From the NCBI RefSeq assembly GCF_010731655.1, contig NZ_AP022619.1:620001-684000 (forward strand): 64,000 nt of DNA. Reading direction: 5' to 3'. Position 1 is the first letter of the stretch; the number at the start of each line of letters is the position of its first letter. This document shows positions 1 to 64,000 of the stretch, piece after piece. The position numbers and the translations under genes were made by a program. A model generated the notes under the pieces. It did not search any database and was not told the origin of the DNA. It saw only the letters and a list, made by a program, of their open reading frames with translations. The DNA comes from Mycobacterium paraseoulense. GTDB lineage: Bacteria > Actinomycetota > Actinomycetes > Mycobacteriales > Mycobacteriaceae.

Positions 1-1595
1 CCATCGCCTTCAACGGCTGCATCTACAACTACAAGGAACTGCGCAGCGAACTCAGCGGGCACGGCTACCGGTTCTTCTCGCACAGTGACACCGAGGTCCT
101 GCTCAAGGCGTACCACCGCTGGCGCGACGATTTCGTCAGCCACCTGCACGGCATGTTCGCCTTCGCCATCGTCGAACGCGACAGCGGCCGGGTGTTGCTC
201 GGCCGCGACCGGCTCGGCATCAAGCCGCTCTACCTGAGCGAGGACGCCCACCGGATCCGGTTCGCCTCGGCCCTGCCGGCGCTGTTGACGGGCGGCGGCG
301 TGGACACCCGCGTCGATCCCGTCGCGCTGCACCACTACATGACGTTCCACTCGGTGGTCCCCGCGCCGCTGACCATCCTGCGGGGCGTCCGCAAGGTGCC
401 GCCGGCGTCGCTGATCGCGATCGAGCCCGACGGCCGGCGCGTGACGACCACGTATTGGACCCCGGACTTCACCCGGCACCAGGACCGCGCCGGCTGGTCG
501 GAGACCGACTGGGAGGACGCGGTGCTCGACGCGCTTCGGGTCGCGGTCAAGCGCCGGCTGGTCGCCGACGTGCCGGTCGGCTGCCTGTTGTCCGGCGGCG
601 TCGACTCCAGCCTGATCGTCGGCCTGCTCGCCGAGGCGGGCCAGCACGGCCTGATGACCTTCTCCATCGGCTTCGAGGCGGCCGGCGGCGTCGAGGGTGA
701 TGAATTCCGCTGGTCGGACATCATCGCCCAGCGTTTCGAGACCGACCACCACCAGATCCGCATCGGCACCGAGCGGATGCTGCCGGCGCTCGACGGGGCC
801 ATCGGCGCGATGAGCGAGCCGATGGTCAGCCACGACTGCGTCGCCTTCTACCTGCTCAGCCAGGAGGTGGCGCGCCACGTGAAGGTGGTGCAGTCGGGCC
901 AGGGCGCCGACGAGGTGTTCGCCGGCTACCACTGGTACCCGCCGATGGGCTCGCCGGCCGCGGCGTCCCTTCAGGGGGCGGTCGCCGAGTACCGCGGCGC
1001 CTTCTTCGACCGCGACTCGGCGGAGCTGGCGGGCCTGCTGGGGCCGGGCATCACGGCCCCCGGCGACCCCAGCGAGCGCTTCGTCACCGAGCACTTCGCG
1101 CGCGCCGGTGCCGAGACGGGCGTCGATCGCGCGTTGCGCCTCGACACCACCGTGATGCTGGTGGACGACCCGGTGAAGCGGGTCGACAACATGACCATGG
1201 CCTGGGGCCTGGAGGGCCGGGTGCCGTTCCTCGATCACGAGCTTGTCGAGCTGGCGGCGACCTGCCCCCCCGAGCTGAAGATCGCGCACGAGGGCAAGGG
1301 CGTTCTCAAACAGGCGGCGCGGCGGGTGATTCCGTCGGCGGTCATCGACCGGCCCAAGGGGTATTTCCCGGTTCCCGCGCTGACCCACCTCGAGGGGCCC
1401 TACCTCGACATGGTGCGCGACGCGCTGTACGCGCCCGTCGCCAAGGAGCGCGGCCTGTTCCGCATGGAGGCGGTCGACGCGCTGCTGGCGGACCCCAACA
1501 GCAAGCTGACCCCACTGCGCGGCAATGAGCTCTGGCAGATCGCCCTGCTCGAACTCTGGCTGCAGCGGCACGGCATCACCGGTCCGGTGGCATGA
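1..1595 (+). CDS. asnO: N-acetylglutaminylglutamine amidotransferase (asparagine-synthase family), 5' truncated
   Basis: The reading frame is open from base 3, so the gene begins before the window and about 530 residues are visible. The visible part holds the end of the class II glutaminase domain (GMFAFAIVERDSG, GRDRLGIKPLY) and the full Asn-synthetase domain with its PP-loop (LLSGGVDSSLIVGL, near bases 580-625) and GQGADEVFAGY. The catalytic N-terminal Cys lies outside the window. The stop overlaps the next gene, a GNAT/ATP-grasp fusion, by 4 bases (ATGA). That pairing is the hallmark of the NAGGN dipeptide osmoprotectant pathway, in which this enzyme amidates N-acetylglutaminylglutamine. 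A plain asparagine synthase is less likely because of the partner gene. Confidence 0.88.
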   Translation, partial: IAFNGCIYNYKELRSELSGHGYRFFSHSDTEVLLKAYHRWRDDFVSHLHGMFAFAIVERDSGRVLLGRDRLGIKPLYLSEDAHRIRFASALPALLTGGGVDTRVDPVALHHYMTFHSVVPAPLTILRGVRKVPPASLIAIEPDGRRVTTTYWTPDFTRHQDRAGWSETDWEDAVLDALRVAVKRRLVADVPVGCLLSGGVDSSLIVGLLAEAGQHGLMTFSIGFEAAGGVEGDEFRWSDIIAQRFETDHHQIRIGTERMLPALDGAIGAMSEPMVSHDCVAFYLLSQEVARHVKVVQSGQGADEVFAGYHWYPPMGSPAAASLQGAVAEYRGAFFDRDSAELAGLLGPGITAPGDPSERFVTEHFARAGAETGVDRALRLDTTVMLVDDPVKRVDNMTMAWGLEGRVPFLDHELVELAATCPPELKIAHEGKGVLKQAARRVIPSAVIDRPKGYFPVPALTHLEGPYLDMVRDALYAPVAKERGLFRMEAVDALLADPNSKLTPLRGNELWQIALLELWLQRHGITGPVA

Positions 1596-3385
1596 CCGTC
1601 ATCGATCCCTCCGGAGACCCCACCGAGGCGATCACGATGGGCCTGCACGACGCGTCGCCGCCGGAGCTGGTGGAGGCGATGGCCAAGGACGTCGAGCTGG
1701 AACTCGGCTGGGGCCGGCTCATCTTCGGCCAGACGTTCGCCGATTCCCAACAGCTGGTGGAGGCGCTGCGGCGGGAGGGGCCCGGGCGCCGCGACATCTG
1801 CATCTACGCCCGCGAGTCCCACGTGGTGGTCGCCGAGGCGCCGACCGAGCTCTTCATCGACCCCAGCCACACCTATCGCCTGCGCTTCGCCGATTCCACG
1901 CCCGAGGACCTGGCGCCGTCGCCGCTGGGCATCACCGTGCGCACACTGAACGACCCGGTCGACGCCGACGCCATGAACCGCGTCTACGTGCGCTGCGGCA
2001 TGGTGCCCGCCGGGGTCGACGTCATCTGGAACAACCACCTCAACGTGCCGGCGGTGACCTACCTGTTGGCGGTGCGCGACGCGGACGGCGCCGTGGTGGG
2101 CACCGTCACCGGCGTCGACCACGAATTGCTGTTCTCCGACCCCGAGCAGGGGTCGAGCCTGTGGACCCTGGCCGTCGACCCGGCGGCCGGACTGCCGGGG
2201 ATCGGCGCGGCGCTCACCCGGGCCCTGGCGGAACGCTTCCACAACGCCGGCCGCGCCTACATGGATCTCTCGGTCGCCCACGACAACGCGGCCGCCATCG
2301 GCCTCTACGAAAAGCTGGGCTTCCGCCGAGTCCCGGTGCTGGCGATCAAGCGCAAGAACGCCATCAACGAGCCGCTGTTCAGCCCGCCGCCCGAGACGGT
2401 CGACGACCTCAACCCCTACGCCCGGATCATCGCCGACGAGGCGCTGCGCCGCGGCATCTGGGTCGAGGTGCTCGATGCCGAGACCGGCGAGATGCGGCTC
2501 ACCCACGGCGGCCGCAGCGTCATCACCCGCGAATCGCTGTCCGAGTACACCTCGGCGGTCGCCATGTGCCGCTGCGACGACAAGCGCCGGACGCGGCGCC
2601 TGGTCTCCGAGGCGGGCATCACGGTGCCGCGCGCCCGCCTGGCCACGTTCGACGAAGGCGACTACAACTTCCTTGCCGAGGTCGGCGAGGTGGTCGTCAA
2701 ACCGACCCGCGGCGAACAGGGCAAGGGCATCACCGTCGGGGTGACCGCCGACAGCGGTCGCCAAGAGCTCGCCGGCGCGCTGGCCCGCGCGCGTGAGCAA
2801 TACCCCGACGTGCTGATCGAACAGCGGGTGCAAGGCGACGACCTTCGGCTGGTGGTGATCGACGGCCGGGTGGTGGCCGCCGCGCTGCGGATGCCGCCCG
2901 AGATCATCGGCACGGGGGAGCACAGCATCCGGGACCTGATCGCGGCCGAAAGCCGGCGGCGCTCGGCGGCCACCGGCGGCGAGTCGCGCATCCCGCTCGA
3001 CGACCTGACCGAGGCGACGGTCGCCGAGGCGGGCTGGACGCTCGACGACGTGCTGCCCCAGGGCACCCGGCTTCGCGTTCGCCGCACCGCGAACCTGCAC
3101 CAGGGCGGCACGATTCACGACGTCACCGCCGTGGTGAACTCGGAACTGTGCCGCGTCGCGGTCACGGCGGCCGAGGCGATCGGCATCCCCGTCACGGGCA
3201 TCGACCTGCTGGTGCCCGACGTCACCGGCGCGGAGTACGCCTTCATCGAAGCCAACGAACGGCCCGGGCTGGCCAACCACGAGCCACAGCCCACGGCCGC
3301 GGCCTTCATCGACTTCCTGTTCCCCGGACACCCCGGCCAGCCGGCGGCGTGGATCCCCGAGGAGTCGCGCACCGACCGTGGCTGA
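1592..3385 (+). CDS. ngg: N-acetylglutaminylglutamine synthetase (GNAT + ATP-grasp fusion)
   Basis: This 597-residue protein has an N-terminal GNAT acetyltransferase region (about 100-250; acetyl-CoA loop near VDPAAGLPGIGAALTRALAE) joined to a C-terminal ATP-grasp ligase (about 300-590; VVVKPTRGEQGKGITVG and FIEANERPGL). This two-domain build is typical of Ngg, which acetylates glutamine and ligates a second glutamine to make N-acetylglutaminylglutamine. The ATG overlaps the stop of the amidotransferase, so the two are probably translated together. The M42 peptidase often found in this operon elsewhere is not downstream here; an MFS gene follows after 55 bases. The peptidase could lie upstream of the window. 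Confidence 0.9.
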   Translation: MTVIDPSGDPTEAITMGLHDASPPELVEAMAKDVELELGWGRLIFGQTFADSQQLVEALRREGPGRRDICIYARESHVVVAEAPTELFIDPSHTYRLRFADSTPEDLAPSPLGITVRTLNDPVDADAMNRVYVRCGMVPAGVDVIWNNHLNVPAVTYLLAVRDADGAVVGTVTGVDHELLFSDPEQGSSLWTLAVDPAAGLPGIGAALTRALAERFHNAGRAYMDLSVAHDNAAAIGLYEKLGFRRVPVLAIKRKNAINEPLFSPPPETVDDLNPYARIIADEALRRGIWVEVLDAETGEMRLTHGGRSVITRESLSEYTSAVAMCRCDDKRRTRRLVSEAGITVPRARLATFDEGDYNFLAEVGEVVVKPTRGEQGKGITVGVTADSGRQELAGALARAREQYPDVLIEQRVQGDDLRLVVIDGRVVAAALRMPPEIIGTGEHSIRDLIAAESRRRSAATGGESRIPLDDLTEATVAEAGWTLDDVLPQGTRLRVRRTANLHQGGTIHDVTAVVNSELCRVAVTAAEAIGIPVTGIDLLVPDVTGAEYAFIEANERPGLANHEPQPTAAAFIDFLFPGHPGQPAAWIPEESRTDRG

Positions 3386-3440
3386 CGCTTGCCATCCGCT
3401 TCGCTCGGGTATGTCTGAAGATCACTCGGAGAGGAGCTCG

Positions 3441-4925
3441 ATGAGCGACAGCGTGCAGACCGGGACCATCACCACCCACGTGCCGGCGCGGCTGGACAGG
3501 CTGCCCTGGTCGCGATTCCACTGGCGGGTCGTCATCGGCCTCGGCGGGGTGTGGATCCTCGACGGGCTCGAGGTCACGATGGTGGGCAACGTGTCGGCCC
3601 GCCTCACGGAAAAGGGCAGCGGCATCGACCTCGACCCGGCGCAGATCGGCGTGGCGGCCGCGTTCTACATCGCCGGCGCGTGCCTGGGCGCGCTCTTCTT
3701 CGGACACCTGACGGACCGCTTCGGTCGGCGCAACCTGTTCATGCTGACCCTGGCGGTCTACCTGGTCGCCACCGTCGCGACCGCATTCGCCTTCGCCCCC
3801 TGGTACTTCTTCCTGGCGCGGTTCTTCACCGGCTCCGGCATCGGCGGTGAATACGCCGCGATCAACTCGGCCATCGACGAGCTGATCCCCGCCCGCCTGC
3901 GCGGCCGCGTCGACCTGATCATCAACGGGACGTACTGGCTCGGCTCGGCCGCGGGGGCGGCCGGCGCGCTCGTCCTGCTCGACACGTCGAACTTCGCGCC
4001 CAACATCGGCTGGCGGCTGGCCTTCGGCGTCGGCGCCATCTTCGGCATCTTCGTGCTGCTCGTACGGCGCAACGTCCCGGAGAGCCCGCGCTGGCTGTTC
4101 ATCCACGGCCGCGACGAGGAGGCCGAGCGGGTCGTCGGCGAGATCGAGGACGCGGTGCGGGCCGAAACCGGGGAGCCGCTGCCCGAGCCGCAGGGGCGCA
4201 AGCTGAAAATCCGGCAGCGCGAGACGATCTCGTTCCGCGAGATCGCCAGGGTGGCGTTCAAGCTCTATCCGCAGCGCGCGGTCCTCGGGCTGGCCCTGTT
4301 CACGGGGCAGGCATTCCTGTACAACGGCGTGACGTTCAACCTGGGCACCCTGTTGAGCGGGTTCTACGGCGTGCCGTCGGGGAAGGTGCCGCTGTTCTTC
4401 ATCCTGTGGGCCCTGAGCAACTTCGTCGGGCCGCTGGCCCTGGGCCACCTGTTCGACAGCATCGGCCGCAAGCCGATGATCACGTCCACCTACATCGGCT
4501 CCGCGGTGGTGGCCGTCGCGCTCGCGATCCTGTTCGTGACCCAGACCGGCGGCGTGTGGGCGTTCATCGGCGTCCTCGCGGTCGCGTTCTTCCTGGCCTC
4601 GGCGGGCGCCAGCGCGGCCTACCTGACGGTCAGCGAGATCTTCCCGATGGAGACCAGGGCGCTGGCGATCGCGTTCTTCTACGCGGTGGGCACCGCGATC
4701 GGCGGCATCACCGGCCCGTTGCTGTTCGGGCAGCTGATCAATTCGGGCGAACGCGGCCAGGTGGTGTGGTCGTTCCTCACGGGCGCCGCGGTCATGGCGA
4801 TCGCGGGGCTGGTCGAGCTGCGGCTGGGCATCGCGGCCGAACGACGCCCGCTCGAGGAGCTGGCCTTGCCCCTGACGGTCGAGGACGCCGACCCCCCCGA
4901 CGGCCGCGAAACCGGGACGCCGTAG
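3441..4925 (+). CDS. MFS transporter, sugar/organic-acid porter type
   Basis: The 494-residue protein has about 12 hydrophobic segments and the MFS loop signatures GHLTDRFGRRN (between TM2 and TM3) and GHLFDSIGRKP (second half). PESPRWLF after TM6 is typical of the sugar-porter and related organic-acid branch. An in-frame ATG exists 63 bases upstream (3378), but ATG 3441 has a strong ribosome site (GGAGAGGAG, 3428-3436), so I start there. It lies 55 bases after the NAGGN synthetase on the same strand and may be co-transcribed. A role in moving the osmolyte or its precursors is only suggested by position; the substrate is unknown. Confidence 0.85.
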   Translation: MSDSVQTGTITTHVPARLDRLPWSRFHWRVVIGLGGVWILDGLEVTMVGNVSARLTEKGSGIDLDPAQIGVAAAFYIAGACLGALFFGHLTDRFGRRNLFMLTLAVYLVATVATAFAFAPWYFFLARFFTGSGIGGEYAAINSAIDELIPARLRGRVDLIINGTYWLGSAAGAAGALVLLDTSNFAPNIGWRLAFGVGAIFGIFVLLVRRNVPESPRWLFIHGRDEEAERVVGEIEDAVRAETGEPLPEPQGRKLKIRQRETISFREIARVAFKLYPQRAVLGLALFTGQAFLYNGVTFNLGTLLSGFYGVPSGKVPLFFILWALSNFVGPLALGHLFDSIGRKPMITSTYIGSAVVAVALAILFVTQTGGVWAFIGVLAVAFFLASAGASAAYLTVSEIFPMETRALAIAFFYAVGTAIGGITGPLLFGQLINSGERGQVVWSFLTGAAVMAIAGLVELRLGIAAERRPLEELALPLTVEDADPPDGRETGTP

Positions 4926-5079
4926 CCCGGCGGGTTCGCGACTTCTGTTCGCAACCATTGCGGCTATAGCGTTGACGCGCGTGTAACAAGCTCGCCATCG
5001 GAAGTTCCTACAGTGAGCCGGTCCACCCCGTTTGTTCCAGGACAAGCGGTGGGCCCCCCCTTGAGCGATAGGAATTCCA

Positions 5080-7257
5080 TTGAGCGGCAACGCTGTCCGC
5101 CTGCAGGCGATCAACAACGTCGAGGCATACGTCCCCCCGGCCATCAGCTTCGTCCCGGGTGAACTGCCGGGCGAGATCTTCGGCTCCAACGTCTTCACCA
5201 AGGCGGAGATGCAGGCACGGCTGCCCAAGGCGGTGTACAAGTCCGTCGTGGCGACCATCGACAAGGGCGCCAAGCTGGACCCGGCCGTCGCCGACGCGGT
5301 CGCCGTCGCCATGAAGGACTGGGCGTTGGAGAAGGGCGCCACCCACTACGCGCACGTCTTCTACCCGATGACGGGGCTGACCGCCGAAAAGCACGACAGC
5401 TTCCTCGAGCCCGTCTCAGACGGGCAGACGCTGGCCGAATTCGCCGGCAAGACGCTGATCCAGGGCGAGCCCGACGCCTCCAGCTTCCCCTCGGGCGGGC
5501 TGCGCAGCACTTTCGAGGCGCGCGGCTACACCGGTTGGGACGTGACCAGCCCGGCCTACGTGCTGGAGAACCCGAACGGCAATACGCTATGCATCCCAAC
5601 GGTTTTCGTGTCGATGACGGGCGAAGCGCTCGACTACAAGACGCCGCTGCTGCGCAGCCAGCAGGCGATGGGCGTCCACGCCGAGCGCATCCTGAAGCTG
5701 TTCGGGCACCAGGACCTGAACAAGGTGGTGTCGTTCTGCGGGCCGGAGCAGGAGTACTTCCTCGTCGACCGCCACTTCTTCCTGGCGCGGCCGGACCTGA
5801 TCAACGCCGGCCGCACCGTGTTCGGCGCCAGGCCGCCCAAGGGCCAGGAATTCGACGACCATTACTTCGGCTCGGTGCCCGAGCGGGTCCTCGGCTTCAT
5901 GATGGACACCGAACGGGAGCTCTTCAAACTCGGCATCCCCGCCAAGACGCGGCACAACGAGGTCGCCCCGGGCCAGTTCGAGATCGCCCCGATGTTCGAG
6001 CGGGCCAACATCGCCTCCGACCACCAACAGCTGCTGATGACGGTGTTCAAGACGCTGGCCAAAAAGCACGGCATGGAATGCCTGTTCCACGAGAAGCCCT
6101 TCGCCGGCGTGAACGGCTCGGGCAAACACGTCAACTTCTCGGTGGGCAACTCCGAGCTGGGTTCGCTGCTGGTGCCCGGCGACACCCCGCATGAGAACGC
6201 CCAATTCCTGGTGTTCTGCGCCGCGGTGATCCGCGCCGTGCACAAGTTCGCCGGACTGCTGCGCGTCTCGGTCGCATCGGCCACCAACGACCACCGACTC
6301 GGCGCCAACGAGGCGCCGCCGGCGATCATCTCGATCTTCCTCGGTGACCAGCTCGCCGACGTGTTCGAGCAGATCGCGAAGGGCGCGGCGACATCGTCAA
6401 AGGGCAAGGGCACCATGATCATCGGTGTCGACACCCTGCCGCACCTGCCGACGGATGCGGGCGACCGCAACCGCACCAGCCCGTTCGCGTTCACCGGCAA
6501 CCGCTTCGAGTTCCGGGCGCCCGGTTCGGGGCAGACGGTCGCCGTCCCGATGATCGTCCTCAACACCATCATGGCCGAGTCGTTCGATTACATCGCAACC
6601 ACTTTGGAGAAGGCCGTCGACGGCGGCGAGGACTTCGACGCCGCGGTGCAGAAACTTCTCACCGAGATCATCACCGACCACGGCGCGGTGGTCTTCAACG
6701 GGGACGGGTATTCGGAGAACTGGCAGATCGAGGCGGCCGAGCGCGGCCTGCCGAACCTGAAGACCACGTTGGACGCCATCCCGGAACTGATCAAGCCGGA
6801 ATCGATCGAAGTGTTCGAGAAGTACGGGGTTTTCAACGAACGCGAGCTGCACAGCCGCTACGAGGTGCGCCTGGAGCAGTACGCGCTGACCATCGGGGTC
6901 GAGGCGAAGCTGGCGCTCGAGATCGGGACGACCGTCATCTTGCCGGCCGCACTGCGCTACCAGACCGAGCTGGCCTCCAACGTCGCGACGCTGAAGGCCG
7001 CCGGGGTCCAGCCGAGCATGGCCGCGCTGGAAGCGGTTTCGGCCCCGCTGGCCGACCTCACCGCCGCGCTGGCGGGGCTCAGGGCGGCGCTGTCGGAGCA
7101 CTCGGCGGACTCGGCGCTCGAGGAGGCCAGGCACGCCCAAGGGGCGCTGCTGCCGGCGATGGAGGCCGTGCGCGCGGCGGCCGACGCGCTGGAAGGGGTT
7201 GTGGCCGATGACCTTTGGCCATTGCCGACCTACCAGGAGATGCTCTACATCCTCTAG
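5080..7257 (+). CDS. glnN: Glutamine synthetase type III (GlnN)
   Basis: At 725 residues this matches the GSIII family (about 700-730) rather than GSI or GSII. Visible catalytic-core motifs include [39 protein letters not shown] and [18 protein letters not shown]. The protein makes glutamine from glutamate, ammonia and ATP in the cytoplasm. The start is TTG at 5080, with AGGA at 5070-5073 six bases upstream. It follows the osmolyte operon on the same strand after 154 bases. Since NAGGN is built from glutamine, supplying that glutamine is an attractive but unproven role. It ends 3 bases before the stop of the convergent kinase gene. Confidence 0.93.
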
Positions 7258-7260
7258 GGA

Positions 7261-8772
7261 TCAGCCGTAGGCGTCCCACCACGTGTGCAAGTCCTCGACG
7301 GTGGCCGGGTCGCCGGAGACGTCGCTGAGCATGAGTTTCTCGTCGCTGGTCCAGATGACGTTCGGGTGGTTGTGGTAGGTGCCGCAGGCGATCAACCCGG
7401 CCATCTCGTTGGGGGTCTGGTCGTAGTGCCAGCTGACGGGTGAGCGGCCCTCGCCGGGGCAGTTCACCAGGCTGACGTTTCCGATGTCGTCGGTGAAGGC
7501 CTTCTTCAGCCGGTCGGGCGTCGGGAAGAGCCCATAGGTGGCATGGCTCGGGCCGCCGGGCTGGGTGTTCTGCCCGCAGGTCACCATCGCCACCGCGTGC
7601 ACCCAGATGCTGCCCGATTCCGGGGTGGCCGGCGTGCACGTGCCGGCCAGGTACCCCGGCGGCAGCAGGCTGATCAGCCGCGCCTGCTCGTCGTTGGGGG
7701 CGGCGCTGGACGGCGGCGGGGTCTTCGTCACGCTGGACTTGGCGTGGCGCGATTCGGTGGGTTCGAGCACGAGCCAGAGCGCGACGGCGCAGACGGCCAG
7801 GACGGCCACCGTCGCTGCCGCCACGATCGGCCAGCGGTTCCGACGGCGCGGTGCCGGCGCGCCCGCGTGCTCGGAATCCGTTGCGGGAGCGAGGAGTTCA
7901 CTGTGGCGCAGAATCGTTTCGGCGCGTTCGCGCTCGGGTGCGCTGAGCGCCTTGTGCGCGGCCTCGGCCAGGGCGCCTGCGGTGGGGTAGCGCTCGATCG
8001 GGTTCTTGGCCATGCCGCCGGCGATGACCGCATCGAACGCCGGGCTCACTCCGCAGCCCTGCTCGCTCGGTTTGGGGATGGGCTGCATCATGTGGGCGCT
8101 GACCAGCATGCCGGTGCTGTCGGCGCGGTAGGGCGGGGTCCCGGTCAGGCATTCGTAGAGCACGCAGGCCAGCGCGTAGACGTCGGCGCGCGGGGTCGCC
8201 TCTTCGCTGGAAAACCGTTCGGGTGCCATGTATTTCAGGGTGCCCACCGCGGTGCCCAGTTGGGTCAGTTTGTCGTCGCTCTGCGCGCTGGCGATCCCGA
8301 AGTCGACGAGGTAGGCGAAGTCGTCGGCGGTGATCAGGATGTTCTGCGGTTTGACGTCACGGTGGGTCACCCCGGCCGCATGGGCGGCGTCCAGGGCCGA
8401 CGCGACCTGCCCGATGATCGCCACCGCCCGCGGCGCGGGCAGCGGCCCGTCCCGCCCGAGCAGGCTGCCCAGGTCGACGCCCTCGATGAGCCGCATCTCC
8501 AGATACAGCTGCCCGTCGATTTCGCCGTACTCGTGGACGGGGACCACGTGGGGTTCCAGCAGCCGGCCGGTGATGCGGGCCTCGCGTTCCATCCGCCTGC
8601 GGAACACCGGGTCCTGGCTGAAGGTGTGCGACATCAACTTCAGCGCCACGGTCCACTGTTTGACGGTGTGCTCGGCCTCGTAGACCTCACCCATCCCGCC
8701 GCGGCCGAGCAGCCGCTTGAGACGGTAGGGGCCGAACATCGTCCCCACCCGCGAGCCCTGCGCGCCGGTCAA
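7261..8772 (-). CDS. Receptor Ser/Thr protein kinase, PknH-like
   Basis: A Hanks-type kinase occupies residues 14-275: glycine loop LLGRGGMGEVYEAEH, ATP Lys45, HRDVKPQN (catalytic Asp139) and DFG (Asp157). A single membrane span follows at about 314-337, then a roughly 165-residue external domain with four Cys, which fits two disulfides as in PknH-type sensors. The kinase domain reads closest to PknH, but the Pro-rich linker is short, so I give no symbol. The longest frame starts at GTG 8814. TTG 8772 is preferred because GGGAG lies just upstream and the resulting N-terminus (TGAQGSRVGTMFGPY) lines up with PknH. It precedes no partner gene; pknE is transcribed toward it from upstream. Confidence 0.88.
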   Translation of the reverse strand: MTGAQGSRVGTMFGPYRLKRLLGRGGMGEVYEAEHTVKQWTVALKLMSHTFSQDPVFRRRMEREARITGRLLEPHVVPVHEYGEIDGQLYLEMRLIEGVDLGSLLGRDGPLPAPRAVAIIGQVASALDAAHAAGVTHRDVKPQNILITADDFAYLVDFGIASAQSDDKLTQLGTAVGTLKYMAPERFSSEEATPRADVYALACVLYECLTGTPPYRADSTGMLVSAHMMQPIPKPSEQGCGVSPAFDAVIAGGMAKNPIERYPTAGALAEAAHKALSAPERERAETILRHSELLAPATDSEHAGAPAPRRRNRWPIVAAATVAVLAVCAVALWLVLEPTESRHAKSSVTKTPPPSSAAPNDEQARLISLLPPGYLAGTCTPATPESGSIWVHAVAMVTCGQNTQPGGPSHATYGLFPTPDRLKKAFTDDIGNVSLVNCPGEGRSPVSWHYDQTPNEMAGLIACGTYHNHPNVIWTSDEKLMLSDVSGDPATVEDLHTWWDAYG

Positions 8773-8933
8773 CTGCTGACTCCCGTCGAAGAGGTGAGCG
8801 CCCAGCGGTCCCACCGCAGGAAAAGTACAACATGATTGCGCGGCCGCGGCCCCGTCAAGCGCGACCGCGACCGGCGGGCCGACAGCTGACCGTCACCGAG
8901 CGCCTGAGCCCCGAGGTCGTCCTCATCGGCCGG

Positions 8934-10724
8934 CTACCCGATCAGCTTGGTCAGCCAGGTCGGGTCGGAATAGTTCACCGACGCGGTGCCGTCCCAGACG
9001 AACGGTGTGGAATTGGCGTTCAGGCCGGACAGCGTCGCATACCCGTTCGCGGACTTCGCCTTCCCCATGCCGACGTCGTCTCCGGACTTGATGCAGGTCA
9101 TGACTTGCGCGTCCGCGCCGATGTTCTTGGCGAGTTGGGCCAGTTCGCCGTCGGTGCGGTCCTCAGCGGCGTCCTCGGCGGGCTGAAAGTTGCTGGCGAA
9201 CAAACCCGAATAGAAGGCCGTGTACAGCTTGGCGTCGTTTTGCGCGGCGACGCAGTACGACGCCGCCACCGCCCGGGTCGAGTAGTTCTTGCTGTGCGAC
9301 TTGTCGTCGAGAAAGTCGAGCAGGTGGTAGCGCACCGCGAGCTTCTTGTTGTTCACCGCGGTCTCGATGTCGCCCGCATTCGACCGGATGAAGCTGCCGC
9401 AGGGCGGGCAGATGGGTTCGTTGAAGATGTCGATCGTCATCGACGCCGCCGAACTGCCCACGAACACTCCGTCGTCGAGGACCCGCAGCGCGACGGCGTC
9501 CGGCGGTGGCGGTTGCGACGTCGGCTCGGCCGGCGACGACGAATCCCACGGCCGGACGATGGCCAGGACCAGGCCCACGACGGCCAGCAGGGCGACGCCG
9601 GTGACGCCGACCCACAGCCAGGGCTTCCGGCTCGGTCGAGGCGGTTGACCCCACGGCTGCACCCCGACCGGCCCGGCCGTACTGGGTCCCCACGCGGGGG
9701 CGCCGGCCCAGCCGGTCGGCTGGGGCACCGGACCCCCGGGCCCCGGCGGCGCCGCCCACATCGCGCCGGACGAGGGCGTGTACGCCGGGGGCGGCTGGGA
9801 GATCCCGGCGGGTTGGTGGTTGGCGAATGCGGCCGGTAGCCGTGCCACCTGGCTGCGCTGCAGGATGTCGGTGGCCCGGTCCTGATCGGGTTCGGCCAGC
9901 GCCGCATAGGCGGCCGCGGACAGGTCACCGCAGGTCGCGTAGCGGTCGGCGGGATCCTTGGCCATGCCGCGGGCGATCACCGCGTCGAAGGCGACCGGGA
10001 TGGCGGCCCGCGCGGCGCTGGGCTGCGGGATCGCCTGGTGCAGGTGGGCGCCCATCACGCTGACCTGGTCGCCGGTGTACGGCGGGGATCCGGTCAAGCA
10101 CTCGTAGAGCACGCACGCCAACGCGTAGATGTCGGCCCGATGGGTGACCTCGGCGTCGCTGAACCGCTCGGGCGCCATGTACTTGACGGTGCCCACGGTG
10201 GTGCCGAACTGGGTCAGTTTCTCGTCGGACGTGGCGCTGGCGATCCCGAAGTCGACCAGGTAGGCGAAATCGTCGCCGCTCACCAGGATGTTCTCCGGCT
10301 TGACGTCGCGATGCAGCACCCCGGCGGCGTGCGCGGCGTCGAGCGCGGAGCCGATCTGGCGCACGATGGCCACCGCCCGCGGCGGGGACAGCGGACCGTA
10401 CCGGCTCAGCATCGTGGCCAGGTCCTTGCCGTCGATCAGGCGCATGTCGACATAGAGCTGGCCGTCGATCTCGCCGAAGTCATGGATTGGCACGACGTGC
10501 GGTTCCTGCAGCCGGCCGGCGGTGCGGGCCTCCCGCTGCATGCGGGACCGGAAGACGGGGTCGTTGGACAGCGTCTGCGACATCAGTTTCAGCGCGACGA
10601 TGCGCTCGCGGACCGTGTCCTCGGCCTCATAGACGTCGCCCATGCCGCCGCGGCCGACCAGCCGCCGCAGCCGGTACGGACCGAACTGCGAACCCTCCCG
10701 CGAATCCGCGGTCGTGTCACCCAT
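8934..10724 (-). CDS. pknE: Receptor Ser/Thr protein kinase PknE with Dsb-like C-terminus
   Basis: The 596-residue protein has an N-terminal kinase (glycine loop LVGRGGMGDVYEAE, Lys46, HRDVKPEN with Asp140, DFG Asp158), a Pro/Gly-rich linker (about 295-365), one membrane span (about 369-390) and an external DsbG-like domain with CPPC at residues 439-442. The order and sequence match M. tuberculosis PknE (566 residues), implicated in responses to nitric oxide and redox stress. ATG 10724 has GAGGAG at good spacing. The gene lies upstream of the PknH-like kinase on the same strand, separated by about 160 bases, so the pair may be co-expressed. Confidence 0.95.
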   Translation of the reverse strand: MGDTTADSREGSQFGPYRLRRLVGRGGMGDVYEAEDTVRERIVALKLMSQTLSNDPVFRSRMQREARTAGRLQEPHVVPIHDFGEIDGQLYVDMRLIDGKDLATMLSRYGPLSPPRAVAIVRQIGSALDAAHAAGVLHRDVKPENILVSGDDFAYLVDFGIASATSDEKLTQFGTTVGTVKYMAPERFSDAEVTHRADIYALACVLYECLTGSPPYTGDQVSVMGAHLHQAIPQPSAARAAIPVAFDAVIARGMAKDPADRYATCGDLSAAAYAALAEPDQDRATDILQRSQVARLPAAFANHQPAGISQPPPAYTPSSGAMWAAPPGPGGPVPQPTGWAGAPAWGPSTAGPVGVQPWGQPPRPSRKPWLWVGVTGVALLAVVGLVLAIVRPWDSSSPAEPTSQPPPPDAVALRVLDDGVFVGSSAASMTIDIFNEPICPPCGSFIRSNAGDIETAVNNKKLAVRYHLLDFLDDKSHSKNYSTRAVAASYCVAAQNDAKLYTAFYSGLFASNFQPAEDAAEDRTDGELAQLAKNIGADAQVMTCIKSGDDVGMGKAKSANGYATLSGLNANSTPFVWDGTASVNYSDPTWLTKLIG

Positions 10725-10825
10725 CCCGACTCCTCAGCCACCGACCGTGCGCAGGCATAAGGCTAAGGTTTCACCGGCCGCTGGGCACGGCGAATAGCGA
10801 AAGCCAGCTAATTCGATGAGGGGGA

Positions 10826-11167
10826 TTAACGGAGTTCGTCGTCACCGCTGGTGCGTTCGGTCAGCCCCTCGCGGGACAGGGCTCGCACGAATCCGAAGGC
10901 CTGCATCCCGGCGGGGCCGGGGTTTTCGGTGATCCAGTCGTTGATCTTGCCCAGGGCGTTGGCCAAGTCGTCGCGCTTGACCCGGATGAGATACGTCAGT
11001 CGGTCGTCGTCCGGATCGTCGATGGATTCGGCCACGGCGACGGGATTCTTGAAGGCGTACGCGATCCCGTGTACGGCGTCATGGTTCAGCGCCCATTGAA
11101 GTTCGCTGGGCCGCAGCCGGTTCACCGCCAGGTTGCGGTAATCGTGGTCGTCTTTTGAGCTGCTCAC
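10826..11167 (-). CDS. Small conserved protein of unknown function (113 residues)
   Basis: This is a soluble, charged 113-residue protein with no signal peptide or membrane segment. It has recognisable secondary-structure-rich stretches (ALNHDAVHGIAYAFKNP, DRLTYLIRVKRDDLANALGK) but no motif I can name. The start is GTG at 11167 with GAGGA about ten bases upstream. It is transcribed toward pknE, with about 100 bases between its stop and the pknE start, so it could be upstream in the same transcript. I do not recognise the family. Codon use looks like its neighbours. Confidence 0.6.
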   Translation of the reverse strand: MSSSKDDHDYRNLAVNRLRPSELQWALNHDAVHGIAYAFKNPVAVAESIDDPDDDRLTYLIRVKRDDLANALGKINDWITENPGPAGMQAFGFVRALSREGLTERTSGDDELR

Positions 11168-11361
11168 CTGGCCGATAGTCCTCCTCTGTGCGGCTCGAGA
11201 AAGTGGACGGCGAGTAACTGAACACGATGCCGCTCTCGCGATTCGATTTCAGTGTGCAACCGGGCCTTTCCATCATAGGAAGCCGCTCCGTCGGCTGCAT
11301 GTCGAGCGGTGGCCCGACAACTCGCAAGCCGCGCCGCCCGCTGGGGCCTGCACGGCCTTCC

Positions 11362-12114
11362 TCAGGAGATGAGGTGGGTGACAAGTGTCGGGTGGGCCAA
11401 CAATGTAATGCCGAGGAGTACCAGGGTCGCCGCCGTCAGGCGCCTGAGCTGGTCGCCGAACGGGGTCGACCTTTCCAGCCAGATCACCACCGCGAGCCCC
11501 ATCATCCATGCCAATTGCATTGTGCCGAAAGCGATCATCAGCAACATCAGCATCCAGCAGGAGCCGACGCAATAAACGCCGTATCGGCCACCGGCGAGAA
11601 ATGCGCGGCCCGCCCCGCTAAGGCGGCCGGATCCGCCGGGCGCGGAGATCGGCCAGCGGCAATGCCGCAGGCATGTCGCCTTGAAGGGCGTGAGCTGATG
11701 CAGACCTGCGAGCACCGCCACCGCACCGGCGACGCGGCCGACCCACGAGCACGCGTGGACCATCGGATCCAAGCGAATTGACGCCACGTAGGCCGGGATA
11801 CCCAACGCGCCCCACAAGCCCAGATATCCGGTGACGAACATGATCGCCGGCGCAGCCTTGTCGGCAGCGGCGTGGGCGTAGCGCCGGACGACGGGCAGGA
11901 CGGGCGGGAGCATCATCGCGGCCATCATCGCCACCCACGCGATGAGGAAGGCGACCAGCGACATCGCAGACTGGGCAGTCATCCGCATCGAGTCGCCTTG
12001 CGTGGCCGCGGCGCCGGCCACCGACCACCACCAGCCCAGCCCCGCTATCGCCAGCAGGAGTGCCGGCAACCAGATGTCGGTCCACGACCACCCCGATCGA
12101 TGGCTGTCGTCCAC
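11362..12114 (-). CDS. DUF2182 polytopic membrane protein, copper-module associated
   Basis: The 250-residue protein has about six hydrophobic segments and the DUF2182 hallmarks: a Met-rich AWVAMMAAMMLPP helix and HQLTPFKATCLRHCR with paired Cys/His. The frame stays open back to 12561, but that would run through the opposite-strand csoR gene. GTG 12114, with a GAGGG-type ribosome site, gives a normal family length. In M. tuberculosis the comparable protein (Rv0970) follows ctpV in the cso operon; here it is divergent from csoR across a palindromic operator. A role in copper handling is inferred from this context. Its biochemical activity is unknown to me. Confidence 0.85.
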   Translation of the reverse strand: MDDSHRSGWSWTDIWLPALLLAIAGLGWWWSVAGAAATQGDSMRMTAQSAMSLVAFLIAWVAMMAAMMLPPVLPVVRRYAHAAADKAAPAIMFVTGYLGLWGALGIPAYVASIRLDPMVHACSWVGRVAGAVAVLAGLHQLTPFKATCLRHCRWPISAPGGSGRLSGAGRAFLAGGRYGVYCVGSCWMLMLLMIAFGTMQLAWMMGLAVVIWLERSTPFGDQLRRLTAATLVLLGITLLAHPTLVTHLIS

Positions 12115-12157
12115 GCCGCCACCCTCTTTCCTGTCGGTGCAACAAGAATTCCGCTCG

Positions 12158-12188
12158 TACCCTACCCCACCCCAGGGGGGGTAGGGTA
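12158..12188. promoter_or_regulatory. CsoR-type copper operator (inverted repeat)
   Basis: TACCCTACCCC (12158-12168) and its exact reverse complement GGGGTAGGGTA (12178-12188) flank a 9-base C/G-rich centre. The repeat sits in the 117-base gap between the divergent DUF2182 gene and csoR. TACCC...GGGTA palindromes with C/G-rich arms are the known binding sites of CsoR-family copper sensors. The repeat probably controls both directions. A further GTGG follows the right arm, so the protected site may be longer. Confidence 0.8.
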
Positions 12189-12231
12189 GGGTGGCGGTAT
12201 CGGTCCGGATGCGACCGGTTGGAGGTGGGTT

Positions 12232-12591
12232 ATGGGTGACGAACTGACGGACAAGAAGCGTGCGGCGCTGAATCGGCTCAAGACGGTTCGCGGCCACCTC
12301 GACGGGATCATCCGGATGGTGGAGTCCGACGCCTACTGCGTCGACGTCATGAAGCAGATCTCCGCGGTCCAATCCTCGCTCGAACGCGCGAACCGCGTGA
12401 TGCTGCACAACCACTTGGAGACCTGTTTCTCCGCCGCGGTGATCGATGGCCGCGGTCAGGCCGCCATCGCCGAACTGATCGACGCGGTCAAGTTCACACC
12501 CGCTCTGACGGGCCCGCAGGCGCAGCTCACCGGCGCTGCGGTCGGCGAGGACGCAGACCACGAGCCGGCGACGGCCGGAAGCCGGAGTTGA
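12232..12591 (+). CDS. csoR: Copper-sensing transcriptional repressor CsoR
   Basis: The 119-residue all-helical CsoR-family protein has the three Cu(I) ligands at the positions used by M. tuberculosis CsoR: Cys36 (DAYCVDV), His61 and Cys65 (HNHLETC). ATG 12232 is preceded by GGAGGTGGG. In the apo form such proteins bind DNA, and Cu(I) releases them. The inverted repeat directly upstream is the likely operator, giving autoregulation and control of the DUF1490-ctpV genes that follow on the same strand. The last 30 or so residues are a flexible, poorly conserved tail. Confidence 0.95.
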   Translation: MGDELTDKKRAALNRLKTVRGHLDGIIRMVESDAYCVDVMKQISAVQSSLERANRVMLHNHLETCFSAAVIDGRGQAAIAELIDAVKFTPALTGPQAQLTGAAVGEDADHEPATAGSRS

Positions 12592-12650
12592 CGAGGGTTC
12601 GCGGTGCCGGTGACGGCACGCTTTGACCGGGCAACGGGACGAAGGGATCG

Positions 12651-12938
12651 ATGAAAACGATGGCAGTGCATGGATTTATGGCAAAGGCGATGCCGACGGT
12701 GGTGACCGGAGTGGTGGGGGCCGCCGCCTACGAGGCCCTGGCGAAGGCCCCTTGGCGGAAGGCCACGGTGATCGCCACGGCCTGGGGCATCCGGGTCGCC
12801 CGCGAGGCGGAGCGCAAAGCCGGACAGAGCGCCGAGCAGGCTCGACTGACGGTCGCCGACGTGCTGGCGGAAGCGCGAGAGCGTGCCGGCCGGGAAGGTG
12901 CGCCGCTGACGGTGGCGGGCCCGGGCGGCGGCGAATGA
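12651..12938 (+). CDS. DUF1490 small protein of P-type ATPase operons
   Basis: The 95-residue protein begins with a moderately hydrophobic stretch (about 10-27) followed by a charged helix rich in Ala, Arg and Glu. It matches the DUF1490 pattern of mycobacterial genes placed just before metal P-type ATPases, such as Rv0968 before ctpV and Rv3269 before ctpC. The start ATG 12651 has AAGGGA upstream. Its stop overlaps the ctpV start (ATGA), so expression is tightly linked. Family members have been proposed to act as metallochaperones or ATPase partners; the sequence itself shows no Cys and does not prove this. Confidence 0.85.
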
Positions 12939-15427
12939 CCACTGCTGTGCTGGACGACGTCGATGCCGCCCTGAAGCTGGTGTCCGACGCCTCCGGGCGA
13001 ATGCGCGTGCAGATCAACGGGTTTGGTGTTGACGCGGTCCGGGCCGTCGCGATCGAGGAGACGGTCGCCAAGGTGGCCGGCGTGCAGGCCGTGCAGGCCT
13101 ATCCGCGAACGGCGTCGGTGGTGATCTGGTATTCGCCCGGGCACTGCGACACCACTGCCGTGGTCTCGGCGATCGCCGAAGCCGAGCACGTCCCCACGGA
13201 GTCCGTGCCCGTGCGCGCTCCGCACTCGGCCGACCTCACCAAGACGGGAGTGGTCCGCAGGATAGCGAGCGGCATCGGGTTGGCGCTCTTTGGCCTGCGG
13301 CAGCGCGCGTCGGAGGGTTCGGCCGATGCCGCGAACTGCGGCGGTTGCGGTTCCGCACCTGCGGTCACCTCGGGGGCGCTGTCGGCGGACGAGCAGAGCA
13401 GGCGCGAGCGGCGCAAGTGGCTGCGCCGGGTGTTGTTGGCCTTCCCGTTGGGGCTGGTGGCGATGGCCTCGCCGATGTTCTTCGGCGCGTATCCGTGGGC
13501 GGGGTGGTTGGCGTTTGCCGCTACGGTGCCGGTGCAGTTCGTCGCCGGGTGGCCGTTCCTGGCGGGAGCGGTGCAGCAGGCGCGGGCGGGGATCTCCAGC
13601 ATGGACACGCTGGTCGCGCTCGGCACGCTGACCGCGTTCGTCTACTCCACCTACCGGTTGTTGGTGGGGGGCCCGCTGTTCTTCGACACTTCGGCGCTGA
13701 TCATCGCCTTCGTGGTGTTGGGCCGGTATTTCGAGGCCAGGGCACACGGCAAGGCGCGGGAGGCGATCAGCAAGCTGCTGGAGATGGGTGCGAAGGAGGC
13801 CACGCTGCTCGTCGGCGGTGCGGAGCTCCTGGTACCGATAGACCAGGTCCGGGTCGGCGACCTGGTGCGCGTTCGCCCGGGCGAGAAGATCCCCGTCGAC
13901 GGCGAGGTGGTCGACGGGCGCGCCGCAGTCGACGAGTCGATGCTGACCGGCGAGTCGGTTCCCGCCGAGAAATCGGTGGGTGACCACGTGGCCGGAGCGA
14001 CGGTCAACACCGACGGGATCTTGACCGTGCGCGCCACCGCCGTCGGGGCGGACACCGCGCTGGCCCAGATCGTCCGGCTGGTGGAGCAGGCGCAGGGCGG
14101 CAAGGCTCCGGTACAGCGGCTGGCGGATCGCGTTTCGGCCGTGTTCGTCCCGGCGGTCATCGGCGTGGCGGTCGCGACGTTCGCGGGTTGGACGCTGCTC
14201 GCCGCCAACCCGGTGGCGGGTATGACCGCCGCGGTCGCGGTTCTGATCATCGCCTGCCCCTGTGCGCTGGGCCTGGCCACTCCGACCGCGATCATGGTCG
14301 GCACCGGGCGGGGCGCCGACCTCGGGATCCTGGTCAAGGGCGGCGAGGTCCTGGAAGCCTCGAAGAAGGTCGACACGGTCGTGTTCGACAAGACCGGCAC
14401 CCTCACCCGCGCCCGGATGCGGGTGACCGACGTCGTCGTGGGCAAGCGGCGCCAGCCCGATTCGGTGCTGCGGATCGCCGCCGCGGTCGAGGCGGGCTCC
14501 GAACATCCGATCGGCGCGGCGATCGTCGCCGCCGCGCGCGAGCGGGAGCTGAAGGTTCCGGCCGCCACGGCGTTCACCAGCATCGCCGGCCACGGGGTGC
14601 GCGCCGAGGTGGACGGCAAGTCCGTGGTCGTGGGGCGGCGCAAGCTCGTCGACGAGCAGGATCTGCATCTGCCCGACCGGCTTGCCGCGGCGGCCGACGA
14701 GCTGGAAGGGCAGGGCCGCACCGCGGTGTTCGTCGGCCAGGACGGCCATGTCGTCGGCGTGCTGGCCGTGGCCGACACGGTGAAAGGCGACGCCGCCGGG
14801 GTGGTCCGAGAGCTGCATGACATGGGGTTGCAGGTCGCCATGATCACCGGGGACAACGCACGCACGGCTCATGCGATCGCCGAACAACTCGGCATCGACC
14901 GGGTGCTGGCCGAGGTGTTGCCGCAGGACAAAGTCGCCGAGGTGCGCCGGCTGCAGGACGAGGGTCGGGTCGTCGCGATGGTGGGCGACGGCGTCAACGA
15001 TGCCCCCGCCCTGGTGCAGGCCGATCTCGGCATCGCGATCGGCACGGGTACCGACGTGGCCATCGAGGCGTCCGACATCACGCTGATGTCCGACCGGCTT
15101 GACGGAGTCGTGCGCTCGATCCAACTTTCGAGGCAGACCCTGCGCACCATCTACCAGAACCTTGGGTGGGCCTTCGGCTACAACACCGCCGCGATTCCGC
15201 TTGCCGCCTTAGGCTTGTTGAATCCCGTGGTGGCCGGTGCGGCGATGGGCTTCTCGTCGGTCAGCGTCGTGACAAATTCGTTGCGGCTCCGCCGTTTCGG
15301 TCACGATGTTGCGCACAACGTGGATGGTGCCGCGGCGACGAAGACGGCACGTTTCGCCGCGATTGATGTGCCGGGGCCGAAACGCGTTGCAAATGAACGC
15401 GTTCGAGACGATGACCTAGGAGGTTAG
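12935..15427 (+). CDS. ctpV: Copper-exporting P1B-type ATPase CtpV
   Basis: The 830-residue P1B ATPase carries the membrane metal motif CPC (Cys441-Pro-Cys443), phosphorylation site DKTGTLT (Asp485), the SEHPIG nucleotide-domain motif and [10 protein letters not shown]. The N-terminus looks like a metal-binding domain fold that lacks the usual CxxC, and NCGGCGS follows near residue 130. The open frame reaches upstream to 12623, but ATG 12935 overlaps the DUF1490 stop and gives the family-like N-terminus. It should export Cu(I) from the cytoplasm. Membership of a csoR-led operon supports copper as substrate. Confidence 0.93.
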
Positions 15428-15428
15428 G

Positions 15429-16013
15429 ATGGCCGGATTCACCCGGCGGACGGCGCTCGTCGCGCTTGGTGCCAGCGCGGCGGCGGGCGTCGGATTCGTG
15501 TTGCGCGCCGCCGCCGGGCCCGCCTTTCGGATCCGCCTGGCCGACTGTGGCGGCATGATGGGCGCCGGTCACGCCGACATGCGGCTCTACATGGACATGT
15601 TCAACCGGCACACGGAGATTACCCGCACGGTTGAGGAGATCCCCGGCGGTGTACGCACCACTACCCAATCGGCGGCTCCCGACCTCACCGCGCAACTCCA
15701 CGCGCACGTCTCGAGCATGTATGCGCATTTGGATCAGGGCACCGAGGTGATGTGTATGAGCCAAAGCCTGCCGACGCTGTTCCGCAACGCCGGTAATTAC
15801 CGTCGGCAGCTGACGCTCACGCCCACGGGCGTCATCGCCGAGGAAACCGCCGATGACCCCGCGCTCGTCGAGGTGATCCGAGCCCACGCCCGTGAGGTGA
15901 CCGGTTTCGTACAAGACGGCATGCCGGCGATGATGCGGGGAATGATGGGGCCCGGGTGCATGAGAGGGCCCGGCGGCATGATGGGGCCCGGCGGCATGAT
16001 GGGACCGCGCTGA
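15429..16013 (+). CDS. Tat-exported Met-rich protein, probable copper binder
   Basis: The 194-residue protein starts with a twin-arginine signal (RR at 6-7, then a hydrophobic stretch to about 30) and ends in a Met/Gly-rich tail with repeated MMGPGG units and one Cys. A further Met/His-rich segment (ADCGGMMGAGHADMRLYMDMF) lies near residue 40. ATG 15429 is one base after the ctpV stop and has AGGAGG at 15418-15423, so it belongs to the copper operon. Met/Cys/His-rich exported proteins commonly bind Cu(I). Copper buffering outside the membrane is the likely role. I do not know a named family for it. Confidence 0.8.
   Translation: MAGFTRRTALVALGASAAAGVGFVLRAAAGPAFRIRLADCGGMMGAGHADMRLYMDMFNRHTEITRTVEEIPGGVRTTTQSAAPDLTAQLHAHVSSMYAHLDQGTEVMCMSQSLPTLFRNAGNYRRQLTLTPTGVIAEETADDPALVEVIRAHAREVTGFVQDGMPAMMRGMMGPGCMRGPGGMMGPGGMMGPR
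15942..16010 (+). repeat. 18-base coding tandem repeat (MMGPGG units)
   Basis: Units begin at 15942, 15960, 15978 and 15996. The best unit is ATGATGGGGCCCGGCGGC, and the last is shortened by the stop. The array encodes the Met-rich tail of the exported protein. Repeat number could vary between strains through slippage, changing the number of Met ligands. Confidence 0.85.
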
Positions 16014-16042
16014 CATCACCCGGTGGTGGCGTCCCCGCTTGG

Positions 16043-16735
16043 TCAGCGGCGGTACCTCAGAAACAGGTAGTCGTCGCAAATCAGCGCGTGTTCGAGGCGC
16101 AGCGGCACCGGTACGGGCAGGGCCGACGGCGTCAGGCGCTGGCCCACGGGCTGGCCGGCGGCGAGTTTGGGGGCCACAGTCACGCAGATCTCGTCGACGA
16201 CGTCGGCCTCCACCAGCTCGTCGAGCACGGTCGGCCCGCCCTCGCACAGGATGCGGTGCATACCCCGCGCGCGCAGCAGCGCGACGGCGAGCGCGACGTC
16301 CACGGATTCCTCGCCGGCCAGCAGCACCTGCGGTCGCCGGTCGTCGCCGGCGTCGCCTCGCGCCGCCGCGGCGCCCGCGCACGTCACCAGGATCGGCGGC
16401 CGGTCGGGGTCACCGAACAGCCGCGGGGGCAGCTGGCCGCTGCGGCTGATCACCGCGATCGGGGGCGGTGCGCTTCGCCCCGGATCGACCAGCCGCACCG
16501 GGCCGTAGTTCTCGGCGCGCGCGGTCCCGGCGCCCACCAGGACGACGTCGGCGAAGCCGCGCAGGACCTTCAGCAGTTGTTGATCCACCGGACATGACAG
16601 CGGGCCCGCCCGGCCGCCGAACGCCGCGGCGCCGTCGGCGCTGAAGATCATGTTGGCCCGCACCCCTTGCGGGGGTTCGGCGTAGAACGACGCGAGCTCG
16701 GTGACGTCGGCGACGATGCCCACCCGGGGAGGCAC
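16043..16735 (-). CDS. RibD C-terminal-like pyrimidine reductase family protein
   Basis: The 230-residue protein has the RibD-C/DHFR-like fold signatures: VRANMIFSADGAAAFGG near the start, FADVVLVGAGTARAENYGP, and a C-terminal ILCEGGPTVLDELVEADVVDE. It resembles the stand-alone mycobacterial RibD-like protein Rv2671. Likely NADPH-dependent reduction of a pyrimidine or pterin-like substrate; no deaminase domain is present. GTG 16735 lies 2 bases after the stop of the flavin-reductase gene, so the two are co-translated. It ends the arsenic-type operon on the minus strand, but a link to arsenic is not evident. Confidence 0.8.
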   Translation of the reverse strand: MPPRVGIVADVTELASFYAEPPQGVRANMIFSADGAAAFGGRAGPLSCPVDQQLLKVLRGFADVVLVGAGTARAENYGPVRLVDPGRSAPPPIAVISRSGQLPPRLFGDPDRPPILVTCAGAAAARGDAGDDRRPQVLLAGEESVDVALAVALLRARGMHRILCEGGPTVLDELVEADVVDEICVTVAPKLAAGQPVGQRLTPSALPVPVPLRLEHALICDDYLFLRYRR

Positions 16736-16737
16736 CG

Positions 16738-17235
16738 CTACGCCTCGTGGCCGGGTTCCAGGTGGCGGACGTCGCCGAAGGACACCCAGCTCTCGAGTTC
16801 GCGCGGCGGCTGGCCGTCCACCGGTGCGAGCAGATGCCCGACGTGGTCGCCCAGCGAGAAACGCTCGAGAATTTCACCGACGAACCATGCGGCGGCGTCG
16901 TCGAGGATGGGCACCCCCGCCGGACCGCTGTGCCACGAGCACCGGTCGAACTTGTTGGTCTTGTCGCCGGTTTGGCTGCCGAAGAGCTCCACGATGCCGA
17001 GGTGGTCGTGGTCGAAGACGTGCACCGCCAGGTGCGTCGCGTCGCCGGCGACCCGGAACGTGTGGTTCTTCCTGGACAGGCCGACCAGGAATCGGGGCGG
17101 GTGGATGCTGGTCTGGCTGGCGAATCCGACCAGGCAGCCCGCCGCGACGCCGTCGGCCCGCGTGGTCACGACGAACATCGGGTAGTTCAGCAGGCTTACC
17201 AGCTTTTCGAACGCGTCTTCTCCCCGGTCGGTCAT
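16738..17235 (-). CDS. Flavin reductase-like FMN-binding split-barrel protein
   Basis: The 165-residue protein fits the flavin reductase-like split barrel: an N-terminal NYPMFVVTTRADGVAAGCLVGF and FLVGLSRKNHTFRVA are characteristic of FMN binding. Such proteins reduce FMN with NAD(P)H for a partner monooxygenase, or act alone. It sits 46 bases downstream of cadI and 2 bases upstream of the RibD-like gene on the same strand. It could supply reduced flavin to enzymes elsewhere, such as the HsaA-like monooxygenase, which lacks a reductase gene nearby; this is speculation. Confidence 0.78.
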   Translation of the reverse strand: MTDRGEDAFEKLVSLLNYPMFVVTTRADGVAAGCLVGFASQTSIHPPRFLVGLSRKNHTFRVAGDATHLAVHVFDHDHLGIVELFGSQTGDKTNKFDRCSWHSGPAGVPILDDAAAWFVGEILERFSLGDHVGHLLAPVDGQPPRELESWVSFGDVRHLEPGHEA

Positions 17236-17281
17236 CCGCTCAGTCTTCCCGTTCGGGCCGCGGCGGAACCCGGCGGTGCCC

Positions 17282-17689
17282 CTAGGCCTGGCAGCAGGGT
17301 TCGTCGGCAGGGGCTCCGAAGGTGTCGGAGTCGGCCAGGACGGTGTAGACCTCCCAGCGTTCTCCGCCCGGGCCGGTGACCCAAACCTTGTCCTGATTGG
17401 CGAAGCAGCAGGTGGTGTCGAGTTCCTCCTCGGTCACCAGCCCCCGCTCGGCGAGGCGGGCGATTTCGGCGTGCACGGTGTCGCTCGAGGCGACTTCGAC
17501 GCCGAGGTGGTTGAGGCTGCCACCGTGGCCCGGGTTTTCGAGCAGCACCAGTTTGAGCGGGGGGTCGGCGATCGCGAAGTTGGCGTAACCGGGTTTGACC
17601 TTGGCCGGCTCCGCGTTGAAGAGCTTCGAGTAGAACGCGATCGCCTCCTCGAGGTCGTCGACGTTGAGGGCGAGTTGAACGCGGGACAT
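17282..17689 (-). CDS. cadI: CadI/ArsI-type vicinal oxygen chelate protein
   Basis: The 135-residue VOC protein reads as CadI/ArsI: MSRVQLALNV start, candidate metal ligands Gln5, His61 and Glu113, a vicinal Cys pair 94-95 (DTTCCFANQDKVWV) and a second pair 132-133 near the end. ArsI proteins are Fe(II)-dependent C-As lyases that remove methyl groups from trivalent organoarsenicals; M. tuberculosis CadI is cadmium-induced. Many ArsI proteins use His at the first ligand position, and here it is Gln. ATG 17689 has AAAGGA upstream. It follows arsC by 26 bases in the arsR-acr3-arsC operon, which supports an arsenic role. Confidence 0.9.
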   Translation of the reverse strand: MSRVQLALNVDDLEEAIAFYSKLFNAEPAKVKPGYANFAIADPPLKLVLLENPGHGGSLNHLGVEVASSDTVHAEIARLAERGLVTEEELDTTCCFANQDKVWVTGPGGERWEVYTVLADSDTFGAPADEPCCQA

Positions 17690-17715
17690 GAGGTGTCCTT
17701 TCTTTCCGGTGCGGG

Positions 17716-18129
17716 CTAGGGGGTTGTGGTGGGCAGGAGTTCGGCGACCAGCTCCTCGACGCGCCGGGCGATGTCGTCGCGGATGGCACGCACGGTGGCC
17801 AGCGGTTGGCCGGCGGGGTCGGGCACTTCCCAGTCGCGGTAGGACACTCCGGGAAAGTAGGGGCAGGTGTCGCCGCAGCCCATGGTGATCACGACGTCGC
17901 TGGTCTTTACGTCCTCGCCGCTGAGGACCTTCGGGTTGGCGGCGGTGATGTCGATGCCCCGCTCGGCCATGGCGGCAATCGCCACGGGGTTGACCTCGTC
18001 GGCGGGTTGCGTGCCGGCGGAACGGACTTCGATGCGGCCAGCGGTCATGCTGCTCAGCAGCGCGGCGGCCATCTGGGAGCGCCCCGCGTTGTGCACGCAG
18101 ACGAACAGCACGCTGGGCTTACCGGTCAT
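17716..18129 (-). CDS. arsC: Arsenate reductase ArsC (LMW-PTP fold, Cys-triad type)
   Basis: The 137-residue protein has the P-loop CVHNAGR (Cys11 to Arg17) and two more Cys (85 and 89, MGCGDTCPYFPG), the arrangement of thioredoxin-linked arsenate reductases. It converts arsenate to arsenite for export. The frame stays open to 18180, but ATG 18129 has an AAAGGAG ribosome site and gives the family N-terminus. It overlaps the end of acr3 by 11 bases. Electron donor (thioredoxin or mycothiol system) cannot be decided from sequence alone. Confidence 0.93.
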   Translation of the reverse strand: MTGKPSVLFVCVHNAGRSQMAAALLSSMTAGRIEVRSAGTQPADEVNPVAIAAMAERGIDITAANPKVLSGEDVKTSDVVITMGCGDTCPYFPGVSYRDWEVPDPAGQPLATVRAIRDDIARRVEELVAELLPTTTP

Positions 18130-19219
18130 CGCCGGCTCCTTTGATCGACTCGTCTCGGAACAGCCGGGGGCGCAGCGCAAGCGAGACGTAGACGAGACCG
18201 ACGAGCACGGGCACCTCGATCAGCGGGCCGACCACCCCGGCGAGGGCCTGCCCGGACGTGACGCCGTAGGTCGCGATGGCCACCGCGATGGCGAGTTCGA
18301 AGTTGTTGCCCGCGGCGGTGAACGCGAGGGTGGCGGTGCGGGCGTAGCCGAGGTGCAGCAGGAGTCCGAGGGCATATCCGCCCGCCCACATGATCGCGAA
18401 GTAGGCCAGCAACGGGATCGCGATGCGGGCCACGTCCCATGGCCGGGAGGTGATCGCATGGCCCTGCAGGGCGAACAGAATCACGATGGTGAACAGCAAC
18501 CCGTAGAGGGCCCACGGGCCGACGCGGGGGAGGAACCGCGTCTCGTACCAGTCGCGGCCCCGGAATCGTTCGCCCAGCCGGCGCGAGGAGTATCCGGCCA
18601 GCAACGGAATGCCGAGAAAGATGAGCACCGCCTTGGCGATCTGCCATGGGGAGACGTTGATTCCGGTTTGGGCCAGGCCCAGCCAGCCGGGCAGCACGGA
18701 CAGGTAGAACCAGCCCAGCGCGGCGAACATGGCCACCTGGAACAGCGAATTCAGGGCGACCAGCACGGCGGCGGCCTCGCGGTCCCCGCAGGCCAGGTCG
18801 TTCCAGATGATGACCATCGCGATGCAGCGGGCCAGCCCGACGATGATGAGGCCGGTGCGGTACTCGGGCAGGTCGGCCAGCAGCGACCAGGCCAAGCTGA
18901 ACATCACCGCGGGACCGACCACCCAGTTGAGCAACACCGAGGACGCGATCAGCTTGCGGTCGGCGGTGACCTCGTCGAGCCGGTCGTAGCGGACCTTGGC
19001 CAGCACCGGATACATCATGACCAGCAGGCCAACGGCGATCGGGAGCGAAATACCTTGGACGGCAACGGCCCCCAGGGCCGAACCGAGATGTGGAAAGACG
19101 CGGCCCAGCAGCAGGCCGGCGGCCATCGCCGCGCCGATCCATACCGGCAGGAGCCGGTCCAACAGGGGGAGCCGGGTCGTCGCGGTCGCGGGGGACACCG
19201 CGGCGTGGGTTTCGGTCAT
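18119..19219 (-). CDS. acr3: ACR3-family arsenite efflux transporter
   Basis: The 366-residue protein has about ten hydrophobic segments and ACR3 motifs, including the conserved Cys region in GLARCIAMVIIWNDLACGD and ALNSLFQVAMFAALGWFYL. It exports arsenite (and perhaps antimonite) across the plasma membrane. Start ATG 19219 overlaps the arsR stop by 4 bases, and its own end overlaps arsC, so arsR-acr3-arsC are strongly coupled. In M. tuberculosis the transporter and reductase are fused in one protein (Rv2643 and partner annotation); here they are separate. Confidence 0.94.
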   Translation of the reverse strand: MTETHAAVSPATATTRLPLLDRLLPVWIGAAMAAGLLLGRVFPHLGSALGAVAVQGISLPIAVGLLVMMYPVLAKVRYDRLDEVTADRKLIASSVLLNWVVGPAVMFSLAWSLLADLPEYRTGLIIVGLARCIAMVIIWNDLACGDREAAAVLVALNSLFQVAMFAALGWFYLSVLPGWLGLAQTGINVSPWQIAKAVLIFLGIPLLAGYSSRRLGERFRGRDWYETRFLPRVGPWALYGLLFTIVILFALQGHAITSRPWDVARIAIPLLAYFAIMWAGGYALGLLLHLGYARTATLAFTAAGNNFELAIAVAIATYGVTSGQALAGVVGPLIEVPVLVGLVYVSLALRPRLFRDESIKGAGDDR

Positions 19220-19542
19220 GGCTTCAGCACCGACGAAAGTCGCTGCAGCGCAGCGGGAATCACCCAGTAGTACACCCAGGTGCCGCGCCGCTCGCAGTCC
19301 AGCAGTCCCGCCGAGCGCAGGAGCTTGAGGTGATGGGAAATCGTTGGCTGCGAGAGGTCGAAGGTCGCCGATATCTCGCAGACGCAGGCCTCGCCGCCGG
19401 GGTGGCTGGCGATCAGGTTCAACAACCTCAGTCGCACCGGGTCGCCCAGCGCTTTGAACATCGCCGCCAAGTCCGTGGCCTGGTCCTCGTCCATGGCGGC
19501 CGTCGCCAGGGCCGGGCAGCAGGCGAGCTGTTGTTTTGACAT
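19216..19542 (-). CDS. arsR: ArsR-family arsenic-responsive repressor
   Basis: The 108-residue winged-helix ArsR protein has a recognition helix region LSQPTISHHLKLLRSAGLL and several Cys: a pair at 8-9 and CVC at 53-55. A Cys pair near the N-terminus plus Cys near 55 is the As(III) site described for actinobacterial ArsR of Corynebacterium glutamicum, so this protein may use either that triad or the classic CxC. It leads the arsR-acr3-arsC-cadI operon and probably represses it by binding the inverted repeat that overlaps its own start codon. Confidence 0.93.
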   Translation of the reverse strand: MSKQQLACCPALATAAMDEDQATDLAAMFKALGDPVRLRLLNLIASHPGGEACVCEISATFDLSQPTISHHLKLLRSAGLLDCERRGTWVYYWVIPAALQRLSSVLKP

Positions 19543-19567
19543 TCGTCTATATAAACACTTATCGAAT
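19541..19567. promoter_or_regulatory. Probable ArsR operator at the arsR start
   Basis: ATTCG (19541-19545) and CGAAT (19563-19567) are inverted around a 17-base AT-rich core containing TATATAAAC. The region is markedly AT-rich for this genome and overlaps the arsR initiation codon. The short gap to the convergent-side permease stop means the promoter must lie here. Repressor binding would block transcription of the whole arsenic operon. Confidence 0.55.
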
Positions 19568-19580
19568 CAGTGCGCCACCC

Positions 19581-20828
19581 CTACTTCGCCCGGGCGCGCC
19601 GAATCGCATGGGCGGCGACGCCGATGCCCAGTACCACCAGGCCGGGCAGCACCGACGACAGCGGCATCGCGAACGCCAGGACGACGCAGCCGATCGATCC
19701 GATCACCGGGATCGCCGGGACCGGGCGGCCCTCATCCGGCCGGAGGGTGAACGCCGAGGCGTTGGCAACCGCGTAGTAGATCAGCACGGCGAACGACGAG
19801 AAACCTATAGCGCCCCTGAGGTCGACGGTGGCGGCCAGCACCGCCACGACGACACCGATCAGCAACTCCGCGCGGTGCGGCACCCCGAACCGCGGGTGCA
19901 CGGCGGTGAGCGCGTGGGGCAGGTGGCGGTCGCGGGCCATGGCCAGCGTGGTGCGCGATACGCCCAGGATCAACGCCAGCAGCGAGCCGAGCGCCGCGAC
20001 CGCCGCGCCCACCTGCACGACGGGGACGAGCCAGCCCGTTCCGGCCGCCCGCACCGTGTCGACCAGTGGCGCCGTCGCCCGGCCGAGGCGTCGTGGCCCC
20101 AGCACCGCGAGTGCGGCCACCGCCACCAGGGCGTAGACGGCCAGGGCGATGGCCAGCGCGACCGGTATCGCGCGCGGGATGGTGCGCGCCGGATCGCGCA
20201 CTTCCTCGCCCAGGGTGGCGATGCGCGCGTAGCCGGCGAAGGCGAAGAACAGCAGCCCGGCGGCCTGAACCACCCCGCCCACGGTCGTGCCCACCGGGCG
20301 AAGCGCCTCGGCACCGGCCGCCCCCGAGGCGAATGCCGCGACGATCACCGCGGCCAGCACGGCCAGCACGAGCGCGACGATGACGCGGGTGAGCCAGGCC
20401 GACTTCTGCACCCCGGCGTAGTTCACCGCGGTGAGCGCCACCACCGCGGCGACGGCAACCGGGTGGGCGTGCGACGGCCACGCGTAGGCGCCGATGGTCA
20501 GGGCCATCGCTGCGCACGAGGCGGTCTTGCCGACGACGAAGCCCCACCCCGCCAGATATCCCCAGAACTCCCCCAGCCGCTCGCGGCCGTACACATAGGT
20601 GCCACCGGAGGCGGGGTAGCGGGCGGCCAACCGGGCGGACGAGGTGGCGTTGCAGTACGCCACCACCGCGGCGACCGCCAGCCCCAGCAGCAGTCCCGGG
20701 CCCGCGGCGCGCGCCGCGGGGCCGAGCGCGGCGAAGATCCCGGCCCCGAGCATCGAGCCCAGTCCGATCGTCACCGCGTCGAACACGCCCAGGCTTCGGC
20801 GAAGCTCGCCGGTGTCGTTGTCGGCCAA
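19581..20828 (-). CDS. APC-superfamily amino-acid permease
   Basis: The 415-residue protein has about 12 hydrophobic segments and the APC N-terminal signature (FDAVTIGLGSMLGAGIFAALGPAA; then ASGGTYVYGRE). Start is TTG 20828 with GAGGAG upstream. It is divergent from the ArsR-ArsC fusion across a 61-base gap that holds a palindrome, so both are probably controlled by the same regulator. Its 3' end lies 38 bases before the arsR start, making it sit between two arsenic-type loci. The substrate is unknown. A link to arsenic or thiol/amino-acid supply is inferred from regulation only. Confidence 0.85.
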   Translation of the reverse strand: MADNDTGELRRSLGVFDAVTIGLGSMLGAGIFAALGPAARAAGPGLLLGLAVAAVVAYCNATSSARLAARYPASGGTYVYGRERLGEFWGYLAGWGFVVGKTASCAAMALTIGAYAWPSHAHPVAVAAVVALTAVNYAGVQKSAWLTRVIVALVLAVLAAVIVAAFASGAAGAEALRPVGTTVGGVVQAAGLLFFAFAGYARIATLGEEVRDPARTIPRAIPVALAIALAVYALVAVAALAVLGPRRLGRATAPLVDTVRAAGTGWLVPVVQVGAAVAALGSLLALILGVSRTTLAMARDRHLPHALTAVHPRFGVPHRAELLIGVVVAVLAATVDLRGAIGFSSFAVLIYYAVANASAFTLRPDEGRPVPAIPVIGSIGCVVLAFAMPLSSVLPGLVVLGIGVAAHAIRRARAK

Positions 20829-20862
20829 CGGGTCTCCTCATCGCGCACGCTCCGGCCAACCT

Positions 20863-20878
20863 ATCAAATGAATTTGAT
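20863..20878. promoter_or_regulatory. Palindromic ArsR-type operator between divergent genes
   Basis: ATCAAAT (20863-20869) and ATTTGAT (20872-20878) form an inverted repeat with a 2-base spacer. ATCAAAT-type palindromes are common sites of ArsR/SmtB repressors. The site is 11 bases before the first possible start of the ArsR-ArsC fusion and 35 bases from the permease start, so a bound dimer could block both promoters. Confidence 0.75.
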
Positions 20879-20889
20879 GTATTCTCGCC

Positions 20890-21627
20890 GTGATGGTGGC
20901 TGGCGAAACGGCGGTTCCGTCGCTGATGCGGATGGCGTCGCATCCGGTGCGCTGGGCGCTGCTGACCGAGCTCGCGGGCAGCGACCGCCGGGTGCGGGAG
21001 TTGGCCGCCGCCGTCGACGAGCCGCAGAACCTGATCTCCTATCACCTGCGGCTGCTGCGCTCGGCCGGGCTGGTCGACGCGCGGCGCAGCAGTTTCGACG
21101 GCCGCGACACCTACTACCGCCTGAGCCTGACGGGATGCGCCGGGGCATTCCGGGAGGCGGCCGCCGCGCTGCACCCCGCGCTCGCACCGTCGCCGGTCGC
21201 CAACCCGGCGTCGCGCTCGGTGCTGTTCTTGTGTACCGGCAACAGCGCGCGCTCGCCCATGGCCGAGGCTCTGCTCCGGCGCCGGGGCCAGGGCCGCATC
21301 CGTGCCGCGAGCGCGGGCAGCCATCCCAAACCGCACCTGCACCCCAACGCGATACGCATCATGCGGGACAGGTACGGCATCGACCTCGGTGCGCAGCGAC
21401 CGCAACCGCTGACCGCCGTGGCGCGGCGCCGCTTCGACTGCGTCATCACGCTGTGCGACAGGGTGCGCGAGTACGCCCGCGACCATGGCCTGGACACGAC
21501 GATGCACTGGAGCCTGCCCGACCCGTCGAGCGCGGGCTACCCGGAATTCGGGCGGGTGGCAAGCGAACTGGACGACCGCATCGACTTCCTCCTGCCCGAT
21601 CTCGCCGCCTACCCGCGGGGGCGATGA
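20890..21627 (+). CDS. ArsR regulator fused to LMW-PTP/ArsC-type phosphatase domain
   Basis: The 245-residue protein joins an ArsR winged helix (about 10-95; NLISYHLRLLRSAGLVD) to a low-molecular-weight phosphatase/arsenate-reductase domain (about 108-245) with P-loop CTGNSARS (Cys115 to Arg121) and a catalytic-type Asp in SLPDPSSAG. The ArsR part has no CxC metal motif, so it may sense something else or use other residues. GTG 20890 and ATG 20893 are both possible starts, and little leader is left after the palindrome. Fused proteins of this type occur in mycobacteria. The second function could be arsenate reduction or dephosphorylation of a protein. Confidence 0.88.
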   Translation: MMVAGETAVPSLMRMASHPVRWALLTELAGSDRRVRELAAAVDEPQNLISYHLRLLRSAGLVDARRSSFDGRDTYYRLSLTGCAGAFREAAAALHPALAPSPVANPASRSVLFLCTGNSARSPMAEALLRRRGQGRIRAASAGSHPKPHLHPNAIRIMRDRYGIDLGAQRPQPLTAVARRRFDCVITLCDRVREYARDHGLDTTMHWSLPDPSSAGYPEFGRVASELDDRIDFLLPDLAAYPRGR

Positions 21628-21628
21628 C

Positions 21629-23080
21629 GTGTCGCTCGATCGGCGTGACTTCTTCAGATGGGGCGGCCTGGCCGCGCTCGCCGCAAGCGGTGCCGCGTGC
21701 GCCCACCCCGCGCCGTCTGGCGGCAAGGCCGATTACACGCTGCGAATCGGCACGGGCGCGGTCGAACTGGCCCCGGGCCACGTCGTGTCGACCTTGACCT
21801 ACAACGGCCAGTTCCCCGGCCCGCTGCTGCGGTTCACGCAGGGCCGGCGGACAACGGTGGACGTCTTCAACGACACCGATTCCCCCGAGCAGTTGCACTG
21901 GCACGGCCAGCACGTCGGTGTCGACGTCGACGGCTCCGCCGAGGAGGGAACGCCCTATGTCCCCGCGCGCGGCATGCGACGCGTTTCGTTCGTCCCCGGC
22001 CCGGCGGGTTTCCGCTTCTACCACACCCACGTCGTGCCCCGCGCCGACCTGTCCCGCGGCCAATACAGCGGCCTGGTCGGCCCGGTCTACATCGAACCCA
22101 AACAGAACTTCGGCGCCTACGACCAAGAAATCTTTCTGACGCTCAAGGAGTTTGAGCCCAGTTTCGTCCGCGGGGGCGACATGGCCGCGGCCTTCCTGGC
22201 CGGCGACCAGCAGCCTGACCTCAAGGACAGGGGCGAATCGTCGATGGCGGCGTCGCTCGGCCGCGGCGACCCGCGCGGCTTCGAGGTCAGCTACGGGGCG
22301 TTCGCCGTCAACGGACGGATGCTGGGTCACGGCGACCCCATCCGGGTGCGGACCGGTCAGCGGGTGCTGCTGCACGTGCTGAACGGCAGCGCCACCGAGA
22401 CCCGCAGCCTGGCGTTGCCCGGTCACACCTTCACCGTGGTCGCGCTCGACGGCAACCCGGTGCCCAACCCCGCGCCGGTCCCGGTGCTGTGGCTCGGTGC
22501 GGCCGAACGCATTTCGGCGCTGGTGTCCATGACCAACCCGGGGGTGTGGGTGCTGGGAGACGTGTCCGACGACGACCGCGAGCACGGGATGGGCGTCGTC
22601 GTGGAATACGCCGGGCGCGCCGGGGATCCGCAGTGGGCGCCGCCGCCGCCGTTCACGTGGGACTACCGGCTGTTCGCGCGGCCCGCGCCCGTCCCGCCGC
22701 CCGACCACACGATCGAGCTGCTGATCGAGAAGCGCAACGCCGCCGACAACGGGTTCAACGTGTGGACCTTCAACGGCACACCGTTTTCCATGAACACCAA
22801 CCGTCCGGTGCTCAACCTGGAACGCGACAGGCGCTACCGGCTGCGCTTCCGCAACGCCAGCGACGACCTGCACCCGATGCACCTACACCGGCACACGTTC
22901 GAAATCACCCGATTCGCCGGCGCGCCAACGGCCGGCGTGCGCAAGGACGTCGCGATGCTGGGCGGCTACCAGAGCATGGACGTCGACTTCGTCGCCGACC
23001 AGCCCGGCCTGTCGCTGCTGCATTGCCACCAGCAGATCCACATGGATTACGGCCTCATGCTGCTGCTCGACGCCGGCTGA
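21629..23080 (+). CDS. Tat-exported multicopper oxidase
   Basis: The 483-residue protein begins with a twin-arginine signal (DRRDFFRWGG, then AALAASGAACA; the Cys may be lipidated). Copper ligand motifs are complete: HWHGQH (His90, 92, 95), FYHTHV, HPMHLHRH (His415, 418, 420) and HCHQQIHMDYGLM (His465-Cys466-His467, His471). This is a laccase-like oxidase acting outside the membrane, for example on Cu(I) or phenols. GTG 21629 starts one base after the stop of the ArsR-ArsC fusion, so the two are one transcript. The family is common near copper genes; here it is under an ArsR-type regulator. Confidence 0.92.
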   Translation: MSLDRRDFFRWGGLAALAASGAACAHPAPSGGKADYTLRIGTGAVELAPGHVVSTLTYNGQFPGPLLRFTQGRRTTVDVFNDTDSPEQLHWHGQHVGVDVDGSAEEGTPYVPARGMRRVSFVPGPAGFRFYHTHVVPRADLSRGQYSGLVGPVYIEPKQNFGAYDQEIFLTLKEFEPSFVRGGDMAAAFLAGDQQPDLKDRGESSMAASLGRGDPRGFEVSYGAFAVNGRMLGHGDPIRVRTGQRVLLHVLNGSATETRSLALPGHTFTVVALDGNPVPNPAPVPVLWLGAAERISALVSMTNPGVWVLGDVSDDDREHGMGVVVEYAGRAGDPQWAPPPPFTWDYRLFARPAPVPPPDHTIELLIEKRNAADNGFNVWTFNGTPFSMNTNRPVLNLERDRRYRLRFRNASDDLHPMHLHRHTFEITRFAGAPTAGVRKDVAMLGGYQSMDVDFVADQPGLSLLHCHQQIHMDYGLMLLLDAG

Positions 23081-23092
23081 CCCGGCGACCGC

Positions 23093-24217
23093 TCACCCCA
23101 GCGGATTGTTCTCCCGCACACCGCGATACATGCCCCACCGCACGATCCACGGCATCACCACGCGCTCGACCGACCACGACGGGAACCGGAACGCGTGGCC
23201 GCTGGGCAGAAAGACCTCCAGCCCGTCGGGCTGGACGCCCACCAGCGAACCCCACCGCCGCTGGGGCGCCCGGTAAGCGCCCAGCCGCCCGCCGCTGAGT
23301 TCGGCGCGGACGTTGCGGGCCACCAGCGCGTCCCCGCGGTTGCGGGCCGAGCTGCGCAGGGGATCGGTCGCCGCCACGTCGCCCACCGCGAAGACGCCCC
23401 GGTGACCCGGCACCCGCAGCTCCGGCGTCACGCGGACGAACCCGCGCTCGTCGAGCAGTTCCCGGGGCAACCACTCGGTATTGGGCCGCACCCGCCCGAT
23501 CGCCCACAACACCGCGTCGGCGCGCGCGGGGGACTGCCCGGTGCTCCAGCGCACCGGTTCGCCGGTGATCTCGTCGTCGGCGAACCCGTCGGGCAGCACG
23601 GCGCGGTGGCCCGGATGAATGCCCACGCCCAGGGCGCTGAGCCGTCCGTGAAGCCGGCTCCAGATGCGCGGGTGGTGCCCCTCAAGCGCGGATGTCCCCG
23701 GGAAGTACAGGTCGATCCGCTTGCCCGGCCAGGTGGTGGCCATGTTGAGCGCGCTGCTCACCGCCGCCGCGCCGCCGCCCACCACGATGATCGAGCCGGC
23801 CGCGGCCAGCCGGTCGTGCGCGGCCCGCAGTTCCGCGCCGACCTCGGCGGCCGACTGCAGGGTCGGGCGGCGCCAGAATCCGTTGCTCACCCCCGTCGAG
23901 ATGACCAGCGCGTCGTACTCCTCGGCGAGCGCCCCGCCGTCGGCGCGTTTGCCCACGACCGTGCGGGCGGCCAGGTCCACGCCGGTCAGCTCGGCCTGCA
24001 CCGTCCGCACCCGGTCCAGGCGCCGGAACCTGTCGAACGGAATCCAGTAATCGCGGGCCCAATCGTCCGGGCGGGAGAGCCGAACGCCGAGTTCCTGACC
24101 GCTGACCAGCGCGGGCTTGGCGGAGATGCCGACGACGTCGGCGTACCCGGACAGCCGGATGGCGGCCAACACACCCGCGTCTCCGAGCCCGGCAATGACG
24201 ACACGCTTGCGGTTCAT
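23093..24217 (-). CDS. FAD-dependent NAD(P)H oxidoreductase, NDH-2/AIF-like
   Basis: The 374-residue protein has an N-terminal dinucleotide fold (VVIAGLGDAGVLAAIRL), a second one in the middle (IIVVGGGAAAVSSA) and a C-terminal FAD motif (GVFAVGDVAA). This matches the pyridine nucleotide-disulfide/AIF/NDH-2 group. The first Gly-motif is a variant (GLGDAG). ATG 24217 gives the family N-terminus; the frame extends 13 codons further. It is convergent with the multicopper oxidase and divergent from the next membrane protein. The electron acceptor is unknown. No membrane anchor is obvious. Confidence 0.82.
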   Translation of the reverse strand: MNRKRVVIAGLGDAGVLAAIRLSGYADVVGISAKPALVSGQELGVRLSRPDDWARDYWIPFDRFRRLDRVRTVQAELTGVDLAARTVVGKRADGGALAEEYDALVISTGVSNGFWRRPTLQSAAEVGAELRAAHDRLAAAGSIIVVGGGAAAVSSALNMATTWPGKRIDLYFPGTSALEGHHPRIWSRLHGRLSALGVGIHPGHRAVLPDGFADDEITGEPVRWSTGQSPARADAVLWAIGRVRPNTEWLPRELLDERGFVRVTPELRVPGHRGVFAVGDVAATDPLRSSARNRGDALVARNVRAELSGGRLGAYRAPQRRWGSLVGVQPDGLEVFLPSGHAFRFPSWSVERVVMPWIVRWGMYRGVRENNPLG

Positions 24218-24285
24218 GCCGTTATCCTGCCTGGGACGAAGTTCGGGCCCGCCCACCGCTCGACCGATTGCCAGGAGCGCTTCAC

Positions 24286-25179
24286 TTGATCATCTCGCCC
24301 CGGAGCGGTCGCGCCGAACGCGTTACCGACGTGCGGTCGTCGATGCACCCCCGCGCCCGCGCCGCCCTGCGCGCCGCCGTACGCGCGTCCGCCCCGCGCC
24401 CGGCCGCCGCCCGGCGGGCCGCCGCGGACTTCGAGAAGCCGGACCTGGGGGCCGCGGTGCTCGCGGAGATCCGGTGGGCCTTCACCCCGCCCCGGACCTG
24501 GTTGATGGGGGTGGTCGCGAACGTGCTCTTCGCCGCGGTGTGGCTGCTGGTGCAGCCGCTGACCATCGGCCGCCACCACACCGACTGGGTGATCCTGGTG
24601 GGCACCTACTTCTCGTCGTGGGTGCTGGCCGACGTCACCACCACCAACCTGCTCGGCGCCGACCACTACCGGGTCCGGGAGGCGTTGGCCGACGGCGTCC
24701 CCATCGGGCGCATCCTGCTGGTCAAGAACCTCGCCCTGCTCGCGATCGTCGGGCTGCCCACCTTGGCGGCCGCGATGGTGTTGACGCTGTGCCTGGAAAC
24801 GCCCGGGCGGCTGGCGATCACGGTCCCGACCGTCGCCGTGCCCATCCTGTCCTGGCTCGGGTTGGGCAACCTCATCTCGGTGCTGCACCCGGTCAGCGTC
24901 GAGCCGCTGACCCGGCGGTGGCGAGAGCGCGGCGACCGGCGCAGCACCGGCAGCTGGCTGGCGGCCCTGACGCTGCCGTACGCGGTGTACTACGTCGCCG
25001 ATCCGATGAACGGGGTCGACCACAAAGTGCTCTGGAACCAGGTGCCCTCGCTGATCTGGCCGGTGTTCGGTCGCGACACCAAGAGCGTCGTGCACCTGGC
25101 CATCGCCGTGGCCATCTGGTTCGCCGGCACGGTCGCCGCGGTGGCGTGGGTGCGCAGGCGCGGGGTGACGATCAGGTGA
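24286..25179 (+). CDS. Polytopic membrane protein, ABC-2 permease-like, function unknown
   Basis: The 297-residue protein has a basic, Ala/Arg-rich N-terminus (about 1-60) followed by roughly six hydrophobic segments and a short basic end. The layout, with a long loop between TM segments and a YYVADP motif, recalls ABC-2 type permeases, but no ATPase gene is adjacent. Start TTG 24286 has AGGAG upstream; TTG 24268 and ATG 24343 are other options. I do not recognise the family. It is divergent from the FAD oxidoreductase and convergent with the F420-type gene. Confidence 0.7.
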   Translation: MIISPRSGRAERVTDVRSSMHPRARAALRAAVRASAPRPAAARRAAADFEKPDLGAAVLAEIRWAFTPPRTWLMGVVANVLFAAVWLLVQPLTIGRHHTDWVILVGTYFSSWVLADVTTTNLLGADHYRVREALADGVPIGRILLVKNLALLAIVGLPTLAAAMVLTLCLETPGRLAITVPTVAVPILSWLGLGNLISVLHPVSVEPLTRRWRERGDRRSTGSWLAALTLPYAVYYVADPMNGVDHKVLWNQVPSLIWPVFGRDTKSVVHLAIAVAIWFAGTVAAVAWVRRRGVTIR

Positions 25180-25183
25180 GCGG

Positions 25184-26104
25184 CTAGGGCACTTTGGGCT
25201 TGATCTCCTCGATCACCCATTGCGCGTAATCGAGGTATTCGTCGACGCCGCCGACGGCGGGGATGGGCACGGCGCTGATCGTCACGCCCTGGTTGGCGAG
25301 CCAGCCCAACCGGTCGACGATCTCGCCGGCGCTCATGCCGGGGCGCCCATTCGGATCGTCGCGTGCGACGTGTCCTTCACCCACCCGGTTCGTGCTCAGC
25401 CCGTGCATCACCTCGAACGGCCGGCCGTCATAACAGGGCTGGGACTTGATGTAGTCGAGCTTTTCGGCGATCTGTTCGGGTGGCGTCAGGAACGGCCACC
25501 AGCCGGACGCGTACCTGGCGGCCCTGCGCAGCGGGGCATCGGCGTCGCCGCCGATCCAGATCGGAAGGTGGGGCTTTTGAACCGGTTTCGGCTCGAACGC
25601 GATGCCGTCGAACGACACGTAGCGGCCCTCGAATCGCGGGGTGTCACTGGTCCACAGGTCGACGATGGCCGCCAGGTACTCGTCGGCGATGCGGCCCCTT
25701 TCGCCGAACGGCACCCCGAGGAGCTCGAATTCCCGTGCCAGCCAGCCGACGCCGAAGGTGACCATCATCCGGCCGCCGCTCATCCAGTCCGCGGTGGCCA
25801 GCGCCTTGGCCAAGCCGATCGGCTCGTGCAACGGCAGGATGGTGACGCAGGAGTTGACGACGACCCGTTCGGTCGCGCCCGCGATGTAGGCCTGGGCGGC
25901 CGTCGAATGCAGGTAATGGGGCCCGGAGAGCTTCACGTGCTCGGCCGGGATCACGAGATGCTCGGGGACGGCGATCATGTCGTAGCCCCACCGGTCGGCG
26001 CACTTGACCATGCGGGTCTGGTCGGGTCCGGTGACCCCGGCTTCCCAGGGTTGCGTCATCGCCGGCAGGCGCACCGTGTGGGGAAGGGGGAAGGCGAATT
26101 TCAT
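25184..26104 (-). CDS. Luciferase-like (LLM) F420-type oxidoreductase
   Basis: The 306-residue protein is a TIM-barrel luciferase-like oxidoreductase: DRWGYDMIAVPEHL, ATADWMSGGRMMVTFGVGWL and PIWIGGDADAPLRRAARYASGWWP are typical of mycobacterial F420-dependent members. It probably uses reduced F420 or FMN on a small organic substrate. ATG 26104 has GGAGGAAA; the TTG 26119 start would overlap that site. It is divergent from a PadR regulator across a 134-base gap and could be regulated by it. The substrate cannot be read from the sequence. Confidence 0.88.
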   Translation of the reverse strand: MKFAFPLPHTVRLPAMTQPWEAGVTGPDQTRMVKCADRWGYDMIAVPEHLVIPAEHVKLSGPHYLHSTAAQAYIAGATERVVVNSCVTILPLHEPIGLAKALATADWMSGGRMMVTFGVGWLAREFELLGVPFGERGRIADEYLAAIVDLWTSDTPRFEGRYVSFDGIAFEPKPVQKPHLPIWIGGDADAPLRRAARYASGWWPFLTPPEQIAEKLDYIKSQPCYDGRPFEVMHGLSTNRVGEGHVARDDPNGRPGMSAGEIVDRLGWLANQGVTISAVPIPAVGGVDEYLDYAQWVIEEIKPKVP

Positions 26105-26238
26105 GGTGGTTTCCTCCAAAGCCCATCACGCATGCCCGGGGACCGGCTGTCTCCCTTGCGGGCGTCGCCCACAACACCGCATCCCGCCCAGCGGTCCGCG
26201 TCAAACAGATCCTCGTCGCGGGTTGTTAACCTTGCGCC

Positions 26239-26922
26239 GTGGCCTCCGAACCGGACCCTACCGGCCAGTCGAAGGCGGCGCTTGCCGCCACGAGTTGGGC
26301 GCTGCTGGGCATGATGTCCTACGAGGAGGAGGTCTCCGGCTACGACCTGAAAAAGTGGATCGACTGGAGCGTCGATCTGTACTACTGGAGTCCGTCGTAC
26401 AGCCAGATCTACACCGAGCTGAAGAAGCTCGAGGGGCTTGGCCTGGTGACCTCACGCGTCGAGCGCGACGAAGGTCCGCGCAGCCGCCGGCTCTACAGGA
26501 TCACGCCGGCCGGGATGGCCGCCGTCACCGACTGGACCAACAACGCCCCGGTGGACCCCCCGGTGCTCAAGCACAGCGTCCTGCTGCGGGTGACGTTTGG
26601 TCACCTCAGCAACCCGGCCCGGCTCAAGGAGCTGCTCCAGGAACACGTCGCCTACGCCGAGGCCAGGCACCGCAAGGCGGTTGAGGACGCCGACGGCGCC
26701 GAGGCCCAACCCGCATGGGCGTATTCGGTGATCGCGCTTCGCTGGGCGGCCAAGTACTACGCTGCGGAGCGCGAATTCGCGCTCGAACTGATGAAGGACA
26801 TCGACGAGGCGGACGCCATTCTGAAGAAGGCGGCGAAGGGGGGCTTCGGGCAGCCGCGCCCGATGCCCGGCTACTGGCGTGAGGTCGAGAAGCAGGTCGA
26901 GGCCAAACGCAAAGCGGACTAG
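26239..26922 (+). CDS. PadR-family transcriptional regulator
   Basis: The 227-residue protein has an N-terminal PadR winged helix (ALLGMMSYEEEVSGYDLKKW, then SQIYTELKKLEGLGLV and RRLYRITPAG) and a C-terminal helical dimerisation half (residues 110-215) of the Vir-type. Starts at GTG 26239. It stands divergent from the F420-type oxidoreductase and convergent, with a 4-base overlap of stops, with the KstD-like gene. Control of either neighbour is plausible. Such regulators usually respond to small phenolic or hydrophobic ligands. The ligand is unknown here. Confidence 0.88.
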   Translation: MASEPDPTGQSKAALAATSWALLGMMSYEEEVSGYDLKKWIDWSVDLYYWSPSYSQIYTELKKLEGLGLVTSRVERDEGPRSRRLYRITPAGMAAVTDWTNNAPVDPPVLKHSVLLRVTFGHLSNPARLKELLQEHVAYAEARHRKAVEDADGAEAQPAWAYSVIALRWAAKYYAAEREFALELMKDIDEADAILKKAAKGGFGQPRPMPGYWREVEKQVEAKRKAD

Positions 26923-28583
26923 CGCGTCGCGTCCCGCGCCGCCGCATCGCGGGCCGCGATGAAGCCGTACACCAGGCCCTGGGCGATCGTCGCCCCCGCG
27001 CCCGGGTACGTCGTGCCGAACGCGTTGGCGGCGGTGTTGCCGATCGCATACAGGCCGGCGATCACGCTTCCATCCTCGCGGAGCACGCGTGCGCGCTCGT
27101 CGGCCTTCAGCCCGCCGCACGTGCCCAGGTCGCTGAGCACCATCTTCACGGCGTAGAACGGGCCGTTGACCAACGGGCGCAGATTGGGGTTCGGCTTGAT
27201 CGTGGGGTCGCCGTAGTAGCGGTCATAGGCGCTGCGCCCTCGGCCGAAGTCGGGATCCTCACCGGCGGCGGCGTTTTGGTTGAACCGCGTCATCGTCTCG
27301 CGGAATTCCGGCACCGACACGTTCATCCGGGCACCCAGCTCGCCGAGGTTGTCCGCCCGCACCGCGATGCCCGCGCCGTACCAGGCTTGCGGGATGCGCA
27401 TGCGCGGGAACAGTTCGGCGCCAAAGACATAACTGTTGCGGTACTGCTGGTCGAACACGATCCACATCGCGTCCACGGGGCTGCCCGACCGCTCCAGCTC
27501 GAGCAGCCGCTGGCCGAACGACATGTAATCCGCGGACTCGTTGGCGAATCGGTGGCCGTTTTGGTCGACGATGAGGCTGCCGGGCAGTGAACGTTCGGCC
27601 AGCATTACCGCCGGCGCCTTGCCCGGCAGGGGCGCGATGGCGGGAAACCACCAGGCTTGATCCATCAAAGCGATATCGGCGCCGAATTCCTGCCCCGCGC
27701 GAATGCCGTCGCCCGTATTGGATTGGGCCCCCAGGCTCAGATGGGCGCCCAGCGACTCGGACTGGAACTTCCACCGCATGTCCATGCTGTGGTCGAAACC
27801 GCCCGTTGCCAGCACCACTCCGCGCCGGGCGGTGATCGTCACCTCGCGCCCCTCATGGTCGACAACCGCGCCAGTCACCCGCTGCCCGTCGCCTTGCAGG
27901 CGAACGAGCGGGCAGTCGGTCCACACCGGGATACCGGCGCGCAGCACCCCGGCGAACAGCCCGGCCATCAGACCCTGGCCACCCGCGGCGTAGCGCCGAC
28001 CGATCAGCCTCCCGCCGAAGCCCTGGGCCACCCGCTTGCCGAACGTGGGGATGCCCTTGCGCGGCACCCGGGTCACGAGGTTCATCCACCGGTAGTCGGC
28101 GCCGGTCGTCGGTATCGAGACGCCGGCCTCAAGCACGCCGGGCCGCAACCGGGTGCGGTACCGGCCGAGGATCGAGGTGTCGAACGGGTGGCATTCGCAC
28201 GTCCGGCCCGCCGCGCTGCCACCCGGTTCCTCGGGGTGGTAGTCGGAGTAGTCGCGGGCCCAGAACAGCCGCAGCGGCGTCGCTCGGCGAAGCATGTCGA
28301 CCGTCGCCGGGACGTGGGCCACGAATTCGGCCGATCGCTGCGGCGGGGCCGAACCCGCCACCACCGAGGCCAGATACGCGGCGGCGCGCTCGGGGGAGTC
28401 CCCGGCGCCGGCGTCTCGCAGAATGGGACTGACGGGTAGCCACAACGCGCCGCCCGACCGGGCTGTGGACCCGCCCACGTAGGACGACTTCTCCGCGATC
28501 AGCACCGACAGCCCGAGTTCGTGGGCGGCCAGTGCCGCGGCCATCCCGGTCCCGGACCCGACCACCAGCAGGTCGACCGTCAT
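26919..28583 (-). CDS. KstD-like 3-ketosteroid dehydrogenase family flavoprotein
   Basis: The 554-residue protein has an N-terminal FAD motif (DLLVVGSGTGMAAALAA), EKSSYVGGSTARSGGALW, a GYSDYYPE-like RDYSDYHPEEPGG and the C-terminal GLYAIGNTAANAFGTTYPGAGATI, all characteristic of the 3-ketosteroid-delta-1-dehydrogenase family (KstD about 563 residues). It should introduce a C1-C2 double bond in a 3-keto ring. The frame runs on to 30167 but only as antisense of the KshA-like gene. ATG 28583 gives MTVDLLVVGSG like KstD; GTG 28631 is an alternative. Divergent from the KshA-like gene, its likely partner in ring opening. Confidence 0.88.
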   Translation of the reverse strand: MTVDLLVVGSGTGMAAALAAHELGLSVLIAEKSSYVGGSTARSGGALWLPVSPILRDAGAGDSPERAAAYLASVVAGSAPPQRSAEFVAHVPATVDMLRRATPLRLFWARDYSDYHPEEPGGSAAGRTCECHPFDTSILGRYRTRLRPGVLEAGVSIPTTGADYRWMNLVTRVPRKGIPTFGKRVAQGFGGRLIGRRYAAGGQGLMAGLFAGVLRAGIPVWTDCPLVRLQGDGQRVTGAVVDHEGREVTITARRGVVLATGGFDHSMDMRWKFQSESLGAHLSLGAQSNTGDGIRAGQEFGADIALMDQAWWFPAIAPLPGKAPAVMLAERSLPGSLIVDQNGHRFANESADYMSFGQRLLELERSGSPVDAMWIVFDQQYRNSYVFGAELFPRMRIPQAWYGAGIAVRADNLGELGARMNVSVPEFRETMTRFNQNAAAGEDPDFGRGRSAYDRYYGDPTIKPNPNLRPLVNGPFYAVKMVLSDLGTCGGLKADERARVLREDGSVIAGLYAIGNTAANAFGTTYPGAGATIAQGLVYGFIAARDAAARDATR

Positions 28584-28733
28584 ATCGGCCACGGGTAGCC
28601 CGGCGGGAATCGTCGTGCTCTGGGGGTTCACGCGCAAAACCGTATGCCCAGGCCGCCCGGCAACGGAAGAGCCGTCCTGATCAGTGGGAACAAGCGGCCC
28701 CGCAAACGGGGGCACGGGAGTTAAATCATCCCT

Positions 28734-29870
28734 ATGACGACGCAGTCCGAGGTCGACGAGGTTCGGCTGATTGAAGCGCAGGCGGTGCCGGCGCGGTTCG
28801 CCCGCGGCTGGCACTGCCTGGGCCTGATTCGGGATTTCGGTGATGGCAAGCCGCACGCCGTCAATGCCTTCGGACAAAAGCTCGTTGTCTTCCGCAGCGC
28901 GAACGGCACCATCAACGTCCTTGACGCCTTCTGCCGGCATATGGGCGGTGATCTCTCGCAGGGCGAAGTCAAGGGCGACGAGATCGCCTGCCCGTTCCAC
29001 GACTGGCGCTGGGGCGGTGACGGGCGGTGCAAGCAGGTGCCCTACAGCCGGCGGACGCCGAAGCTGGCGCGCACCGCGGCGTGGACCACGCTGCAGCAGG
29101 ACGGGATGTTGTTCGTGTGGAACGACCCGGAACGCAAACCGCCGCCCGCGGAGGTCACGATCCCGCGCATCGAGGGTGCCACCAGCGACGAGTGGACCGA
29201 CTGGCACTGGTACACCACGGTCGTGCACAGCAATTGTCGCGAGATCATCGACAACGTGGTGGACATGGCCCACTTCTTCTACATCCACGGCTCGTTGCCC
29301 ACCTATTTCAAGAACATCTTCGAGGGGCAGGTGGCCACGCAGTACATGAACGGCGGTAGCCGGCCCGACATCGGCAGCCCCGAGGGGACGACGATGCTGG
29401 GGACCACGTCGGTGGCGTCCTACTACGGGCCGTCTTTCATGATCGACGACCTGACCTACCACTACACCGACGGCGACGCCAAGACGATCCTGATCAACTG
29501 CCATTATCCGATCGACGCGAATTCCTTTGTGCTGCAATATGGCATCATCGTCAAGAAGTCGGACAAGTTGCCCGGCGATGAGGCGCTGAAGACCGCGATC
29601 AGTCTGGGCGACTTCGTCAAGATCGGTTTCGAGCAGGACGTGCAGATCTGGCGGCACAAGGCGCGCATCGACAACCCGCTTCTGGTCGAGGAGGACGGGC
29701 CGGTCTACCAGTTGCGTCGCTGGTACCAGCAGTTCTACGTCGACGCCGCCGACGTGCAACCGGACATGGTGGATCGCTTCGAGTTCGAGCTCGACACCAC
29801 CCGGCCCTACGAGGCGTGGATGAAAGAGGTCGAGGCCAACATGGCCGCGCAGGGTGCCGGTTCGGCGTGA
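28734..29870 (+). CDS. KshA-like Rieske oxygenase (3-ketosteroid 9-alpha-hydroxylase type)
   Basis: The 378-residue protein has the Rieske [2Fe-2S] ligands Cys67-x-His69 and Cys86-x2-His89 (CRHMGGDLS, CPFHDW) and mononuclear iron ligands around His180 and His185 (DMAHFFYIHG), as in KshA (about 386 residues). It probably hydroxylates a steroid-like ring so that, together with the KstD-like enzyme, ring B opens. The reductase partner KshB is not in this window. The start of the next small gene overlaps its stop by one base. This appears to be a paralogue rather than the cholesterol KshA, because none of the core cholesterol genes are near. Confidence 0.9.
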   Translation: MTTQSEVDEVRLIEAQAVPARFARGWHCLGLIRDFGDGKPHAVNAFGQKLVVFRSANGTINVLDAFCRHMGGDLSQGEVKGDEIACPFHDWRWGGDGRCKQVPYSRRTPKLARTAAWTTLQQDGMLFVWNDPERKPPPAEVTIPRIEGATSDEWTDWHWYTTVVHSNCREIIDNVVDMAHFFYIHGSLPTYFKNIFEGQVATQYMNGGSRPDIGSPEGTTMLGTTSVASYYGPSFMIDDLTYHYTDGDAKTILINCHYPIDANSFVLQYGIIVKKSDKLPGDEALKTAISLGDFVKIGFEQDVQIWRHKARIDNPLLVEEDGPVYQLRRWYQQFYVDAADVQPDMVDRFEFELDTTRPYEAWMKEVEANMAAQGAGSA

Positions 29871-30160
29871 TGTCGCTCGATTCGTCCGTGCGGCACGACA
29901 ATCGCCTCGACGACATGCCCATGGTGCCCATTGCGTGCGGCAGCTGCGGGGCACAGGTGTTGGTCCGCAAGAGCAGCTGGAACCAGACCAGCGTGCAGTG
30001 GAACGCCGATGCGACGGGCCGGTGCGTCGAGCGTGCCGAAGCGCAGCGGATTTCCACGCCCGGCGGTCGCGGTGTGTTCCTGGCGTGTTCGGCGTTGCGG
30101 GAGTCGATGCTCGAAGCCGTGCGACGTGGCGGTTTGGCCATCGTCGACGAAACCACTTGA
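29870..30160 (+). CDS. Small Cys-containing protein coupled to the KshA-like oxygenase
   Basis: The 96-residue protein has a CGSCG motif near residue 23 (PIACGSCGAQVLVRKSSW) and two more Cys (near 50 and 72). Its start ATG 29870 overlaps the KshA-like stop (tgATG), so translation is linked. It has no membrane segment. The Cys pattern could hold zinc or an iron-sulfur centre, but spacing does not match a standard ferredoxin. I do not recognise the family. Context suggests it serves the oxygenase, for example in electron transfer or assembly; this is inference only. Confidence 0.65.
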   Translation: MSLDSSVRHDNRLDDMPMVPIACGSCGAQVLVRKSSWNQTSVQWNADATGRCVERAEAQRISTPGGRGVFLACSALRESMLEAVRRGGLAIVDETT

Positions 30161-30219
30161 CCCTCATTCCGCCGAAAGTTCACGTAACCAAGTCGACGTG
30201 CGGCGGTGCGGCGATCACA

Positions 30220-31296
30220 TCATGCGAGCTGAAAGGCGCTGACGGGCGCCTCATCGGGGTAGGCGGCGGGGCCGCCCAGGTCGTAGCCGGCGTTGAGCGC
30301 GCTGATGAACCCTGGGTCGTGTAGCGGTTCGCTGGGAATGTCGAGCTTGATGCCCCGGCCGTTGAGGTCGTCGACCATGATGTCGATGGCCTTCTCGATA
30401 GTCAGGTCGTGCGAGCCCTCCATGTTCTTCTTCAGCTCGTCCTGGTCGGTGAACACCTCGGCGGACCAGTGCACCAGGAACCGCAGTTGGTCGGTGTGGT
30501 GGCGGGCTATCACCTCGTCGCCATTCTTGAGCAACCACTGATCGCGGTCACCGGGATCACCGGTGAAGACGGTGTCGAAGGACAAGCCGGCCGGAATCTG
30601 TTCCTGCAGTGGTCCGTTCGCCTCGCCACGATGCACCATCATTTCGTTCTGCACCACCACCCCACGGTTGTTGATCGGCGGCAGAACGCGTTTGGGGGCC
30701 TTGAGCGGCCCGTCGGGCCAGTAGGTGAATCCGCTCCCGGGGTCGAGGGAGAACCACGTGATCACCTGCGCCATCTTGATCAGGTAGTCGCCGAACAGGC
30801 CGGATTTGCCCATCACGCTGGTGAGCCAGGTCGGTGCGTTCTCGTGCCGCACGCCGCGAAAGCTCGGCGAGTCCAGATGCCCCGGGTCGCGGTTGGCGCA
30901 CGGCCCGTTGATGTTGAACAGCATCAGCTGCGGCTTGGCGTACTGGGCGTTCCAGTAGCTCTTGGCCAGCTCGAGAAACCGCGCGTTGTAAAAGCAGTCG
31001 TGCAGTTCTGGGTAGAGCACCGCGCCGTAGTTGGCGAGGTAGCCGCGGAAGGTCGGGGTCAGGAACAGGTCGAGCGACGGGGTGAATCCCTCTGGGAAAA
31101 GCCCGCTCATGGTGGCGATCAGCTCATCGGCCGACGCGAAGTGCTGCGCGATGATCAGCCGCCACGGCCCCTCGGTGCGTACCACCTCGAGCAGTCGGTC
31201 GCGCTGATCGTCCGTATAGACGTCGTCGACCTCGCGCGGCGGCGCGGCCGGCCGCAGGACGTCGGAAAGCTCCATCCGCCGGTCGTCGCTGAGCAT
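30220..31296 (-). CDS. Possible Fe(II)/2-oxoglutarate-type oxygenase in catabolic cluster
   Basis: The 358-residue soluble protein contains an H-x-D motif (PGHLDSPSF, His140/Asp142) and a later His (EMMVHRGEANG, His222), the pattern of the facial metal triad in 2-oxoglutarate-dependent or phytanoyl-type oxygenases. I recognise no full family signature, so this stays tentative. ATG 31296 has AAGGAGA upstream; the frame extends to 31464 without support. It is convergent with the small KshA-linked gene and precedes nothing on its strand, while the esterase-SDR-SnoaL operon lies upstream on the same strand. Confidence 0.6.
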   Translation of the reverse strand: MLSDDRRMELSDVLRPAAPPREVDDVYTDDQRDRLLEVVRTEGPWRLIIAQHFASADELIATMSGLFPEGFTPSLDLFLTPTFRGYLANYGAVLYPELHDCFYNARFLELAKSYWNAQYAKPQLMLFNINGPCANRDPGHLDSPSFRGVRHENAPTWLTSVMGKSGLFGDYLIKMAQVITWFSLDPGSGFTYWPDGPLKAPKRVLPPINNRGVVVQNEMMVHRGEANGPLQEQIPAGLSFDTVFTGDPGDRDQWLLKNGDEVIARHHTDQLRFLVHWSAEVFTDQDELKKNMEGSHDLTIEKAIDIMVDDLNGRGIKLDIPSEPLHDPGFISALNAGYDLGGPAAYPDEAPVSAFQLA

Positions 31297-31369
31297 CAGC
31301 TGTCTCCTTCTCGCAGTTCGTGTTCTGATTGTGGGCACCGCGGGTGCGATGCGCGGGACGGCAGCCCGG

Positions 31370-32326
31370 TCACCGGGACGTCGAAACTCCGACCGGGTGG
31401 CCGAACTTGGCGCGCAGTAGCGCGCCGATCTCGGCGATGGCCAGCCGGCCCCGCGCCGTGGCATCCGACCGCATCAAAAATCCGTGGCACATCCCGGGAT
31501 AACGCGTCGCGGTGGTCTGCACGCCGGCGTCCCGCAGCCGTGCCGCGTACCGCTCACCCCAATCCCGGATCGGGTCGCACTCCGCGGTGGCGACGATCGC
31601 CGGCGGGAGGCCGGCAAGCTCGGACGCGTAGGCGGGAACCAGGTATGGGCTGCTGGGCGCACCCCCATCGCCGTCGACCAGCGAGTGCATGTAGTCGATG
31701 TCATCGCGGGTGAGCATCGGGGCATCCGCCAGCGCGGTGACGGACGGAGCCGCCATGTCGCGGTCCAGGCCCGGATACAGCAACACCTGCGCGCAGATCG
31801 GCGGACCGCCGCGGTCGCGCGCGGCGAGCGCGACGCCGGCCGCCAGTGCGCCACCGGCGCTGTCGCCGACCACGCCGAGCCGCTCCGGGTCGACGCCTAG
31901 CCGACGGGCATTGCGTGACACCCATTCCGTCGCGGTGTACGCGTCGTCGAACTGCGCGGGCGGCGGCCACTCCGGGGCCAGGCGGTAGTCGACCGCGACG
32001 ACAGTGGCCGCCGACGCCGCGGCCAGCTCACGCGCCAGGGGTTCGAACGAGTGGTTCGACCCCATCACGAGCCCGCCGCCGTGCAGATACACCAGCACGG
32101 GTCCGCCACTGTCGGGGTTGGGGCGGTAGACCCGTGCCGGGATGTCGCCCGCGGGACCGGGTATGGCTACTTCCGTGACGCCGGCCATCTCGGCCATCGG
32201 CTCGGGCGGCGGCGCGGATTCGAGCGCGGCGCGCACCGCCGCGAGCCCGCGCTGGCGCATCGGTGGGATGTCACCGAACGAAGCGATGCGGGCGGCGGCA
32301 TCGGGGTCCAGCCGGGAGGTCCCCAT
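31370..32326 (-). CDS. HSL-family alpha/beta hydrolase (esterase/lipase)
   Basis: The 318-residue protein has the hormone-sensitive-lipase features: oxyanion motif YLHGGGLVMGS, nucleophile GDSAGGALAAG, acid ECDPIRDWGE and His in MCHGFLMRS. It hydrolyses an ester, lactone or acyl chain. The product of a Baeyer-Villiger reaction would be a suitable substrate. The frame extends upstream to 32584, but ATG 32326 is tucked against the SDR stop (1-base gap, ATG then TGA overlapping region), giving a normal N-terminus. It is the last gene of an operon with the SDR and SnoaL-like gene. Confidence 0.88.
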   Translation of the reverse strand: MGTSRLDPDAAARIASFGDIPPMRQRGLAAVRAALESAPPPEPMAEMAGVTEVAIPGPAGDIPARVYRPNPDSGGPVLVYLHGGGLVMGSNHSFEPLARELAAASAATVVAVDYRLAPEWPPPAQFDDAYTATEWVSRNARRLGVDPERLGVVGDSAGGALAAGVALAARDRGGPPICAQVLLYPGLDRDMAAPSVTALADAPMLTRDDIDYMHSLVDGDGGAPSSPYLVPAYASELAGLPPAIVATAECDPIRDWGERYAARLRDAGVQTTATRYPGMCHGFLMRSDATARGRLAIAEIGALLRAKFGHPVGVSTSR

Positions 32327-32327
32327 G

Positions 32328-33200
32328 TCAGCGCTGGTTGGCACTGAACCGGCGTTCCGTGCGCAGTACCGGCCGTCGTTGCGTGGCAAGCACTTCGGCG
32401 CGCTCCGCCATCGCCGCCCCGACATATGCCGGATGTGTGAGCAGGTAGAAACGGCCCTCGGCGGCCTGTTGGAACAGTGTTTCGGCGGCCGCCAGCGGGT
32501 CCATCGCGTCCGCTTTGATGTCCAGCATGGTCTCGCGGTGCGTCTCAGCGGCGCCGATGTCAGCGCCCTCCGCGGCATCGACACCGCCGGCGGATTCGAA
32601 GATGTGGGACACGACCGGCCCCGGCAACACCGCCTGCACCTGTATGTGGTGGTCGTGTCCCGCCATTTGGACCTCGGCGCAGAGGCATTCGGTCATGGCG
32701 AGCACAGCGTGCTTGCTCACGATGTAGGGCGTCTGCAACGGCATCGTCACGACGGCGCCGACTGACGCGACGTTCCACACCCACGCCCGCTCGTCGGCGG
32801 CCATCATTTTCGGCAGAAATGCCCGCACGCCGTGGAAGACTCCGCTGATGTTGACGTCGACGACGCGCCGCCAGTTCGGCACCGGCGTGTCCCACAGATA
32901 GCCGAATTGTTCGATGCCCGCGTTGTTCACCAGCAGCCGCGCCGCGCCGAAATCCCGATAGACCCGGTCCGCGAGCCCCTGCACCGCATCGGGGTCACGG
33001 ACGTCGCAGACGATGTCGACGGCCGTGCCGCCGGCCGCGCACAGTTCGTCGCGCAGCGCCGCGACGCCGTCGGCGTCGATGTCGGCGAGCACCACGGTCA
33101 TGCCCAGCCGGTGGGCGTGCCGCGCCAAACCGGCACCGATCCCGGATCCAGCCCCGGTGATGACGGCGACGCCCCCGGCGAATGCGTCGCGGGCGGTCAT
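32328..33200 (-). CDS. Short-chain dehydrogenase/reductase (SDR)
   Basis: The 290-residue classical SDR has the cofactor loop TGAGSGIG, NNAG (LLVNNAGIEQFG), the Ser region WNVASVGAV and the catalytic YIVSK. Asp in VLADIDADG after the second strand suggests NAD(H). Its start overlaps the SnoaL-like stop (ATGA), and its stop touches the esterase start. It probably oxidises or reduces a hydroxyl/keto group of the cluster substrate. A C-terminal extension (about 230-290) is longer than in minimal SDRs. Confidence 0.9.
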   Translation of the reverse strand: MTARDAFAGGVAVITGAGSGIGAGLARHAHRLGMTVVLADIDADGVAALRDELCAAGGTAVDIVCDVRDPDAVQGLADRVYRDFGAARLLVNNAGIEQFGYLWDTPVPNWRRVVDVNISGVFHGVRAFLPKMMAADERAWVWNVASVGAVVTMPLQTPYIVSKHAVLAMTECLCAEVQMAGHDHHIQVQAVLPGPVVSHIFESAGGVDAAEGADIGAAETHRETMLDIKADAMDPLAAAETLFQQAAEGRFYLLTHPAYVGAAMAERAEVLATQRRPVLRTERRFSANQR

Positions 33201-33676
33201 GACGGGGCGGCGCTGCCGGCATGCAGGTCCGCCAGCAACACCGAGTTGGTCGCGTCGAGCACGACGTCCATCTCGGTGAATTGCAGCCCATTGTCGCCGC
33301 GCCGGACGGCGACGTCGACAACCCCGCTGGACACCGCGAACGGCACGAAATTGGCGATCTGGTTGACGAGGATGTAGAACCGCGCGCGGGTGACGTCACC
33401 GTCGGCGCCGGTGCGGTGGACGTTGGTGGCGTGGTGACGCAACGGGTACGGGCTCTGCTTGCGATGCTGGGACAACCACTGGATCACCGCGTCGCGGCCG
33501 TTGAGCTCGGGCGACATGAGTTCCTCGAAAGGACTTGCGCCCGAGTCGCTTCGAGTCACGTAGCGCACGTCATGGGCATATCTCGCCGCCAGCTCGGCGT
33601 AGTGGGCCTCGTCGTAGTGGTACCAGAACTCGCCGATGAACTCCTGCAGCTCCGACAGCGTGACGTCGTTGTTCAT
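33197..33676 (-). CDS. SnoaL-like / NTF2-fold protein, possible ring-hydroxylating-type small subunit
   Basis: The 159-residue protein has the NTF2-like cone fold pattern (LQEFIGEFWYHYDEAHYAELAARYAHDVRYV, then VHRTGADGDVTRARFYILV). The length and the N-terminal helix resemble both SnoaL-like proteins and beta subunits of aromatic dioxygenases. ATG 33676 is chosen; the frame extends to 33712. It starts the minus-strand operon with SDR and esterase, with a 4-base overlap to the SDR. Catalytic role (isomerase, hydratase) is not settled. Confidence 0.75.
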   Translation of the reverse strand: MNNDVTLSELQEFIGEFWYHYDEAHYAELAARYAHDVRYVTRSDSGASPFEELMSPELNGRDAVIQWLSQHRKQSPYPLRHHATNVHRTGADGDVTRARFYILVNQIANFVPFAVSSGVVDVAVRRGDNGLQFTEMDVVLDATNSVLLADLHAGSAAPS

Positions 33677-33745
33677 GGTTCGAATCAAACTCCACTGCGG
33701 TCGCGGCGGCACGGCGACCGCCCGATGAGTGGAACACCGTCCGCG

Positions 33746-34771
33746 TCACTCGGTGACGAGGCTCCACAGGCCCCCGGCGCTCGCGTGCATGGCGGTGTCG
33801 GCGACGACGTCGTCCCAGTAGCGCATCGAACCGAACTCCGATCGCCACGCGAGGGCGGCCCTGGTGAATTCATGCAGGCGGTGCTCGCGGGTGGTGCCGA
33901 TGGCGCCGTGCACTTGGTGCGCGTTTCGCACCACCACCGATGTCGCGTGGCCCGCACACGAACGCGCCGCGGCCACAAGGAATTCCAGGTGCGGGCTCGA
34001 CCACTTTCCCGTGACGCCGGCCGTCAACGCCGCCTCGGTTGCGGCCCGGGCGAGCGCGGCCTCGGCGGCAACGTCGGAGACCAGGTGCGCAACGCCCTGG
34101 AATTTCGACAACGGGCGCCCGAACTGGGTTCGTGAGGTCACGTGCTGGATGCAGAGTCGCAGTATTTCGTCCAGGGCGGCACACACCTGGATCGCCCGCA
34201 CCAACCCCGACTTCAGCCGCAGCTGGGTGACCAGGTTCGGGCCGATGGCCGTTCCCGGCAAGCCGGGGAGCTCGGCGGACACGGTGTCGCGTGGTTCCCC
34301 GATCAGGTTGGTGCCGGGGGTGATGGTGAGCAGCTCGGCCGCGACGTCGGTGACGCGATATTGCCCGCCGGCGCGCCATACGACCACCACGCGTTCGGCC
34401 GTGCTCGCCCATGGCACGTGCGTCGCGACGCCGTGCCTGTCGACCAGGCACACCGTCCGGGGTGCGCGGTCGGCGGCCAACCCGCCGGCCTCCAGGAGCC
34501 AGCATGCCAAGACGTCGTGCTCCGCCAGGGGGATTCGTATACCGCTGCGCACCGCCGCCGACATGAGCTCGGCCGCCTCGTACCAGCCGGCCCCGCTGCC
34601 GCCGTGCTCGGCCGCGCCGGTGAGGCGCAGCAGACCGAGCTCGGCGACCTGGTGCCACAGGCCAGAGCCGCGCTCGACGACCGTTGCGCCCGCGAGCTTT
34701 TCGCGGTGACCGGCAAAGACGGCAGCCATCATGTCGGCCAGGGCTTGGTCGACGGAAGGCCAGGTGCTCAC
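33746..34771 (-). CDS. Acyl-CoA dehydrogenase, second subunit of a coupled pair
   Basis: The 341-residue protein has acyl-CoA dehydrogenase features (ELGLLRLTGAAEHGGSG at the N-terminal helical part, and RTQFGRPLSKFQGVAHLVSDV plus NAHQVHGAIGTTREHRLHEFTR in the C-terminal part). GTG 34771 overlaps the stop of the preceding dehydrogenase gene (GTGA). Adjacent paired FadE genes are known in M. tuberculosis to form heterotetramers for sterol side chains. By that analogy this is likely one half of such an enzyme. The frame continues to 35101 as antisense and is rejected there. Confidence 0.85.
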   Translation of the reverse strand: MSTWPSVDQALADMMAAVFAGHREKLAGATVVERGSGLWHQVAELGLLRLTGAAEHGGSGAGWYEAAELMSAAVRSGIRIPLAEHDVLACWLLEAGGLAADRAPRTVCLVDRHGVATHVPWASTAERVVVVWRAGGQYRVTDVAAELLTITPGTNLIGEPRDTVSAELPGLPGTAIGPNLVTQLRLKSGLVRAIQVCAALDEILRLCIQHVTSRTQFGRPLSKFQGVAHLVSDVAAEAALARAATEAALTAGVTGKWSSPHLEFLVAAARSCAGHATSVVVRNAHQVHGAIGTTREHRLHEFTRAALAWRSEFGSMRYWDDVVADTAMHASAGGLWSLVTE

Positions 34772-35907
34772 CGCAGCCCCAATCCGCGCGCGATGACCCC
34801 GCGAAGCACCTCGTTGGTGCCGCCGCGCAGCGTGAACCCCGGCCGCTGGTCCACGGCGGCACGCACCAACTCCGCGAAGATCCGATCGGGGGAGTCCTGC
34901 AGGTCGGCGAACTCTGCGATGTCGCCTTCGGTGGTGGTGCCGAGCACCTTGACCAGGGCGGCGGGGATGTCGGCCGCCTCGCGCCGTTCCAGCGAGCCGG
35001 CAACCGCCGTGGACATGTGGTGCAGACCGGTGACCCGCGCAACGAGCCTCCCCAGCTCCGCGCTGCGGGGAATGGCGTTCGCGGCCATCCGGTCGGCGCA
35101 CGCCGCCAGCAGGACGAAGGTCGACAGGAATCGCTCGGGCCCGCTGCGTTCGAAGCTGAGTTCCGACGTCACCTGCCGCCAGCCGTCACCGATTGCGCCG
35201 AACACCATGTCGTCGGGGACGAACGCCTCGTCGAGGATCACCTCGTTGAAGTGGTGGGCGCCGTTCATGGAGACGATCGGGCGCACGTCGACGCCGGGCC
35301 CGCGCAGGTCGACGATGAACTGGCTCAGCCCGGCATGGCGGTGCTCCGGATCCAGCGGCGCCGTGCGGGCGAGCACGATGAACGCGTGCGCGAGGTGCGC
35401 GCCCGACGTCCAAACCTTGGTGCCGCTCAGCGACCAGCCCCCGTCGACGCGGAGCGCCCTGGTGCGCACGCTGGCCAGGTCGGAGCCGGAGTCCGGCTCG
35501 CTCATGCCGATGGCGAAGAAGCACTCGCCGCGCACGATCCGGGGCAGGAAAGCCAACTTCTGTGACTCCGTGCCGTATTTCAGCAGTGACGGCGCGATCT
35601 GCCGGTCGGCGATCCAGTGCGCGGCGACGGGGGCGCCGGCGGCGAGCAGCTCCTCGGTCACGGCGAACCGCTCCAGGAACGAACGCCCGTGGCCGCCGTA
35701 TTCGGCGGGCACCGTCATACCCAACCAGCCGCGCGCCGCGAGCGCGGCGGTGAAGTTTTCGTCCCATCCCGTCAGCCAGGCGTCCACCGCCGGGGTGAAC
35801 GCCCCGGCGGCCCGTTGGTCGTCGAGGAACTGGCGCACCTGGTCGCGAAGCCCCTGCGTCGACAACGGGTCGATCGAGGTTGGGGGCACCAACCGGGAGG
35901 ACGCCAT
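34768..35907 (-). CDS. Acyl-CoA dehydrogenase, first subunit of a coupled pair
   Basis: The 379-residue FadE-type protein shows FFAIGMSEPDSGSDLASVRTRA (FAD/substrate region), LSGTKVWTSGAHLAHA and a C-terminal RGGTNEVLRGVIARGLGLR. It oxidises an acyl-CoA to an enoyl-CoA. ATG 35907 is preceded by GGTGGAAG; GTG 35922 is another option. It overlaps the second FadE gene by 4 bases. The acyl-CoA synthetase lies just upstream on the same strand (25-base gap), so activation and first oxidation are encoded together. Confidence 0.9.
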   Translation of the reverse strand: MASSRLVPPTSIDPLSTQGLRDQVRQFLDDQRAAGAFTPAVDAWLTGWDENFTAALAARGWLGMTVPAEYGGHGRSFLERFAVTEELLAAGAPVAAHWIADRQIAPSLLKYGTESQKLAFLPRIVRGECFFAIGMSEPDSGSDLASVRTRALRVDGGWSLSGTKVWTSGAHLAHAFIVLARTAPLDPEHRHAGLSQFIVDLRGPGVDVRPIVSMNGAHHFNEVILDEAFVPDDMVFGAIGDGWRQVTSELSFERSGPERFLSTFVLLAACADRMAANAIPRSAELGRLVARVTGLHHMSTAVAGSLERREAADIPAALVKVLGTTTEGDIAEFADLQDSPDRIFAELVRAAVDQRPGFTLRGGTNEVLRGVIARGLGLR

Positions 35908-35932
35908 CACCGTATCTTCCACCCTGTGCGTT

Positions 35933-37519
35933 TCACCGATCCGCTGGTCCCGAGCCGAATCGCTCGCGCAGCGTGCGTTTGAGTAGCTTGCCGCTGGGGT
36001 TCTTCGGTAGGGACTCCACGAAGAAGATTCGCTTGGGTGTCTTGAAGCCGGCCAGGTGCGCGCGGCAGTGGGCGAGGATGTCGTCCTCGGCGAGGTTGAC
36101 GCCGTCGCGCAGCACCACCGCCGCGACCACGGCCTCGACCCAGACCGGGTGGGCCAGGCCGAACACCGCGACTTCCTCGATGCCGGTGTGCCGGTAGATG
36201 ACTTCTTCGACTTCCCGGCTGGCGACGTTTTCCCCGCCGGTCTTGATCATGTCCTTCTTGCGGTCCACGACGTGGAGGAGCCCGTTTTCGTCGTAGTAGC
36301 CGAGGTCGCCGGAGTGGAACCAGCCGCCCCGGAAGGCCTCGGCCGTCTTCTGCGGGTCGTCGAGGTAGCCGAGCATCAGATGGGGGCTGCGATGGGCGAT
36401 TTCACCGATCGAGCCGGCAGCCACCGGCTGACCGTCTTCGCCCAGGATGGCCGTCTCCACGTTGGCGACCGGACGCCCCGCCGAACCTGCGTGCGCGTCC
36501 TGTTCGTCGGGTCCGAGCGCGGAGGCCAGCGGCGCCATTTCGGTCTGGCCGTAGAAGTTCCACAATCTCAGCCGCGGCAGCCGCTCCCGAATCTCGCTGA
36601 GGATCTCGACCGGCATCGCCGAGGCACCGTAGTACCCTTTGCGCAGGCTGGACAGGTCGACGGTGTCGAAGACGGGTGATCGCAGCAACGAGATCCAGAC
36701 CGTCGGTGGGGCGAAATAGTTGGTGACGGCGTAGCGCTCGATCGTGCGCAGGACGAGTTCGGGATCCGGTCGCGGCAGGATGATGCTGGTGGCGCCGAGG
36801 TAGACGTCGGTGGCCAGGAAGTTGTCGAGTTGTGCGCAGTGGTAGAGCGGCAGGGAATGGATCTCGACATCGTCGGCCGACTTGTCGCCGGCCAGGATCG
36901 TGCTGACGTAGTTCCACATCAGGCTGCGGCTGGTGTGCATGGCACCCTTGGGCCGGGATTCGGTGCCGCTGGTGTACATCAGGCGCAGCAGTTGGTCGTC
37001 GTCGACGTGGGGGCGTGGGGCCGTCGATGTGGAACTCAGCCACTCGGCGAAGTCGGACCACCCAGCCGGAGCGGGCTGCCCGGGCGGCAGCAGCGCCGCC
37101 TTCGTCGTCACCGATCCGCCCAGGCGCATGGCTTGCTCAGCGGTGGGTGTCAAGCCCGCTTCGACGATGAATCCCCGTGCGCCACTGTGGCCGAGGATGT
37201 AGGCGACCTCCTCGGCGGTGAGCATGAAATTGACCGGGACGAGGACCACCCCCACCCGTGCGGTGGCGAATACCAGTGCGGCGTATTGCCAGCAGTTGTG
37301 CGACAAGAGCGCCAACCGATCGCCGGCGGTAAAACCGTTGTCGCCCAACGCCGCGGCCGCGCGGTCCACCAGGTTCTCGAACTCGGCGAAACTCAGCACG
37401 ACGTCGCCGTCGACCATCGCGGACTTGTCCGGGTGCCGGCGCGCCGACCGGCGGGGGATATCGCCGAGCCCGTGGCCGCGTGCGCGCGCGACGGTGACGT
37501 CAAGGTCGCCCAACTGCAT
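35933..37519 (-). CDS. Acyl-CoA synthetase (AMP-forming, FadD type)
   Basis: The 528-residue ANL-family enzyme has the AMP loop YTSGTESRPKGAMHT, the core WNFYGQTEM, GWFHSGDLGYYDENGLL and C-terminal KNPSGKLLKRTLRERF with the catalytic Lys. It activates a carboxylic acid, probably the side chain or a ring fragment of the cluster substrate. ATG 37519 is the likely start; the frame runs open to 39550 as antisense of the BVMO. It is divergent from the BVMO across about 100 bases and leads the FadE pair operon. Confidence 0.92.
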   Translation of the reverse strand: MQLGDLDVTVARARGHGLGDIPRRSARRHPDKSAMVDGDVVLSFAEFENLVDRAAAALGDNGFTAGDRLALLSHNCWQYAALVFATARVGVVLVPVNFMLTAEEVAYILGHSGARGFIVEAGLTPTAEQAMRLGGSVTTKAALLPPGQPAPAGWSDFAEWLSSTSTAPRPHVDDDQLLRLMYTSGTESRPKGAMHTSRSLMWNYVSTILAGDKSADDVEIHSLPLYHCAQLDNFLATDVYLGATSIILPRPDPELVLRTIERYAVTNYFAPPTVWISLLRSPVFDTVDLSSLRKGYYGASAMPVEILSEIRERLPRLRLWNFYGQTEMAPLASALGPDEQDAHAGSAGRPVANVETAILGEDGQPVAAGSIGEIAHRSPHLMLGYLDDPQKTAEAFRGGWFHSGDLGYYDENGLLHVVDRKKDMIKTGGENVASREVEEVIYRHTGIEEVAVFGLAHPVWVEAVVAAVVLRDGVNLAEDDILAHCRAHLAGFKTPKRIFFVESLPKNPSGKLLKRTLRERFGSGPADR

Positions 37520-37621
37520 GCGGGCCACCGTAGGCGCCGGCACCCGACGGCCTGCGGCCGGCGTCCCGCTGAGTAGACAAGGGCCGCCCGATAGCGGTGG
37601 TCGGCGGCGATACTCGGCGTC

Positions 37622-39553
37622 ATGAGCACTGGCGCACCCGCGAAAGCCGACCGCACCGGGCGAGCGGATGTCGATCCGGACGAACTGCGGGCCAATCTGC
37701 TTCGGGCCGACCCCGGCGTGCTCGTCGCGGTGCTGGCGCAGCTGACCGGTGACGCCAAGGTGGTCGACCGCTTCGCGCCCGAGATCACCCACGTGCCCGA
37801 CCCGCCCGAGCAGGCGGGCACCACCGACCCGGAGACGAGGACGGCCATCGTCGAGGCGGTGGCCACCGCGCTGCGGGCGCCCCGGTCTCTGCACGCCGCC
37901 CGCGCCGACGACGCCGACCTCTTCGCGCGAATCGCGCCGGTCGCACTCGGCGGAACCATCGATCGTGAGTACATCCCGCTGCTGTTGGAACAGGGCGGAT
38001 TCCAGCCGCCACAGCCGGTGCTGCCACGCACCGCGAAACTCCCCGACGACTTCCGGGTGGCGATCATCGGCGCCGGTATCGCGGGATTGACCGCCGCGTT
38101 GGAATTGGCCGATTCCGGCGTGGAATACCAGATCTTCGACCGGCACGACGAGGTCGGCGGCACCTGGTACACGACCACCTATCCCGGCATCGGTGTGGAC
38201 ACCCCCTCGGCGTACTACTCGCTGTCGCGTGACATCAACGGCGACTGGTCCAGCTATTACCCGATGGGGCCGGAGTATCAGTCCTATCTGGTGTCGGTGG
38301 CCGACAAGTACGAACTGCGGCGGCGCACCCGCTTCGGTACCGAAGTCGAAGCCCTTTGGTGGGACGACGAGCGTCAGCAGTGGCAGATCCACGCGCTGGG
38401 GCCCGACGGTGCCCGTGAGGTCAGCTACGCCAATGTGGTGATCCCGGCCGCCGGCTACCTCAATCGGCCACGCTGGCCACGACTGAAGGGAAGGGGGACT
38501 TTCGCGGGAGTCGAAGTCCATTCCGCGCAGTGGGATCCCGGTCTGGATCTGACCGGCAAGCGGGTTGCCGTCATCGGTGCGGGCTGCACCGCGGTGCAGA
38601 TCGTCGACGCCTGCGTCGACCAGGTGTCGCACCTGACGGTGTTCCAGCGCCAGCCGCACTGGGTGGCGCCGCGGCGGCGGCTCACCGATGACGTGCCCGA
38701 CCATCAGCGATGGCTGGGCACCCGGCTGCCTTTCTACGCCAACTGGATTCGGCTCAAATCCTATTGGGGAACCGCCGACAACAACTACCCGGTGATCTTG
38801 TACGACGCAGAATGGGCGGCCGGCCATCTGTCCATTTCGCCGGCCAACGACGCGCTGCTGCAGATGTGCCTGAAGTACATCGACGACGTCTTCGGCGCCG
38901 GCAGCGAACTGGCACACAAGGTCACGCCGGACTTCGCGCCCTACGGCAAGCGGATCATCCGCGATCCCGGCGGATACTATGCGGCGCTGGCCCGCGAGCA
39001 CGTCGACGTCGAAGCCAGCGAGCCGGCCCGAGTCAACGAGGCGGGCATCGTGACGGCCGACGGCCGGCAGATCGACCTGGACGTCATCGTCTACGCGACC
39101 GGTTACCATCTGGATTTCCTGTCCACCGTGGACATTCGGGGGCGAGGCGGCAAGAAGCTGGCCGACGAGTGGGGCGACCGGCCGCGGGCTTACCGCGGTG
39201 GGACCGTCCCGGGGTTCCCCAACCTGTTCATCTCGTCGGCGCCCAATTACAGCCCGGGACACGGCGCGGGCCACAATTTCGGCGTCGAGGTGATGGTGCA
39301 CTACGTCATGGAATGCCTCCAGCTCATGGCACTGCGCGCGGCGTCGACGATCGAAGTGAAGCAGCGCGCCTGTGACGACTACGTCGCCGACATCGACGCG
39401 ACGATGCAGGGCACGGTGTGGTGCCACACCCCGTCCGCCCACACCTACTACCGTTCGGGCGGCGGACGGATCGTGACGGCCTTCCCGTACCGGCTGCTCG
39501 ACGTATGGCGTGATCACCGTGCACCGGTTGAGGGCGATTTCGAGTTGCAATGA
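37622..39553 (+). CDS. Baeyer-Villiger monooxygenase with N-terminal extension
   Basis: The 643-residue flavoprotein has two dinucleotide folds (VAIIGAGIAGLTAALELADSG and RVAVIGAGCTAVQIVD) and the BVMO fingerprint region FAGVEVHSAQWD, with EVGGTWYTTTYPGIGVDTPS typical of the family. About 135 residues precede the first fold, similar to hydroxyacetophenone-monooxygenase-type enzymes. It inserts oxygen next to a ketone using NADPH, giving an ester or lactone. Its stop overlaps the following SDR by 4 bases, which suggests alcohol oxidation followed by Baeyer-Villiger oxidation in one coupled unit. Confidence 0.9.
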   Translation: MSTGAPAKADRTGRADVDPDELRANLLRADPGVLVAVLAQLTGDAKVVDRFAPEITHVPDPPEQAGTTDPETRTAIVEAVATALRAPRSLHAARADDADLFARIAPVALGGTIDREYIPLLLEQGGFQPPQPVLPRTAKLPDDFRVAIIGAGIAGLTAALELADSGVEYQIFDRHDEVGGTWYTTTYPGIGVDTPSAYYSLSRDINGDWSSYYPMGPEYQSYLVSVADKYELRRRTRFGTEVEALWWDDERQQWQIHALGPDGAREVSYANVVIPAAGYLNRPRWPRLKGRGTFAGVEVHSAQWDPGLDLTGKRVAVIGAGCTAVQIVDACVDQVSHLTVFQRQPHWVAPRRRLTDDVPDHQRWLGTRLPFYANWIRLKSYWGTADNNYPVILYDAEWAAGHLSISPANDALLQMCLKYIDDVFGAGSELAHKVTPDFAPYGKRIIRDPGGYYAALAREHVDVEASEPARVNEAGIVTADGRQIDLDVIVYATGYHLDFLSTVDIRGRGGKKLADEWGDRPRAYRGGTVPGFPNLFISSAPNYSPGHGAGHNFGVEVMVHYVMECLQLMALRAASTIEVKQRACDDYVADIDATMQGTVWCHTPSAHTYYRSGGGRIVTAFPYRLLDVWRDHRAPVEGDFELQ

Positions 39554-40437
39554 GCGAGTTGCTCTCCGGGAGAACGGCTTTGGTCACCGGCAGTAGCCGC
39601 GGGATCGGCCGGGCGATCGCCCGGCGCTTGGCTGCGGCAGGCGCCACGGTGGCAGTCACGGCCCGTTCGCACGCCGCGTCGTCGTCGGTCCGCGGTCCAG
39701 CGGCCACCACGCTCCCCGGCACCGTCGGCGAGACGGTCGAGTTGATCGAGGCGGCGGGCGGGAAGGCGTTCGCCGTCGCGGCCGATCTCGAGGATGCCGG
39801 CCAGCGCGACGGGCTGATCGACGCGGTGCTCGACCGCGCGGGCCGCATCGACATCCTGGTCAACAACGCGGGTTTCGCGGACTACGCCCTGGTGGAGGAC
39901 ATGAGCCTGGAGACGTTCGACCGCACGGTGGAGCACTACCTGCGTACCCCGTTCGTCTTGACGAAAGCTACTGTGCCGCAGATGCGCAAGCAGGGCGCAG
40001 GCTGGATCGTCAACATCGGCTCGGTGACCGGCGTCGCCCCGGTGCGACCGTATCGCGACTACAACAAGACCTCCGGCGACGTGATCTACGCGTCATGCAA
40101 GGCCGCGCTGCATCGCTTCACCCAGGGCGTCGCCGCCGAATTGCTCGATGCCAACATCGCGGTGAACTGTGTCGGCCCATCGACGGCCGTTCGCACGCCC
40201 GGTGCGGCCCAGCTCATTCCGAACGGGTTCCCGACCGAGCCGGTGGAATACCTGGCCGAGACAGTGCTGGCGATGTGCCACCTGCCCGCCGCCGAGCGCA
40301 CCGGCCTGGTCGCGTTCAGCCTGCACTTTCCGTGGTCGCAGCAACTGCCCGTGCACAGCCTGGATGGAACCGCGGTGCTGCCGCCGCTGCCGCCACCGCC
40401 GACGGCCAACCCGAACATCCGGGCCGCGGGGCTCTAG
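39550..40437 (+). CDS. SDR family oxidoreductase coupled to BVMO
   Basis: The 295-residue SDR has TGSSRGIGRAIARRL, LVNNAGFADYALV and a catalytic region with NIGSVTG and a Tyr-x3-Lys-like motif (YASCKAAL). Its first ATG overlaps the BVMO stop (ATGA). It is longer than typical by a Pro-rich tail (LPPLPPPPTANP) at the end. It probably supplies or removes the keto group used by the BVMO. It ends 10 bases before the convergent Dabb-type gene. Confidence 0.88.
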   Translation: MSELLSGRTALVTGSSRGIGRAIARRLAAAGATVAVTARSHAASSSVRGPAATTLPGTVGETVELIEAAGGKAFAVAADLEDAGQRDGLIDAVLDRAGRIDILVNNAGFADYALVEDMSLETFDRTVEHYLRTPFVLTKATVPQMRKQGAGWIVNIGSVTGVAPVRPYRDYNKTSGDVIYASCKAALHRFTQGVAAELLDANIAVNCVGPSTAVRTPGAAQLIPNGFPTEPVEYLAETVLAMCHLPAAERTGLVAFSLHFPWSQQLPVHSLDGTAVLPPLPPPPTANPNIRAAGL

Positions 40438-40447
40438 CTCGCGTCCG

Positions 40448-41074
40448 TCAGCCGAGCACCGGGTCGTGGGAGTCGCAGAAGCTGTGGCAGACTCGGTCGT
40501 GGATGATGACGTCGGGACACTCCGGGTCGAACCAGCGGTCCACGACGGCCCAGTGGATCGGATGCATCAAATAGGGTCCCATCAGCCCGTCGACGTCGGC
40601 GAACTCTTGCTCGAACACATGGGTCCAGCCGCAGGTTCCGACGGCCTCGGACACCCGGCTCAGTTGCCATGCGCGGATGGACGACACATAGCGCGCCATC
40701 GACGACAGTTCGTGCTCGAAGCGGGCGACGGTGGCCGGCGCGGCCTGGGGTGCAACGCGAAGCAACAGCGTCCGGTACACCGTGCCCCTCGGCTCGCCGG
40801 ATCCGACGGGCCGGCCCGAGTAGTTCGCGCCGTTGACGCGGGTAACCGCCGAGTCGGCCATCAAGGCATCGAAGAGCGGTGCCGCACAGTCCCATTGGGC
40901 AGGCGCGCCGAACCGCAGGTGCACCAGGACGTCACCGCCGTTGCGCGCGCCGGGGAGCGTCGGCGCCACCACCCACCGCAGAGCGCGGCTGTCGGCCGCG
41001 GCGGCACGCATCTCGTCGAGCAGTCGGTCGCGGTCGTCCTCGACGATGTCGAGCAACCTGGTGACGCTATACAT
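40448..41074 (-). CDS. Dabb-like / dimeric alpha-beta barrel protein
   Basis: The 208-residue protein begins MYSVTRLLDIVEDDRDRLLDEM and contains two ferredoxin-like halves, ending with IHWAVVDRWFDPECPDVIIHD and a Cys/His-rich end (VCHSFCDSHDP). The pattern fits the stress-responsive A/B barrel (Dabb) group, which includes small cyclases and isomerases. ATG 41074 overlaps the upstream gene by 8 bases; ATG 41095 is an alternative start (215 residues). It lies at the end of the IclR operon on the minus strand. Function is not known to me; a small-molecule binding or lyase role is possible. Confidence 0.65.
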   Translation of the reverse strand: MYSVTRLLDIVEDDRDRLLDEMRAAAADSRALRWVVAPTLPGARNGGDVLVHLRFGAPAQWDCAAPLFDALMADSAVTRVNGANYSGRPVGSGEPRGTVYRTLLLRVAPQAAPATVARFEHELSSMARYVSSIRAWQLSRVSEAVGTCGWTHVFEQEFADVDGLMGPYLMHPIHWAVVDRWFDPECPDVIIHDRVCHSFCDSHDPVLG

Positions 41075-41414
41075 CGCAGAGATCGTCGACGTCATCGGCG
41101 CTCGCCGCGAAGGAGCGCGACCGCTCCTGCACGAACTCGCCGATCCGCGACCACCATTCGCCCAGGGCCGGGTCCGGCCTGCCCTTCCACGTCATCTCCC
41201 ACCACGCCCGCACGTCGGGCAGCGTCCAGGTGATCGTCACGGTGTTGGTGTCGTCATCGAACCAGATCGGCGGGCTGACCAGAACGTCGCGCAACGTCAT
41301 CCCGCGCTCTCGCGCGCCAGGGGCGTATTCGGCGAGGTAGGCGTCGACGAACCGCCGAGCGCAGCCGGGCCGGGTCACCACCCGGTCGATCACGAAGACC
41401 TTGCCGCCCGCCAT
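41067..41414 (-). CDS. Small alpha/beta-barrel-like protein of unknown function
   Basis: The 115-residue protein begins MAGGKVFVIDRVVTRPGCARRFVDAYLAEYAPGARERG, with short strands and helices compatible with a dimeric alpha/beta barrel (NIPSNAP/Dabb-like). It has Trp-rich WWEMTWKGRP and WWSRIGEFV. ATG 41414 is 10 bases after the IclR stop, and it runs into the Dabb-like gene with a short overlap, so the three genes are one transcript. The frame is open to 41504, within IclR, but the start there is unsupported. I do not recognise a named family. Confidence 0.65.
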   Translation of the reverse strand: MAGGKVFVIDRVVTRPGCARRFVDAYLAEYAPGARERGMTLRDVLVSPPIWFDDDTNTVTITWTLPDVRAWWEMTWKGRPDPALGEWWSRIGEFVQERSRSFAASADDVDDLCDV

Positions 41415-41424
41415 GTGCACGCGT

Positions 41425-42243
41425 TCACGCGTACTGAAGGGCGGGCCGCGGCGCCGGTCCTGCGGGACGCAGCGGGCGCAGCGGCTGCAAGGTCGGCGCG
41501 ACACGTTGCGGGCCGTCCTCGACGTTGCGCCAGATGCCCATCGCGGTCATCCGCACGGGCGAGGTCAACCGCTGGTCGAACATCATGCGGTTCATCGGAC
41601 CGCACACCGACACCGCGGCCACCGCCTCACCCGGCCCGCCGATCGGCGCCGCCACGCAACCGAAGCCGAGGAGCGACTCCTCGCGCTCGAAGGCGACGCC
41701 GTGCGCGCGCACCTTGGCCAGCTCGACGGCCAACTGGGTGCCGCCGGAGATCGAGTATCTCGTCTTCCGTACCCGCAGATCGATGTCGGCATCCTCATCG
41801 CGATAGGCGAGGATCGCCTTGCCGACCGCGGTGCAGTGGGCGGGCTGGCGACCGCCCACCCGGGTGGGGATTCTCTGGTCGCCGATCTTGTCCAGGTACA
41901 CCACGTCCGGGCCCTCGAGGACGGCCAGGTGCACGACAAGGCCGGTGGCGCGGTGCAATTCGCCCAGCAACGGGCCGGCCGCCCGCACCAGCCGGTCCTG
42001 ATGCACGGCGAGCGATCCGAGTTCGACGAGGCGCATGCCCAACTCGTAATCGCGGCCGCTGCGGCGCAACCAGCGCAGCTGCACCAGGCGTTCGAGCATC
42101 CGATGCGCCGACGAGCGCGGCAGGCCGGTACGCCTGACGATCTGCGCCAAGGTGAGTCGCCCCGGACCCTCGAAGGCGTCGAGAACCAGCGATATGCGGT
42201 CGATGACGGCCGTGGGGGTGGCGGATTCAGCGATACCTGACAT
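41425..42243 (-). CDS. IclR-family transcriptional regulator
   Basis: The 272-residue protein has an N-terminal winged helix (ISLVLDAFEGPGRLTLAQIVRRTGLPRSSAHRMLERLV) and a C-terminal effector domain (GPDVVYLDKIGDQRIPTRVGGRQPAHCTAVGKAILA). ATG 42243 has GGAGA upstream; the frame extends to 42516 into the operator region. A set of three ATTCCTA half-sites lies 29-50 bases before the start, suggesting autoregulation. It is downstream of the HsaA-HsaC-like genes and upstream of two small barrel proteins, and so is a good candidate for the regulator of the ring-cleavage unit. Confidence 0.9.
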   Translation of the reverse strand: MSGIAESATPTAVIDRISLVLDAFEGPGRLTLAQIVRRTGLPRSSAHRMLERLVQLRWLRRSGRDYELGMRLVELGSLAVHQDRLVRAAGPLLGELHRATGLVVHLAVLEGPDVVYLDKIGDQRIPTRVGGRQPAHCTAVGKAILAYRDEDADIDLRVRKTRYSISGGTQLAVELAKVRAHGVAFEREESLLGFGCVAAPIGGPGEAVAAVSVCGPMNRMMFDQRLTSPVRMTAMGIWRNVEDGPQRVAPTLQPLRPLRPAGPAPRPALQYA

Positions 42244-42271
42244 CGATTCTCCAAATGTGCCTGACCGATAT

Positions 42272-42293
42272 ATTCCTAATAGGAATATTCCTA
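42272..42293. promoter_or_regulatory. Triple half-site operator upstream of the IclR gene
   Basis: ATTCCTA (42272-42278), its inverse TAGGAAT (42280-42286) and another ATTCCTA (42287-42293) overlap to form a 15-base perfect palindrome with a central A and a second 12-base perfect palindrome (AGGAATATTCCT, 42281-42292). It lies 29-50 bases before the IclR start in an AT-rich gap. It looks like an autoregulatory site for IclR. Confidence 0.75.
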
Positions 42294-42376
42294 GCACACC
42301 GGTGTGGCGGTTGTCACGCGTAACGAACCCGGGATCGGCGGCTGTGTGGTTGCGGCGGAGAAGGATGCGGCCGGGC

Positions 42377-43843
42377 TCAGCCCTTGGCCGCGGATCGGCC
42401 CGCGCGCCGGCCGTAGAAGCTGCCGTCGCCGAGCGAGATACCGCTGGCGTAGCCCCACGCGGCCAGTCCGGCGGTGCAGCGCCCGGCGGCGAAGAGGCCG
42501 GGAATGGGTTCACCACTGACGTGGAGCACCTCGGCGTCCAGCGTGGTGGCCAGGCCGCCCAAGGTGAAACCGCCCGTGTTTTCCCGCAAGTCGATCGCGC
42601 CGACCGGGGAACCGATGGGCTTCAACCACTCCGGTTTCTTGTGCAGCAGCGGGTCCTCGCCGCGGGCGGCGCCCTCGTTGTAGGCGGCGACGGTCGCCTG
42701 CAGGGATCCCGGCGCCAGGCCCATGTCGCGTTCCAGGTCGGCGACGCTGTCGGCCACCCAGGTCGCCGGGCGCAGCATGAATTTCGGGGACCACGACGCC
42801 ATCGCCTCCTGCTGGGCGTCGTCGTCGATGATCAGGAACGCGATGTTGTCCTGCTGGTAGAGCGTGAGCTGGCCGATGCGGCCCGGATAGGTGTCCTCGG
42901 CGACATAGCGCTGGCCGCGGCCGTTGACCAGGATGCCGCGCACCAATTGTTGGGGGTCGATGAAGATCGCGACCTCGGTGGCGTCCATGTGCGCCAAATC
43001 GGCGCCCAACGCCTGGGCCATCCGGATCGCCTGCCCGTCGTGCTGTTCGATGGAGGCGGCCGGGCGGCCCGCGATCCGCGGGGCGTAACGGGCCACCATC
43101 GCGTCGTTGTAGGCGAAGCTGCCGGTTGCGAGCACCACGCCCTTGCGGGCCCGGACGGCAATGTCGTTGCCGTACCGGCGCGCCCGGATCCCGACCACCC
43201 TGCCGTCGGCTGCGACGATGAGGCCTTGCACCCGCACGTCGTAGAGCGCGCGTGCGCCGGCGGCGGTGGCGGTCTCGACGAGCGGCTTCATCAGCATGTA
43301 GCCCGCGCTGGCTTCGCCCTGCTTCTTGTTCGACATCTGCGGGACGTGCCCGCGCGGGGCGGGGGAGGCGATCGTGTTGAAGGGGTAGGCGTTTTCGCCG
43401 CCGCTGTACATCAGGCCCTGGTCGCCCATCGGTTCCCAGCCGGGTTCGGAGAAGAACTCCGCCTTGAACGGCACGCCGCAGCCGACCAGCCAGTCGAAGT
43501 GGGCCACGCTACCGGCGCAGTAGTCGGCGATCCGGTCCGCGTCGGCGCCGGGTCCCATCGCGACGTTCAGGAACGCCGCCATGTTGTCCACGGAATCGTC
43601 GAAGCCGCAGGCCTTTTGCAGGGGCGTCCCGCCGCCGAGGTAAATGAACCCGCCGGCCATTGCCGCCGCACCGCCCCAGGACCCGGTGCGTTCGGTCACC
43701 AGCACGTCGGCGCCGGAGCGCGCAGCCTCCACCGCCGCGGCGGCGCCGGCCACCCCGTAGCCGGCGATGACCACGTCGGCCTCGTCATCCCACGACGTGA
43801 TCGACGCGGCCGGGACCGGCGTGACGTCGGTGTCCGGCGTCAT
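42377..43843 (-). CDS. FAD-binding protein of the KstD/fumarate-reductase flavoprotein family
   Basis: The 488-residue protein has FAD motif DVVIAGYGVAGAAAAVEAARSG, GGAAAMAGGFIYLGGGTPL and the C-terminal GLFAAGRCTAGLAAWGYASGISLGDGSF. It belongs to the same superfamily as KstD. It likely dehydrogenates or reduces a cyclic ketone intermediate. ATG 43843 overlaps the stop of the HsaC-like gene (ATGA), so the HsaA-HsaC-FAD genes form one operon. Specific substrate position is unknown. Confidence 0.88.
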   Translation of the reverse strand: MTPDTDVTPVPAASITSWDDEADVVIAGYGVAGAAAAVEAARSGADVLVTERTGSWGGAAAMAGGFIYLGGGTPLQKACGFDDSVDNMAAFLNVAMGPGADADRIADYCAGSVAHFDWLVGCGVPFKAEFFSEPGWEPMGDQGLMYSGGENAYPFNTIASPAPRGHVPQMSNKKQGEASAGYMLMKPLVETATAAGARALYDVRVQGLIVAADGRVVGIRARRYGNDIAVRARKGVVLATGSFAYNDAMVARYAPRIAGRPAASIEQHDGQAIRMAQALGADLAHMDATEVAIFIDPQQLVRGILVNGRGQRYVAEDTYPGRIGQLTLYQQDNIAFLIIDDDAQQEAMASWSPKFMLRPATWVADSVADLERDMGLAPGSLQATVAAYNEGAARGEDPLLHKKPEWLKPIGSPVGAIDLRENTGGFTLGGLATTLDAEVLHVSGEPIPGLFAAGRCTAGLAAWGYASGISLGDGSFYGRRAGRSAAKG

Positions 43844-44748
43844 AGCCGCATGGCCGCGGGCATTTCGCCGATCCACTGGTGGCCCCAGTAGCTGTCGGCG
43901 GTGATCTCCTCTGCGGTGTAATAGGTTTCGTCGACGCGCATGCCGTCGGTGCCGAACTCGATGTCCCAGTCCCCGGGAGCGCGGACGTAGAACGACACCA
44001 TCTTGTCGTTGGTGTGCCGGCCCAGCGTGGAGGACAGCTGAAAACCCTCGGCGTTCACCCGGTCCAGCGCCTGGCCGACGGCGTCGAGGCTGTCGACCTC
44101 CACCATGATGTGCACCAGGCGCGGGTCGCGCTGGTGTGCGGCCGGCACGATCGCCAGGCTGTGGTGGCGTTGGTTGATGCCCAGGAACCGGACCCGCACG
44201 GGCCCAAACTCTTTGGGCAAGGGCACCCGGAACGCGCCGCGCGAGCGGAACCCCAGCACCTCGGTGTAGAAGTCGAACAGCCCGTTCGGGTCCGTCGCCG
44301 GCACCACCACGTGGCCCATGCCCTGGTCGCCGGTGACGAATTTCGCGCCGAACGGGGTGACGACGGGGCTGTGGTCGAGCACCGCACCGTGGAAGACCTC
44401 GAGCGTGGTGCCGGCCGGGTCCTCGAAGGTGATCACCTCTTCGACGCGGCGGGCCTCGGCCTCGTCGGTGGACAGCTGCTTGAACGGGGTTCCGGCGGCG
44501 TCCAGGGTCGCCTTGACCCGTTGCAGCGCCGGGCGGTCGCGCACCTCCCAGCCGACCGTCAGCACCCGGTCGGTATCACCGGGCACCACGATGAGCCGGG
44601 CCGCGCGCTCGTCCATCCGCAGGTACAGCGCGCCCGGGTCAGGACCCTTACCCTCGGCGAAACCCAGGACGCCGAAGGCGAATTGCCGCCAGCGGTCGAT
44701 GTCGTTCGTCGAAATGGTGATGTAGCCCAAGCTTTTCAGGTCGGTCAA
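43840..44748 (-). CDS. HsaC-like extradiol dioxygenase
   Basis: The 302-residue two-domain VOC protein has the iron ligands His146 (GMGHVVVP), His213 (VHIMVEV) and Glu264 (DIEFGTDG) at the positions expected for HsaC/BphC, and active-site His195 (QRHHSLAI). It cleaves a catechol ring next to a hydroxyl. TTG 44748 has AGGAGAG, overlapping the stop region of the HsaA-like gene. It is followed by a KstD-family flavoprotein (ATGA overlap). Similar to Mtb HsaC (Rv3568c) in length and motifs but in a different gene order, so a paralogue for another substrate is likely. Confidence 0.9.
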   Translation of the reverse strand: MTDLKSLGYITISTNDIDRWRQFAFGVLGFAEGKGPDPGALYLRMDERAARLIVVPGDTDRVLTVGWEVRDRPALQRVKATLDAAGTPFKQLSTDEAEARRVEEVITFEDPAGTTLEVFHGAVLDHSPVVTPFGAKFVTGDQGMGHVVVPATDPNGLFDFYTEVLGFRSRGAFRVPLPKEFGPVRVRFLGINQRHHSLAIVPAAHQRDPRLVHIMVEVDSLDAVGQALDRVNAEGFQLSSTLGRHTNDKMVSFYVRAPGDWDIEFGTDGMRVDETYYTAEEITADSYWGHQWIGEMPAAMRL

Positions 44749-44757
44749 CGTGCTCTC

Positions 44758-45942
44758 CTAGATCAAGGCCCGCAGGGGGCCCTCGGGCGGGTCGACACCC
44801 AGCGAACTCAGCGCCGACGCGTGATAGGTGGTGCCCGGCATGTGGATGGCGTGCAGTTGGCCGACATGCACGTCGCGCCAATACCGTTGCAGCGGCTTGT
44901 CCATCCGGGCCGCGTTGCCGCCCGAGCGGGCGAAGATCTCGTCGACCGCCGCCACCGCGCGCCACACCGCGCGGATCTGGGTGCGCCGCCCGGCCGCGCG
45001 GTCGGCGAACGACACCTCCTTGCCGGCGGCGACCATGTCGTAGATGCGGTCGGCATTGGCCAGCAGTTCCTGGCGGGCGGCGTTGATGTCGGCGGCCGCC
45101 TCGCCGATGGCGAACATGACGTAGGGGTCGTCCTTGATCGCGGTCCCGGTGGCGCCGACGCGCTCGCGCTGGTAGTCCAGGTGCGCGGCCAGCGCCCCCT
45201 CGGCGATGCCGATCGTGGCCGCCGAGATGCCCAGCGGAAACATCGTCGACCACGGCATCAGATAGAGCGGTTCGGTCATGCCGGCCTCGCGCTGGGCGGT
45301 GCCGTCCATCACCTTCGTAGCATCCATCGTCCGGTAGGACGGGACGAACGCATCGGAGACGATGACGTCCTTGGAGCCGGTTCCGCGCAGCCCCACCACG
45401 TTCCACGAGTCCTCGACGATCTCGTAATCCTTGCGCGGGAGGATCATGTGCAACATCTGCGGCGGCATGATCGGAATGCCCTTGTCGTCGCCCAGCATCG
45501 CGCCCAGGATGATCCAGTCGCAGTGGTCGGTGCCCGAGCTGAACTGCCAGCGGCCGTTGAAGATGTAGCCACCGTCGACCGGTTTGGCCACCCCCTGCGG
45601 CGCGTACGGCGAGGCCATCCACGTGTCGACGTCGTCGGCCCAGATTTCGGCCGCGACCTTCGGGTCCGCGTACGCCAACTGATAGGGGTGCACGCCGACC
45701 ACGCCGACGATCCAGCCGGCCGCCGGGTCCAGCGCGGCGGTCGCCATCGTCGTCTCGGCGAACTCGCGGGGGTGCACCTCGAAGCCCTGATACTGCTTGG
45801 TTTGCAGCAGCCGGATGAGACCGGCGCCCTTCATCAGCTTGACCGTGTCATCGGTGAGCCGGCCGATCCGCTCGGCCTCGGGGGCCTGGTCGCGCAACTG
45901 ATCCGCCATCGCCACGACCCGGTCGAGTACCCGTTCGCTCAT
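44758..45942 (-). CDS. HsaA-like flavin-dependent monooxygenase (acyl-CoA dehydrogenase fold)
   Basis: The 394-residue protein (same length as Mtb HsaA) has motifs such as AAGWIVGVVGVHPYQLAYADP, NGRWQFSSGTDHCDWIILGA, VVGLRGTGSKDVIVSDAFVP and IQRYWRDVH-like LQRYWRDVHVGQLHA. HsaA hydroxylates a phenolic ring using reduced flavin from HsaB. No HsaB-type reductase is adjacent; the nearest split-barrel flavin reductase is at 16738. ATG 45942 has AAGGA upstream. It heads the operon with the extradiol dioxygenase. Confidence 0.9.
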   Translation of the reverse strand: MSERVLDRVVAMADQLRDQAPEAERIGRLTDDTVKLMKGAGLIRLLQTKQYQGFEVHPREFAETTMATAALDPAAGWIVGVVGVHPYQLAYADPKVAAEIWADDVDTWMASPYAPQGVAKPVDGGYIFNGRWQFSSGTDHCDWIILGAMLGDDKGIPIMPPQMLHMILPRKDYEIVEDSWNVVGLRGTGSKDVIVSDAFVPSYRTMDATKVMDGTAQREAGMTEPLYLMPWSTMFPLGISAATIGIAEGALAAHLDYQRERVGATGTAIKDDPYVMFAIGEAAADINAARQELLANADRIYDMVAAGKEVSFADRAAGRRTQIRAVWRAVAAVDEIFARSGGNAARMDKPLQRYWRDVHVGQLHAIHMPGTTYHASALSSLGVDPPEGPLRALI

Positions 45943-46219
45943 GTTGGTGTCCTTACGTCTGGAGGCTTAGTAATGGTCTACCGCAGTTCGTGCCTCAGCC
46001 GAAGCCGTTCCCGATGAGCGGAAGCAAAAGCGCTCAGAATTCAGCCTCCGATGCGCCGCTCACGGGCCGGGCCTGGCGCGTGGGAATCGGGCCGTCCAGC
46101 CGGCTCGAGGTTGCCGTGCGCCCTGCGCGCGGCCGATGGCCGGGACAACGTCACCGCAGTGTCCGGTCACCGGGAACCGGCCCCGGCGGTCGAGGTGGCA
46201 GGACATACCGTCGGTGCCT

Positions 46220-47830
46220 GTGAATAGCGCGGAGCTGGTCGACGTTGTCGTGGTCGGCGCCGGGTTCGCCGGCCTCTACGCCCTACACAAGCTGCGCAGT
46301 CAGGGACTGTCCGTGCGGGTCCTGGAGGCGGCGCCGGAGCTGGGAGGCACCTGGTACTACAACCGATACCCGGGGGCGCGCTGTGACGTCGAAAGCGTCG
46401 ATTACTGCTATTCGTTCTCCGATGAACTGCAGCAAGAGTGGAACTGGACCGAGAAGTACGCCACCCAGGCGGAGATCCTCGCCTACCTGAACTGGGTGGC
46501 CGACAAACTCGACCTGCGGCGCGACATCACATTCCGTGCCCGCGTCGTGTCCGCGGCGTTCGACGACACCGCGCTGCGCTGGGTGGTCACCACCGAGGGT
46601 GGCGACGTGCTGTCCGCCCGGTTCTGCCTGATGGCGACGGGTCCGCTGTCAGCGGCTTTGACGCCGAACTTCCACGGCCTCGAGTCGTTCGCGGGCGAGA
46701 TCTACCACACCGCCGCTTGGCCGCAGCATCCCGTCGATTTCGCCGGAAAGCGGGTCGCCGTTATCGGCACCGGTTCGTCTGGCATTCAATCGATTCCGAT
46801 CATCGCCGAACACGCCAAACATCTCTTCGTCTTCCAACGCACGCCCAACTACAGTGTCCCGGCCGGCAACCAGCCGTTGACCAAACGGGAACTCGACGAC
46901 ATCAAGGCGAACTACCCGGAACGGCGACGGCTCTCGTGGCGCAGCGGCGGCGGGTCACCGCACATCACGGCGCCGAAGCCGACGATGGAATTCACGCCGG
47001 AGGAACGCCGGGTGGCCTTCGATAAGCGTTGGCAGCTGGGCGGTGTGCTGTTCTCGAAGACGTTCCCCGACCAGATGATCGACTTGACCGCCAACGACGA
47101 GGCCCGAAAGTTCTACGAGGAGAAGGTGCGCGCCGTCATCGACGACCCCGCGCTGGCGGACCTGCTTATCCCCAACGATCACCCGATCGGCACGAAGCGG
47201 ATCTGCACCGACAGCAACTATTTCAGCACCTTCAACCGGCCGAACGTGTCGCTCATCAGCGTGCGCGACACACCGATCGAAGCCGTGGACACCACTGGGA
47301 TCAGAACCGCCGGCGCGCACTACGACGTCGACATGATCGTGCTGGCAACGGGTTTCGACGCCCTCACCGGTGCGCTGGCCAAAATCGACATCATCGGACG
47401 CGGCGGTCGTCGGTTGCGGGACGACTGGGCACAGGGGCCGCGCACCTACCTGGGGCTGGGCGTCGACTCATTTCCCAACCTGTTCCTGATCTCCGGTCCC
47501 GGGGCGCCCGCGGTGCTGGCGAACATGGTGCTGCACGCCGAGGCGCAGGTGAATTGGATCGCCGCGACCATTGCCTACCTCGACGGGCACGGGTTGGCCG
47601 CGATCGAGGCGACCCGCGATGCCGTCGACGGCTGGGGGGCCGAATGTGCCCGCCTCGCCGAGGCCACGCTGTTCACCAAGGCGGAGTCCTGGTACATGGG
47701 CGCCAACGTGCCCGGAAAGCCAAGGGGATTCATGTTGTTCGTCGGCGGCTTCGCGACATACAACGACATCTGCGACGAGGTGGCCAAGGCCGGTTACCGG
47801 GGCTTCGATCTGGTTGAGAAGCCACGATGA
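46220..47830 (+). CDS. Baeyer-Villiger monooxygenase (second), CHMO type
   Basis: The 536-residue flavoprotein has two dinucleotide folds (VVVVGAGFAGLYALHKLRSQG and RVAVIGTGSSGIQSIP) and a perfect BVMO fingerprint, FAGEIYHTAAWP. This is the length of cyclohexanone/steroid-type BVMOs. GTG 46220 is chosen; GTG 46214 and ATG 46136 are possible. Its stop overlaps the next SDR by 4 bases (ATGA), as for the first BVMO. It is divergent from the HsaA-like operon across a 277-base gap, which probably holds promoters for both. Confidence 0.9.
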   Translation: MNSAELVDVVVVGAGFAGLYALHKLRSQGLSVRVLEAAPELGGTWYYNRYPGARCDVESVDYCYSFSDELQQEWNWTEKYATQAEILAYLNWVADKLDLRRDITFRARVVSAAFDDTALRWVVTTEGGDVLSARFCLMATGPLSAALTPNFHGLESFAGEIYHTAAWPQHPVDFAGKRVAVIGTGSSGIQSIPIIAEHAKHLFVFQRTPNYSVPAGNQPLTKRELDDIKANYPERRRLSWRSGGGSPHITAPKPTMEFTPEERRVAFDKRWQLGGVLFSKTFPDQMIDLTANDEARKFYEEKVRAVIDDPALADLLIPNDHPIGTKRICTDSNYFSTFNRPNVSLISVRDTPIEAVDTTGIRTAGAHYDVDMIVLATGFDALTGALAKIDIIGRGGRRLRDDWAQGPRTYLGLGVDSFPNLFLISGPGAPAVLANMVLHAEAQVNWIAATIAYLDGHGLAAIEATRDAVDGWGAECARLAEATLFTKAESWYMGANVPGKPRGFMLFVGGFATYNDICDEVAKAGYRGFDLVEKPR

Positions 47831-48627
47831 AGAGACTGCTCGGCAAGGTAGTGCTGGTCACCGGCGCGGCGAGGGGTACCGGACGGGTGCATTGTCAGCG
47901 CTTCGCCGACGAGGGCGCAGATGTGATCGCGCTCGATGCGACCGCGGCAAGCGACGAGTTGCTCGACACCGCAAGGGATGTCGAAAGCCGCGGTCGGCGC
48001 TGCGTGACAAGTGTTGCCGACGTGAGTCATTTGGGGGCTGTAACGGGCGCCGTAGCCAACGGCGTCGCGGCACTGGGGCGCCTCGACATCGTCGTCGCGA
48101 ATGCCGGAATTCACCTTGCCGGCGGCCGGACGTGGGAACTCGACCCCCAGGACTGGCAGCGCACGCTCGACATCAACCTGACCGGCGTATGGCACACGGT
48201 CAAGGCCGGTGTACCGCACATGGGCGAAGGCGGCGCGATCGTGATCATCAGTTCGACCAACGGTCTTCGCGGGACGCCCAATACCGCGCATTACACGGCG
48301 AGCAAACACGCGGTGGTGGGGTTGGCGCGCACCCTGGCGAACGAGCTCGGGCCGTCGAGGATCCGGGTCAACACCGTTCATCCCGGACCGGTCGCGACCC
48401 CGATGGTGCTCAACGACAAGATGTTTCGGCGGTTACGCCCGGATCTCGAGAACCCGACCGCCGCGGACGCCGCGGAAGTGCTGCGGGCGCGCAACCTGCT
48501 GCCGGTGCCGTGGGTGGAGCCCGTCGACATCGCCAACGTGGCGGTGTTCCTGGCCTCCGAGGAGGCCCGCTACATCACGGGCACGCAGCTCGTCGTAGAC
48601 GCCGGCCTGTCACAGAAGGCGACATGA
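47827..48627 (+). CDS. SDR family oxidoreductase, mycofactocin-coupled type
   Basis: The 266-residue SDR has the variant cofactor motif VTGAARGTGRVHCQRFADEGADVIALD, a pattern seen in SDRs that use a tightly held NAD recycled by mycofactocin (carveol-dehydrogenase-like). Catalytic SSTNG and HYTASKHAVVG follow. Its ATG overlaps the BVMO stop. It probably oxidises an alcohol to the ketone for the BVMO. It is the second BVMO-SDR pair of the region. The mycofactocin genes themselves are not in the window. Confidence 0.85.
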   Translation: MKRLLGKVVLVTGAARGTGRVHCQRFADEGADVIALDATAASDELLDTARDVESRGRRCVTSVADVSHLGAVTGAVANGVAALGRLDIVVANAGIHLAGGRTWELDPQDWQRTLDINLTGVWHTVKAGVPHMGEGGAIVIISSTNGLRGTPNTAHYTASKHAVVGLARTLANELGPSRIRVNTVHPGPVATPMVLNDKMFRRLRPDLENPTAADAAEVLRARNLLPVPWVEPVDIANVAVFLASEEARYITGTQLVVDAGLSQKAT

Positions 48628-48652
48628 GCAGCAGACCGGAAAAGCGGTCACC

Positions 48653-49294
48653 GTGCTCGCCGTGGCCGCGCGCTTCGCGCAGCAAGGCATCGCGGGGATG
48701 ATGGGCAACGATGGCAGCGGCGCACCGGCGTATGAAGCGCTCACCCAGTCCGTTCGCCGACTGATCGACGCGACCATCCGCACCGAGGCCGGCGCCGGTA
48801 CCGTTGTGGCGGCGAAGACGCACATTGATTGCGCGATAGAGCAATTGAGCGAAAGCCTGATGCCGGGCTCATTCGGTGTTCGCAACCCGTTCGACGGCCA
48901 ACCTGTCACCTCCGGCAACGTCATGATCGGTGCACGCAACCCGGTCGCACCTCCGCTGGTAATCCACCGCGACGCCGGTGGTGCCGTGTGGACCGAAATC
49001 ACACTCGGCGCCGCCTACGAAGGGCCTCCGGGGCATGTCCATGGCGGAGTGTGCGCGTTGGTCCTCGACCACGTCCTGGGCGCGACCGCGCACGAACCCG
49101 GTCGACCGGCCTACACCGGCACGCTCACCCTGCGCTATGTCCGGGGGACCCCGTTAGGTCTGGTGCGGGCAGAAGCGTGGGTCGAGCGCGTCGAGGGCGT
49201 GAAGACCTTCGCGAAGGGGCAGATAACCGATAGCCAAGGACTCACGGTCGGTGCGGAAGGCGTGTTCATAAAGCCGCGCGGTGCCCGTGACTGA
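48653..49294 (+). CDS. PaaI-type hotdog thioesterase
   Basis: The 213-residue protein has a hotdog-fold core with EGPPGHVHGGVCALVLDHVLGAT and YTGTLTLRYVRGTPLG, and ends in GLTVGAEGVFIKP, typical of PaaI-like thioesterases. It should hydrolyse an acyl-CoA. GTG 48653 is used; ATG 48698 or 48701 may be the true start, which would give about 198 residues. It follows the BVMO-SDR pair by 25 bases, so it probably belongs to that operon. It is convergent with the long P-type ATPase gene. Confidence 0.85.
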   Translation: MLAVAARFAQQGIAGMMGNDGSGAPAYEALTQSVRRLIDATIRTEAGAGTVVAAKTHIDCAIEQLSESLMPGSFGVRNPFDGQPVTSGNVMIGARNPVAPPLVIHRDAGGAVWTEITLGAAYEGPPGHVHGGVCALVLDHVLGATAHEPGRPAYTGTLTLRYVRGTPLGLVRAEAWVERVEGVKTFAKGQITDSQGLTVGAEGVFIKPRGARD

Positions 49295-49299
49295 TGGCC

Positions 49300-52200
49300 T
49301 CACGGGCGATCGGTGACGGCGTCTGCCGAAATTCGATGCTGGTGTCGGTCCACCAATTTCAGCGCACGCGCGGCCTTCGCGGGGGCCGCGAGGACCGCGG
49401 TATGCGGCGCCCGGGATCCGCTGTGCTGCGGTGGTTGTGGGGCGGTCTCGGCGGGCTCGTCGAGTTCCGGCTCACCGGCGAGTGGTGACTCTTCGTCCCG
49501 GCGGCCCGACCGCAACCGATTCGTGGCGGCGACGGCGAGGACGGCGGCCGTGGCGGTGCCCAGCCCCTGCGCCCAGCCCAGCGGGCCGACCGGTGTGCAG
49601 CCCAGCAGTTGGCTGATCCCCGGGGTGCTGATCATCGCGGTGAACGCGGCGAACGAGCCGGCGGCGGTGAGTAGCACCAGGGGCGCGTGCGAGTCGACCA
49701 CGGTCTGGCCGAGCTCGACGGCGACCAATGAGATCAGCGCGACGGTGGAGGCCCGCTGCGGCAGCCCGGTGACCGACGCCATCACCCAGGCCGTCGTGGC
49801 GGCGGTGGCGGTGAGCGCCCCCCGCGCGACAACGGTTCGCCGAAGCGCGCGTTCGTCGATGCCGCGGCCGACGCGTTGCACCGGCCCGGCGGGCGTGCTG
49901 ACGGCGACCGCGGTCGCGGGCAGCGCGTCGGTGAGCATGTTGATCAGCAGCAGCTGCCGGGTGTTCAGCGGTGACGTGCCGGTGAGGGCCGTCCCGATGA
50001 CCGAGAAAATCACCTCGCCGGCGTTGCCGCCGAGCAGGCCGGCGACGGCCGCCTGGACCCCGCGCCACAGCCGGCGTCCCTCGTCGATGGCGGCCACCAG
50101 CGTCTCGATGCGGCCGTCGGTGAGGACCAGGTCGGCGGTCGTATGGGCGGAGTCGCTGCCGCGCGCGACCACACCGACGCCGACGCTTGCCGCCCGGATC
50201 GCGGCGGCGTCGTTGGCGCCGTCGCCGACCATGGCGCTCACCCGCCCGGCGCGCTCGAGCGTCTGGACGACCTGCACCTTGTTCTCCGGCGACATCCGGG
50301 CGAAGATCACCCGCTCGGAGACCGCCCGCTGCTGATCATGCCGCGACAGCGCGTTCCACTCGGAGCCGGTGATCACCTGGTCCGCGCTCACCGACACCCC
50401 AAGTTCGCGGGCGATCGCGGTCGCGGTGACGGGATGGTCGCCGGTGATCAGCCGGATGGCGACGCCGCGGGCGGCCAGGTCCGCCAGCAACTGCGGCGCC
50501 TGGGGGCGCGGGGTGTCCGAGAGGCCCAGAAATCCGGTGAGCGTCAAGCCCGTCGCGCACAAACCGGTGATGGCGTCCGGGTCTTTGCGCAACGCTCGCG
50601 TCTGCGCCGCGCTCAGGCGGCGTTGAGCCACCGCGATCGTCCGCAGCCCCGCCGTCGTCAGGGCCGCGACCGCGCTGTCCACGTCCGGGTCCGCTTCCCC
50701 GCACGCCGCCAAGACCACTTCCGGTGCGCCCTTGACGGTCAACTGCGTGCCCGTCACCGACGCCGAGAACGCCCTGCCGGACCGGAACGGCAGGTGCGCG
50801 TCGGGCCCGGGTCGCGGGCCGGACCCCGCCGCGGCGTCCGCCGCCTTGATGATGGCTTCGTCGGTGGCGTGCACGTGGGGGTTGCCGTCGTCCGCCGGTG
50901 CGGCCTGGGCGGCGCACCGCAGGACGTCGTCGCGGGAATGGCCCGCCACCGGGTGCACCTCGGCGACGCGGAGCCGGTTCTCGCTCAGCGTTCCGGTCTT
51001 GTCGAAGCAGACCACCTCGACGCGACCGAGCGCCTCGGCGGCGCGCGGCACCCGCACCAGCGCCCCGCATTCGCCCAGCCGCTGGGCCGACGCGGATTGG
51101 GCGAGGGTGGCCATCAGCGGCATGCCCTCGGGGATGGCCGCGACGGCGACGGCGATGGCGCTGCCGAGGGCTTGGCGCAGACCGCCGGCGCGCAGCAGCC
51201 CGAGCGCGCCGACCAGGATGCCGCCGCCCGCGCTGAACGGGAAGGCGCGGCTCATCAGCTGGCTGAGTTGATGGTGCAGGCCGACGGTCGGCAGTTCACC
51301 GGACGCCAGTTCGGCCGCGCGGCGACTCTGGGTGTCGGCCCCGACCGCGGTGACCAGCGCGACCGCGGTGCCGGCCACCACGGTGGTTCCGGCGTAGATC
51401 ATGCAGCGGCGGTCGGCCAGTTCGGCCCCGGGCGTGGGCTCGACCTGCTTTTGGACCGACAGCGATTCACCGGTCAGCGACGACTCGTCGACCTCGAGGT
51501 CGTGTGCCTCGATGACCCGAGCGTCGGCGGGCACCACCTCGTCGCTGCGAACCTCGATCACGTCGCCGGGCCGCAGCTGCTCGACAACGACTTCGCGGTA
51601 GCCGGGTGCGGCGTCGGATCCCCGGGTGACCACGCGGGCCGGCGGGGTCTGCTGAGCGAGCAGGCGGTTCAGCCGGTTCTCGGCCCGAAGCTGTTGGGCG
51701 GTCGACAGCAGCGCGTTTCCGGTCAGCACGGTGCCGACCAGCACCGCGTCGGTCGGTGAGCCCAGCACCGCGGTGGCCGCCGAACACAATCCGAGGATTG
51801 GCGTCAACGGGTCACCGGTCAACTCGGTGACGGCGGCCCTGGCGAACTCCCACGCAGCGGCGGGGAACCCGGCGCCGTCATGCGCGGAATCCGTTGCCGC
51901 AGAGGGTTCGTCGGGTTCACGCAGTGTTGCCAGCACTTCGCGGACCCGCTCGGCCGACATCGCGTGCCACTCGAACGCCGGCGCCGGCCGCGGCACGGGC
52001 GTGCGAATCGTGCCGAGCGCCAACAGGTAGCCCGACAGCAGGCCCGCGACGGCTCCGACGGTCACCGGGCCGGGACCGCGCAACCGGCGCACCCCGGGCA
52101 CCATGAACAAGGCGCCCAGCGCCGATGCGCCCACCGAGATCGCGATGCCCTGCTGGCTCGCCCTCCTGGCCGCCGGTAACGCATGCAGCACCCGCCACGC

Positions 52201-53787
52201 TCCGGCCAGGTCGTCGAGCATCAGGTCGGCGGCCCAGGGCGGCGCAGCATCCGCGTCCGGCCGTATCCCCAGCGCCACGTCGGCGCGCGAAAGGGCTTGC
52301 GCACCTGAACAGGACAGCACCGCGACGGTGTGGCCGTCGCGCTGCAGCGCGGACACCGCATCGGCGAGCGCGCCGTCGATGTGGCCGTCGCCGACCGGGT
52401 GGACGTCGTCGAACGCGGGACGCAGGTCACCGAGCAGGTCGGTGTCGACGGACACCAGGCGCGCACCGGAGTCGCGCGCGCGGGTGATCAACGCCGACGC
52501 GAGAGGGTGTGGGGCCGGGGCGATCAGCGCCTCGACCGCACCGCCGCCATTGTCGGCGTCGTTGCAGGGTGGGGGAATCCGGTGCCAGCCTGGGGCCGGG
52601 CCGTCCTCGAGCAGCTCCTGAGCGCGGGTCCAGGCCGTCAGCAGGCCGTCGTCGCGGGCGCCGCGGACGCGAACCACCCGCATCTGGGCGCCACACAGCA
52701 CGCGCGGATCGATCAGCAGTGCGTCGACCTTGTCGAGCCTGCGCAAACTTTCCGGCCGCAGCGGAAGCACCGCGTGGTGGTCTGCCAACCCTCGCCCGAG
52801 TGTGGCCGCGAACGCCTCATGGGTGGTGCGCATCGCCTTCGGCGAGGCCGCCAGCGCGGCGTTCGACGCCATGGTGACGTTGCGGGTGACGGCGCCGGTG
52901 AGGCCGACGCCGATCATCTGCACCCACGCCACCCGCTTCCCATGACGATCGATCGGGCCGGTCGGTGGGGGAACCGGGCGCACAAAACGATGCATCTCCG
53001 ACTCATCTGCATGCCGGGCCAACTCCGGCTCGTAACGGGCCCATGCCCGCGCCGCGGCCCGGCACTCGGCGGCCTTGAACGCCTGCATCGCCAGGTCGAC
53101 CGAGAGCTTCGCAGGTGACAGCGTGACAACATGTGCGGCGGTGCCGAACACCGACAACGCCGTGTCCGTCGCGCCGGGCCCGATCCCGCCCTCGAGCAGA
53201 CGGCGCAGCCATGGTTGATAGTTCGCGATCGCCGACGCGGCCTCGACGGCGATCGGGGCCGCCGGCAACCGCAACGCCCGGCCCGCGACCGCGACCGCGA
53301 ACCCGGCGGCGTTGACAGCCACCATCGCTCCGCGGGTGGCCATCAGCAGACCGTCACCGGGCAAGCTGTCCGCGCGCGTGGAATCGGCTGGACCGTAAGC
53401 AGTTTCGGCGTCGTCAAGCGCGGAGCAAAGCTCGTTGAGCGACGCCGCGTCGTCCATCTCGACGACCACCCGCGACAGCGGACGGTTCAGGCTCACTTTC
53501 GTGACGCCGGGCTGTGCCCGCAGCGCATCAACGGCGGCGCGCCCACGTGCCGCACCGTCCGCGCCGTCGAGCCCGCGGACCTCGATCCACAGGCGGCGGT
53601 CGCCCCGCCAGCACCGCCGGGTCAGCGTGGCGCGGGAAACCTCGCCCGAGAGCACCTGCGCGCCCACCCGAACCGGCAGCGTGACGACGTCGAGGCCGGC
53701 GGTGGCCAGCCGGCCGACCGCGTCGTGGACTCCCGCGGCGGCGCCGAGTCCCGTCGAGATCGCCCGCAGCGGCGAGAGCTGGCGCAC
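49300..53787 (-). CDS. Very long cation P-type ATPase, CtpH/CtpI type
   Basis: The 1495-residue protein has a typical P-type core in its C-terminal half: phosphorylation site DKTGTLS (Asp929), GDGANDAAA, and a membrane motif PEGMPL in place of the usual PEGLPL of P2 pumps. The first 650 residues are an extra region with several hydrophobic stretches, characteristic of mycobacterial CtpH (1539) and CtpI (1632). GTG 53787 has GGGAAAGGGG upstream; the frame is open to 53874. Metal specificity is not clear. I assign neither symbol because the two paralogues cannot be told apart here. Confidence 0.85.
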   Translation of the reverse strand: MRQLSPLRAISTGLGAAAGVHDAVGRLATAGLDVVTLPVRVGAQVLSGEVSRATLTRRCWRGDRRLWIEVRGLDGADGAARGRAAVDALRAQPGVTKVSLNRPLSRVVVEMDDAASLNELCSALDDAETAYGPADSTRADSLPGDGLLMATRGAMVAVNAAGFAVAVAGRALRLPAAPIAVEAASAIANYQPWLRRLLEGGIGPGATDTALSVFGTAAHVVTLSPAKLSVDLAMQAFKAAECRAAARAWARYEPELARHADESEMHRFVRPVPPPTGPIDRHGKRVAWVQMIGVGLTGAVTRNVTMASNAALAASPKAMRTTHEAFAATLGRGLADHHAVLPLRPESLRRLDKVDALLIDPRVLCGAQMRVVRVRGARDDGLLTAWTRAQELLEDGPAPGWHRIPPPCNDADNGGGAVEALIAPAPHPLASALITRARDSGARLVSVDTDLLGDLRPAFDDVHPVGDGHIDGALADAVSALQRDGHTVAVLSCSGAQALSRADVALGIRPDADAAPPWAADLMLDDLAGAWRVLHALPAARRASQQGIAISVGASALGALFMVPGVRRLRGPGPVTVGAVAGLLSGYLLALGTIRTPVPRPAPAFEWHAMSAERVREVLATLREPDEPSAATDSAHDGAGFPAAAWEFARAAVTELTGDPLTPILGLCSAATAVLGSPTDAVLVGTVLTGNALLSTAQQLRAENRLNRLLAQQTPPARVVTRGSDAAPGYREVVVEQLRPGDVIEVRSDEVVPADARVIEAHDLEVDESSLTGESLSVQKQVEPTPGAELADRRCMIYAGTTVVAGTAVALVTAVGADTQSRRAAELASGELPTVGLHHQLSQLMSRAFPFSAGGGILVGALGLLRAGGLRQALGSAIAVAVAAIPEGMPLMATLAQSASAQRLGECGALVRVPRAAEALGRVEVVCFDKTGTLSENRLRVAEVHPVAGHSRDDVLRCAAQAAPADDGNPHVHATDEAIIKAADAAAGSGPRPGPDAHLPFRSGRAFSASVTGTQLTVKGAPEVVLAACGEADPDVDSAVAALTTAGLRTIAVAQRRLSAAQTRALRKDPDAITGLCATGLTLTGFLGLSDTPRPQAPQLLADLAARGVAIRLITGDHPVTATAIARELGVSVSADQVITGSEWNALSRHDQQRAVSERVIFARMSPENKVQVVQTLERAGRVSAMVGDGANDAAAIRAASVGVGVVARGSDSAHTTADLVLTDGRIETLVAAIDEGRRLWRGVQAAVAGLLGGNAGEVIFSVIGTALTGTSPLNTRQLLLINMLTDALPATAVAVSTPAGPVQRVGRGIDERALRRTVVARGALTATAATTAWVMASVTGLPQRASTVALISLVAVELGQTVVDSHAPLVLLTAAGSFAAFTAMISTPGISQLLGCTPVGPLGWAQGLGTATAAVLAVAATNRLRSGRRDEESPLAGEPELDEPAETAPQPPQHSGSRAPHTAVLAAPAKAARALKLVDRHQHRISADAVTDRP

Positions 53788-54106
53788 GCGCAACCCCTTT
53801 CCCGCACATGACAAATGGTGGTGTCGCGGCCATCCGCAAGGGCGGTCGCCGACCGACGTTGCTCGCGACCGCAAACCCGACCAACCTAACCCGCGGTCAT
53901 GGGCCCAGCAACTTGAAGCGGATGCGGGTAACGAACATGTAAAAAGTGGTCGCGGCTGTTAGGGGGCGTCAATCGAAATGTTCGGGTCGCCTGATTTAAG
54001 TCCGGAGCAAATCCCAAAGGGCCGTTGTGGTTACGCGTGCTCGTGGGTCCTAACGTGTGGGCTGGGTGGTGGTCCACTGCCGCGATCCCGACGACGAGGA
54101 GCAACC
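53788..54106. other. 319-base divergent intergenic region
   Basis: This gap separates the divergent P-type ATPase and SnoaL-like genes and must hold both promoters. It is less GC-rich near the middle (TGTAAAAAGTGG around 53938-53949; TGATTTAAGTCC around 53991). I see no convincing ORF, RNA or inverted repeat in it. Confidence 0.6.
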
Positions 54107-54583
54107 ATGAGTGACATCGACGACCTGTCGACGCGGCTGCGCCGACTTGAGGACGAACGCGACATCGCCCGGCTGATCGCCTCCTACGGTCCGGCGGTGG
54201 ATGCCGGCGACCCCGACGCCGCCGCGGGGCTGTGGGCGAGCGACGGCAGCTACGACGTCGACGGCCGGCGCATGGAGGGCCGGGCCGCCGTGCACGCCAT
54301 GGTGAGTTCGTCGGCGCACCAGAAGCTGGTCGCCAAGGGGTGTTGCCATTTCCTGGGGCCGTGCGTCGTCACCGTCACCGGCGACTCGGCGGTGGCGGTG
54401 TGCGAATCCCTGGTGTTGGTTCGTGACCGGGAGGGGTACCGCGTATGGCGCTGTGCCGCAAACCATTTCGCCTTCACCCGGATCGACGGTCGGTGGCGGA
54501 TCGGCGCGCGCACCACGCGGGTCCTAAACGGCGGTCCCGAGGCGCACGACCTGTTGACCAGGGGATTGGCGGGATCGGCCTAG
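54107..54583 (+). CDS. SnoaL-like (NTF2-fold) protein
   Basis: The 158-residue protein begins MSDIDDLSTRLRRLEDERDIARLIASYGPAVDAGDPDAAAGLWA, the classic SnoaL_4-type pattern with AxLWAxDGxYDVDG and a WRCAANHFAFTRIDGRWRI end. ATG 54107 has GAGGAG upstream; the frame runs open to 53978. It is divergent from the long P-type ATPase and convergent with the HsaD-like hydrolase. Such proteins are isomerases, hydratases or binding proteins; which applies here is not visible. Confidence 0.85.
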   Translation: MSDIDDLSTRLRRLEDERDIARLIASYGPAVDAGDPDAAAGLWASDGSYDVDGRRMEGRAAVHAMVSSSAHQKLVAKGCCHFLGPCVVTVTGDSAVAVCESLVLVRDREGYRVWRCAANHFAFTRIDGRWRIGARTTRVLNGGPEAHDLLTRGLAGSA

Positions 54584-54611
54584 CCGCGTACCTCGCTCGG
54601 GCGGTCGGCGC

Positions 54612-55475
54612 CTAACCCCGCGACAGAAACGCCAGCACAGCGCTTTCGAACGCCTCCCGGGCCTCGATCATCGCCCAGTGCCCGGAGTTGGGGAAGATGT
54701 GCAACTCGGCGTTGGGAATGGTGCGCATCGGGATGAGCGCCATGTCCGGCGGGCTCACCCGGTCGTCGCGTCCCCAGGTGAGCAGGGTGGGTGCGGTCAG
54801 CTTGTGCATGACGGCCCATGGCATCGGGCGATCGGAGGCGGCCATCGCGGCGTTCATCGCGGCGAAGGCCGCTTTCCCGTACATGCGGCGCGCGGCGGCC
54901 AGCGTGTCCGGGTCGGTGGCCAGCTCCCAGCGTTCCTCGACGAGTTCCTCGGTGATCAGCGCCTGGTCGTAGACCATCGACTTGAGCCAGTCGACGAGCC
55001 GCTGCCGGGTGGGGTCCTCGACGAATTCCTGCAGCAGCCGGATGCCCTCGCTCGGACTGGGGCTGAAGATGTTGGTCCCGATGCCACCGATGGTCACCAG
55101 CCGGTCGATGCGGTCGGGGTGGTGGGTGGCGAAGTTGATCCCGACGCCGCCGCCCATCGAGTTGCCGACGATGTGCGTTTTGTGGACACCGAGCGCGTCC
55201 AGGAAGGGCGACACGGTGCCGAACGCGGTGACCATCGGGTGGCCGCCGAAGTCGTCGCTGACGCCGAACCCGGGAAACTCCAGGATCAGGCAGCGAAAGC
55301 GCTCGGCGAAAACGGGCAGGATGCCGCGGAAGTTGCGCCACCCCGTGACGCCCGGGCCCGAGCCGTGCAGGAACAGCAACACCGGCGCGGATTCCGCACC
55401 GCAGTCGTAATAGCGCAGAGCGCCCTTGGGGGTGCCGATTTCGCGCAGGTCATGCTGCGCAACGGTGTTTGCCAC
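54612..55475 (-). CDS. HsaD-like meta-cleavage product hydrolase
   Basis: The 287-residue alpha/beta hydrolase has LFLHGSGPGVTGWRNFRG, nucleophile GNSMGGG (Ser106), acid WGRDDRVSP and His in NSGHWAMIEAREAF, arranged as in HsaD/BphD C-C hydrolases (Mtb HsaD 291). It would hydrolyse the ring-cleavage product of the HsaC-like dioxygenase. GTG 55475 has AAGGTGA six bases upstream; GTG 55484 and 55505 are options. It lies 9 kb from the HsaA-HsaC genes, with the P-type ATPase in between, so a link is inferred. Confidence 0.85.
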   Translation of the reverse strand: MANTVAQHDLREIGTPKGALRYYDCGAESAPVLLFLHGSGPGVTGWRNFRGILPVFAERFRCLILEFPGFGVSDDFGGHPMVTAFGTVSPFLDALGVHKTHIVGNSMGGGVGINFATHHPDRIDRLVTIGGIGTNIFSPSPSEGIRLLQEFVEDPTRQRLVDWLKSMVYDQALITEELVEERWELATDPDTLAAARRMYGKAAFAAMNAAMAASDRPMPWAVMHKLTAPTLLTWGRDDRVSPPDMALIPMRTIPNAELHIFPNSGHWAMIEAREAFESAVLAFLSRG

Positions 55476-55523
55476 GGATGTCACCTTGCCATGCCGTGAC
55501 GGCACGGCCGGGCGGGGTTCCGC

Positions 55524-56918
55524 TCACCGGGTCGCGTCGTGTGTCGGCCCGCTGCAATTCAACAGCTCTTTGAGCGCGGCGGGAAACGCGTCGGCAAGGT
55601 CCCAGAGGTCGGTGACGAGATCGGGACACGAGATGAGGCCGACGCCGAGCCGCCCGTTGAGCGACATGACGGTGATGTTGAGCCCGGCGCCCGCGATGAT
55701 CGGACCGAGCGGGTACATCGCGTCGAGCCGGCAACCCAGGAAGTAGAGCTGTTCCTGCGGGCCGGGCACGTTGGACATCACCAGGTTGTGCGGCGGTTTC
55801 TCGGGCAGGGGTATCCGGGGCAGCAGCCTTGCGGCGCCGAACAGGGTCTGCCCGGCCACCTGCGTCCAGTCCTGCAGCAGGCTGGGCCCCATGGCGGCGG
55901 CGTGGTCCTTGGCCGCGGCGTTGCCGTCGGCGATGCTGCTCAATCGTTCGGCGGGATCGTCGATATGGGTTTCGAGCCGGCAGAGCATCCAGGTGGTCTG
56001 GTTGCGGCCCGGCCGGTCGGATCTGCCCCGCACCGAGACCGGCACGGTGGCCACCATGGGCTTGTCCGCCAGCTCGCCGCGGTCCAACAAGAACTGTCGC
56101 AACGCCCCCGCGCACAGCGCCGACACCACGTCGTTGATGGTGATGCCGAACCTGTTCTTGACCTTTTTGACGTCCTCGAGGTCCAGGGTGGTCAGGGCGA
56201 CGTTGCGGCGCCGGGTGAACCGCCCGTCGAACGCCGTGGCCGGCCCGGCGAACGGGGCGGCCATCGTGTGTCCACCGCCGCGGGCGCGCAGAAGCGTTTG
56301 TGCCAGCGTCAGCGCGGTCGCGGGCACCACCTTGGCCAGGCGCCACGGCCGCAGCCCCGCGGATATCAGCCCCGACGCGGCGATCTGCAGGGGATGTGCC
56401 GCGCCGGCGCGGGTGACGGGTTCCGGCGCAGGAGCGTCCGGCACGCTGCTGCACAGCTGGGCCAGGAGGGTAGCGCCGCCCACCCCGTCGACCACCGCGT
56501 GGTGAACCTTGAGGACGACGGCCAGTGCCTCGCCGCCGTGCAGGCCCTCGATCACCCACATGTCCCACAGCGGGCGATCGCGATCCAGGGGGAGCCCGGC
56601 GAGGTGACCGCAGATCTCCGCTAACTCCCGGGGTCCGCCGGGTGCCGGCACGGCAGCGCGGTGCAGGTGGCGTCCGAGGTCGAAATGAACGTCGTCGGCC
56701 CAGACCGGATGGCCGAAGTTCAACTGGCTGTCGGCCAGCTTGAGACGGAATTCCGGCACCGCGTCCAGCCGCGCCGACAGCGAGTCCCGAAACCGGTCGA
56801 AGGTGTAGCCGCCCGGCATGGTCTCGGGACCCATCTCCAGCACACAGCAAACATTCAAGGGCTGCGTCGGTGATTCCAGGTTGAGGAAGAATGCGTCTAA
56901 GCCACTAAGTCGTTGCAC
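55524..56918 (-). CDS. WS/DGAT family acyltransferase (wax ester / triacylglycerol synthase)
   Basis: The 464-residue protein has the active-site motif HHAVVDGVGG (HHxxxDG) near residue 138 and the family features SGLDAFFLNLESPTQPLNV at the start, PLDRDRPLWDMWVIEG and NVPGPQEQLYFLGCRL. It transfers acyl groups from acyl-CoA to diacylglycerol or an alcohol, making storage lipid. GTG 56918 is the likely start. It follows the direction of the HsaD-like gene and lies upstream of it by 48 bases, perhaps in one transcript. Mycobacteria carry many paralogues, so specificity is not known. Confidence 0.9.
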   Translation of the reverse strand: MQRLSGLDAFFLNLESPTQPLNVCCVLEMGPETMPGGYTFDRFRDSLSARLDAVPEFRLKLADSQLNFGHPVWADDVHFDLGRHLHRAAVPAPGGPRELAEICGHLAGLPLDRDRPLWDMWVIEGLHGGEALAVVLKVHHAVVDGVGGATLLAQLCSSVPDAPAPEPVTRAGAAHPLQIAASGLISAGLRPWRLAKVVPATALTLAQTLLRARGGGHTMAAPFAGPATAFDGRFTRRRNVALTTLDLEDVKKVKNRFGITINDVVSALCAGALRQFLLDRGELADKPMVATVPVSVRGRSDRPGRNQTTWMLCRLETHIDDPAERLSSIADGNAAAKDHAAAMGPSLLQDWTQVAGQTLFGAARLLPRIPLPEKPPHNLVMSNVPGPQEQLYFLGCRLDAMYPLGPIIAGAGLNITVMSLNGRLGVGLISCPDLVTDLWDLADAFPAALKELLNCSGPTHDATR

Positions 56919-57101
56919 ATCTGCTCGTCTCGTCGGTGCGGTAATGACCGCTGGTCACATGGCCCGCGTTCAGCCCACGCCCCACCGGCGAACGCAATCA
57001 GGATCAGCCGCAAGTCTGTAGGTGTGATCTTTATCTGTAGCCGTTTAGCGGCCCGCGGCAAACATTATCAGCCAGACATTCAACGGATTCGCCACCGGCG
57101 T

Positions 57102-57542
57102 TCATCTCCGCTCGGGCCGGGCCATGGCCGAGTCGGGGGCCGCCCAGTCGGTCGACACCTTCCGATGCTTGATCAGCCAGGCGTCGCCGTCGGGCACCAA
57201 CGTGTCGCGGTACCGACCGCAATGGTCGAGCCCGACGTGGGTGACCACGGTGAAGTACGACGAGACGTGCGCCGCGTCGCGAGTCATTGCGGTGAACAAC
57301 ACGTTGGTGAGGAGGTGCCGGACGATCGGTTTGGCGCCGGCTTCCCGGGCGACGTCGACCCCGCGCAGGAAGGTGGCGATCGCCGATCGCCCGCGTAGCG
57401 GCTCCATGCCGCGAATCTCCAGGACGCCGTCCGCGCAGAACGTCTCGGCCAGGCCGTTCACGTCGCCGGCGTCACCCGACCAGTTGTATCGCGCGAGCGT
57501 GTCGCGGATCCGCTCGCGCGCAACCAGTTCCCACATCTCCAC
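57102..57542 (-). CDS. SnoaL-like (NTF2-fold) protein
   Basis: The 146-residue protein reads MEMWELVARERIRDTLARYNWSGDAGDVNGLAETF with ADGVLEIRGMEPLRGRSAI, the SnoaL_4-type pattern. A later VVTHVGLDHCGRYRDTLVPDGDAWLIKHRKV is also typical. GTG 57542 has GAGGAG seven bases upstream; the frame is open to 57581 but without a start signal. It is transcribed toward the WS/DGAT gene. Function unknown beyond the fold. The Cys-containing HCGRY may matter for ligand binding. Confidence 0.82.
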   Translation of the reverse strand: MEMWELVARERIRDTLARYNWSGDAGDVNGLAETFCADGVLEIRGMEPLRGRSAIATFLRGVDVAREAGAKPIVRHLLTNVLFTAMTRDAAHVSSYFTVVTHVGLDHCGRYRDTLVPDGDAWLIKHRKVSTDWAAPDSAMARPERR

Positions 57543-57584
57543 CGTCGTGACTCCTCGGGCGCAGCTTAACCCGGGCCGCAACCG

Positions 57585-57767
57585 TTACTTGACGATGTGG
57601 GGCCGGAAGCCCTGTGGCGCAGCCGGTGTCACGCCGTTCAGGTCGAAGACCGCGATCAGGGCACGCAGCAGGGCGGGGGACCAGTCCTCGAAGGGTTGCG
57701 CGTCCAGTCGATCGAGGACTTCAGCGCGGAGATAGTCGATACCCGACGGCTGCCGAGGGTCGCTCAT
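57585..57767 (-). CDS. Small hypothetical protein (60 residues)
   Basis: A 60-residue frame reads MSDPRQPSGIDYLRAEVLDRLDAQPF and ends with GVTPAAPQGFRPHIVK. ATG 57767 has GGGGTG upstream. The frame extends to 57917, but that part has atypical composition. It is 42 bases upstream of the SnoaL-like gene on the same strand. I do not recognise it. Support is limited to start signal and codon use. Confidence 0.45.
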   Translation of the reverse strand: MSDPRQPSGIDYLRAEVLDRLDAQPFEDWSPALLRALIAVFDLNGVTPAAPQGFRPHIVK

Positions 57768-57988
57768 CGCACACCCCGATGGCACACGGGATCCGGTTCG
57801 GTGGTCAACGAGCCAGCTCCCTTCGATTTCTGGCGTCGACGCTAAATGCGCCGCCTCGCCCTTGTACAGCCAACTGAGCAGATTCAAATGTCTCTCAAGG
57901 AAATCCCTCGTGCCCACGTCAACCTGGCGGCCGGCGCCCGGTATTCCGCGGCGGGAATGAATTCCGGCGCAGGGCGGTAGAACACGGC

Positions 57989-58414
57989 ATGGAACTCAAT
58001 GCCGCCGCCCGCCAACTCATCGGCGGGGGCGCCGATGCCACCCTGGTGACTCTCAACCCCGATGGCAGCCCCCAAGTCAGCCTCGTGTGGGTCGCGTTGG
58101 AGTCGACGCCCGACGGAGACGAACTCGTCACCGCGCACCTTGCCGCGCACAAGAAGGTGCGCAATGTCCGCAACGACCCCCGGGTGGCCCTCACCATCGT
58201 GGCGCTGGACAAGGCGGGCCAGGGGATGCGGCCCTACCTCTCCATCGTCGGGACGGCACGGATCGTCGAGGGCGGCGCACCCGAGCTTCTCGCGCAACTC
58301 AACCCGGTCCTGGGCGATCCGAACACGAAGTTCCCGCCGGACGGCGCGCCGCCCGGGTTCCTGACCCGCATCCGCATCGACAAGCTCGGCGGCATCGGCC
58401 CCTGGGCATCCTGA
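57989..58414 (+). CDS. PPOX-class F420-dependent oxidoreductase
   Basis: The 141-residue split-barrel protein has the F420/FMN PNPOx-like pattern: ATLVTLNPDGSPQVSLVWVALE, HLAAHKKVRNVRNDPRVALTI and a final GIGPWAS. Such mycobacterial proteins reduce or bind small substrates using F420. ATG 57989 is clear; a short divergent gap separates it from the small minus-strand gene. It is followed on the same strand by the molybdopterin oxidoreductase after about 50 bases. The substrate is unknown. Confidence 0.88.
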   Translation: MELNAAARQLIGGGADATLVTLNPDGSPQVSLVWVALESTPDGDELVTAHLAAHKKVRNVRNDPRVALTIVALDKAGQGMRPYLSIVGTARIVEGGAPELLAQLNPVLGDPNTKFPPDGAPPGFLTRIRIDKLGGIGPWAS

Positions 58415-58465
58415 CACTCGATTTTGCCACTTCCGCGACGGCGGGTAGCGGAATACAGTGAGTGG

Positions 58466-60706
58466 GTGACGACGGGCGAAGACGGCAGGCATGTGCGCAC
58501 CTGTCCTCTCTGTGAAGCCATGTGCGGCTTGGAGATTCAGGTCGACGGCGGCAGGGTCACCGGCATCCGGGGAAACCGCGACGACGTGTGGAGTAAAGGG
58601 CACATCTGCCCGAAGGGCGTCTCGCTCGCGGCAATCCACGACGACCCGGACCGCATCCGCTTGCCCATGATCAAGGTCGACGGGCAATGGCACGAGGTCA
58701 GCTGGGACGCGGCGTTCCGCCGCTGCTCCGAGTTGCTGACGCCGGTGATCGAGAAATACGGGATCGGCGCGGTCACCGCCTACACCGGTAACCCGCTGGC
58801 GCACTCGTTTTCGCTGGCCCGGTACGCGGGCGTGCTGATGGGAATGTCCGGGATACCGGTCACGTATTCGCCGGGGACGGTGGACCAATGGCCGAAGAAC
58901 CTGTCGTCGCACCTGATGTACGGACTGTGGTGGAACTTCCCCGTGCCTGACATCGAACGCACCGACCTGATGGTCATCATGGGCGCCAACCCGGCGGCGT
59001 CCCAGGGGTCCCTGCTGGCCGCGCCGGATGTGATGGGCCTGATCGAGGCGATCCGCAAGCGCGGCAAGGTGATCGTGATCGACCCGGTACGCACGCAGAC
59101 CGCGGCCCGCGCCGACGAGTGGCTGCCCATCGCGCCGGGGACCGATGCCGCGCTCCTGTTGGCCGTGGCGCACACGCTGTTCGACGAGGACCTGATCGAT
59201 CCCGGGCCACACGTCGACGGGATCGACACGATGCGCCGAGTGGCCGCCGATTGGCCGCCCGAACGGGTCAGCGCGGTCACCGGCGTCGATGCGGACCGCA
59301 TCCGGCTCCTGGCCCGCGAGCTGGCCGGAACCCGGAAGTCGGTGGTCTACGGCCGAATTGGGCTGTGCAATCAGGAGTTCGGCAGCCTGGCGAGCTGGCT
59401 GGTCGACGTCATCAACATCTTGACCGGCCACTTCGACGTGCCCGGGGGAGCGATGTTTCCCAAGCCGGCGGCCTGGTCGATCACGACGCAGCCCCTGCCC
59501 GGGCTCGAGGGCGGCCTCCCGGAATTCGGTCGCTGGCACACCCGGGTGCGCGGCGCGAAGGAAGTGCTCGGCCAGGCGCCGGTGTCCTGCATGGCCGAGG
59601 AGATCGCCACTCCCGGCGAGGGTCAGCTCAAGGCGCTGATCACCGTTGCCGGCAACCCGGTCTTGTCCACCCCGGGCGGTGACAAGCTCGACGAGGCGCT
59701 GCCCATGCTGGAAGCGATGATCTCCGTTGACCTTTGGCTCAACGAGACGACGCGGCACGCCGACGTGATCCTGCCCGGGCTATCCCCGCTCGAGCAGCCG
59801 CACCACGACGACCTGATCCTGCTTTTCGCGATCCGCAGCATCGCGAATTACTCGGCGCCGGTTTTCGATCCGGGGGACCGCCCGCACGAATGGGAGATCC
59901 TGATCAGGCTGACCGGCCTGTGCACCGGCACACCGGCCGAGGATGTCGACGTCGCCGCGATCGACGATGGTTTCTTCGACTACCTGGCCTTCACCCGCGG
60001 CCTCGACGGCGCGGAGATCCGCAAGCTGTACGACCGGGGCGGCCCCGAGCGGATGCTCGACCTCACGCTGCGAACCGGCCCGTTCGGGGACCAGTACGGC
60101 AAGAACCCCGGCGGGCTGACGTTGGACCTGCTCAAGGCGAACCCGAACGGCATCGACTTCGGCCCGATGGTCCCGCAACTGCCCGACATCCTCGGCACCC
60201 CCGACAAAAAGATCCGGCTCGCCCCGCAATACCTGCTCGATGACCTGCCCCGGCTGACCGCCCGAATGGAGCGACCGGCCGAACCGCTGGTCCTGGTGAG
60301 CCGTCGGCACCTGCGCTCGAACAACACCTGGCTACACAACGTGCCCGCGCTGATGAAGGGAAAGGACCGGTGCACCTTGCTGATCCATCCCGACGATGCG
60401 GCGCGTTGCGGCGTCACGGACGACGACATCGTCACCGTGAAGTCGGCGGCCGGGGAAATCAAAGTGCCCGTGGAGGTTACCGACGCGATCAAACCGGGAG
60501 TGGTGTCGATGCCCCACGGGTGGGGACACGGCAAGCCGGGCACGCGCATGGCGGTGGCCAACAGCTCGCCGGGGGTCAACACGAATGTGCTTTCCCCACC
60601 GACGTTAATCGACGAGCCGTCCGGAAACGGCGCGCTCAACGGCATACCGGTCACGGTCATCGACGACCAGGCCCGATTCCGGCCCGCAGACACCCTGAGT
60701 ACCTGA
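58466..60706 (+). CDS. Molybdopterin-dependent oxidoreductase with [4Fe-4S] cluster
   Basis: The 746-residue protein has four cluster ligands, Cys13, 16, 20 and 48 (CPLCEAMCGLEI, ICPKG), then Mo-bis-MGD-binding regions such as LMVIMGANPAASQGS, VIVIDPVRTQTAARADEWLPIAPGTDAALL and a C-terminal KDRCTLLIHPDDAA. It is of the formate dehydrogenase/NapA group. I see no Cys or Sec at the usual Mo-ligand position after TYSPGTVDQWPKN, so the ligand may be different. GTG 58466 starts the frame; upstream codons are poor. Partner subunits are not present, so it could be a stand-alone cytoplasmic enzyme. Confidence 0.88.
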   Translation: MTTGEDGRHVRTCPLCEAMCGLEIQVDGGRVTGIRGNRDDVWSKGHICPKGVSLAAIHDDPDRIRLPMIKVDGQWHEVSWDAAFRRCSELLTPVIEKYGIGAVTAYTGNPLAHSFSLARYAGVLMGMSGIPVTYSPGTVDQWPKNLSSHLMYGLWWNFPVPDIERTDLMVIMGANPAASQGSLLAAPDVMGLIEAIRKRGKVIVIDPVRTQTAARADEWLPIAPGTDAALLLAVAHTLFDEDLIDPGPHVDGIDTMRRVAADWPPERVSAVTGVDADRIRLLARELAGTRKSVVYGRIGLCNQEFGSLASWLVDVINILTGHFDVPGGAMFPKPAAWSITTQPLPGLEGGLPEFGRWHTRVRGAKEVLGQAPVSCMAEEIATPGEGQLKALITVAGNPVLSTPGGDKLDEALPMLEAMISVDLWLNETTRHADVILPGLSPLEQPHHDDLILLFAIRSIANYSAPVFDPGDRPHEWEILIRLTGLCTGTPAEDVDVAAIDDGFFDYLAFTRGLDGAEIRKLYDRGGPERMLDLTLRTGPFGDQYGKNPGGLTLDLLKANPNGIDFGPMVPQLPDILGTPDKKIRLAPQYLLDDLPRLTARMERPAEPLVLVSRRHLRSNNTWLHNVPALMKGKDRCTLLIHPDDAARCGVTDDDIVTVKSAAGEIKVPVEVTDAIKPGVVSMPHGWGHGKPGTRMAVANSSPGVNTNVLSPPTLIDEPSGNGALNGIPVTVIDDQARFRPADTLST

Positions 60707-60784
60707 CGCGCATCCGCCGCCACCCCCTGGGTTGGTAAACGGCAAGCGTCCGTATGTGGTTCATCTCACCAAGGGGACGTTCGG

Positions 60785-61927
60785 GTGAACCGGGGAGGGA
60801 AGCGGGTCGTCGGCATAGGCATGACTGCAACAACGCATCTCACATCGCCGCGCCGGACCGCTCACCGCGAGCAGCCCGCACCGCACATCGCCGGGGCGGC
60901 GGTGGCATTCACCCCGCACCGCTACAACCAGGACGACGTCGCTCGCGAGCTGACCGAATTCACCGATCCGCGGTTCCTGCGTTTCGCGCAAACGACGGGG
61001 GTCGACCACCGCAACCTTGCGCTGCCGCTGTCGCGTTACCCACAGTTGAGCGGTTTCACCGAAGCGAACGACGCCTATCTCGAGGTCGCCGTCGATCTCG
61101 GCGAGCGGGCGATACGGTCGGCGCTGTCCGACGCGGGCATCGAGCCGCACGAGGTGGACACCATCGTGATGGTCTCCAGCACCGGCATCGCGGTGCCCAC
61201 CATCGACGCACGGCTGATGGCCCGAATCGGCCTGCGGCCCAACATCAAACGCGTCCCGCTGTTCGGTCTCGGCTGTGTCGCGGGAGCGGCCGGCATGGCG
61301 CGTGTGCACGATTACCTGCATGGTTACCCGGGGGATGTGGCCGTGCTTCTGTCGGTCGAGTTGTGCTCCCTCACGCTCCAGCGCGACGACACCTCGATTC
61401 CCGCCCTCATCGGTGTGTCGCTGTTCGGCGACGGCGCCGCCGCGGTGGTCACCACGGGTGCCGACCGAATCCCTCTGGGCCGCAGCGACCGTCGAGCGCC
61501 GCGCATCCTGGGGACCCGCAGCCGCGTAATTCCCGAGACCGTTGACGTCATGGGGTGGAACGTCGGTTCCAACGGGTTTCAGCTCGTGATGTCGCGCGAC
61601 GTGCCGAAGATGGCCGAGGTCCATCTCCGGGAAGAGGTCGACGGATTCCTCGCCGACCACGGCCTGTCCCTGTCGGACGTCTCGACGTGGGTATGTCATC
61701 CCGGTGGTCCTAAAGTCCTCGACTCGATCGAGGACGCGCTCGGGCTACCGGCAGAGGCGTTGGCCCACAGCCGAAACTCGATGCGCGACAACGGCAACAT
61801 CTCCTCGGCATCCGTGCTGGACGTCCTGCGCCGGACCATCGCCGAGCCGCCGACCGACGGGGCGTTCGGGGTCATGCTGGCAATGGGCCCGGGCTTCAGC
61901 TTCGAGCTGCTGCTGCTGCAGTGGTGA
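60785..61927 (+). CDS. Type III polyketide synthase (PKS11/PKS10-like)
   Basis: The 380-residue chalcone-synthase-like protein has the Cys164 (GLGCVAGAAG), His305 (CHPGGPKVL) and Asn338 (DNGNISSAS) triad and an MLAMGPGFSFELLLL end. It resembles M. tuberculosis PKS10/PKS11, which make alkyl-pyrones from long-chain acyl-CoA and malonyl-CoA. GTG 60785 has AAGGGG upstream; ATG 60821 is an alternative. Its stop overlaps the next gene (GTGA), so the methyltransferase-like partner is co-translated. Confidence 0.92.
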   Translation: MNRGGKRVVGIGMTATTHLTSPRRTAHREQPAPHIAGAAVAFTPHRYNQDDVARELTEFTDPRFLRFAQTTGVDHRNLALPLSRYPQLSGFTEANDAYLEVAVDLGERAIRSALSDAGIEPHEVDTIVMVSSTGIAVPTIDARLMARIGLRPNIKRVPLFGLGCVAGAAGMARVHDYLHGYPGDVAVLLSVELCSLTLQRDDTSIPALIGVSLFGDGAAAVVTTGADRIPLGRSDRRAPRILGTRSRVIPETVDVMGWNVGSNGFQLVMSRDVPKMAEVHLREEVDGFLADHGLSLSDVSTWVCHPGGPKVLDSIEDALGLPAEALAHSRNSMRDNGNISSASVLDVLRRTIAEPPTDGAFGVMLAMGPGFSFELLLLQW

Positions 61928-62442
61928 CGGGCGAGCCCATGTATTACTACCTGTTCATTCTGGCTATCGGCGCCGAACGACTGGTCGAGCTGGCCGTGGC
62001 GCAACGGAACACCAAATGGTCGCTGGCGCACGGGGGCAAGGAATTCGGCCGTGAACACTACCCGGCGATGGTCAGCATGCATGCGCTGCTGCTGGTTTCG
62101 TGTGTCGTGGAGACCTGGGTCTTCGGCCGGCCGTTCATCGGATGGCTGGGCTGGCCGATGCTCGCGGTCGTGGCGCTGAGCACGGTGGTGCGCTGGCGCT
62201 GCGTGAGCGTGCTCGGCAGGCACTGGAATCCGCGGCTCATCGTGATTCCGGGCGCGCCGTTGGTTCGCGAAGGCCCGTATCGATGGGTGCGCCATCCCAA
62301 CTACGCGGCGGTCGCAGCGGAGGTGGCCGCGCTGCCGCTAGTCCATTCGGCGTGGCTGACGGCGATCGTGTTCAGCCTCGCGAACGCGCTGGTGCTCACC
62401 GTCCGGATCCGTGCGGAGAACGCCGCATTGGGCCTGGTGTGA
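61924..62442 (+). CDS. Isoprenylcysteine carboxyl methyltransferase-like membrane protein
   Basis: The 172-residue protein has about four hydrophobic segments and the ICMT-type C-terminal motif GPYRWVRHPNYAAVAAEVAALPLV (SAM-binding region). GTG 61924 overlaps the polyketide synthase stop (GTGA). In Bacillus the pair BpsA (type III PKS) and BpsB (this family) makes alkylpyrones and their methyl ethers, so O-methylation of the pyrone product is the likely role. It sits in the membrane, where its lipid-like substrate would be found. Confidence 0.88.
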   Translation: MTGEPMYYYLFILAIGAERLVELAVAQRNTKWSLAHGGKEFGREHYPAMVSMHALLLVSCVVETWVFGRPFIGWLGWPMLAVVALSTVVRWRCVSVLGRHWNPRLIVIPGAPLVREGPYRWVRHPNYAAVAAEVAALPLVHSAWLTAIVFSLANALVLTVRIRAENAALGLV

Positions 62443-62456
62443 GGACGGCCAAGCGA

Positions 62457-63302
62457 TCAGGGCGCGACGGGACGATTCGTCCACTCGCGATCGGGCCGGC
62501 GCGACGAGCGGTACCAGCCGCCCGCCGCGCCGGTGCCGCCGTCGGTCGGGACGGTGTGGCCGGTGACGAACGCCGAAAGATCAGACGCCAGGAACAGGAT
62601 CACGCGGGCCTGATCCTCGGGAACGCCCATGCGGCCGACCGGAACCCACTGCGGCCACTGCGCCTGCTCGTCGGCCGAGAGCCACTGCGAGTAGGGCACC
62701 TGTAGCGATTCCGTGACGTCCGGGGCGATCGCGTTGACCCGCACCCCATGCCCGCCCACCTGCACCGCAAGGCTGCGAGTGAACTGGATGACGGCGGCCT
62801 TGAACGCGGCGTAGACCGGATCTTCCGGGTAGCCGCGCAGACCCTCGACGGAGGAGACGTTGACGATCGCGCCGGCCCGCCGGGCGACCATCGCCGGCAG
62901 GAATGCGTGGGTGACCAGGAAGACGTGATGCAGGTTGATCCGGTAGAGCTCGTCCCAGAATCGGGGGTCGGTGTCGACGAAGTTTCCCGGATGCCGCAGC
63001 CAGTGGCCCACGTTGTTGACCAGCACGTCGACCCGGCCGTTGCGATCCAGCACCGATCGGGCCAGGTCATCGACCGCGTCCGCGTCCCGGACGTCGCTGA
63101 CCACCGCCACGGCCGACCCGCCCGATGCCGCGATGTCGTCGACGGTCCCGGCGGCCAGCGCGGCGTCGACGTCGACGATGACCACGTGCGCGCCCTGTTC
63201 GGCGAACAGCCGTGCGGTGGCCGCACCGATGCCGCCGCCACCGCCCGTCACCACCGCCACCCGGTCGCAAAGCAACCGGTCAGCGCGCGTTTCGCCGTTC
63301 AT
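62457..63302 (-). CDS. SDR family oxidoreductase
   Basis: The 281-residue classical SDR has TGGGGGIGAATARLFAEQGA, VLVNNVGHWL, NVSSVEGL and the catalytic YAAFK (Tyr-x3-Lys). Asp in VIVDVDAALAAG suggests NAD(H). Starts at ATG 63302. It is convergent with the methyltransferase-like gene (14-base gap) and divergent from the partial hydrolase gene. The NNVG in place of NNAG is a small deviation. Its substrate is not evident. Confidence 0.88.
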   Translation of the reverse strand: MNGETRADRLLCDRVAVVTGGGGGIGAATARLFAEQGAHVVIVDVDAALAAGTVDDIAASGGSAVAVVSDVRDADAVDDLARSVLDRNGRVDVLVNNVGHWLRHPGNFVDTDPRFWDELYRINLHHVFLVTHAFLPAMVARRAGAIVNVSSVEGLRGYPEDPVYAAFKAAVIQFTRSLAVQVGGHGVRVNAIAPDVTESLQVPYSQWLSADEQAQWPQWVPVGRMGVPEDQARVILFLASDLSAFVTGHTVPTDGGTGAAGGWYRSSRRPDREWTNRPVAP

Positions 63303-63491
63303 CGCTCATATCTTGGGCCACCGCTCGGAGATCGGCGAGACCCGGGTGGCGAAAACGCCGGAATGGCCCCTGATACCCACCCGTCCCGGCGATAAACCGT
63401 GACGTACGCAACATTCGTGCCGTCTTCATCCGCAGTTTTTCTTCGCCGCCCGCGGGTATTCCGTCCGCACTTGGCACGAAGGAGGGATTGC

Positions 63492-64000
63492 ATGGTTAAT
63501 ACCACCGGTCCACACCGTGTATTGCCAAGTGGCGCAGTGAAGCGGCGAGTTCACCATCGCCACAGCCCGCAATCGGTCGCCGTCTCGCTGGCCAGCAGGC
63601 TGATCGTGAAGAACACCGTGCGCGCCTGGGCCGTTACGCCGAACTTGCGCTGGCCATTCGACTACATCGACAGTTTCGCGGGATTGGTGCCGCGCTTTGG
63701 CATCTCGGCGGACATCGAACCGGTGCAACTGGAAGACTGTGCCGCCGAGTGGGTTTGCGCCCCCGGTGCGTCGACGGACCGGGCCATCCTCTATCTGCAC
63801 GGCGGTGCGTTCCTCACCTGCGGCCTGAACACGCATCGCTCGGTGGTCACCCGCTTGTCGCAGGCGGCGGACGCCGCCGTGCTGACCCTGGGATACCGAA
63901 AGCTGCCCTCGCATCACATCACCGACGCGATCGACGACGGGATGAGCGGGCTGCGCTGGCTGCAGGACCGCGGCTTCGACGGCGACCAGGTGGTCGTCGC
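63492..64000 (+). CDS. Alpha/beta hydrolase of the HSL type, 3' truncated by window end
   Basis: The first 169 codons are visible, with the oxyanion-hole motif YLHGGAFLTCGLNTHRS at about residue 100-117, which marks the HSL/LipH-like esterase group. ATG 63492 has a strong ribosome site, AAGGAGGG, just upstream. The nucleophile elbow and the rest lie beyond the window. It starts divergently from the SDR, with a 189-base gap. A lipase/esterase role is likely; neighbours suggest no specific substrate. Confidence 0.85.
   Translation, partial: MVNTTGPHRVLPSGAVKRRVHHRHSPQSVAVSLASRLIVKNTVRAWAVTPNLRWPFDYIDSFAGLVPRFGISADIEPVQLEDCAAEWVCAPGASTDRAILYLHGGAFLTCGLNTHRSVVTRLSQAADAAVLTLGYRKLPSHHITDAIDDGMSGLRWLQDRGFDGDQVVV

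Follow-up and report, generated by a model that had tools for sequence, protein, structure and literature searches.

Does Mycobacterium paraseoulense possess a route for steroid ring degradation besides that for cholesterol, and which substrate would such a route serve? The question is raised by the 64-kb window (the whole stretch of DNA that was analysed), in which a cluster spans 26.2-49.3 kb, with an HsaD-type gene apart at 54.6-55.5 kb. The original prediction described KstD-, KshA-, HsaA-, HsaC- and HsaD-like proteins, together with an acyl-CoA synthetase (FadD), a FadE pair, two Baeyer-Villiger monooxygenases (BVMOs), short-chain dehydrogenases (SDRs), an esterase and a thioesterase. Our scan of the open reading frames and domains in the window recovered an intact frame for every one of these gene classes.

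Gene content and order

The first gene encodes a PadR-family regulator (26239..26922, plus strand; PF03551), which is found beside KstD and KshA in the syntenic relatives as well. It is followed by KstD (26919..28583, minus) and KshA (28734..29870, plus), and then by a run of genes on the minus strand. These encode a protein of 358 residues (30220..31296), a hormone-sensitive-lipase-type esterase (31370..32326; PF07859, HGGG and GDSAG motifs present, start uncertain), an SDR (32328..33200; PF00106), a SnoaL-like protein (33197..33712; PF13577), an acyl-CoA dehydrogenase subunit of the C-terminal type (33746..34771; PF00441), its partner of the N/M type (34768..35922; PF02771 and PF02770) and FadD (35933..37519; PF00501, NF006182 above cut-off). 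The second BVMO, which has an N-terminal extension (37622..39553; FMO/BVMO-type Pfam matches), and another SDR (39550..40437; PF00106) lie on the plus strand. Back on the minus strand are a protein with a C-terminal alpha/beta-barrel Dabb domain (40448..41095; PF07876), a small conserved protein (41067..41414) and an IclR-family regulator (41425..42243; PF01614 and PF09339, start set by eye). The small protein matches no family and keeps its position in the relatives; judging its fold by eye from the translation, it is perhaps an alpha/beta barrel.

The remainder comprises, on the minus strand, a ketosteroid dehydrogenase (42377..43876), HsaC (43840..44748) and HsaA (44758..45942), and on the plus strand an STMO-type BVMO (46136..47830), an SDR (47827..48627; PF13561) and a hotdog thioesterase (48653..49294; PF03061), which in many relatives is located at the PadR end. 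The cluster reaches as far as HsaD (54612..55505, minus), with a P-type ATPase gene interposed ahead of it; in M. alsense HsaD is contiguous with the cluster. One SnoaL-like gene (53978..54583, plus; PF13577) adjoins HsaD in M. alsense, and a further one (57102..57581, minus; PF13577) is near HsaD in that species and in some others. A gene for an LLM protein adjoins the cluster. Genes beyond the first list are those for the 2-oxoglutarate (2OG)-dioxygenase-like protein, the Dabb-domain protein, a second small conserved protein and the SnoaL-like proteins. As had been predicted, the regulators present are of the IclR and PadR type, no TetR/KstR-type regulator was found in the frames scanned, and HsaB, KshB and thiolase were not found among the cluster frames scanned.

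Ring-degradation enzymes compared with the cholesterol copies

The same ring reactions are encoded by the genome's own cholesterol (KstR) cluster at 3.50-3.55 Mb, and the locus in the window could on this account be a redundant duplicate of that pathway. The core copies (kshA at 3504 kb, kstD at 3513 kb, hsaB/C/A at 3548-3552 kb and kshB at 3552 kb) are located some 3 Mb from the cluster at 0.65 Mb, to whose proteins they are 41-60% identical, and the core cluster has KstR boxes and its own HsaB and KshB. The phylogeny, which covered HsaA, HsaC and HsaD, places the cluster proteins in separate clades (HsaA2, HsaC2 and HsaD2): core and cluster sequences were parted with a support of 100/99 for HsaA and 100/100 for both HsaC and HsaD, and every one of the 200 bootstrap trees kept them apart, with the proviso that in the HsaA tree four sequences labelled as cluster copies are second paralogues that group on the core side. 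In 80 kb covering the cholesterol loci of this genome, the KstR-like box, which we take to be TnnAACnnGTTnnA, was counted 11 times; in the window it occurs once, at 61568, outside the cluster. The trees and the absence of boxes from the cluster contradict a duplicate of the cholesterol locus, and the redundancy reading was rejected as highly improbable. The predicted distinctness of the second cluster is borne out by phylogeny, location and KstR boxes alike, and the cluster would appear to lie outside the cholesterol regulon.

The individual enzymes differ in how closely they fit the known families. KstD exceeds the cut-off of NF009479 for 3-ketosteroid delta1-dehydrogenase (1045 versus 793 bits), is 44% identical to the core KstD and keeps in the alignment the catalytic Tyr/Tyr/Tyr/Gly of the solved enzyme, at the residue numbers that we presume for them. 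The KshA-type 3-ketosteroid 9alpha-hydroxylase oxygenase (PF19298 and PF00355) carries the Rieske and Fe ligand motifs. HsaC scores 372 bits, below the cut-off of 450 of the NCBIfam HsaC equivalog, and 380 bits with TIGR03213 (biphenyl-2,3-diol 1,2-dioxygenase), above the cut-off of 366; the extradiol dioxygenase is therefore named HsaC-type only. The flavin monooxygenase HsaA (365 versus 450 bits) and the hydrolase HsaD (277 versus 400 bits) also stay below their cut-offs. The dehydrogenase at 42377..43876 was considered as a delta1-KstD, a function ruled out by its homology to delta4-(5alpha)-3-ketosteroid dehydrogenase (delta4-(5alpha)-KSTD): it is 68% identical (753 bits) to the R. jostii enzyme (4at0), and it keeps Y319, Y466 and S468, presumably the catalytic Tyr/Tyr/Ser of that enzyme.

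Two partner proteins would have to be supplied in trans. Four proteins in the whole genome match the HsaB model, and only the core one passes the cut-off; within the window there is a weak match at 16738-17235 (39-41 bits versus a cut-off of 230). For KshB, the genome-wide search yielded, besides the core protein, just a 34% match at E 1e-30. All five KshAs of R. rhodochrous share one KshB in vitro, according to the part of PMC4064121 that was available, and the lack of a KshB in the cluster can be explained by a similar sharing of the genome's KshB.

Related loci in other mycobacteria

Dozens of mycobacterial loci of 21 kb show this gene order, which is thus not due to chance. It is largely shared with M. 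aurum, M. litorale, M. peregrinum, Mycolicibacter sp. MYC098 and M. alsense, each with some genes lost; M. aurum has STMO and no close delta4-(5alpha)-KSTD. Three loci in Amycolatopsis unite STMO, delta4-(5alpha)-KSTD, HsaA, HsaC, HsaD and KshA. M. smegmatis reportedly contains a C-19+ or cryptic steroid nucleus degradation (CSND) cluster, at MSMEG_2867-2870 and MSMEG_2893, in the work of Fernandez-Cabezon from 2018. MSMEG_2868 we take to be the PadR protein. The KstD3-PadR-KstD-KshA ... KshB2 series of M. aurum consists of proteins of 515, 227, 558, 385 and 358 residues, and the sizes of KstD3, KstD, KshA and KshB2 resemble the 522, 558, 386 and 351 residues printed for MSMEG_2867, 2869, 2870 and 2893 in the section of PMC5270728 at hand.

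The cluster in the window resembles the M. smegmatis type, as far as the published excerpts describe it, in the adjacency of PadR, KstD and KshA, in its second set of HsaA, HsaC and HsaD and in the lack of a KstR operator; this likeness rests on printed descriptions, and gene order was compared with the other mycobacteria. It differs in lacking KstD3 and KshB2 (neither the M. aurum KstD3 nor the M. peregrinum KshB2 has a match in the window) and in the P-type ATPase gene ahead of HsaD, and it was filed as a variant of the C-19+ type because of the missing KshB2 and KstD3. Compared with the fast-growing relatives it also lacks HsaB2 and the genes for Zn-dependent alcohol dehydrogenase (Zn-ADH), ALDH and ECH. 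Partial sets are on record: according to the available portion of PMC6351609, three out of four isolates carry three to four of the seven genes. Gene cluster 2 of R. jostii RHA1 (ro02490, kshA2) is among the closest known systems: in the passages seen of PMC4810484, its proteins share a third subclade, described there as having no known function, with proteins from R. erythropolis and M. smegmatis.

We are highly confident of the cluster identity and of the ring route, and the locus probably represents a variant, from a slow grower, of the C-19+ or cryptic steroid-nucleus type of cluster known in mycobacteria, that is, a self-standing route for the A and B rings of 3-ketosteroids outside the KstR regulon. 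The suggestion that the cluster class was new is not supported, as the arrangement fits the published Mycolicibacterium cluster. As a separate observation, HsaA2 is lacking in G344, a genome encoding four MspA-like porins, and present in G077, which encodes three.

Indications for the substrate

The STMO-type BVMO is 64% identical over 529 residues to the solved STMO of R. rhodochrous (4aos), scores higher with STMO than with PAMO (790 versus 619 bits) and has an intact type I BVMO fingerprint (FAGEIYHTAAWP). By homology it would be a progesterone C17-C20 monooxygenase. Since both this enzyme and the delta4-(5alpha)-KSTD are encoded in the cluster, we tentatively propose a 20-keto (5alpha-)pregnane, of the progesterone or 5alpha-pregnane type, as the main substrate. 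The other sterols, bile-acid-like compounds and polycyclic terpenoids of the original prediction seem less likely in view of the same two enzymes. A steroid BVMO making 17-acetates is also found together with an LLM protein in the pdc cluster of Caenibius tardaugens (PMC12239570), which differs in having four genes, TetR/LuxR regulators and no ring genes. As a point against the proposal, progesterone use after derepression of an 'ADD+' cluster has been ascribed to an LLM protein, MSMEG_4862, and not to a BVMO.

Cholate or other bile acids, or polycyclic terpenoids, are a very unlikely substrate class. KshA does match 4qdc, which we take to be R. rhodochrous KshA1, with 539 bits, but its best solved relative is the 3-ketosteroid 9alpha-hydroxylase oxygenase 4qdf_B (624 bits). 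The available text of PMC4064121 describes KshA1 as the cholate-linked KshA. FadD stays far below the cut-off for CasG, the steroid-24-oyl-CoA synthetase (264 versus 750 bits), and a named steroid enzyme is the best PDB match for four of the six window proteins compared, that of HsaC being an entry deposited as BphC. The bile-acid reading thus has little support from the sequence comparisons.

It is possible, though doubtful, that the cluster handles C19 steroids (AD, ADD and 9-OH-AD) as such, with STMO and the side-chain genes as accessories. For 19 of the 32 HsaA2 copies that could be judged (6 of 16 in the Mycobacteriaceae), no STMO turned up within 6 kb, and the ring core is therefore independent of STMO. 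In the sections consulted, PMC5962712 and PMC10672877 treat the M. smegmatis cluster as a pathway for C-19 steroids; the latter, however, also states that phytosterol and C19 steroids do not activate it and that the natural trigger is not established. Of the 36 loci with a 2OG gene downstream of KshA, moreover, 35 have the esterase gene following that 2OG gene, which speaks against this reading. In the RNA-seq data on cholesterol, as excerpted from PMC4881515, MSMEG_2867 and 2869 are modestly up, and an mce group at MSMEG 2854-2865 is induced, a point against the favoured explanation. The substrate of such clusters is called unknown in the literature.

Another candidate, which seems rather unlikely, is a steroid or triterpenoid whose side chain is of the alkyl or acid kind. 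Its terminal methyl would be oxidised, and the chain shortened, by the 2OG dioxygenase followed, in fast growers, by Zn-ADH, ALDH, FadD, the FadE pair and ECH. In M. peregrinum, M. aurum, M. litorale and MYC098, the genes for Zn-ADH, ALDH and ECH are indeed flanked by FadD on one side and the FadE pair on the other, and the window still has FadD and the FadE pair; but it lacks ADH, ALDH and ECH of the relatives' kind, no thiolase was found in the frames scanned, and the M. alsense cluster lacks FadD and FadE. The FadE subunits give no clue to the substrate, since their identity to five further acyl-CoA dehydrogenases of this genome, those compared, is 26-36%.

The second BVMO has cyclohexanone monooxygenase as its best solved relative (195 bits), is 32% identical to STMO and has the fingerprint FAGVEVHSAQWD; the esterase scores 300 bits with the LipP1 model, below the cut-off of 350. 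For the esterase, the SDRs and the second BVMO, a role in other chemistry is conceivable. The 358-residue protein, for which no Pfam or NCBIfam match was found, looks like an Fe(II)/2OG dioxygenase: an HxD...H triad and a conserved Arg are invariant in 36 sequences. Foldseek against viral models placed a single protein under E 0.001, a phage protein that is uncharacterised; the matches above that value included many named 2OG dioxygenases.

A conserved element in the cluster

A conserved 17-bp element (consensus TCCYGATSAGYGGAACA) is strong ahead of three transcription units and weak ahead of two. The window's best site (score 24.8; 33714..33742, plus) precedes the SnoaL-SDR-esterase-2OG genes, and the element is found upstream of the SnoaL gene in 33 of 38 loci. 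The site in the divergent KstD-KshA promoter (21.0; 28669..28697, plus) was located by aligning the intergenic regions of relatives, and is itself homologous to the training set of the matrix. The third best lies upstream of HsaD (16.7; 55510..55538, minus; 12 of 26 loci). The weak sites are located in the FadD-BVMO promoter (10.4; 37558..37586, plus; upstream of the BVMO in 10 of 18 loci and of FadD in 3 of 15) and in the divergent HsaA-STMO promoter (11.2; 46003..46031, plus; upstream of HsaA in 14 of 34 loci and of STMO in none of 10). Some genomes are counted twice in these numbers (e.g. L034 and L127).

The training set of the matrix comprised 34 of 38 KstD-KshA intergenic regions, with the window, L009 and L010 left out; four regions had been dropped for more than seven mismatches or a minus-strand site, four duplicate places had been removed earlier, and 7 of the 34 contain sites with five to seven mismatches only. 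Three sites scoring at least 16.5 occur in the window versus 0.05-0.13 expected, and none in 180 kb of control DNA from the same genome. The best simulated score in 120 sequences was 21.9, and therefore only the site of 24.8 among the three strong ones exceeds all simulations. The sites are told apart by the weight matrix only: a simple consensus search with three mismatches did no better than chance, finding 12 versus 8.75 expected, a number reached by 19 of 100 shuffles. Outside the cluster there are two matrix matches above 10.4, at 12122 and 16575. The element is absent ahead of delta4-(5alpha)-KSTD and IclR, and from the KstD-KshA promoter of the close relatives L019 and L023. The IclR promoter contains a palindrome (ATATTCCTAATAGGAATAT) upstream, at 42270. 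In a search of six intergenic regions for perfect inverted repeats with 6-bp arms this was the one found there, a single pair was found between HsaA and STMO, and the other four regions, including KstD-KshA, had none.

Proposed route and implications

By homology, the delta4-(5alpha)-KSTD would desaturate 5alpha-reduced 3-ketosteroids and KstD would form the 1,4-dienone, after which KshA, with the core KshB in trans, would hydroxylate C9 and open ring B. HsaA, helped by a flavin reductase of the HsaB type supplied in trans, would produce the catechol to be cleaved by HsaC, HsaD would hydrolyse the cleavage product, and rings C and D would enter the core pathway. Entry may proceed by STMO converting the 20-ketone to the 17-acetate, with the esterase and a 17-hydroxysteroid SDR leading to the 17-ketone. 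FadD, the FadE pair, the putative 2OG dioxygenase and the second BVMO may form an extra side-chain or ring module. The conserved element would switch on the set together, with the PadR or IclR protein of the cluster as candidate readers.

More speculatively, the long-form 'silent' clusters of the C-19+ type could be dedicated to 20-keto (5alpha-)pregnanes. STMO, the esterase, the SDRs and delta4-(5alpha)-KSTD would then feed a private KstD-KshA-HsaA-HsaC-HsaD route under the single element, read by the in-cluster PadR or IclR with a C21 steroid or its product as ligand, and the 2OG dioxygenase would represent a new family acting on the steroid. A proposal naming STMO in a C-19+-type cluster was not found in the searches, which covered open-licence PMC papers. 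The cluster class itself was already known; new are the STMO-type BVMO and the delta4-(5alpha)-KSTD within it, the shared 17-bp element and the putative 2OG dioxygenase lacking a family match. Clusters of this kind may lower the yield in industrial steroid production, as indicated in the part of PMC5962712 that was available, and the combination of a progesterone-type monooxygenase, a 5alpha-steroid dehydrogenase and a shared control element makes the question of their substrate testable.

Gene content and separation from the cholesterol locus

The chromosome of M. paraseoulense is complete (one contig of 6.09 Mb, with the window at 620001-684000), and the window's closest relatives in searches and trees were Mycobacterium species. 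Pfam and NCBIfam scans of the region's ORFs identified all gene classes named in the original prediction, in the cluster at 26.2-49.3 kb and, for HsaD, beyond it, with intact reading frames. The predicted absences hold as well: HsaB, KshB, a thiolase and a KstR-like regulator were all missing from the ORFs scanned. A P-type ATPase ORF (49300-53874, 1524 aa, start uncertain) lies between the thioesterase and HsaD and interrupts the cluster. HsaD, at 54612, is part of the unit, since in M. alsense it directly continues the cluster.

The core cholesterol genes lie elsewhere in the same genome (kshA at 3504 kb, kstD at 3513 kb, and hsaB, hsaC, hsaA and kshB at 3548-3552 kb), and the window proteins share 60% (KshA), 47% (HsaC), 44% (KstD) and 41% (HsaA) identity with their core counterparts. 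The phylogenetic comparison with the cholesterol set, run for HsaA, HsaC and HsaD, placed the window proteins apart from the core copies. In the maximum-likelihood trees (45, 41 and 33 rows, of which 11, 11 and 10 are core copies) the split between window and core had a support of 100/99, 100/100 and 100/100, respectively, and was present in 100% of 200 bootstrap trees each time. The window proteins cluster with copies that adjoin KshA in other genomes and genera. Four second paralogues from Saccharopolyspora and Nocardioides, labelled 'cluster', fall on the core side of the HsaA tree, and one unlabelled row, from the same genome at 193 kb, groups inside the core clade. The locus concerned (L093, 191.3-194.9 kb) carries a third KshA (60%) and an adjoining HsaA paralogue, whose neighbour within the core clade is the core copy of M. 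litorale.

A scan for KstR-type boxes found 11 within 80 kb of cholesterol loci versus one in the window, located outside the cluster. The window HsaA, HsaC and HsaD all score below the cut-off of the cholesterol-type NCBIfam models, and HsaC clears the model for biphenyl-2,3-diol 1,2-dioxygenase. The cluster is thus distinct from the cholesterol locus.

Conservation and relation to known clusters

Among the best 80 named loci found with KshA, the gene for a 2OG-like protein (a putative Fe(II)/2-oxoglutarate dioxygenase; 358 aa, 30220-31296 in the window) lies downstream of KshA in 36; in 22 others HsaA is found within 10 kb without such a gene, and in the remaining 22 neither is in view. The 2OG-like protein also has proteobacterial homologues (71-74%). 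The long gene order reads PadR-KstD-KshA-2OG-esterase-SDR-SnoaL-(FadE pair-FadD)-BVMO-SDR-two small proteins-IclR-delta4KSTD-HsaC-HsaA-STMO-SDR-HsaD. The thioesterase is located at the PadR end in most relatives, and individual genes are missing from some of them (FadE/FadD from M. alsense, delta4-KSTD from M. aurum). KshA matches with an E-value of 1e-150 or lower occur in 357 of 396 genomes of the genus, a count that includes the cholesterol paralogue; at the cluster-type level of 1e-200 or better, a hand count gave about 235 of 396. The cluster is a conserved unit.

An F420-type luciferase-like monooxygenase (25184-26119; TIGR03619, above cut-off) is divergent from PadR; this gene was seen in only three of the best 80 loci (L009, L010 and L025). 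In a metagenome-assembled Mycobacterium (L060) the delta4KSTD-HsaC-HsaA-STMO block occurs twice within 21 kb.

The arrangement resembles that described for the C-19+ cluster of M. smegmatis, for which PMC5270728 lists MSMEG_2867 (KstD, 522 aa), 2869 (KstD, 558 aa), 2870 (KshA, 386 aa) and 2893 (KshB, 351 aa), all described there as lacking a KstR operator. The critical gene set named in PMC6351609 consists of kstD2, kstD3, kshA2, kshB2, hsaA2, hsaC2 and hsaD2. In M. aurum and M. vaccae a second KstD directly adjoins PadR; in M. litorale, M. moriokaense, M. rhodesiae and Mycolicibacter MYC098 it is at most 3 kb away from PadR, with the thioesterase or an HsaB2-like gene in between. M. peregrinum shows no second KstD in that range. 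KshB2 adjoins HsaA2 in M. aurum, M. litorale, M. peregrinum and MYC098. Since the window lacks KstD3 and KshB2 of the critical set, and HsaB2, Zn-ADH, ALDH and ECH of the fast-growing relatives, we regard its cluster as a variant. It is plausible that the window KshA shares the core KshB, because one KshB serves all five R. rhodochrous KshAs in vitro, as reported in PMC4064121. Altogether, the steroid ring cluster is real, conserved and not a cholesterol one. Its kind is known but cryptic, and the window holds a trimmed form of it.

A candidate shared control element

A conserved block, TCCYGATSAGYGGAACA, was found in most of 45 aligned KstD-KshA intergenic regions (four being duplicate places); it is absent from that region in L019 and L023, two close relatives of the window. 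A weight matrix trained on 34 sites, all from other genomes, yielded candidate elements in the window before the SnoaL-SDR-esterase-2OG genes (score 24.8), between KstD and KshA (21.0), before HsaD (16.7), between HsaA and STMO (11.2) and between FadD and BVMO (10.4). Three sites score at least 16.5, one being the KstD-KshA site itself, versus 0.05-0.13 expected per 64 kb from order-1 and order-3 Markov sequences (60 each; top simulated score 21.9); 180 kb of control sequence from this genome contained no site at that level. At a score of at least 10.4 there are seven matches in the window, two of them outside the cluster, versus 1.6-2.2 expected, so that the two weak sites are supported by their position and not by their score.

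In the relatives, where a score of at least 10 within 150 bp upstream was counted and some genomes were counted twice, the element precedes SnoaL (33/38), BVMO (10/18), HsaD (12/26), HsaA (14/34) and FadD (3/15). It is rare before PadR (1/39), IclR (1/14) and KstD3 (1/14), and was found upstream of none of the esterase, 2OG, FadE-large, HsaC, delta4-KSTD, thioesterase, KshB2 and STMO genes (n=10-41 each). The background is 1.2% of 3000 random stretches. Upstream of IclR lies a palindrome, ATATTCCTAATAGGAATAT (42270-42288), a candidate autoregulatory site.

Neighbouring features

An arsenic-type island (16043-21627, by Pfam) encodes two regulators of the ArsR type (one of them carries a fused low-molecular-weight phosphatase domain), an SBF-family transporter, a glyoxalase-fold protein, a phosphatase and a flavin reductase, and is followed by a multicopper oxidase (21485-23080). 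A type III polyketide synthase and an ICMT-family methyltransferase are encoded at 60785-62442. Just ahead of the window (L094:2448-18956; 602.4-619.0 kb of the genome) lies one ORF of 5502 aa, perhaps a megasynthase.

Possible substrate of the cluster

The BVMO at 46136-47830 shares 64% identity over 529 residues with the R. rhodochrous steroid monooxygenase 4aos, whose structure is solved, and scores 790 bits against the STMO family versus 619 bits against the next, phenylacetone monooxygenase. The FAD enzyme at 42377-43876 shares 68% identity with the delta4-(5alpha)-KSTD 4at0, and keeps the three catalytic residues. Together with the esterase and the SDRs, these homologies suggest a direct path that would lead from 20-keto (5alpha-)pregnanes to ring substrates. 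The R. rhodochrous STMO is described as converting progesterone into testosterone acetate (PMC12239570). The same source cites a personal communication that an active 'ADD+' cluster lets M. smegmatis use progesterone, explained by an LLM; should M. smegmatis carry an STMO in its cluster, that would explain the observation more simply.

STMO is present in all six long-form clusters in which the HsaA side was seen (the window and five relatives). It was found within 6 kb of 13 of the 32 HsaA2 copies with enough flank (10/16 in Mycobacteriaceae; another six of the total of 38 had too short a flank to be judged), so short clusters are often without it, which counts against the pregnane reading. 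Against it also speak the descriptions in print of the M. smegmatis cluster as a C-19 steroid route (PMC5962712, PMC10672877), and the report that on cholesterol MSMEG_2867 and 2869 rise slightly and the mce group 2854-2865 is induced (PMC4881515). A further STMO-like BVMO, 56% identical to that of the window, lies with an esterase-like ORF at L095:8779-11348 (692.8-695.3 kb of the same genome), 9 kb beyond the window end.

What the analysis adds to this kind of cluster is the possible use of pregnanes, the candidate shared control element and the 2OG-like family.
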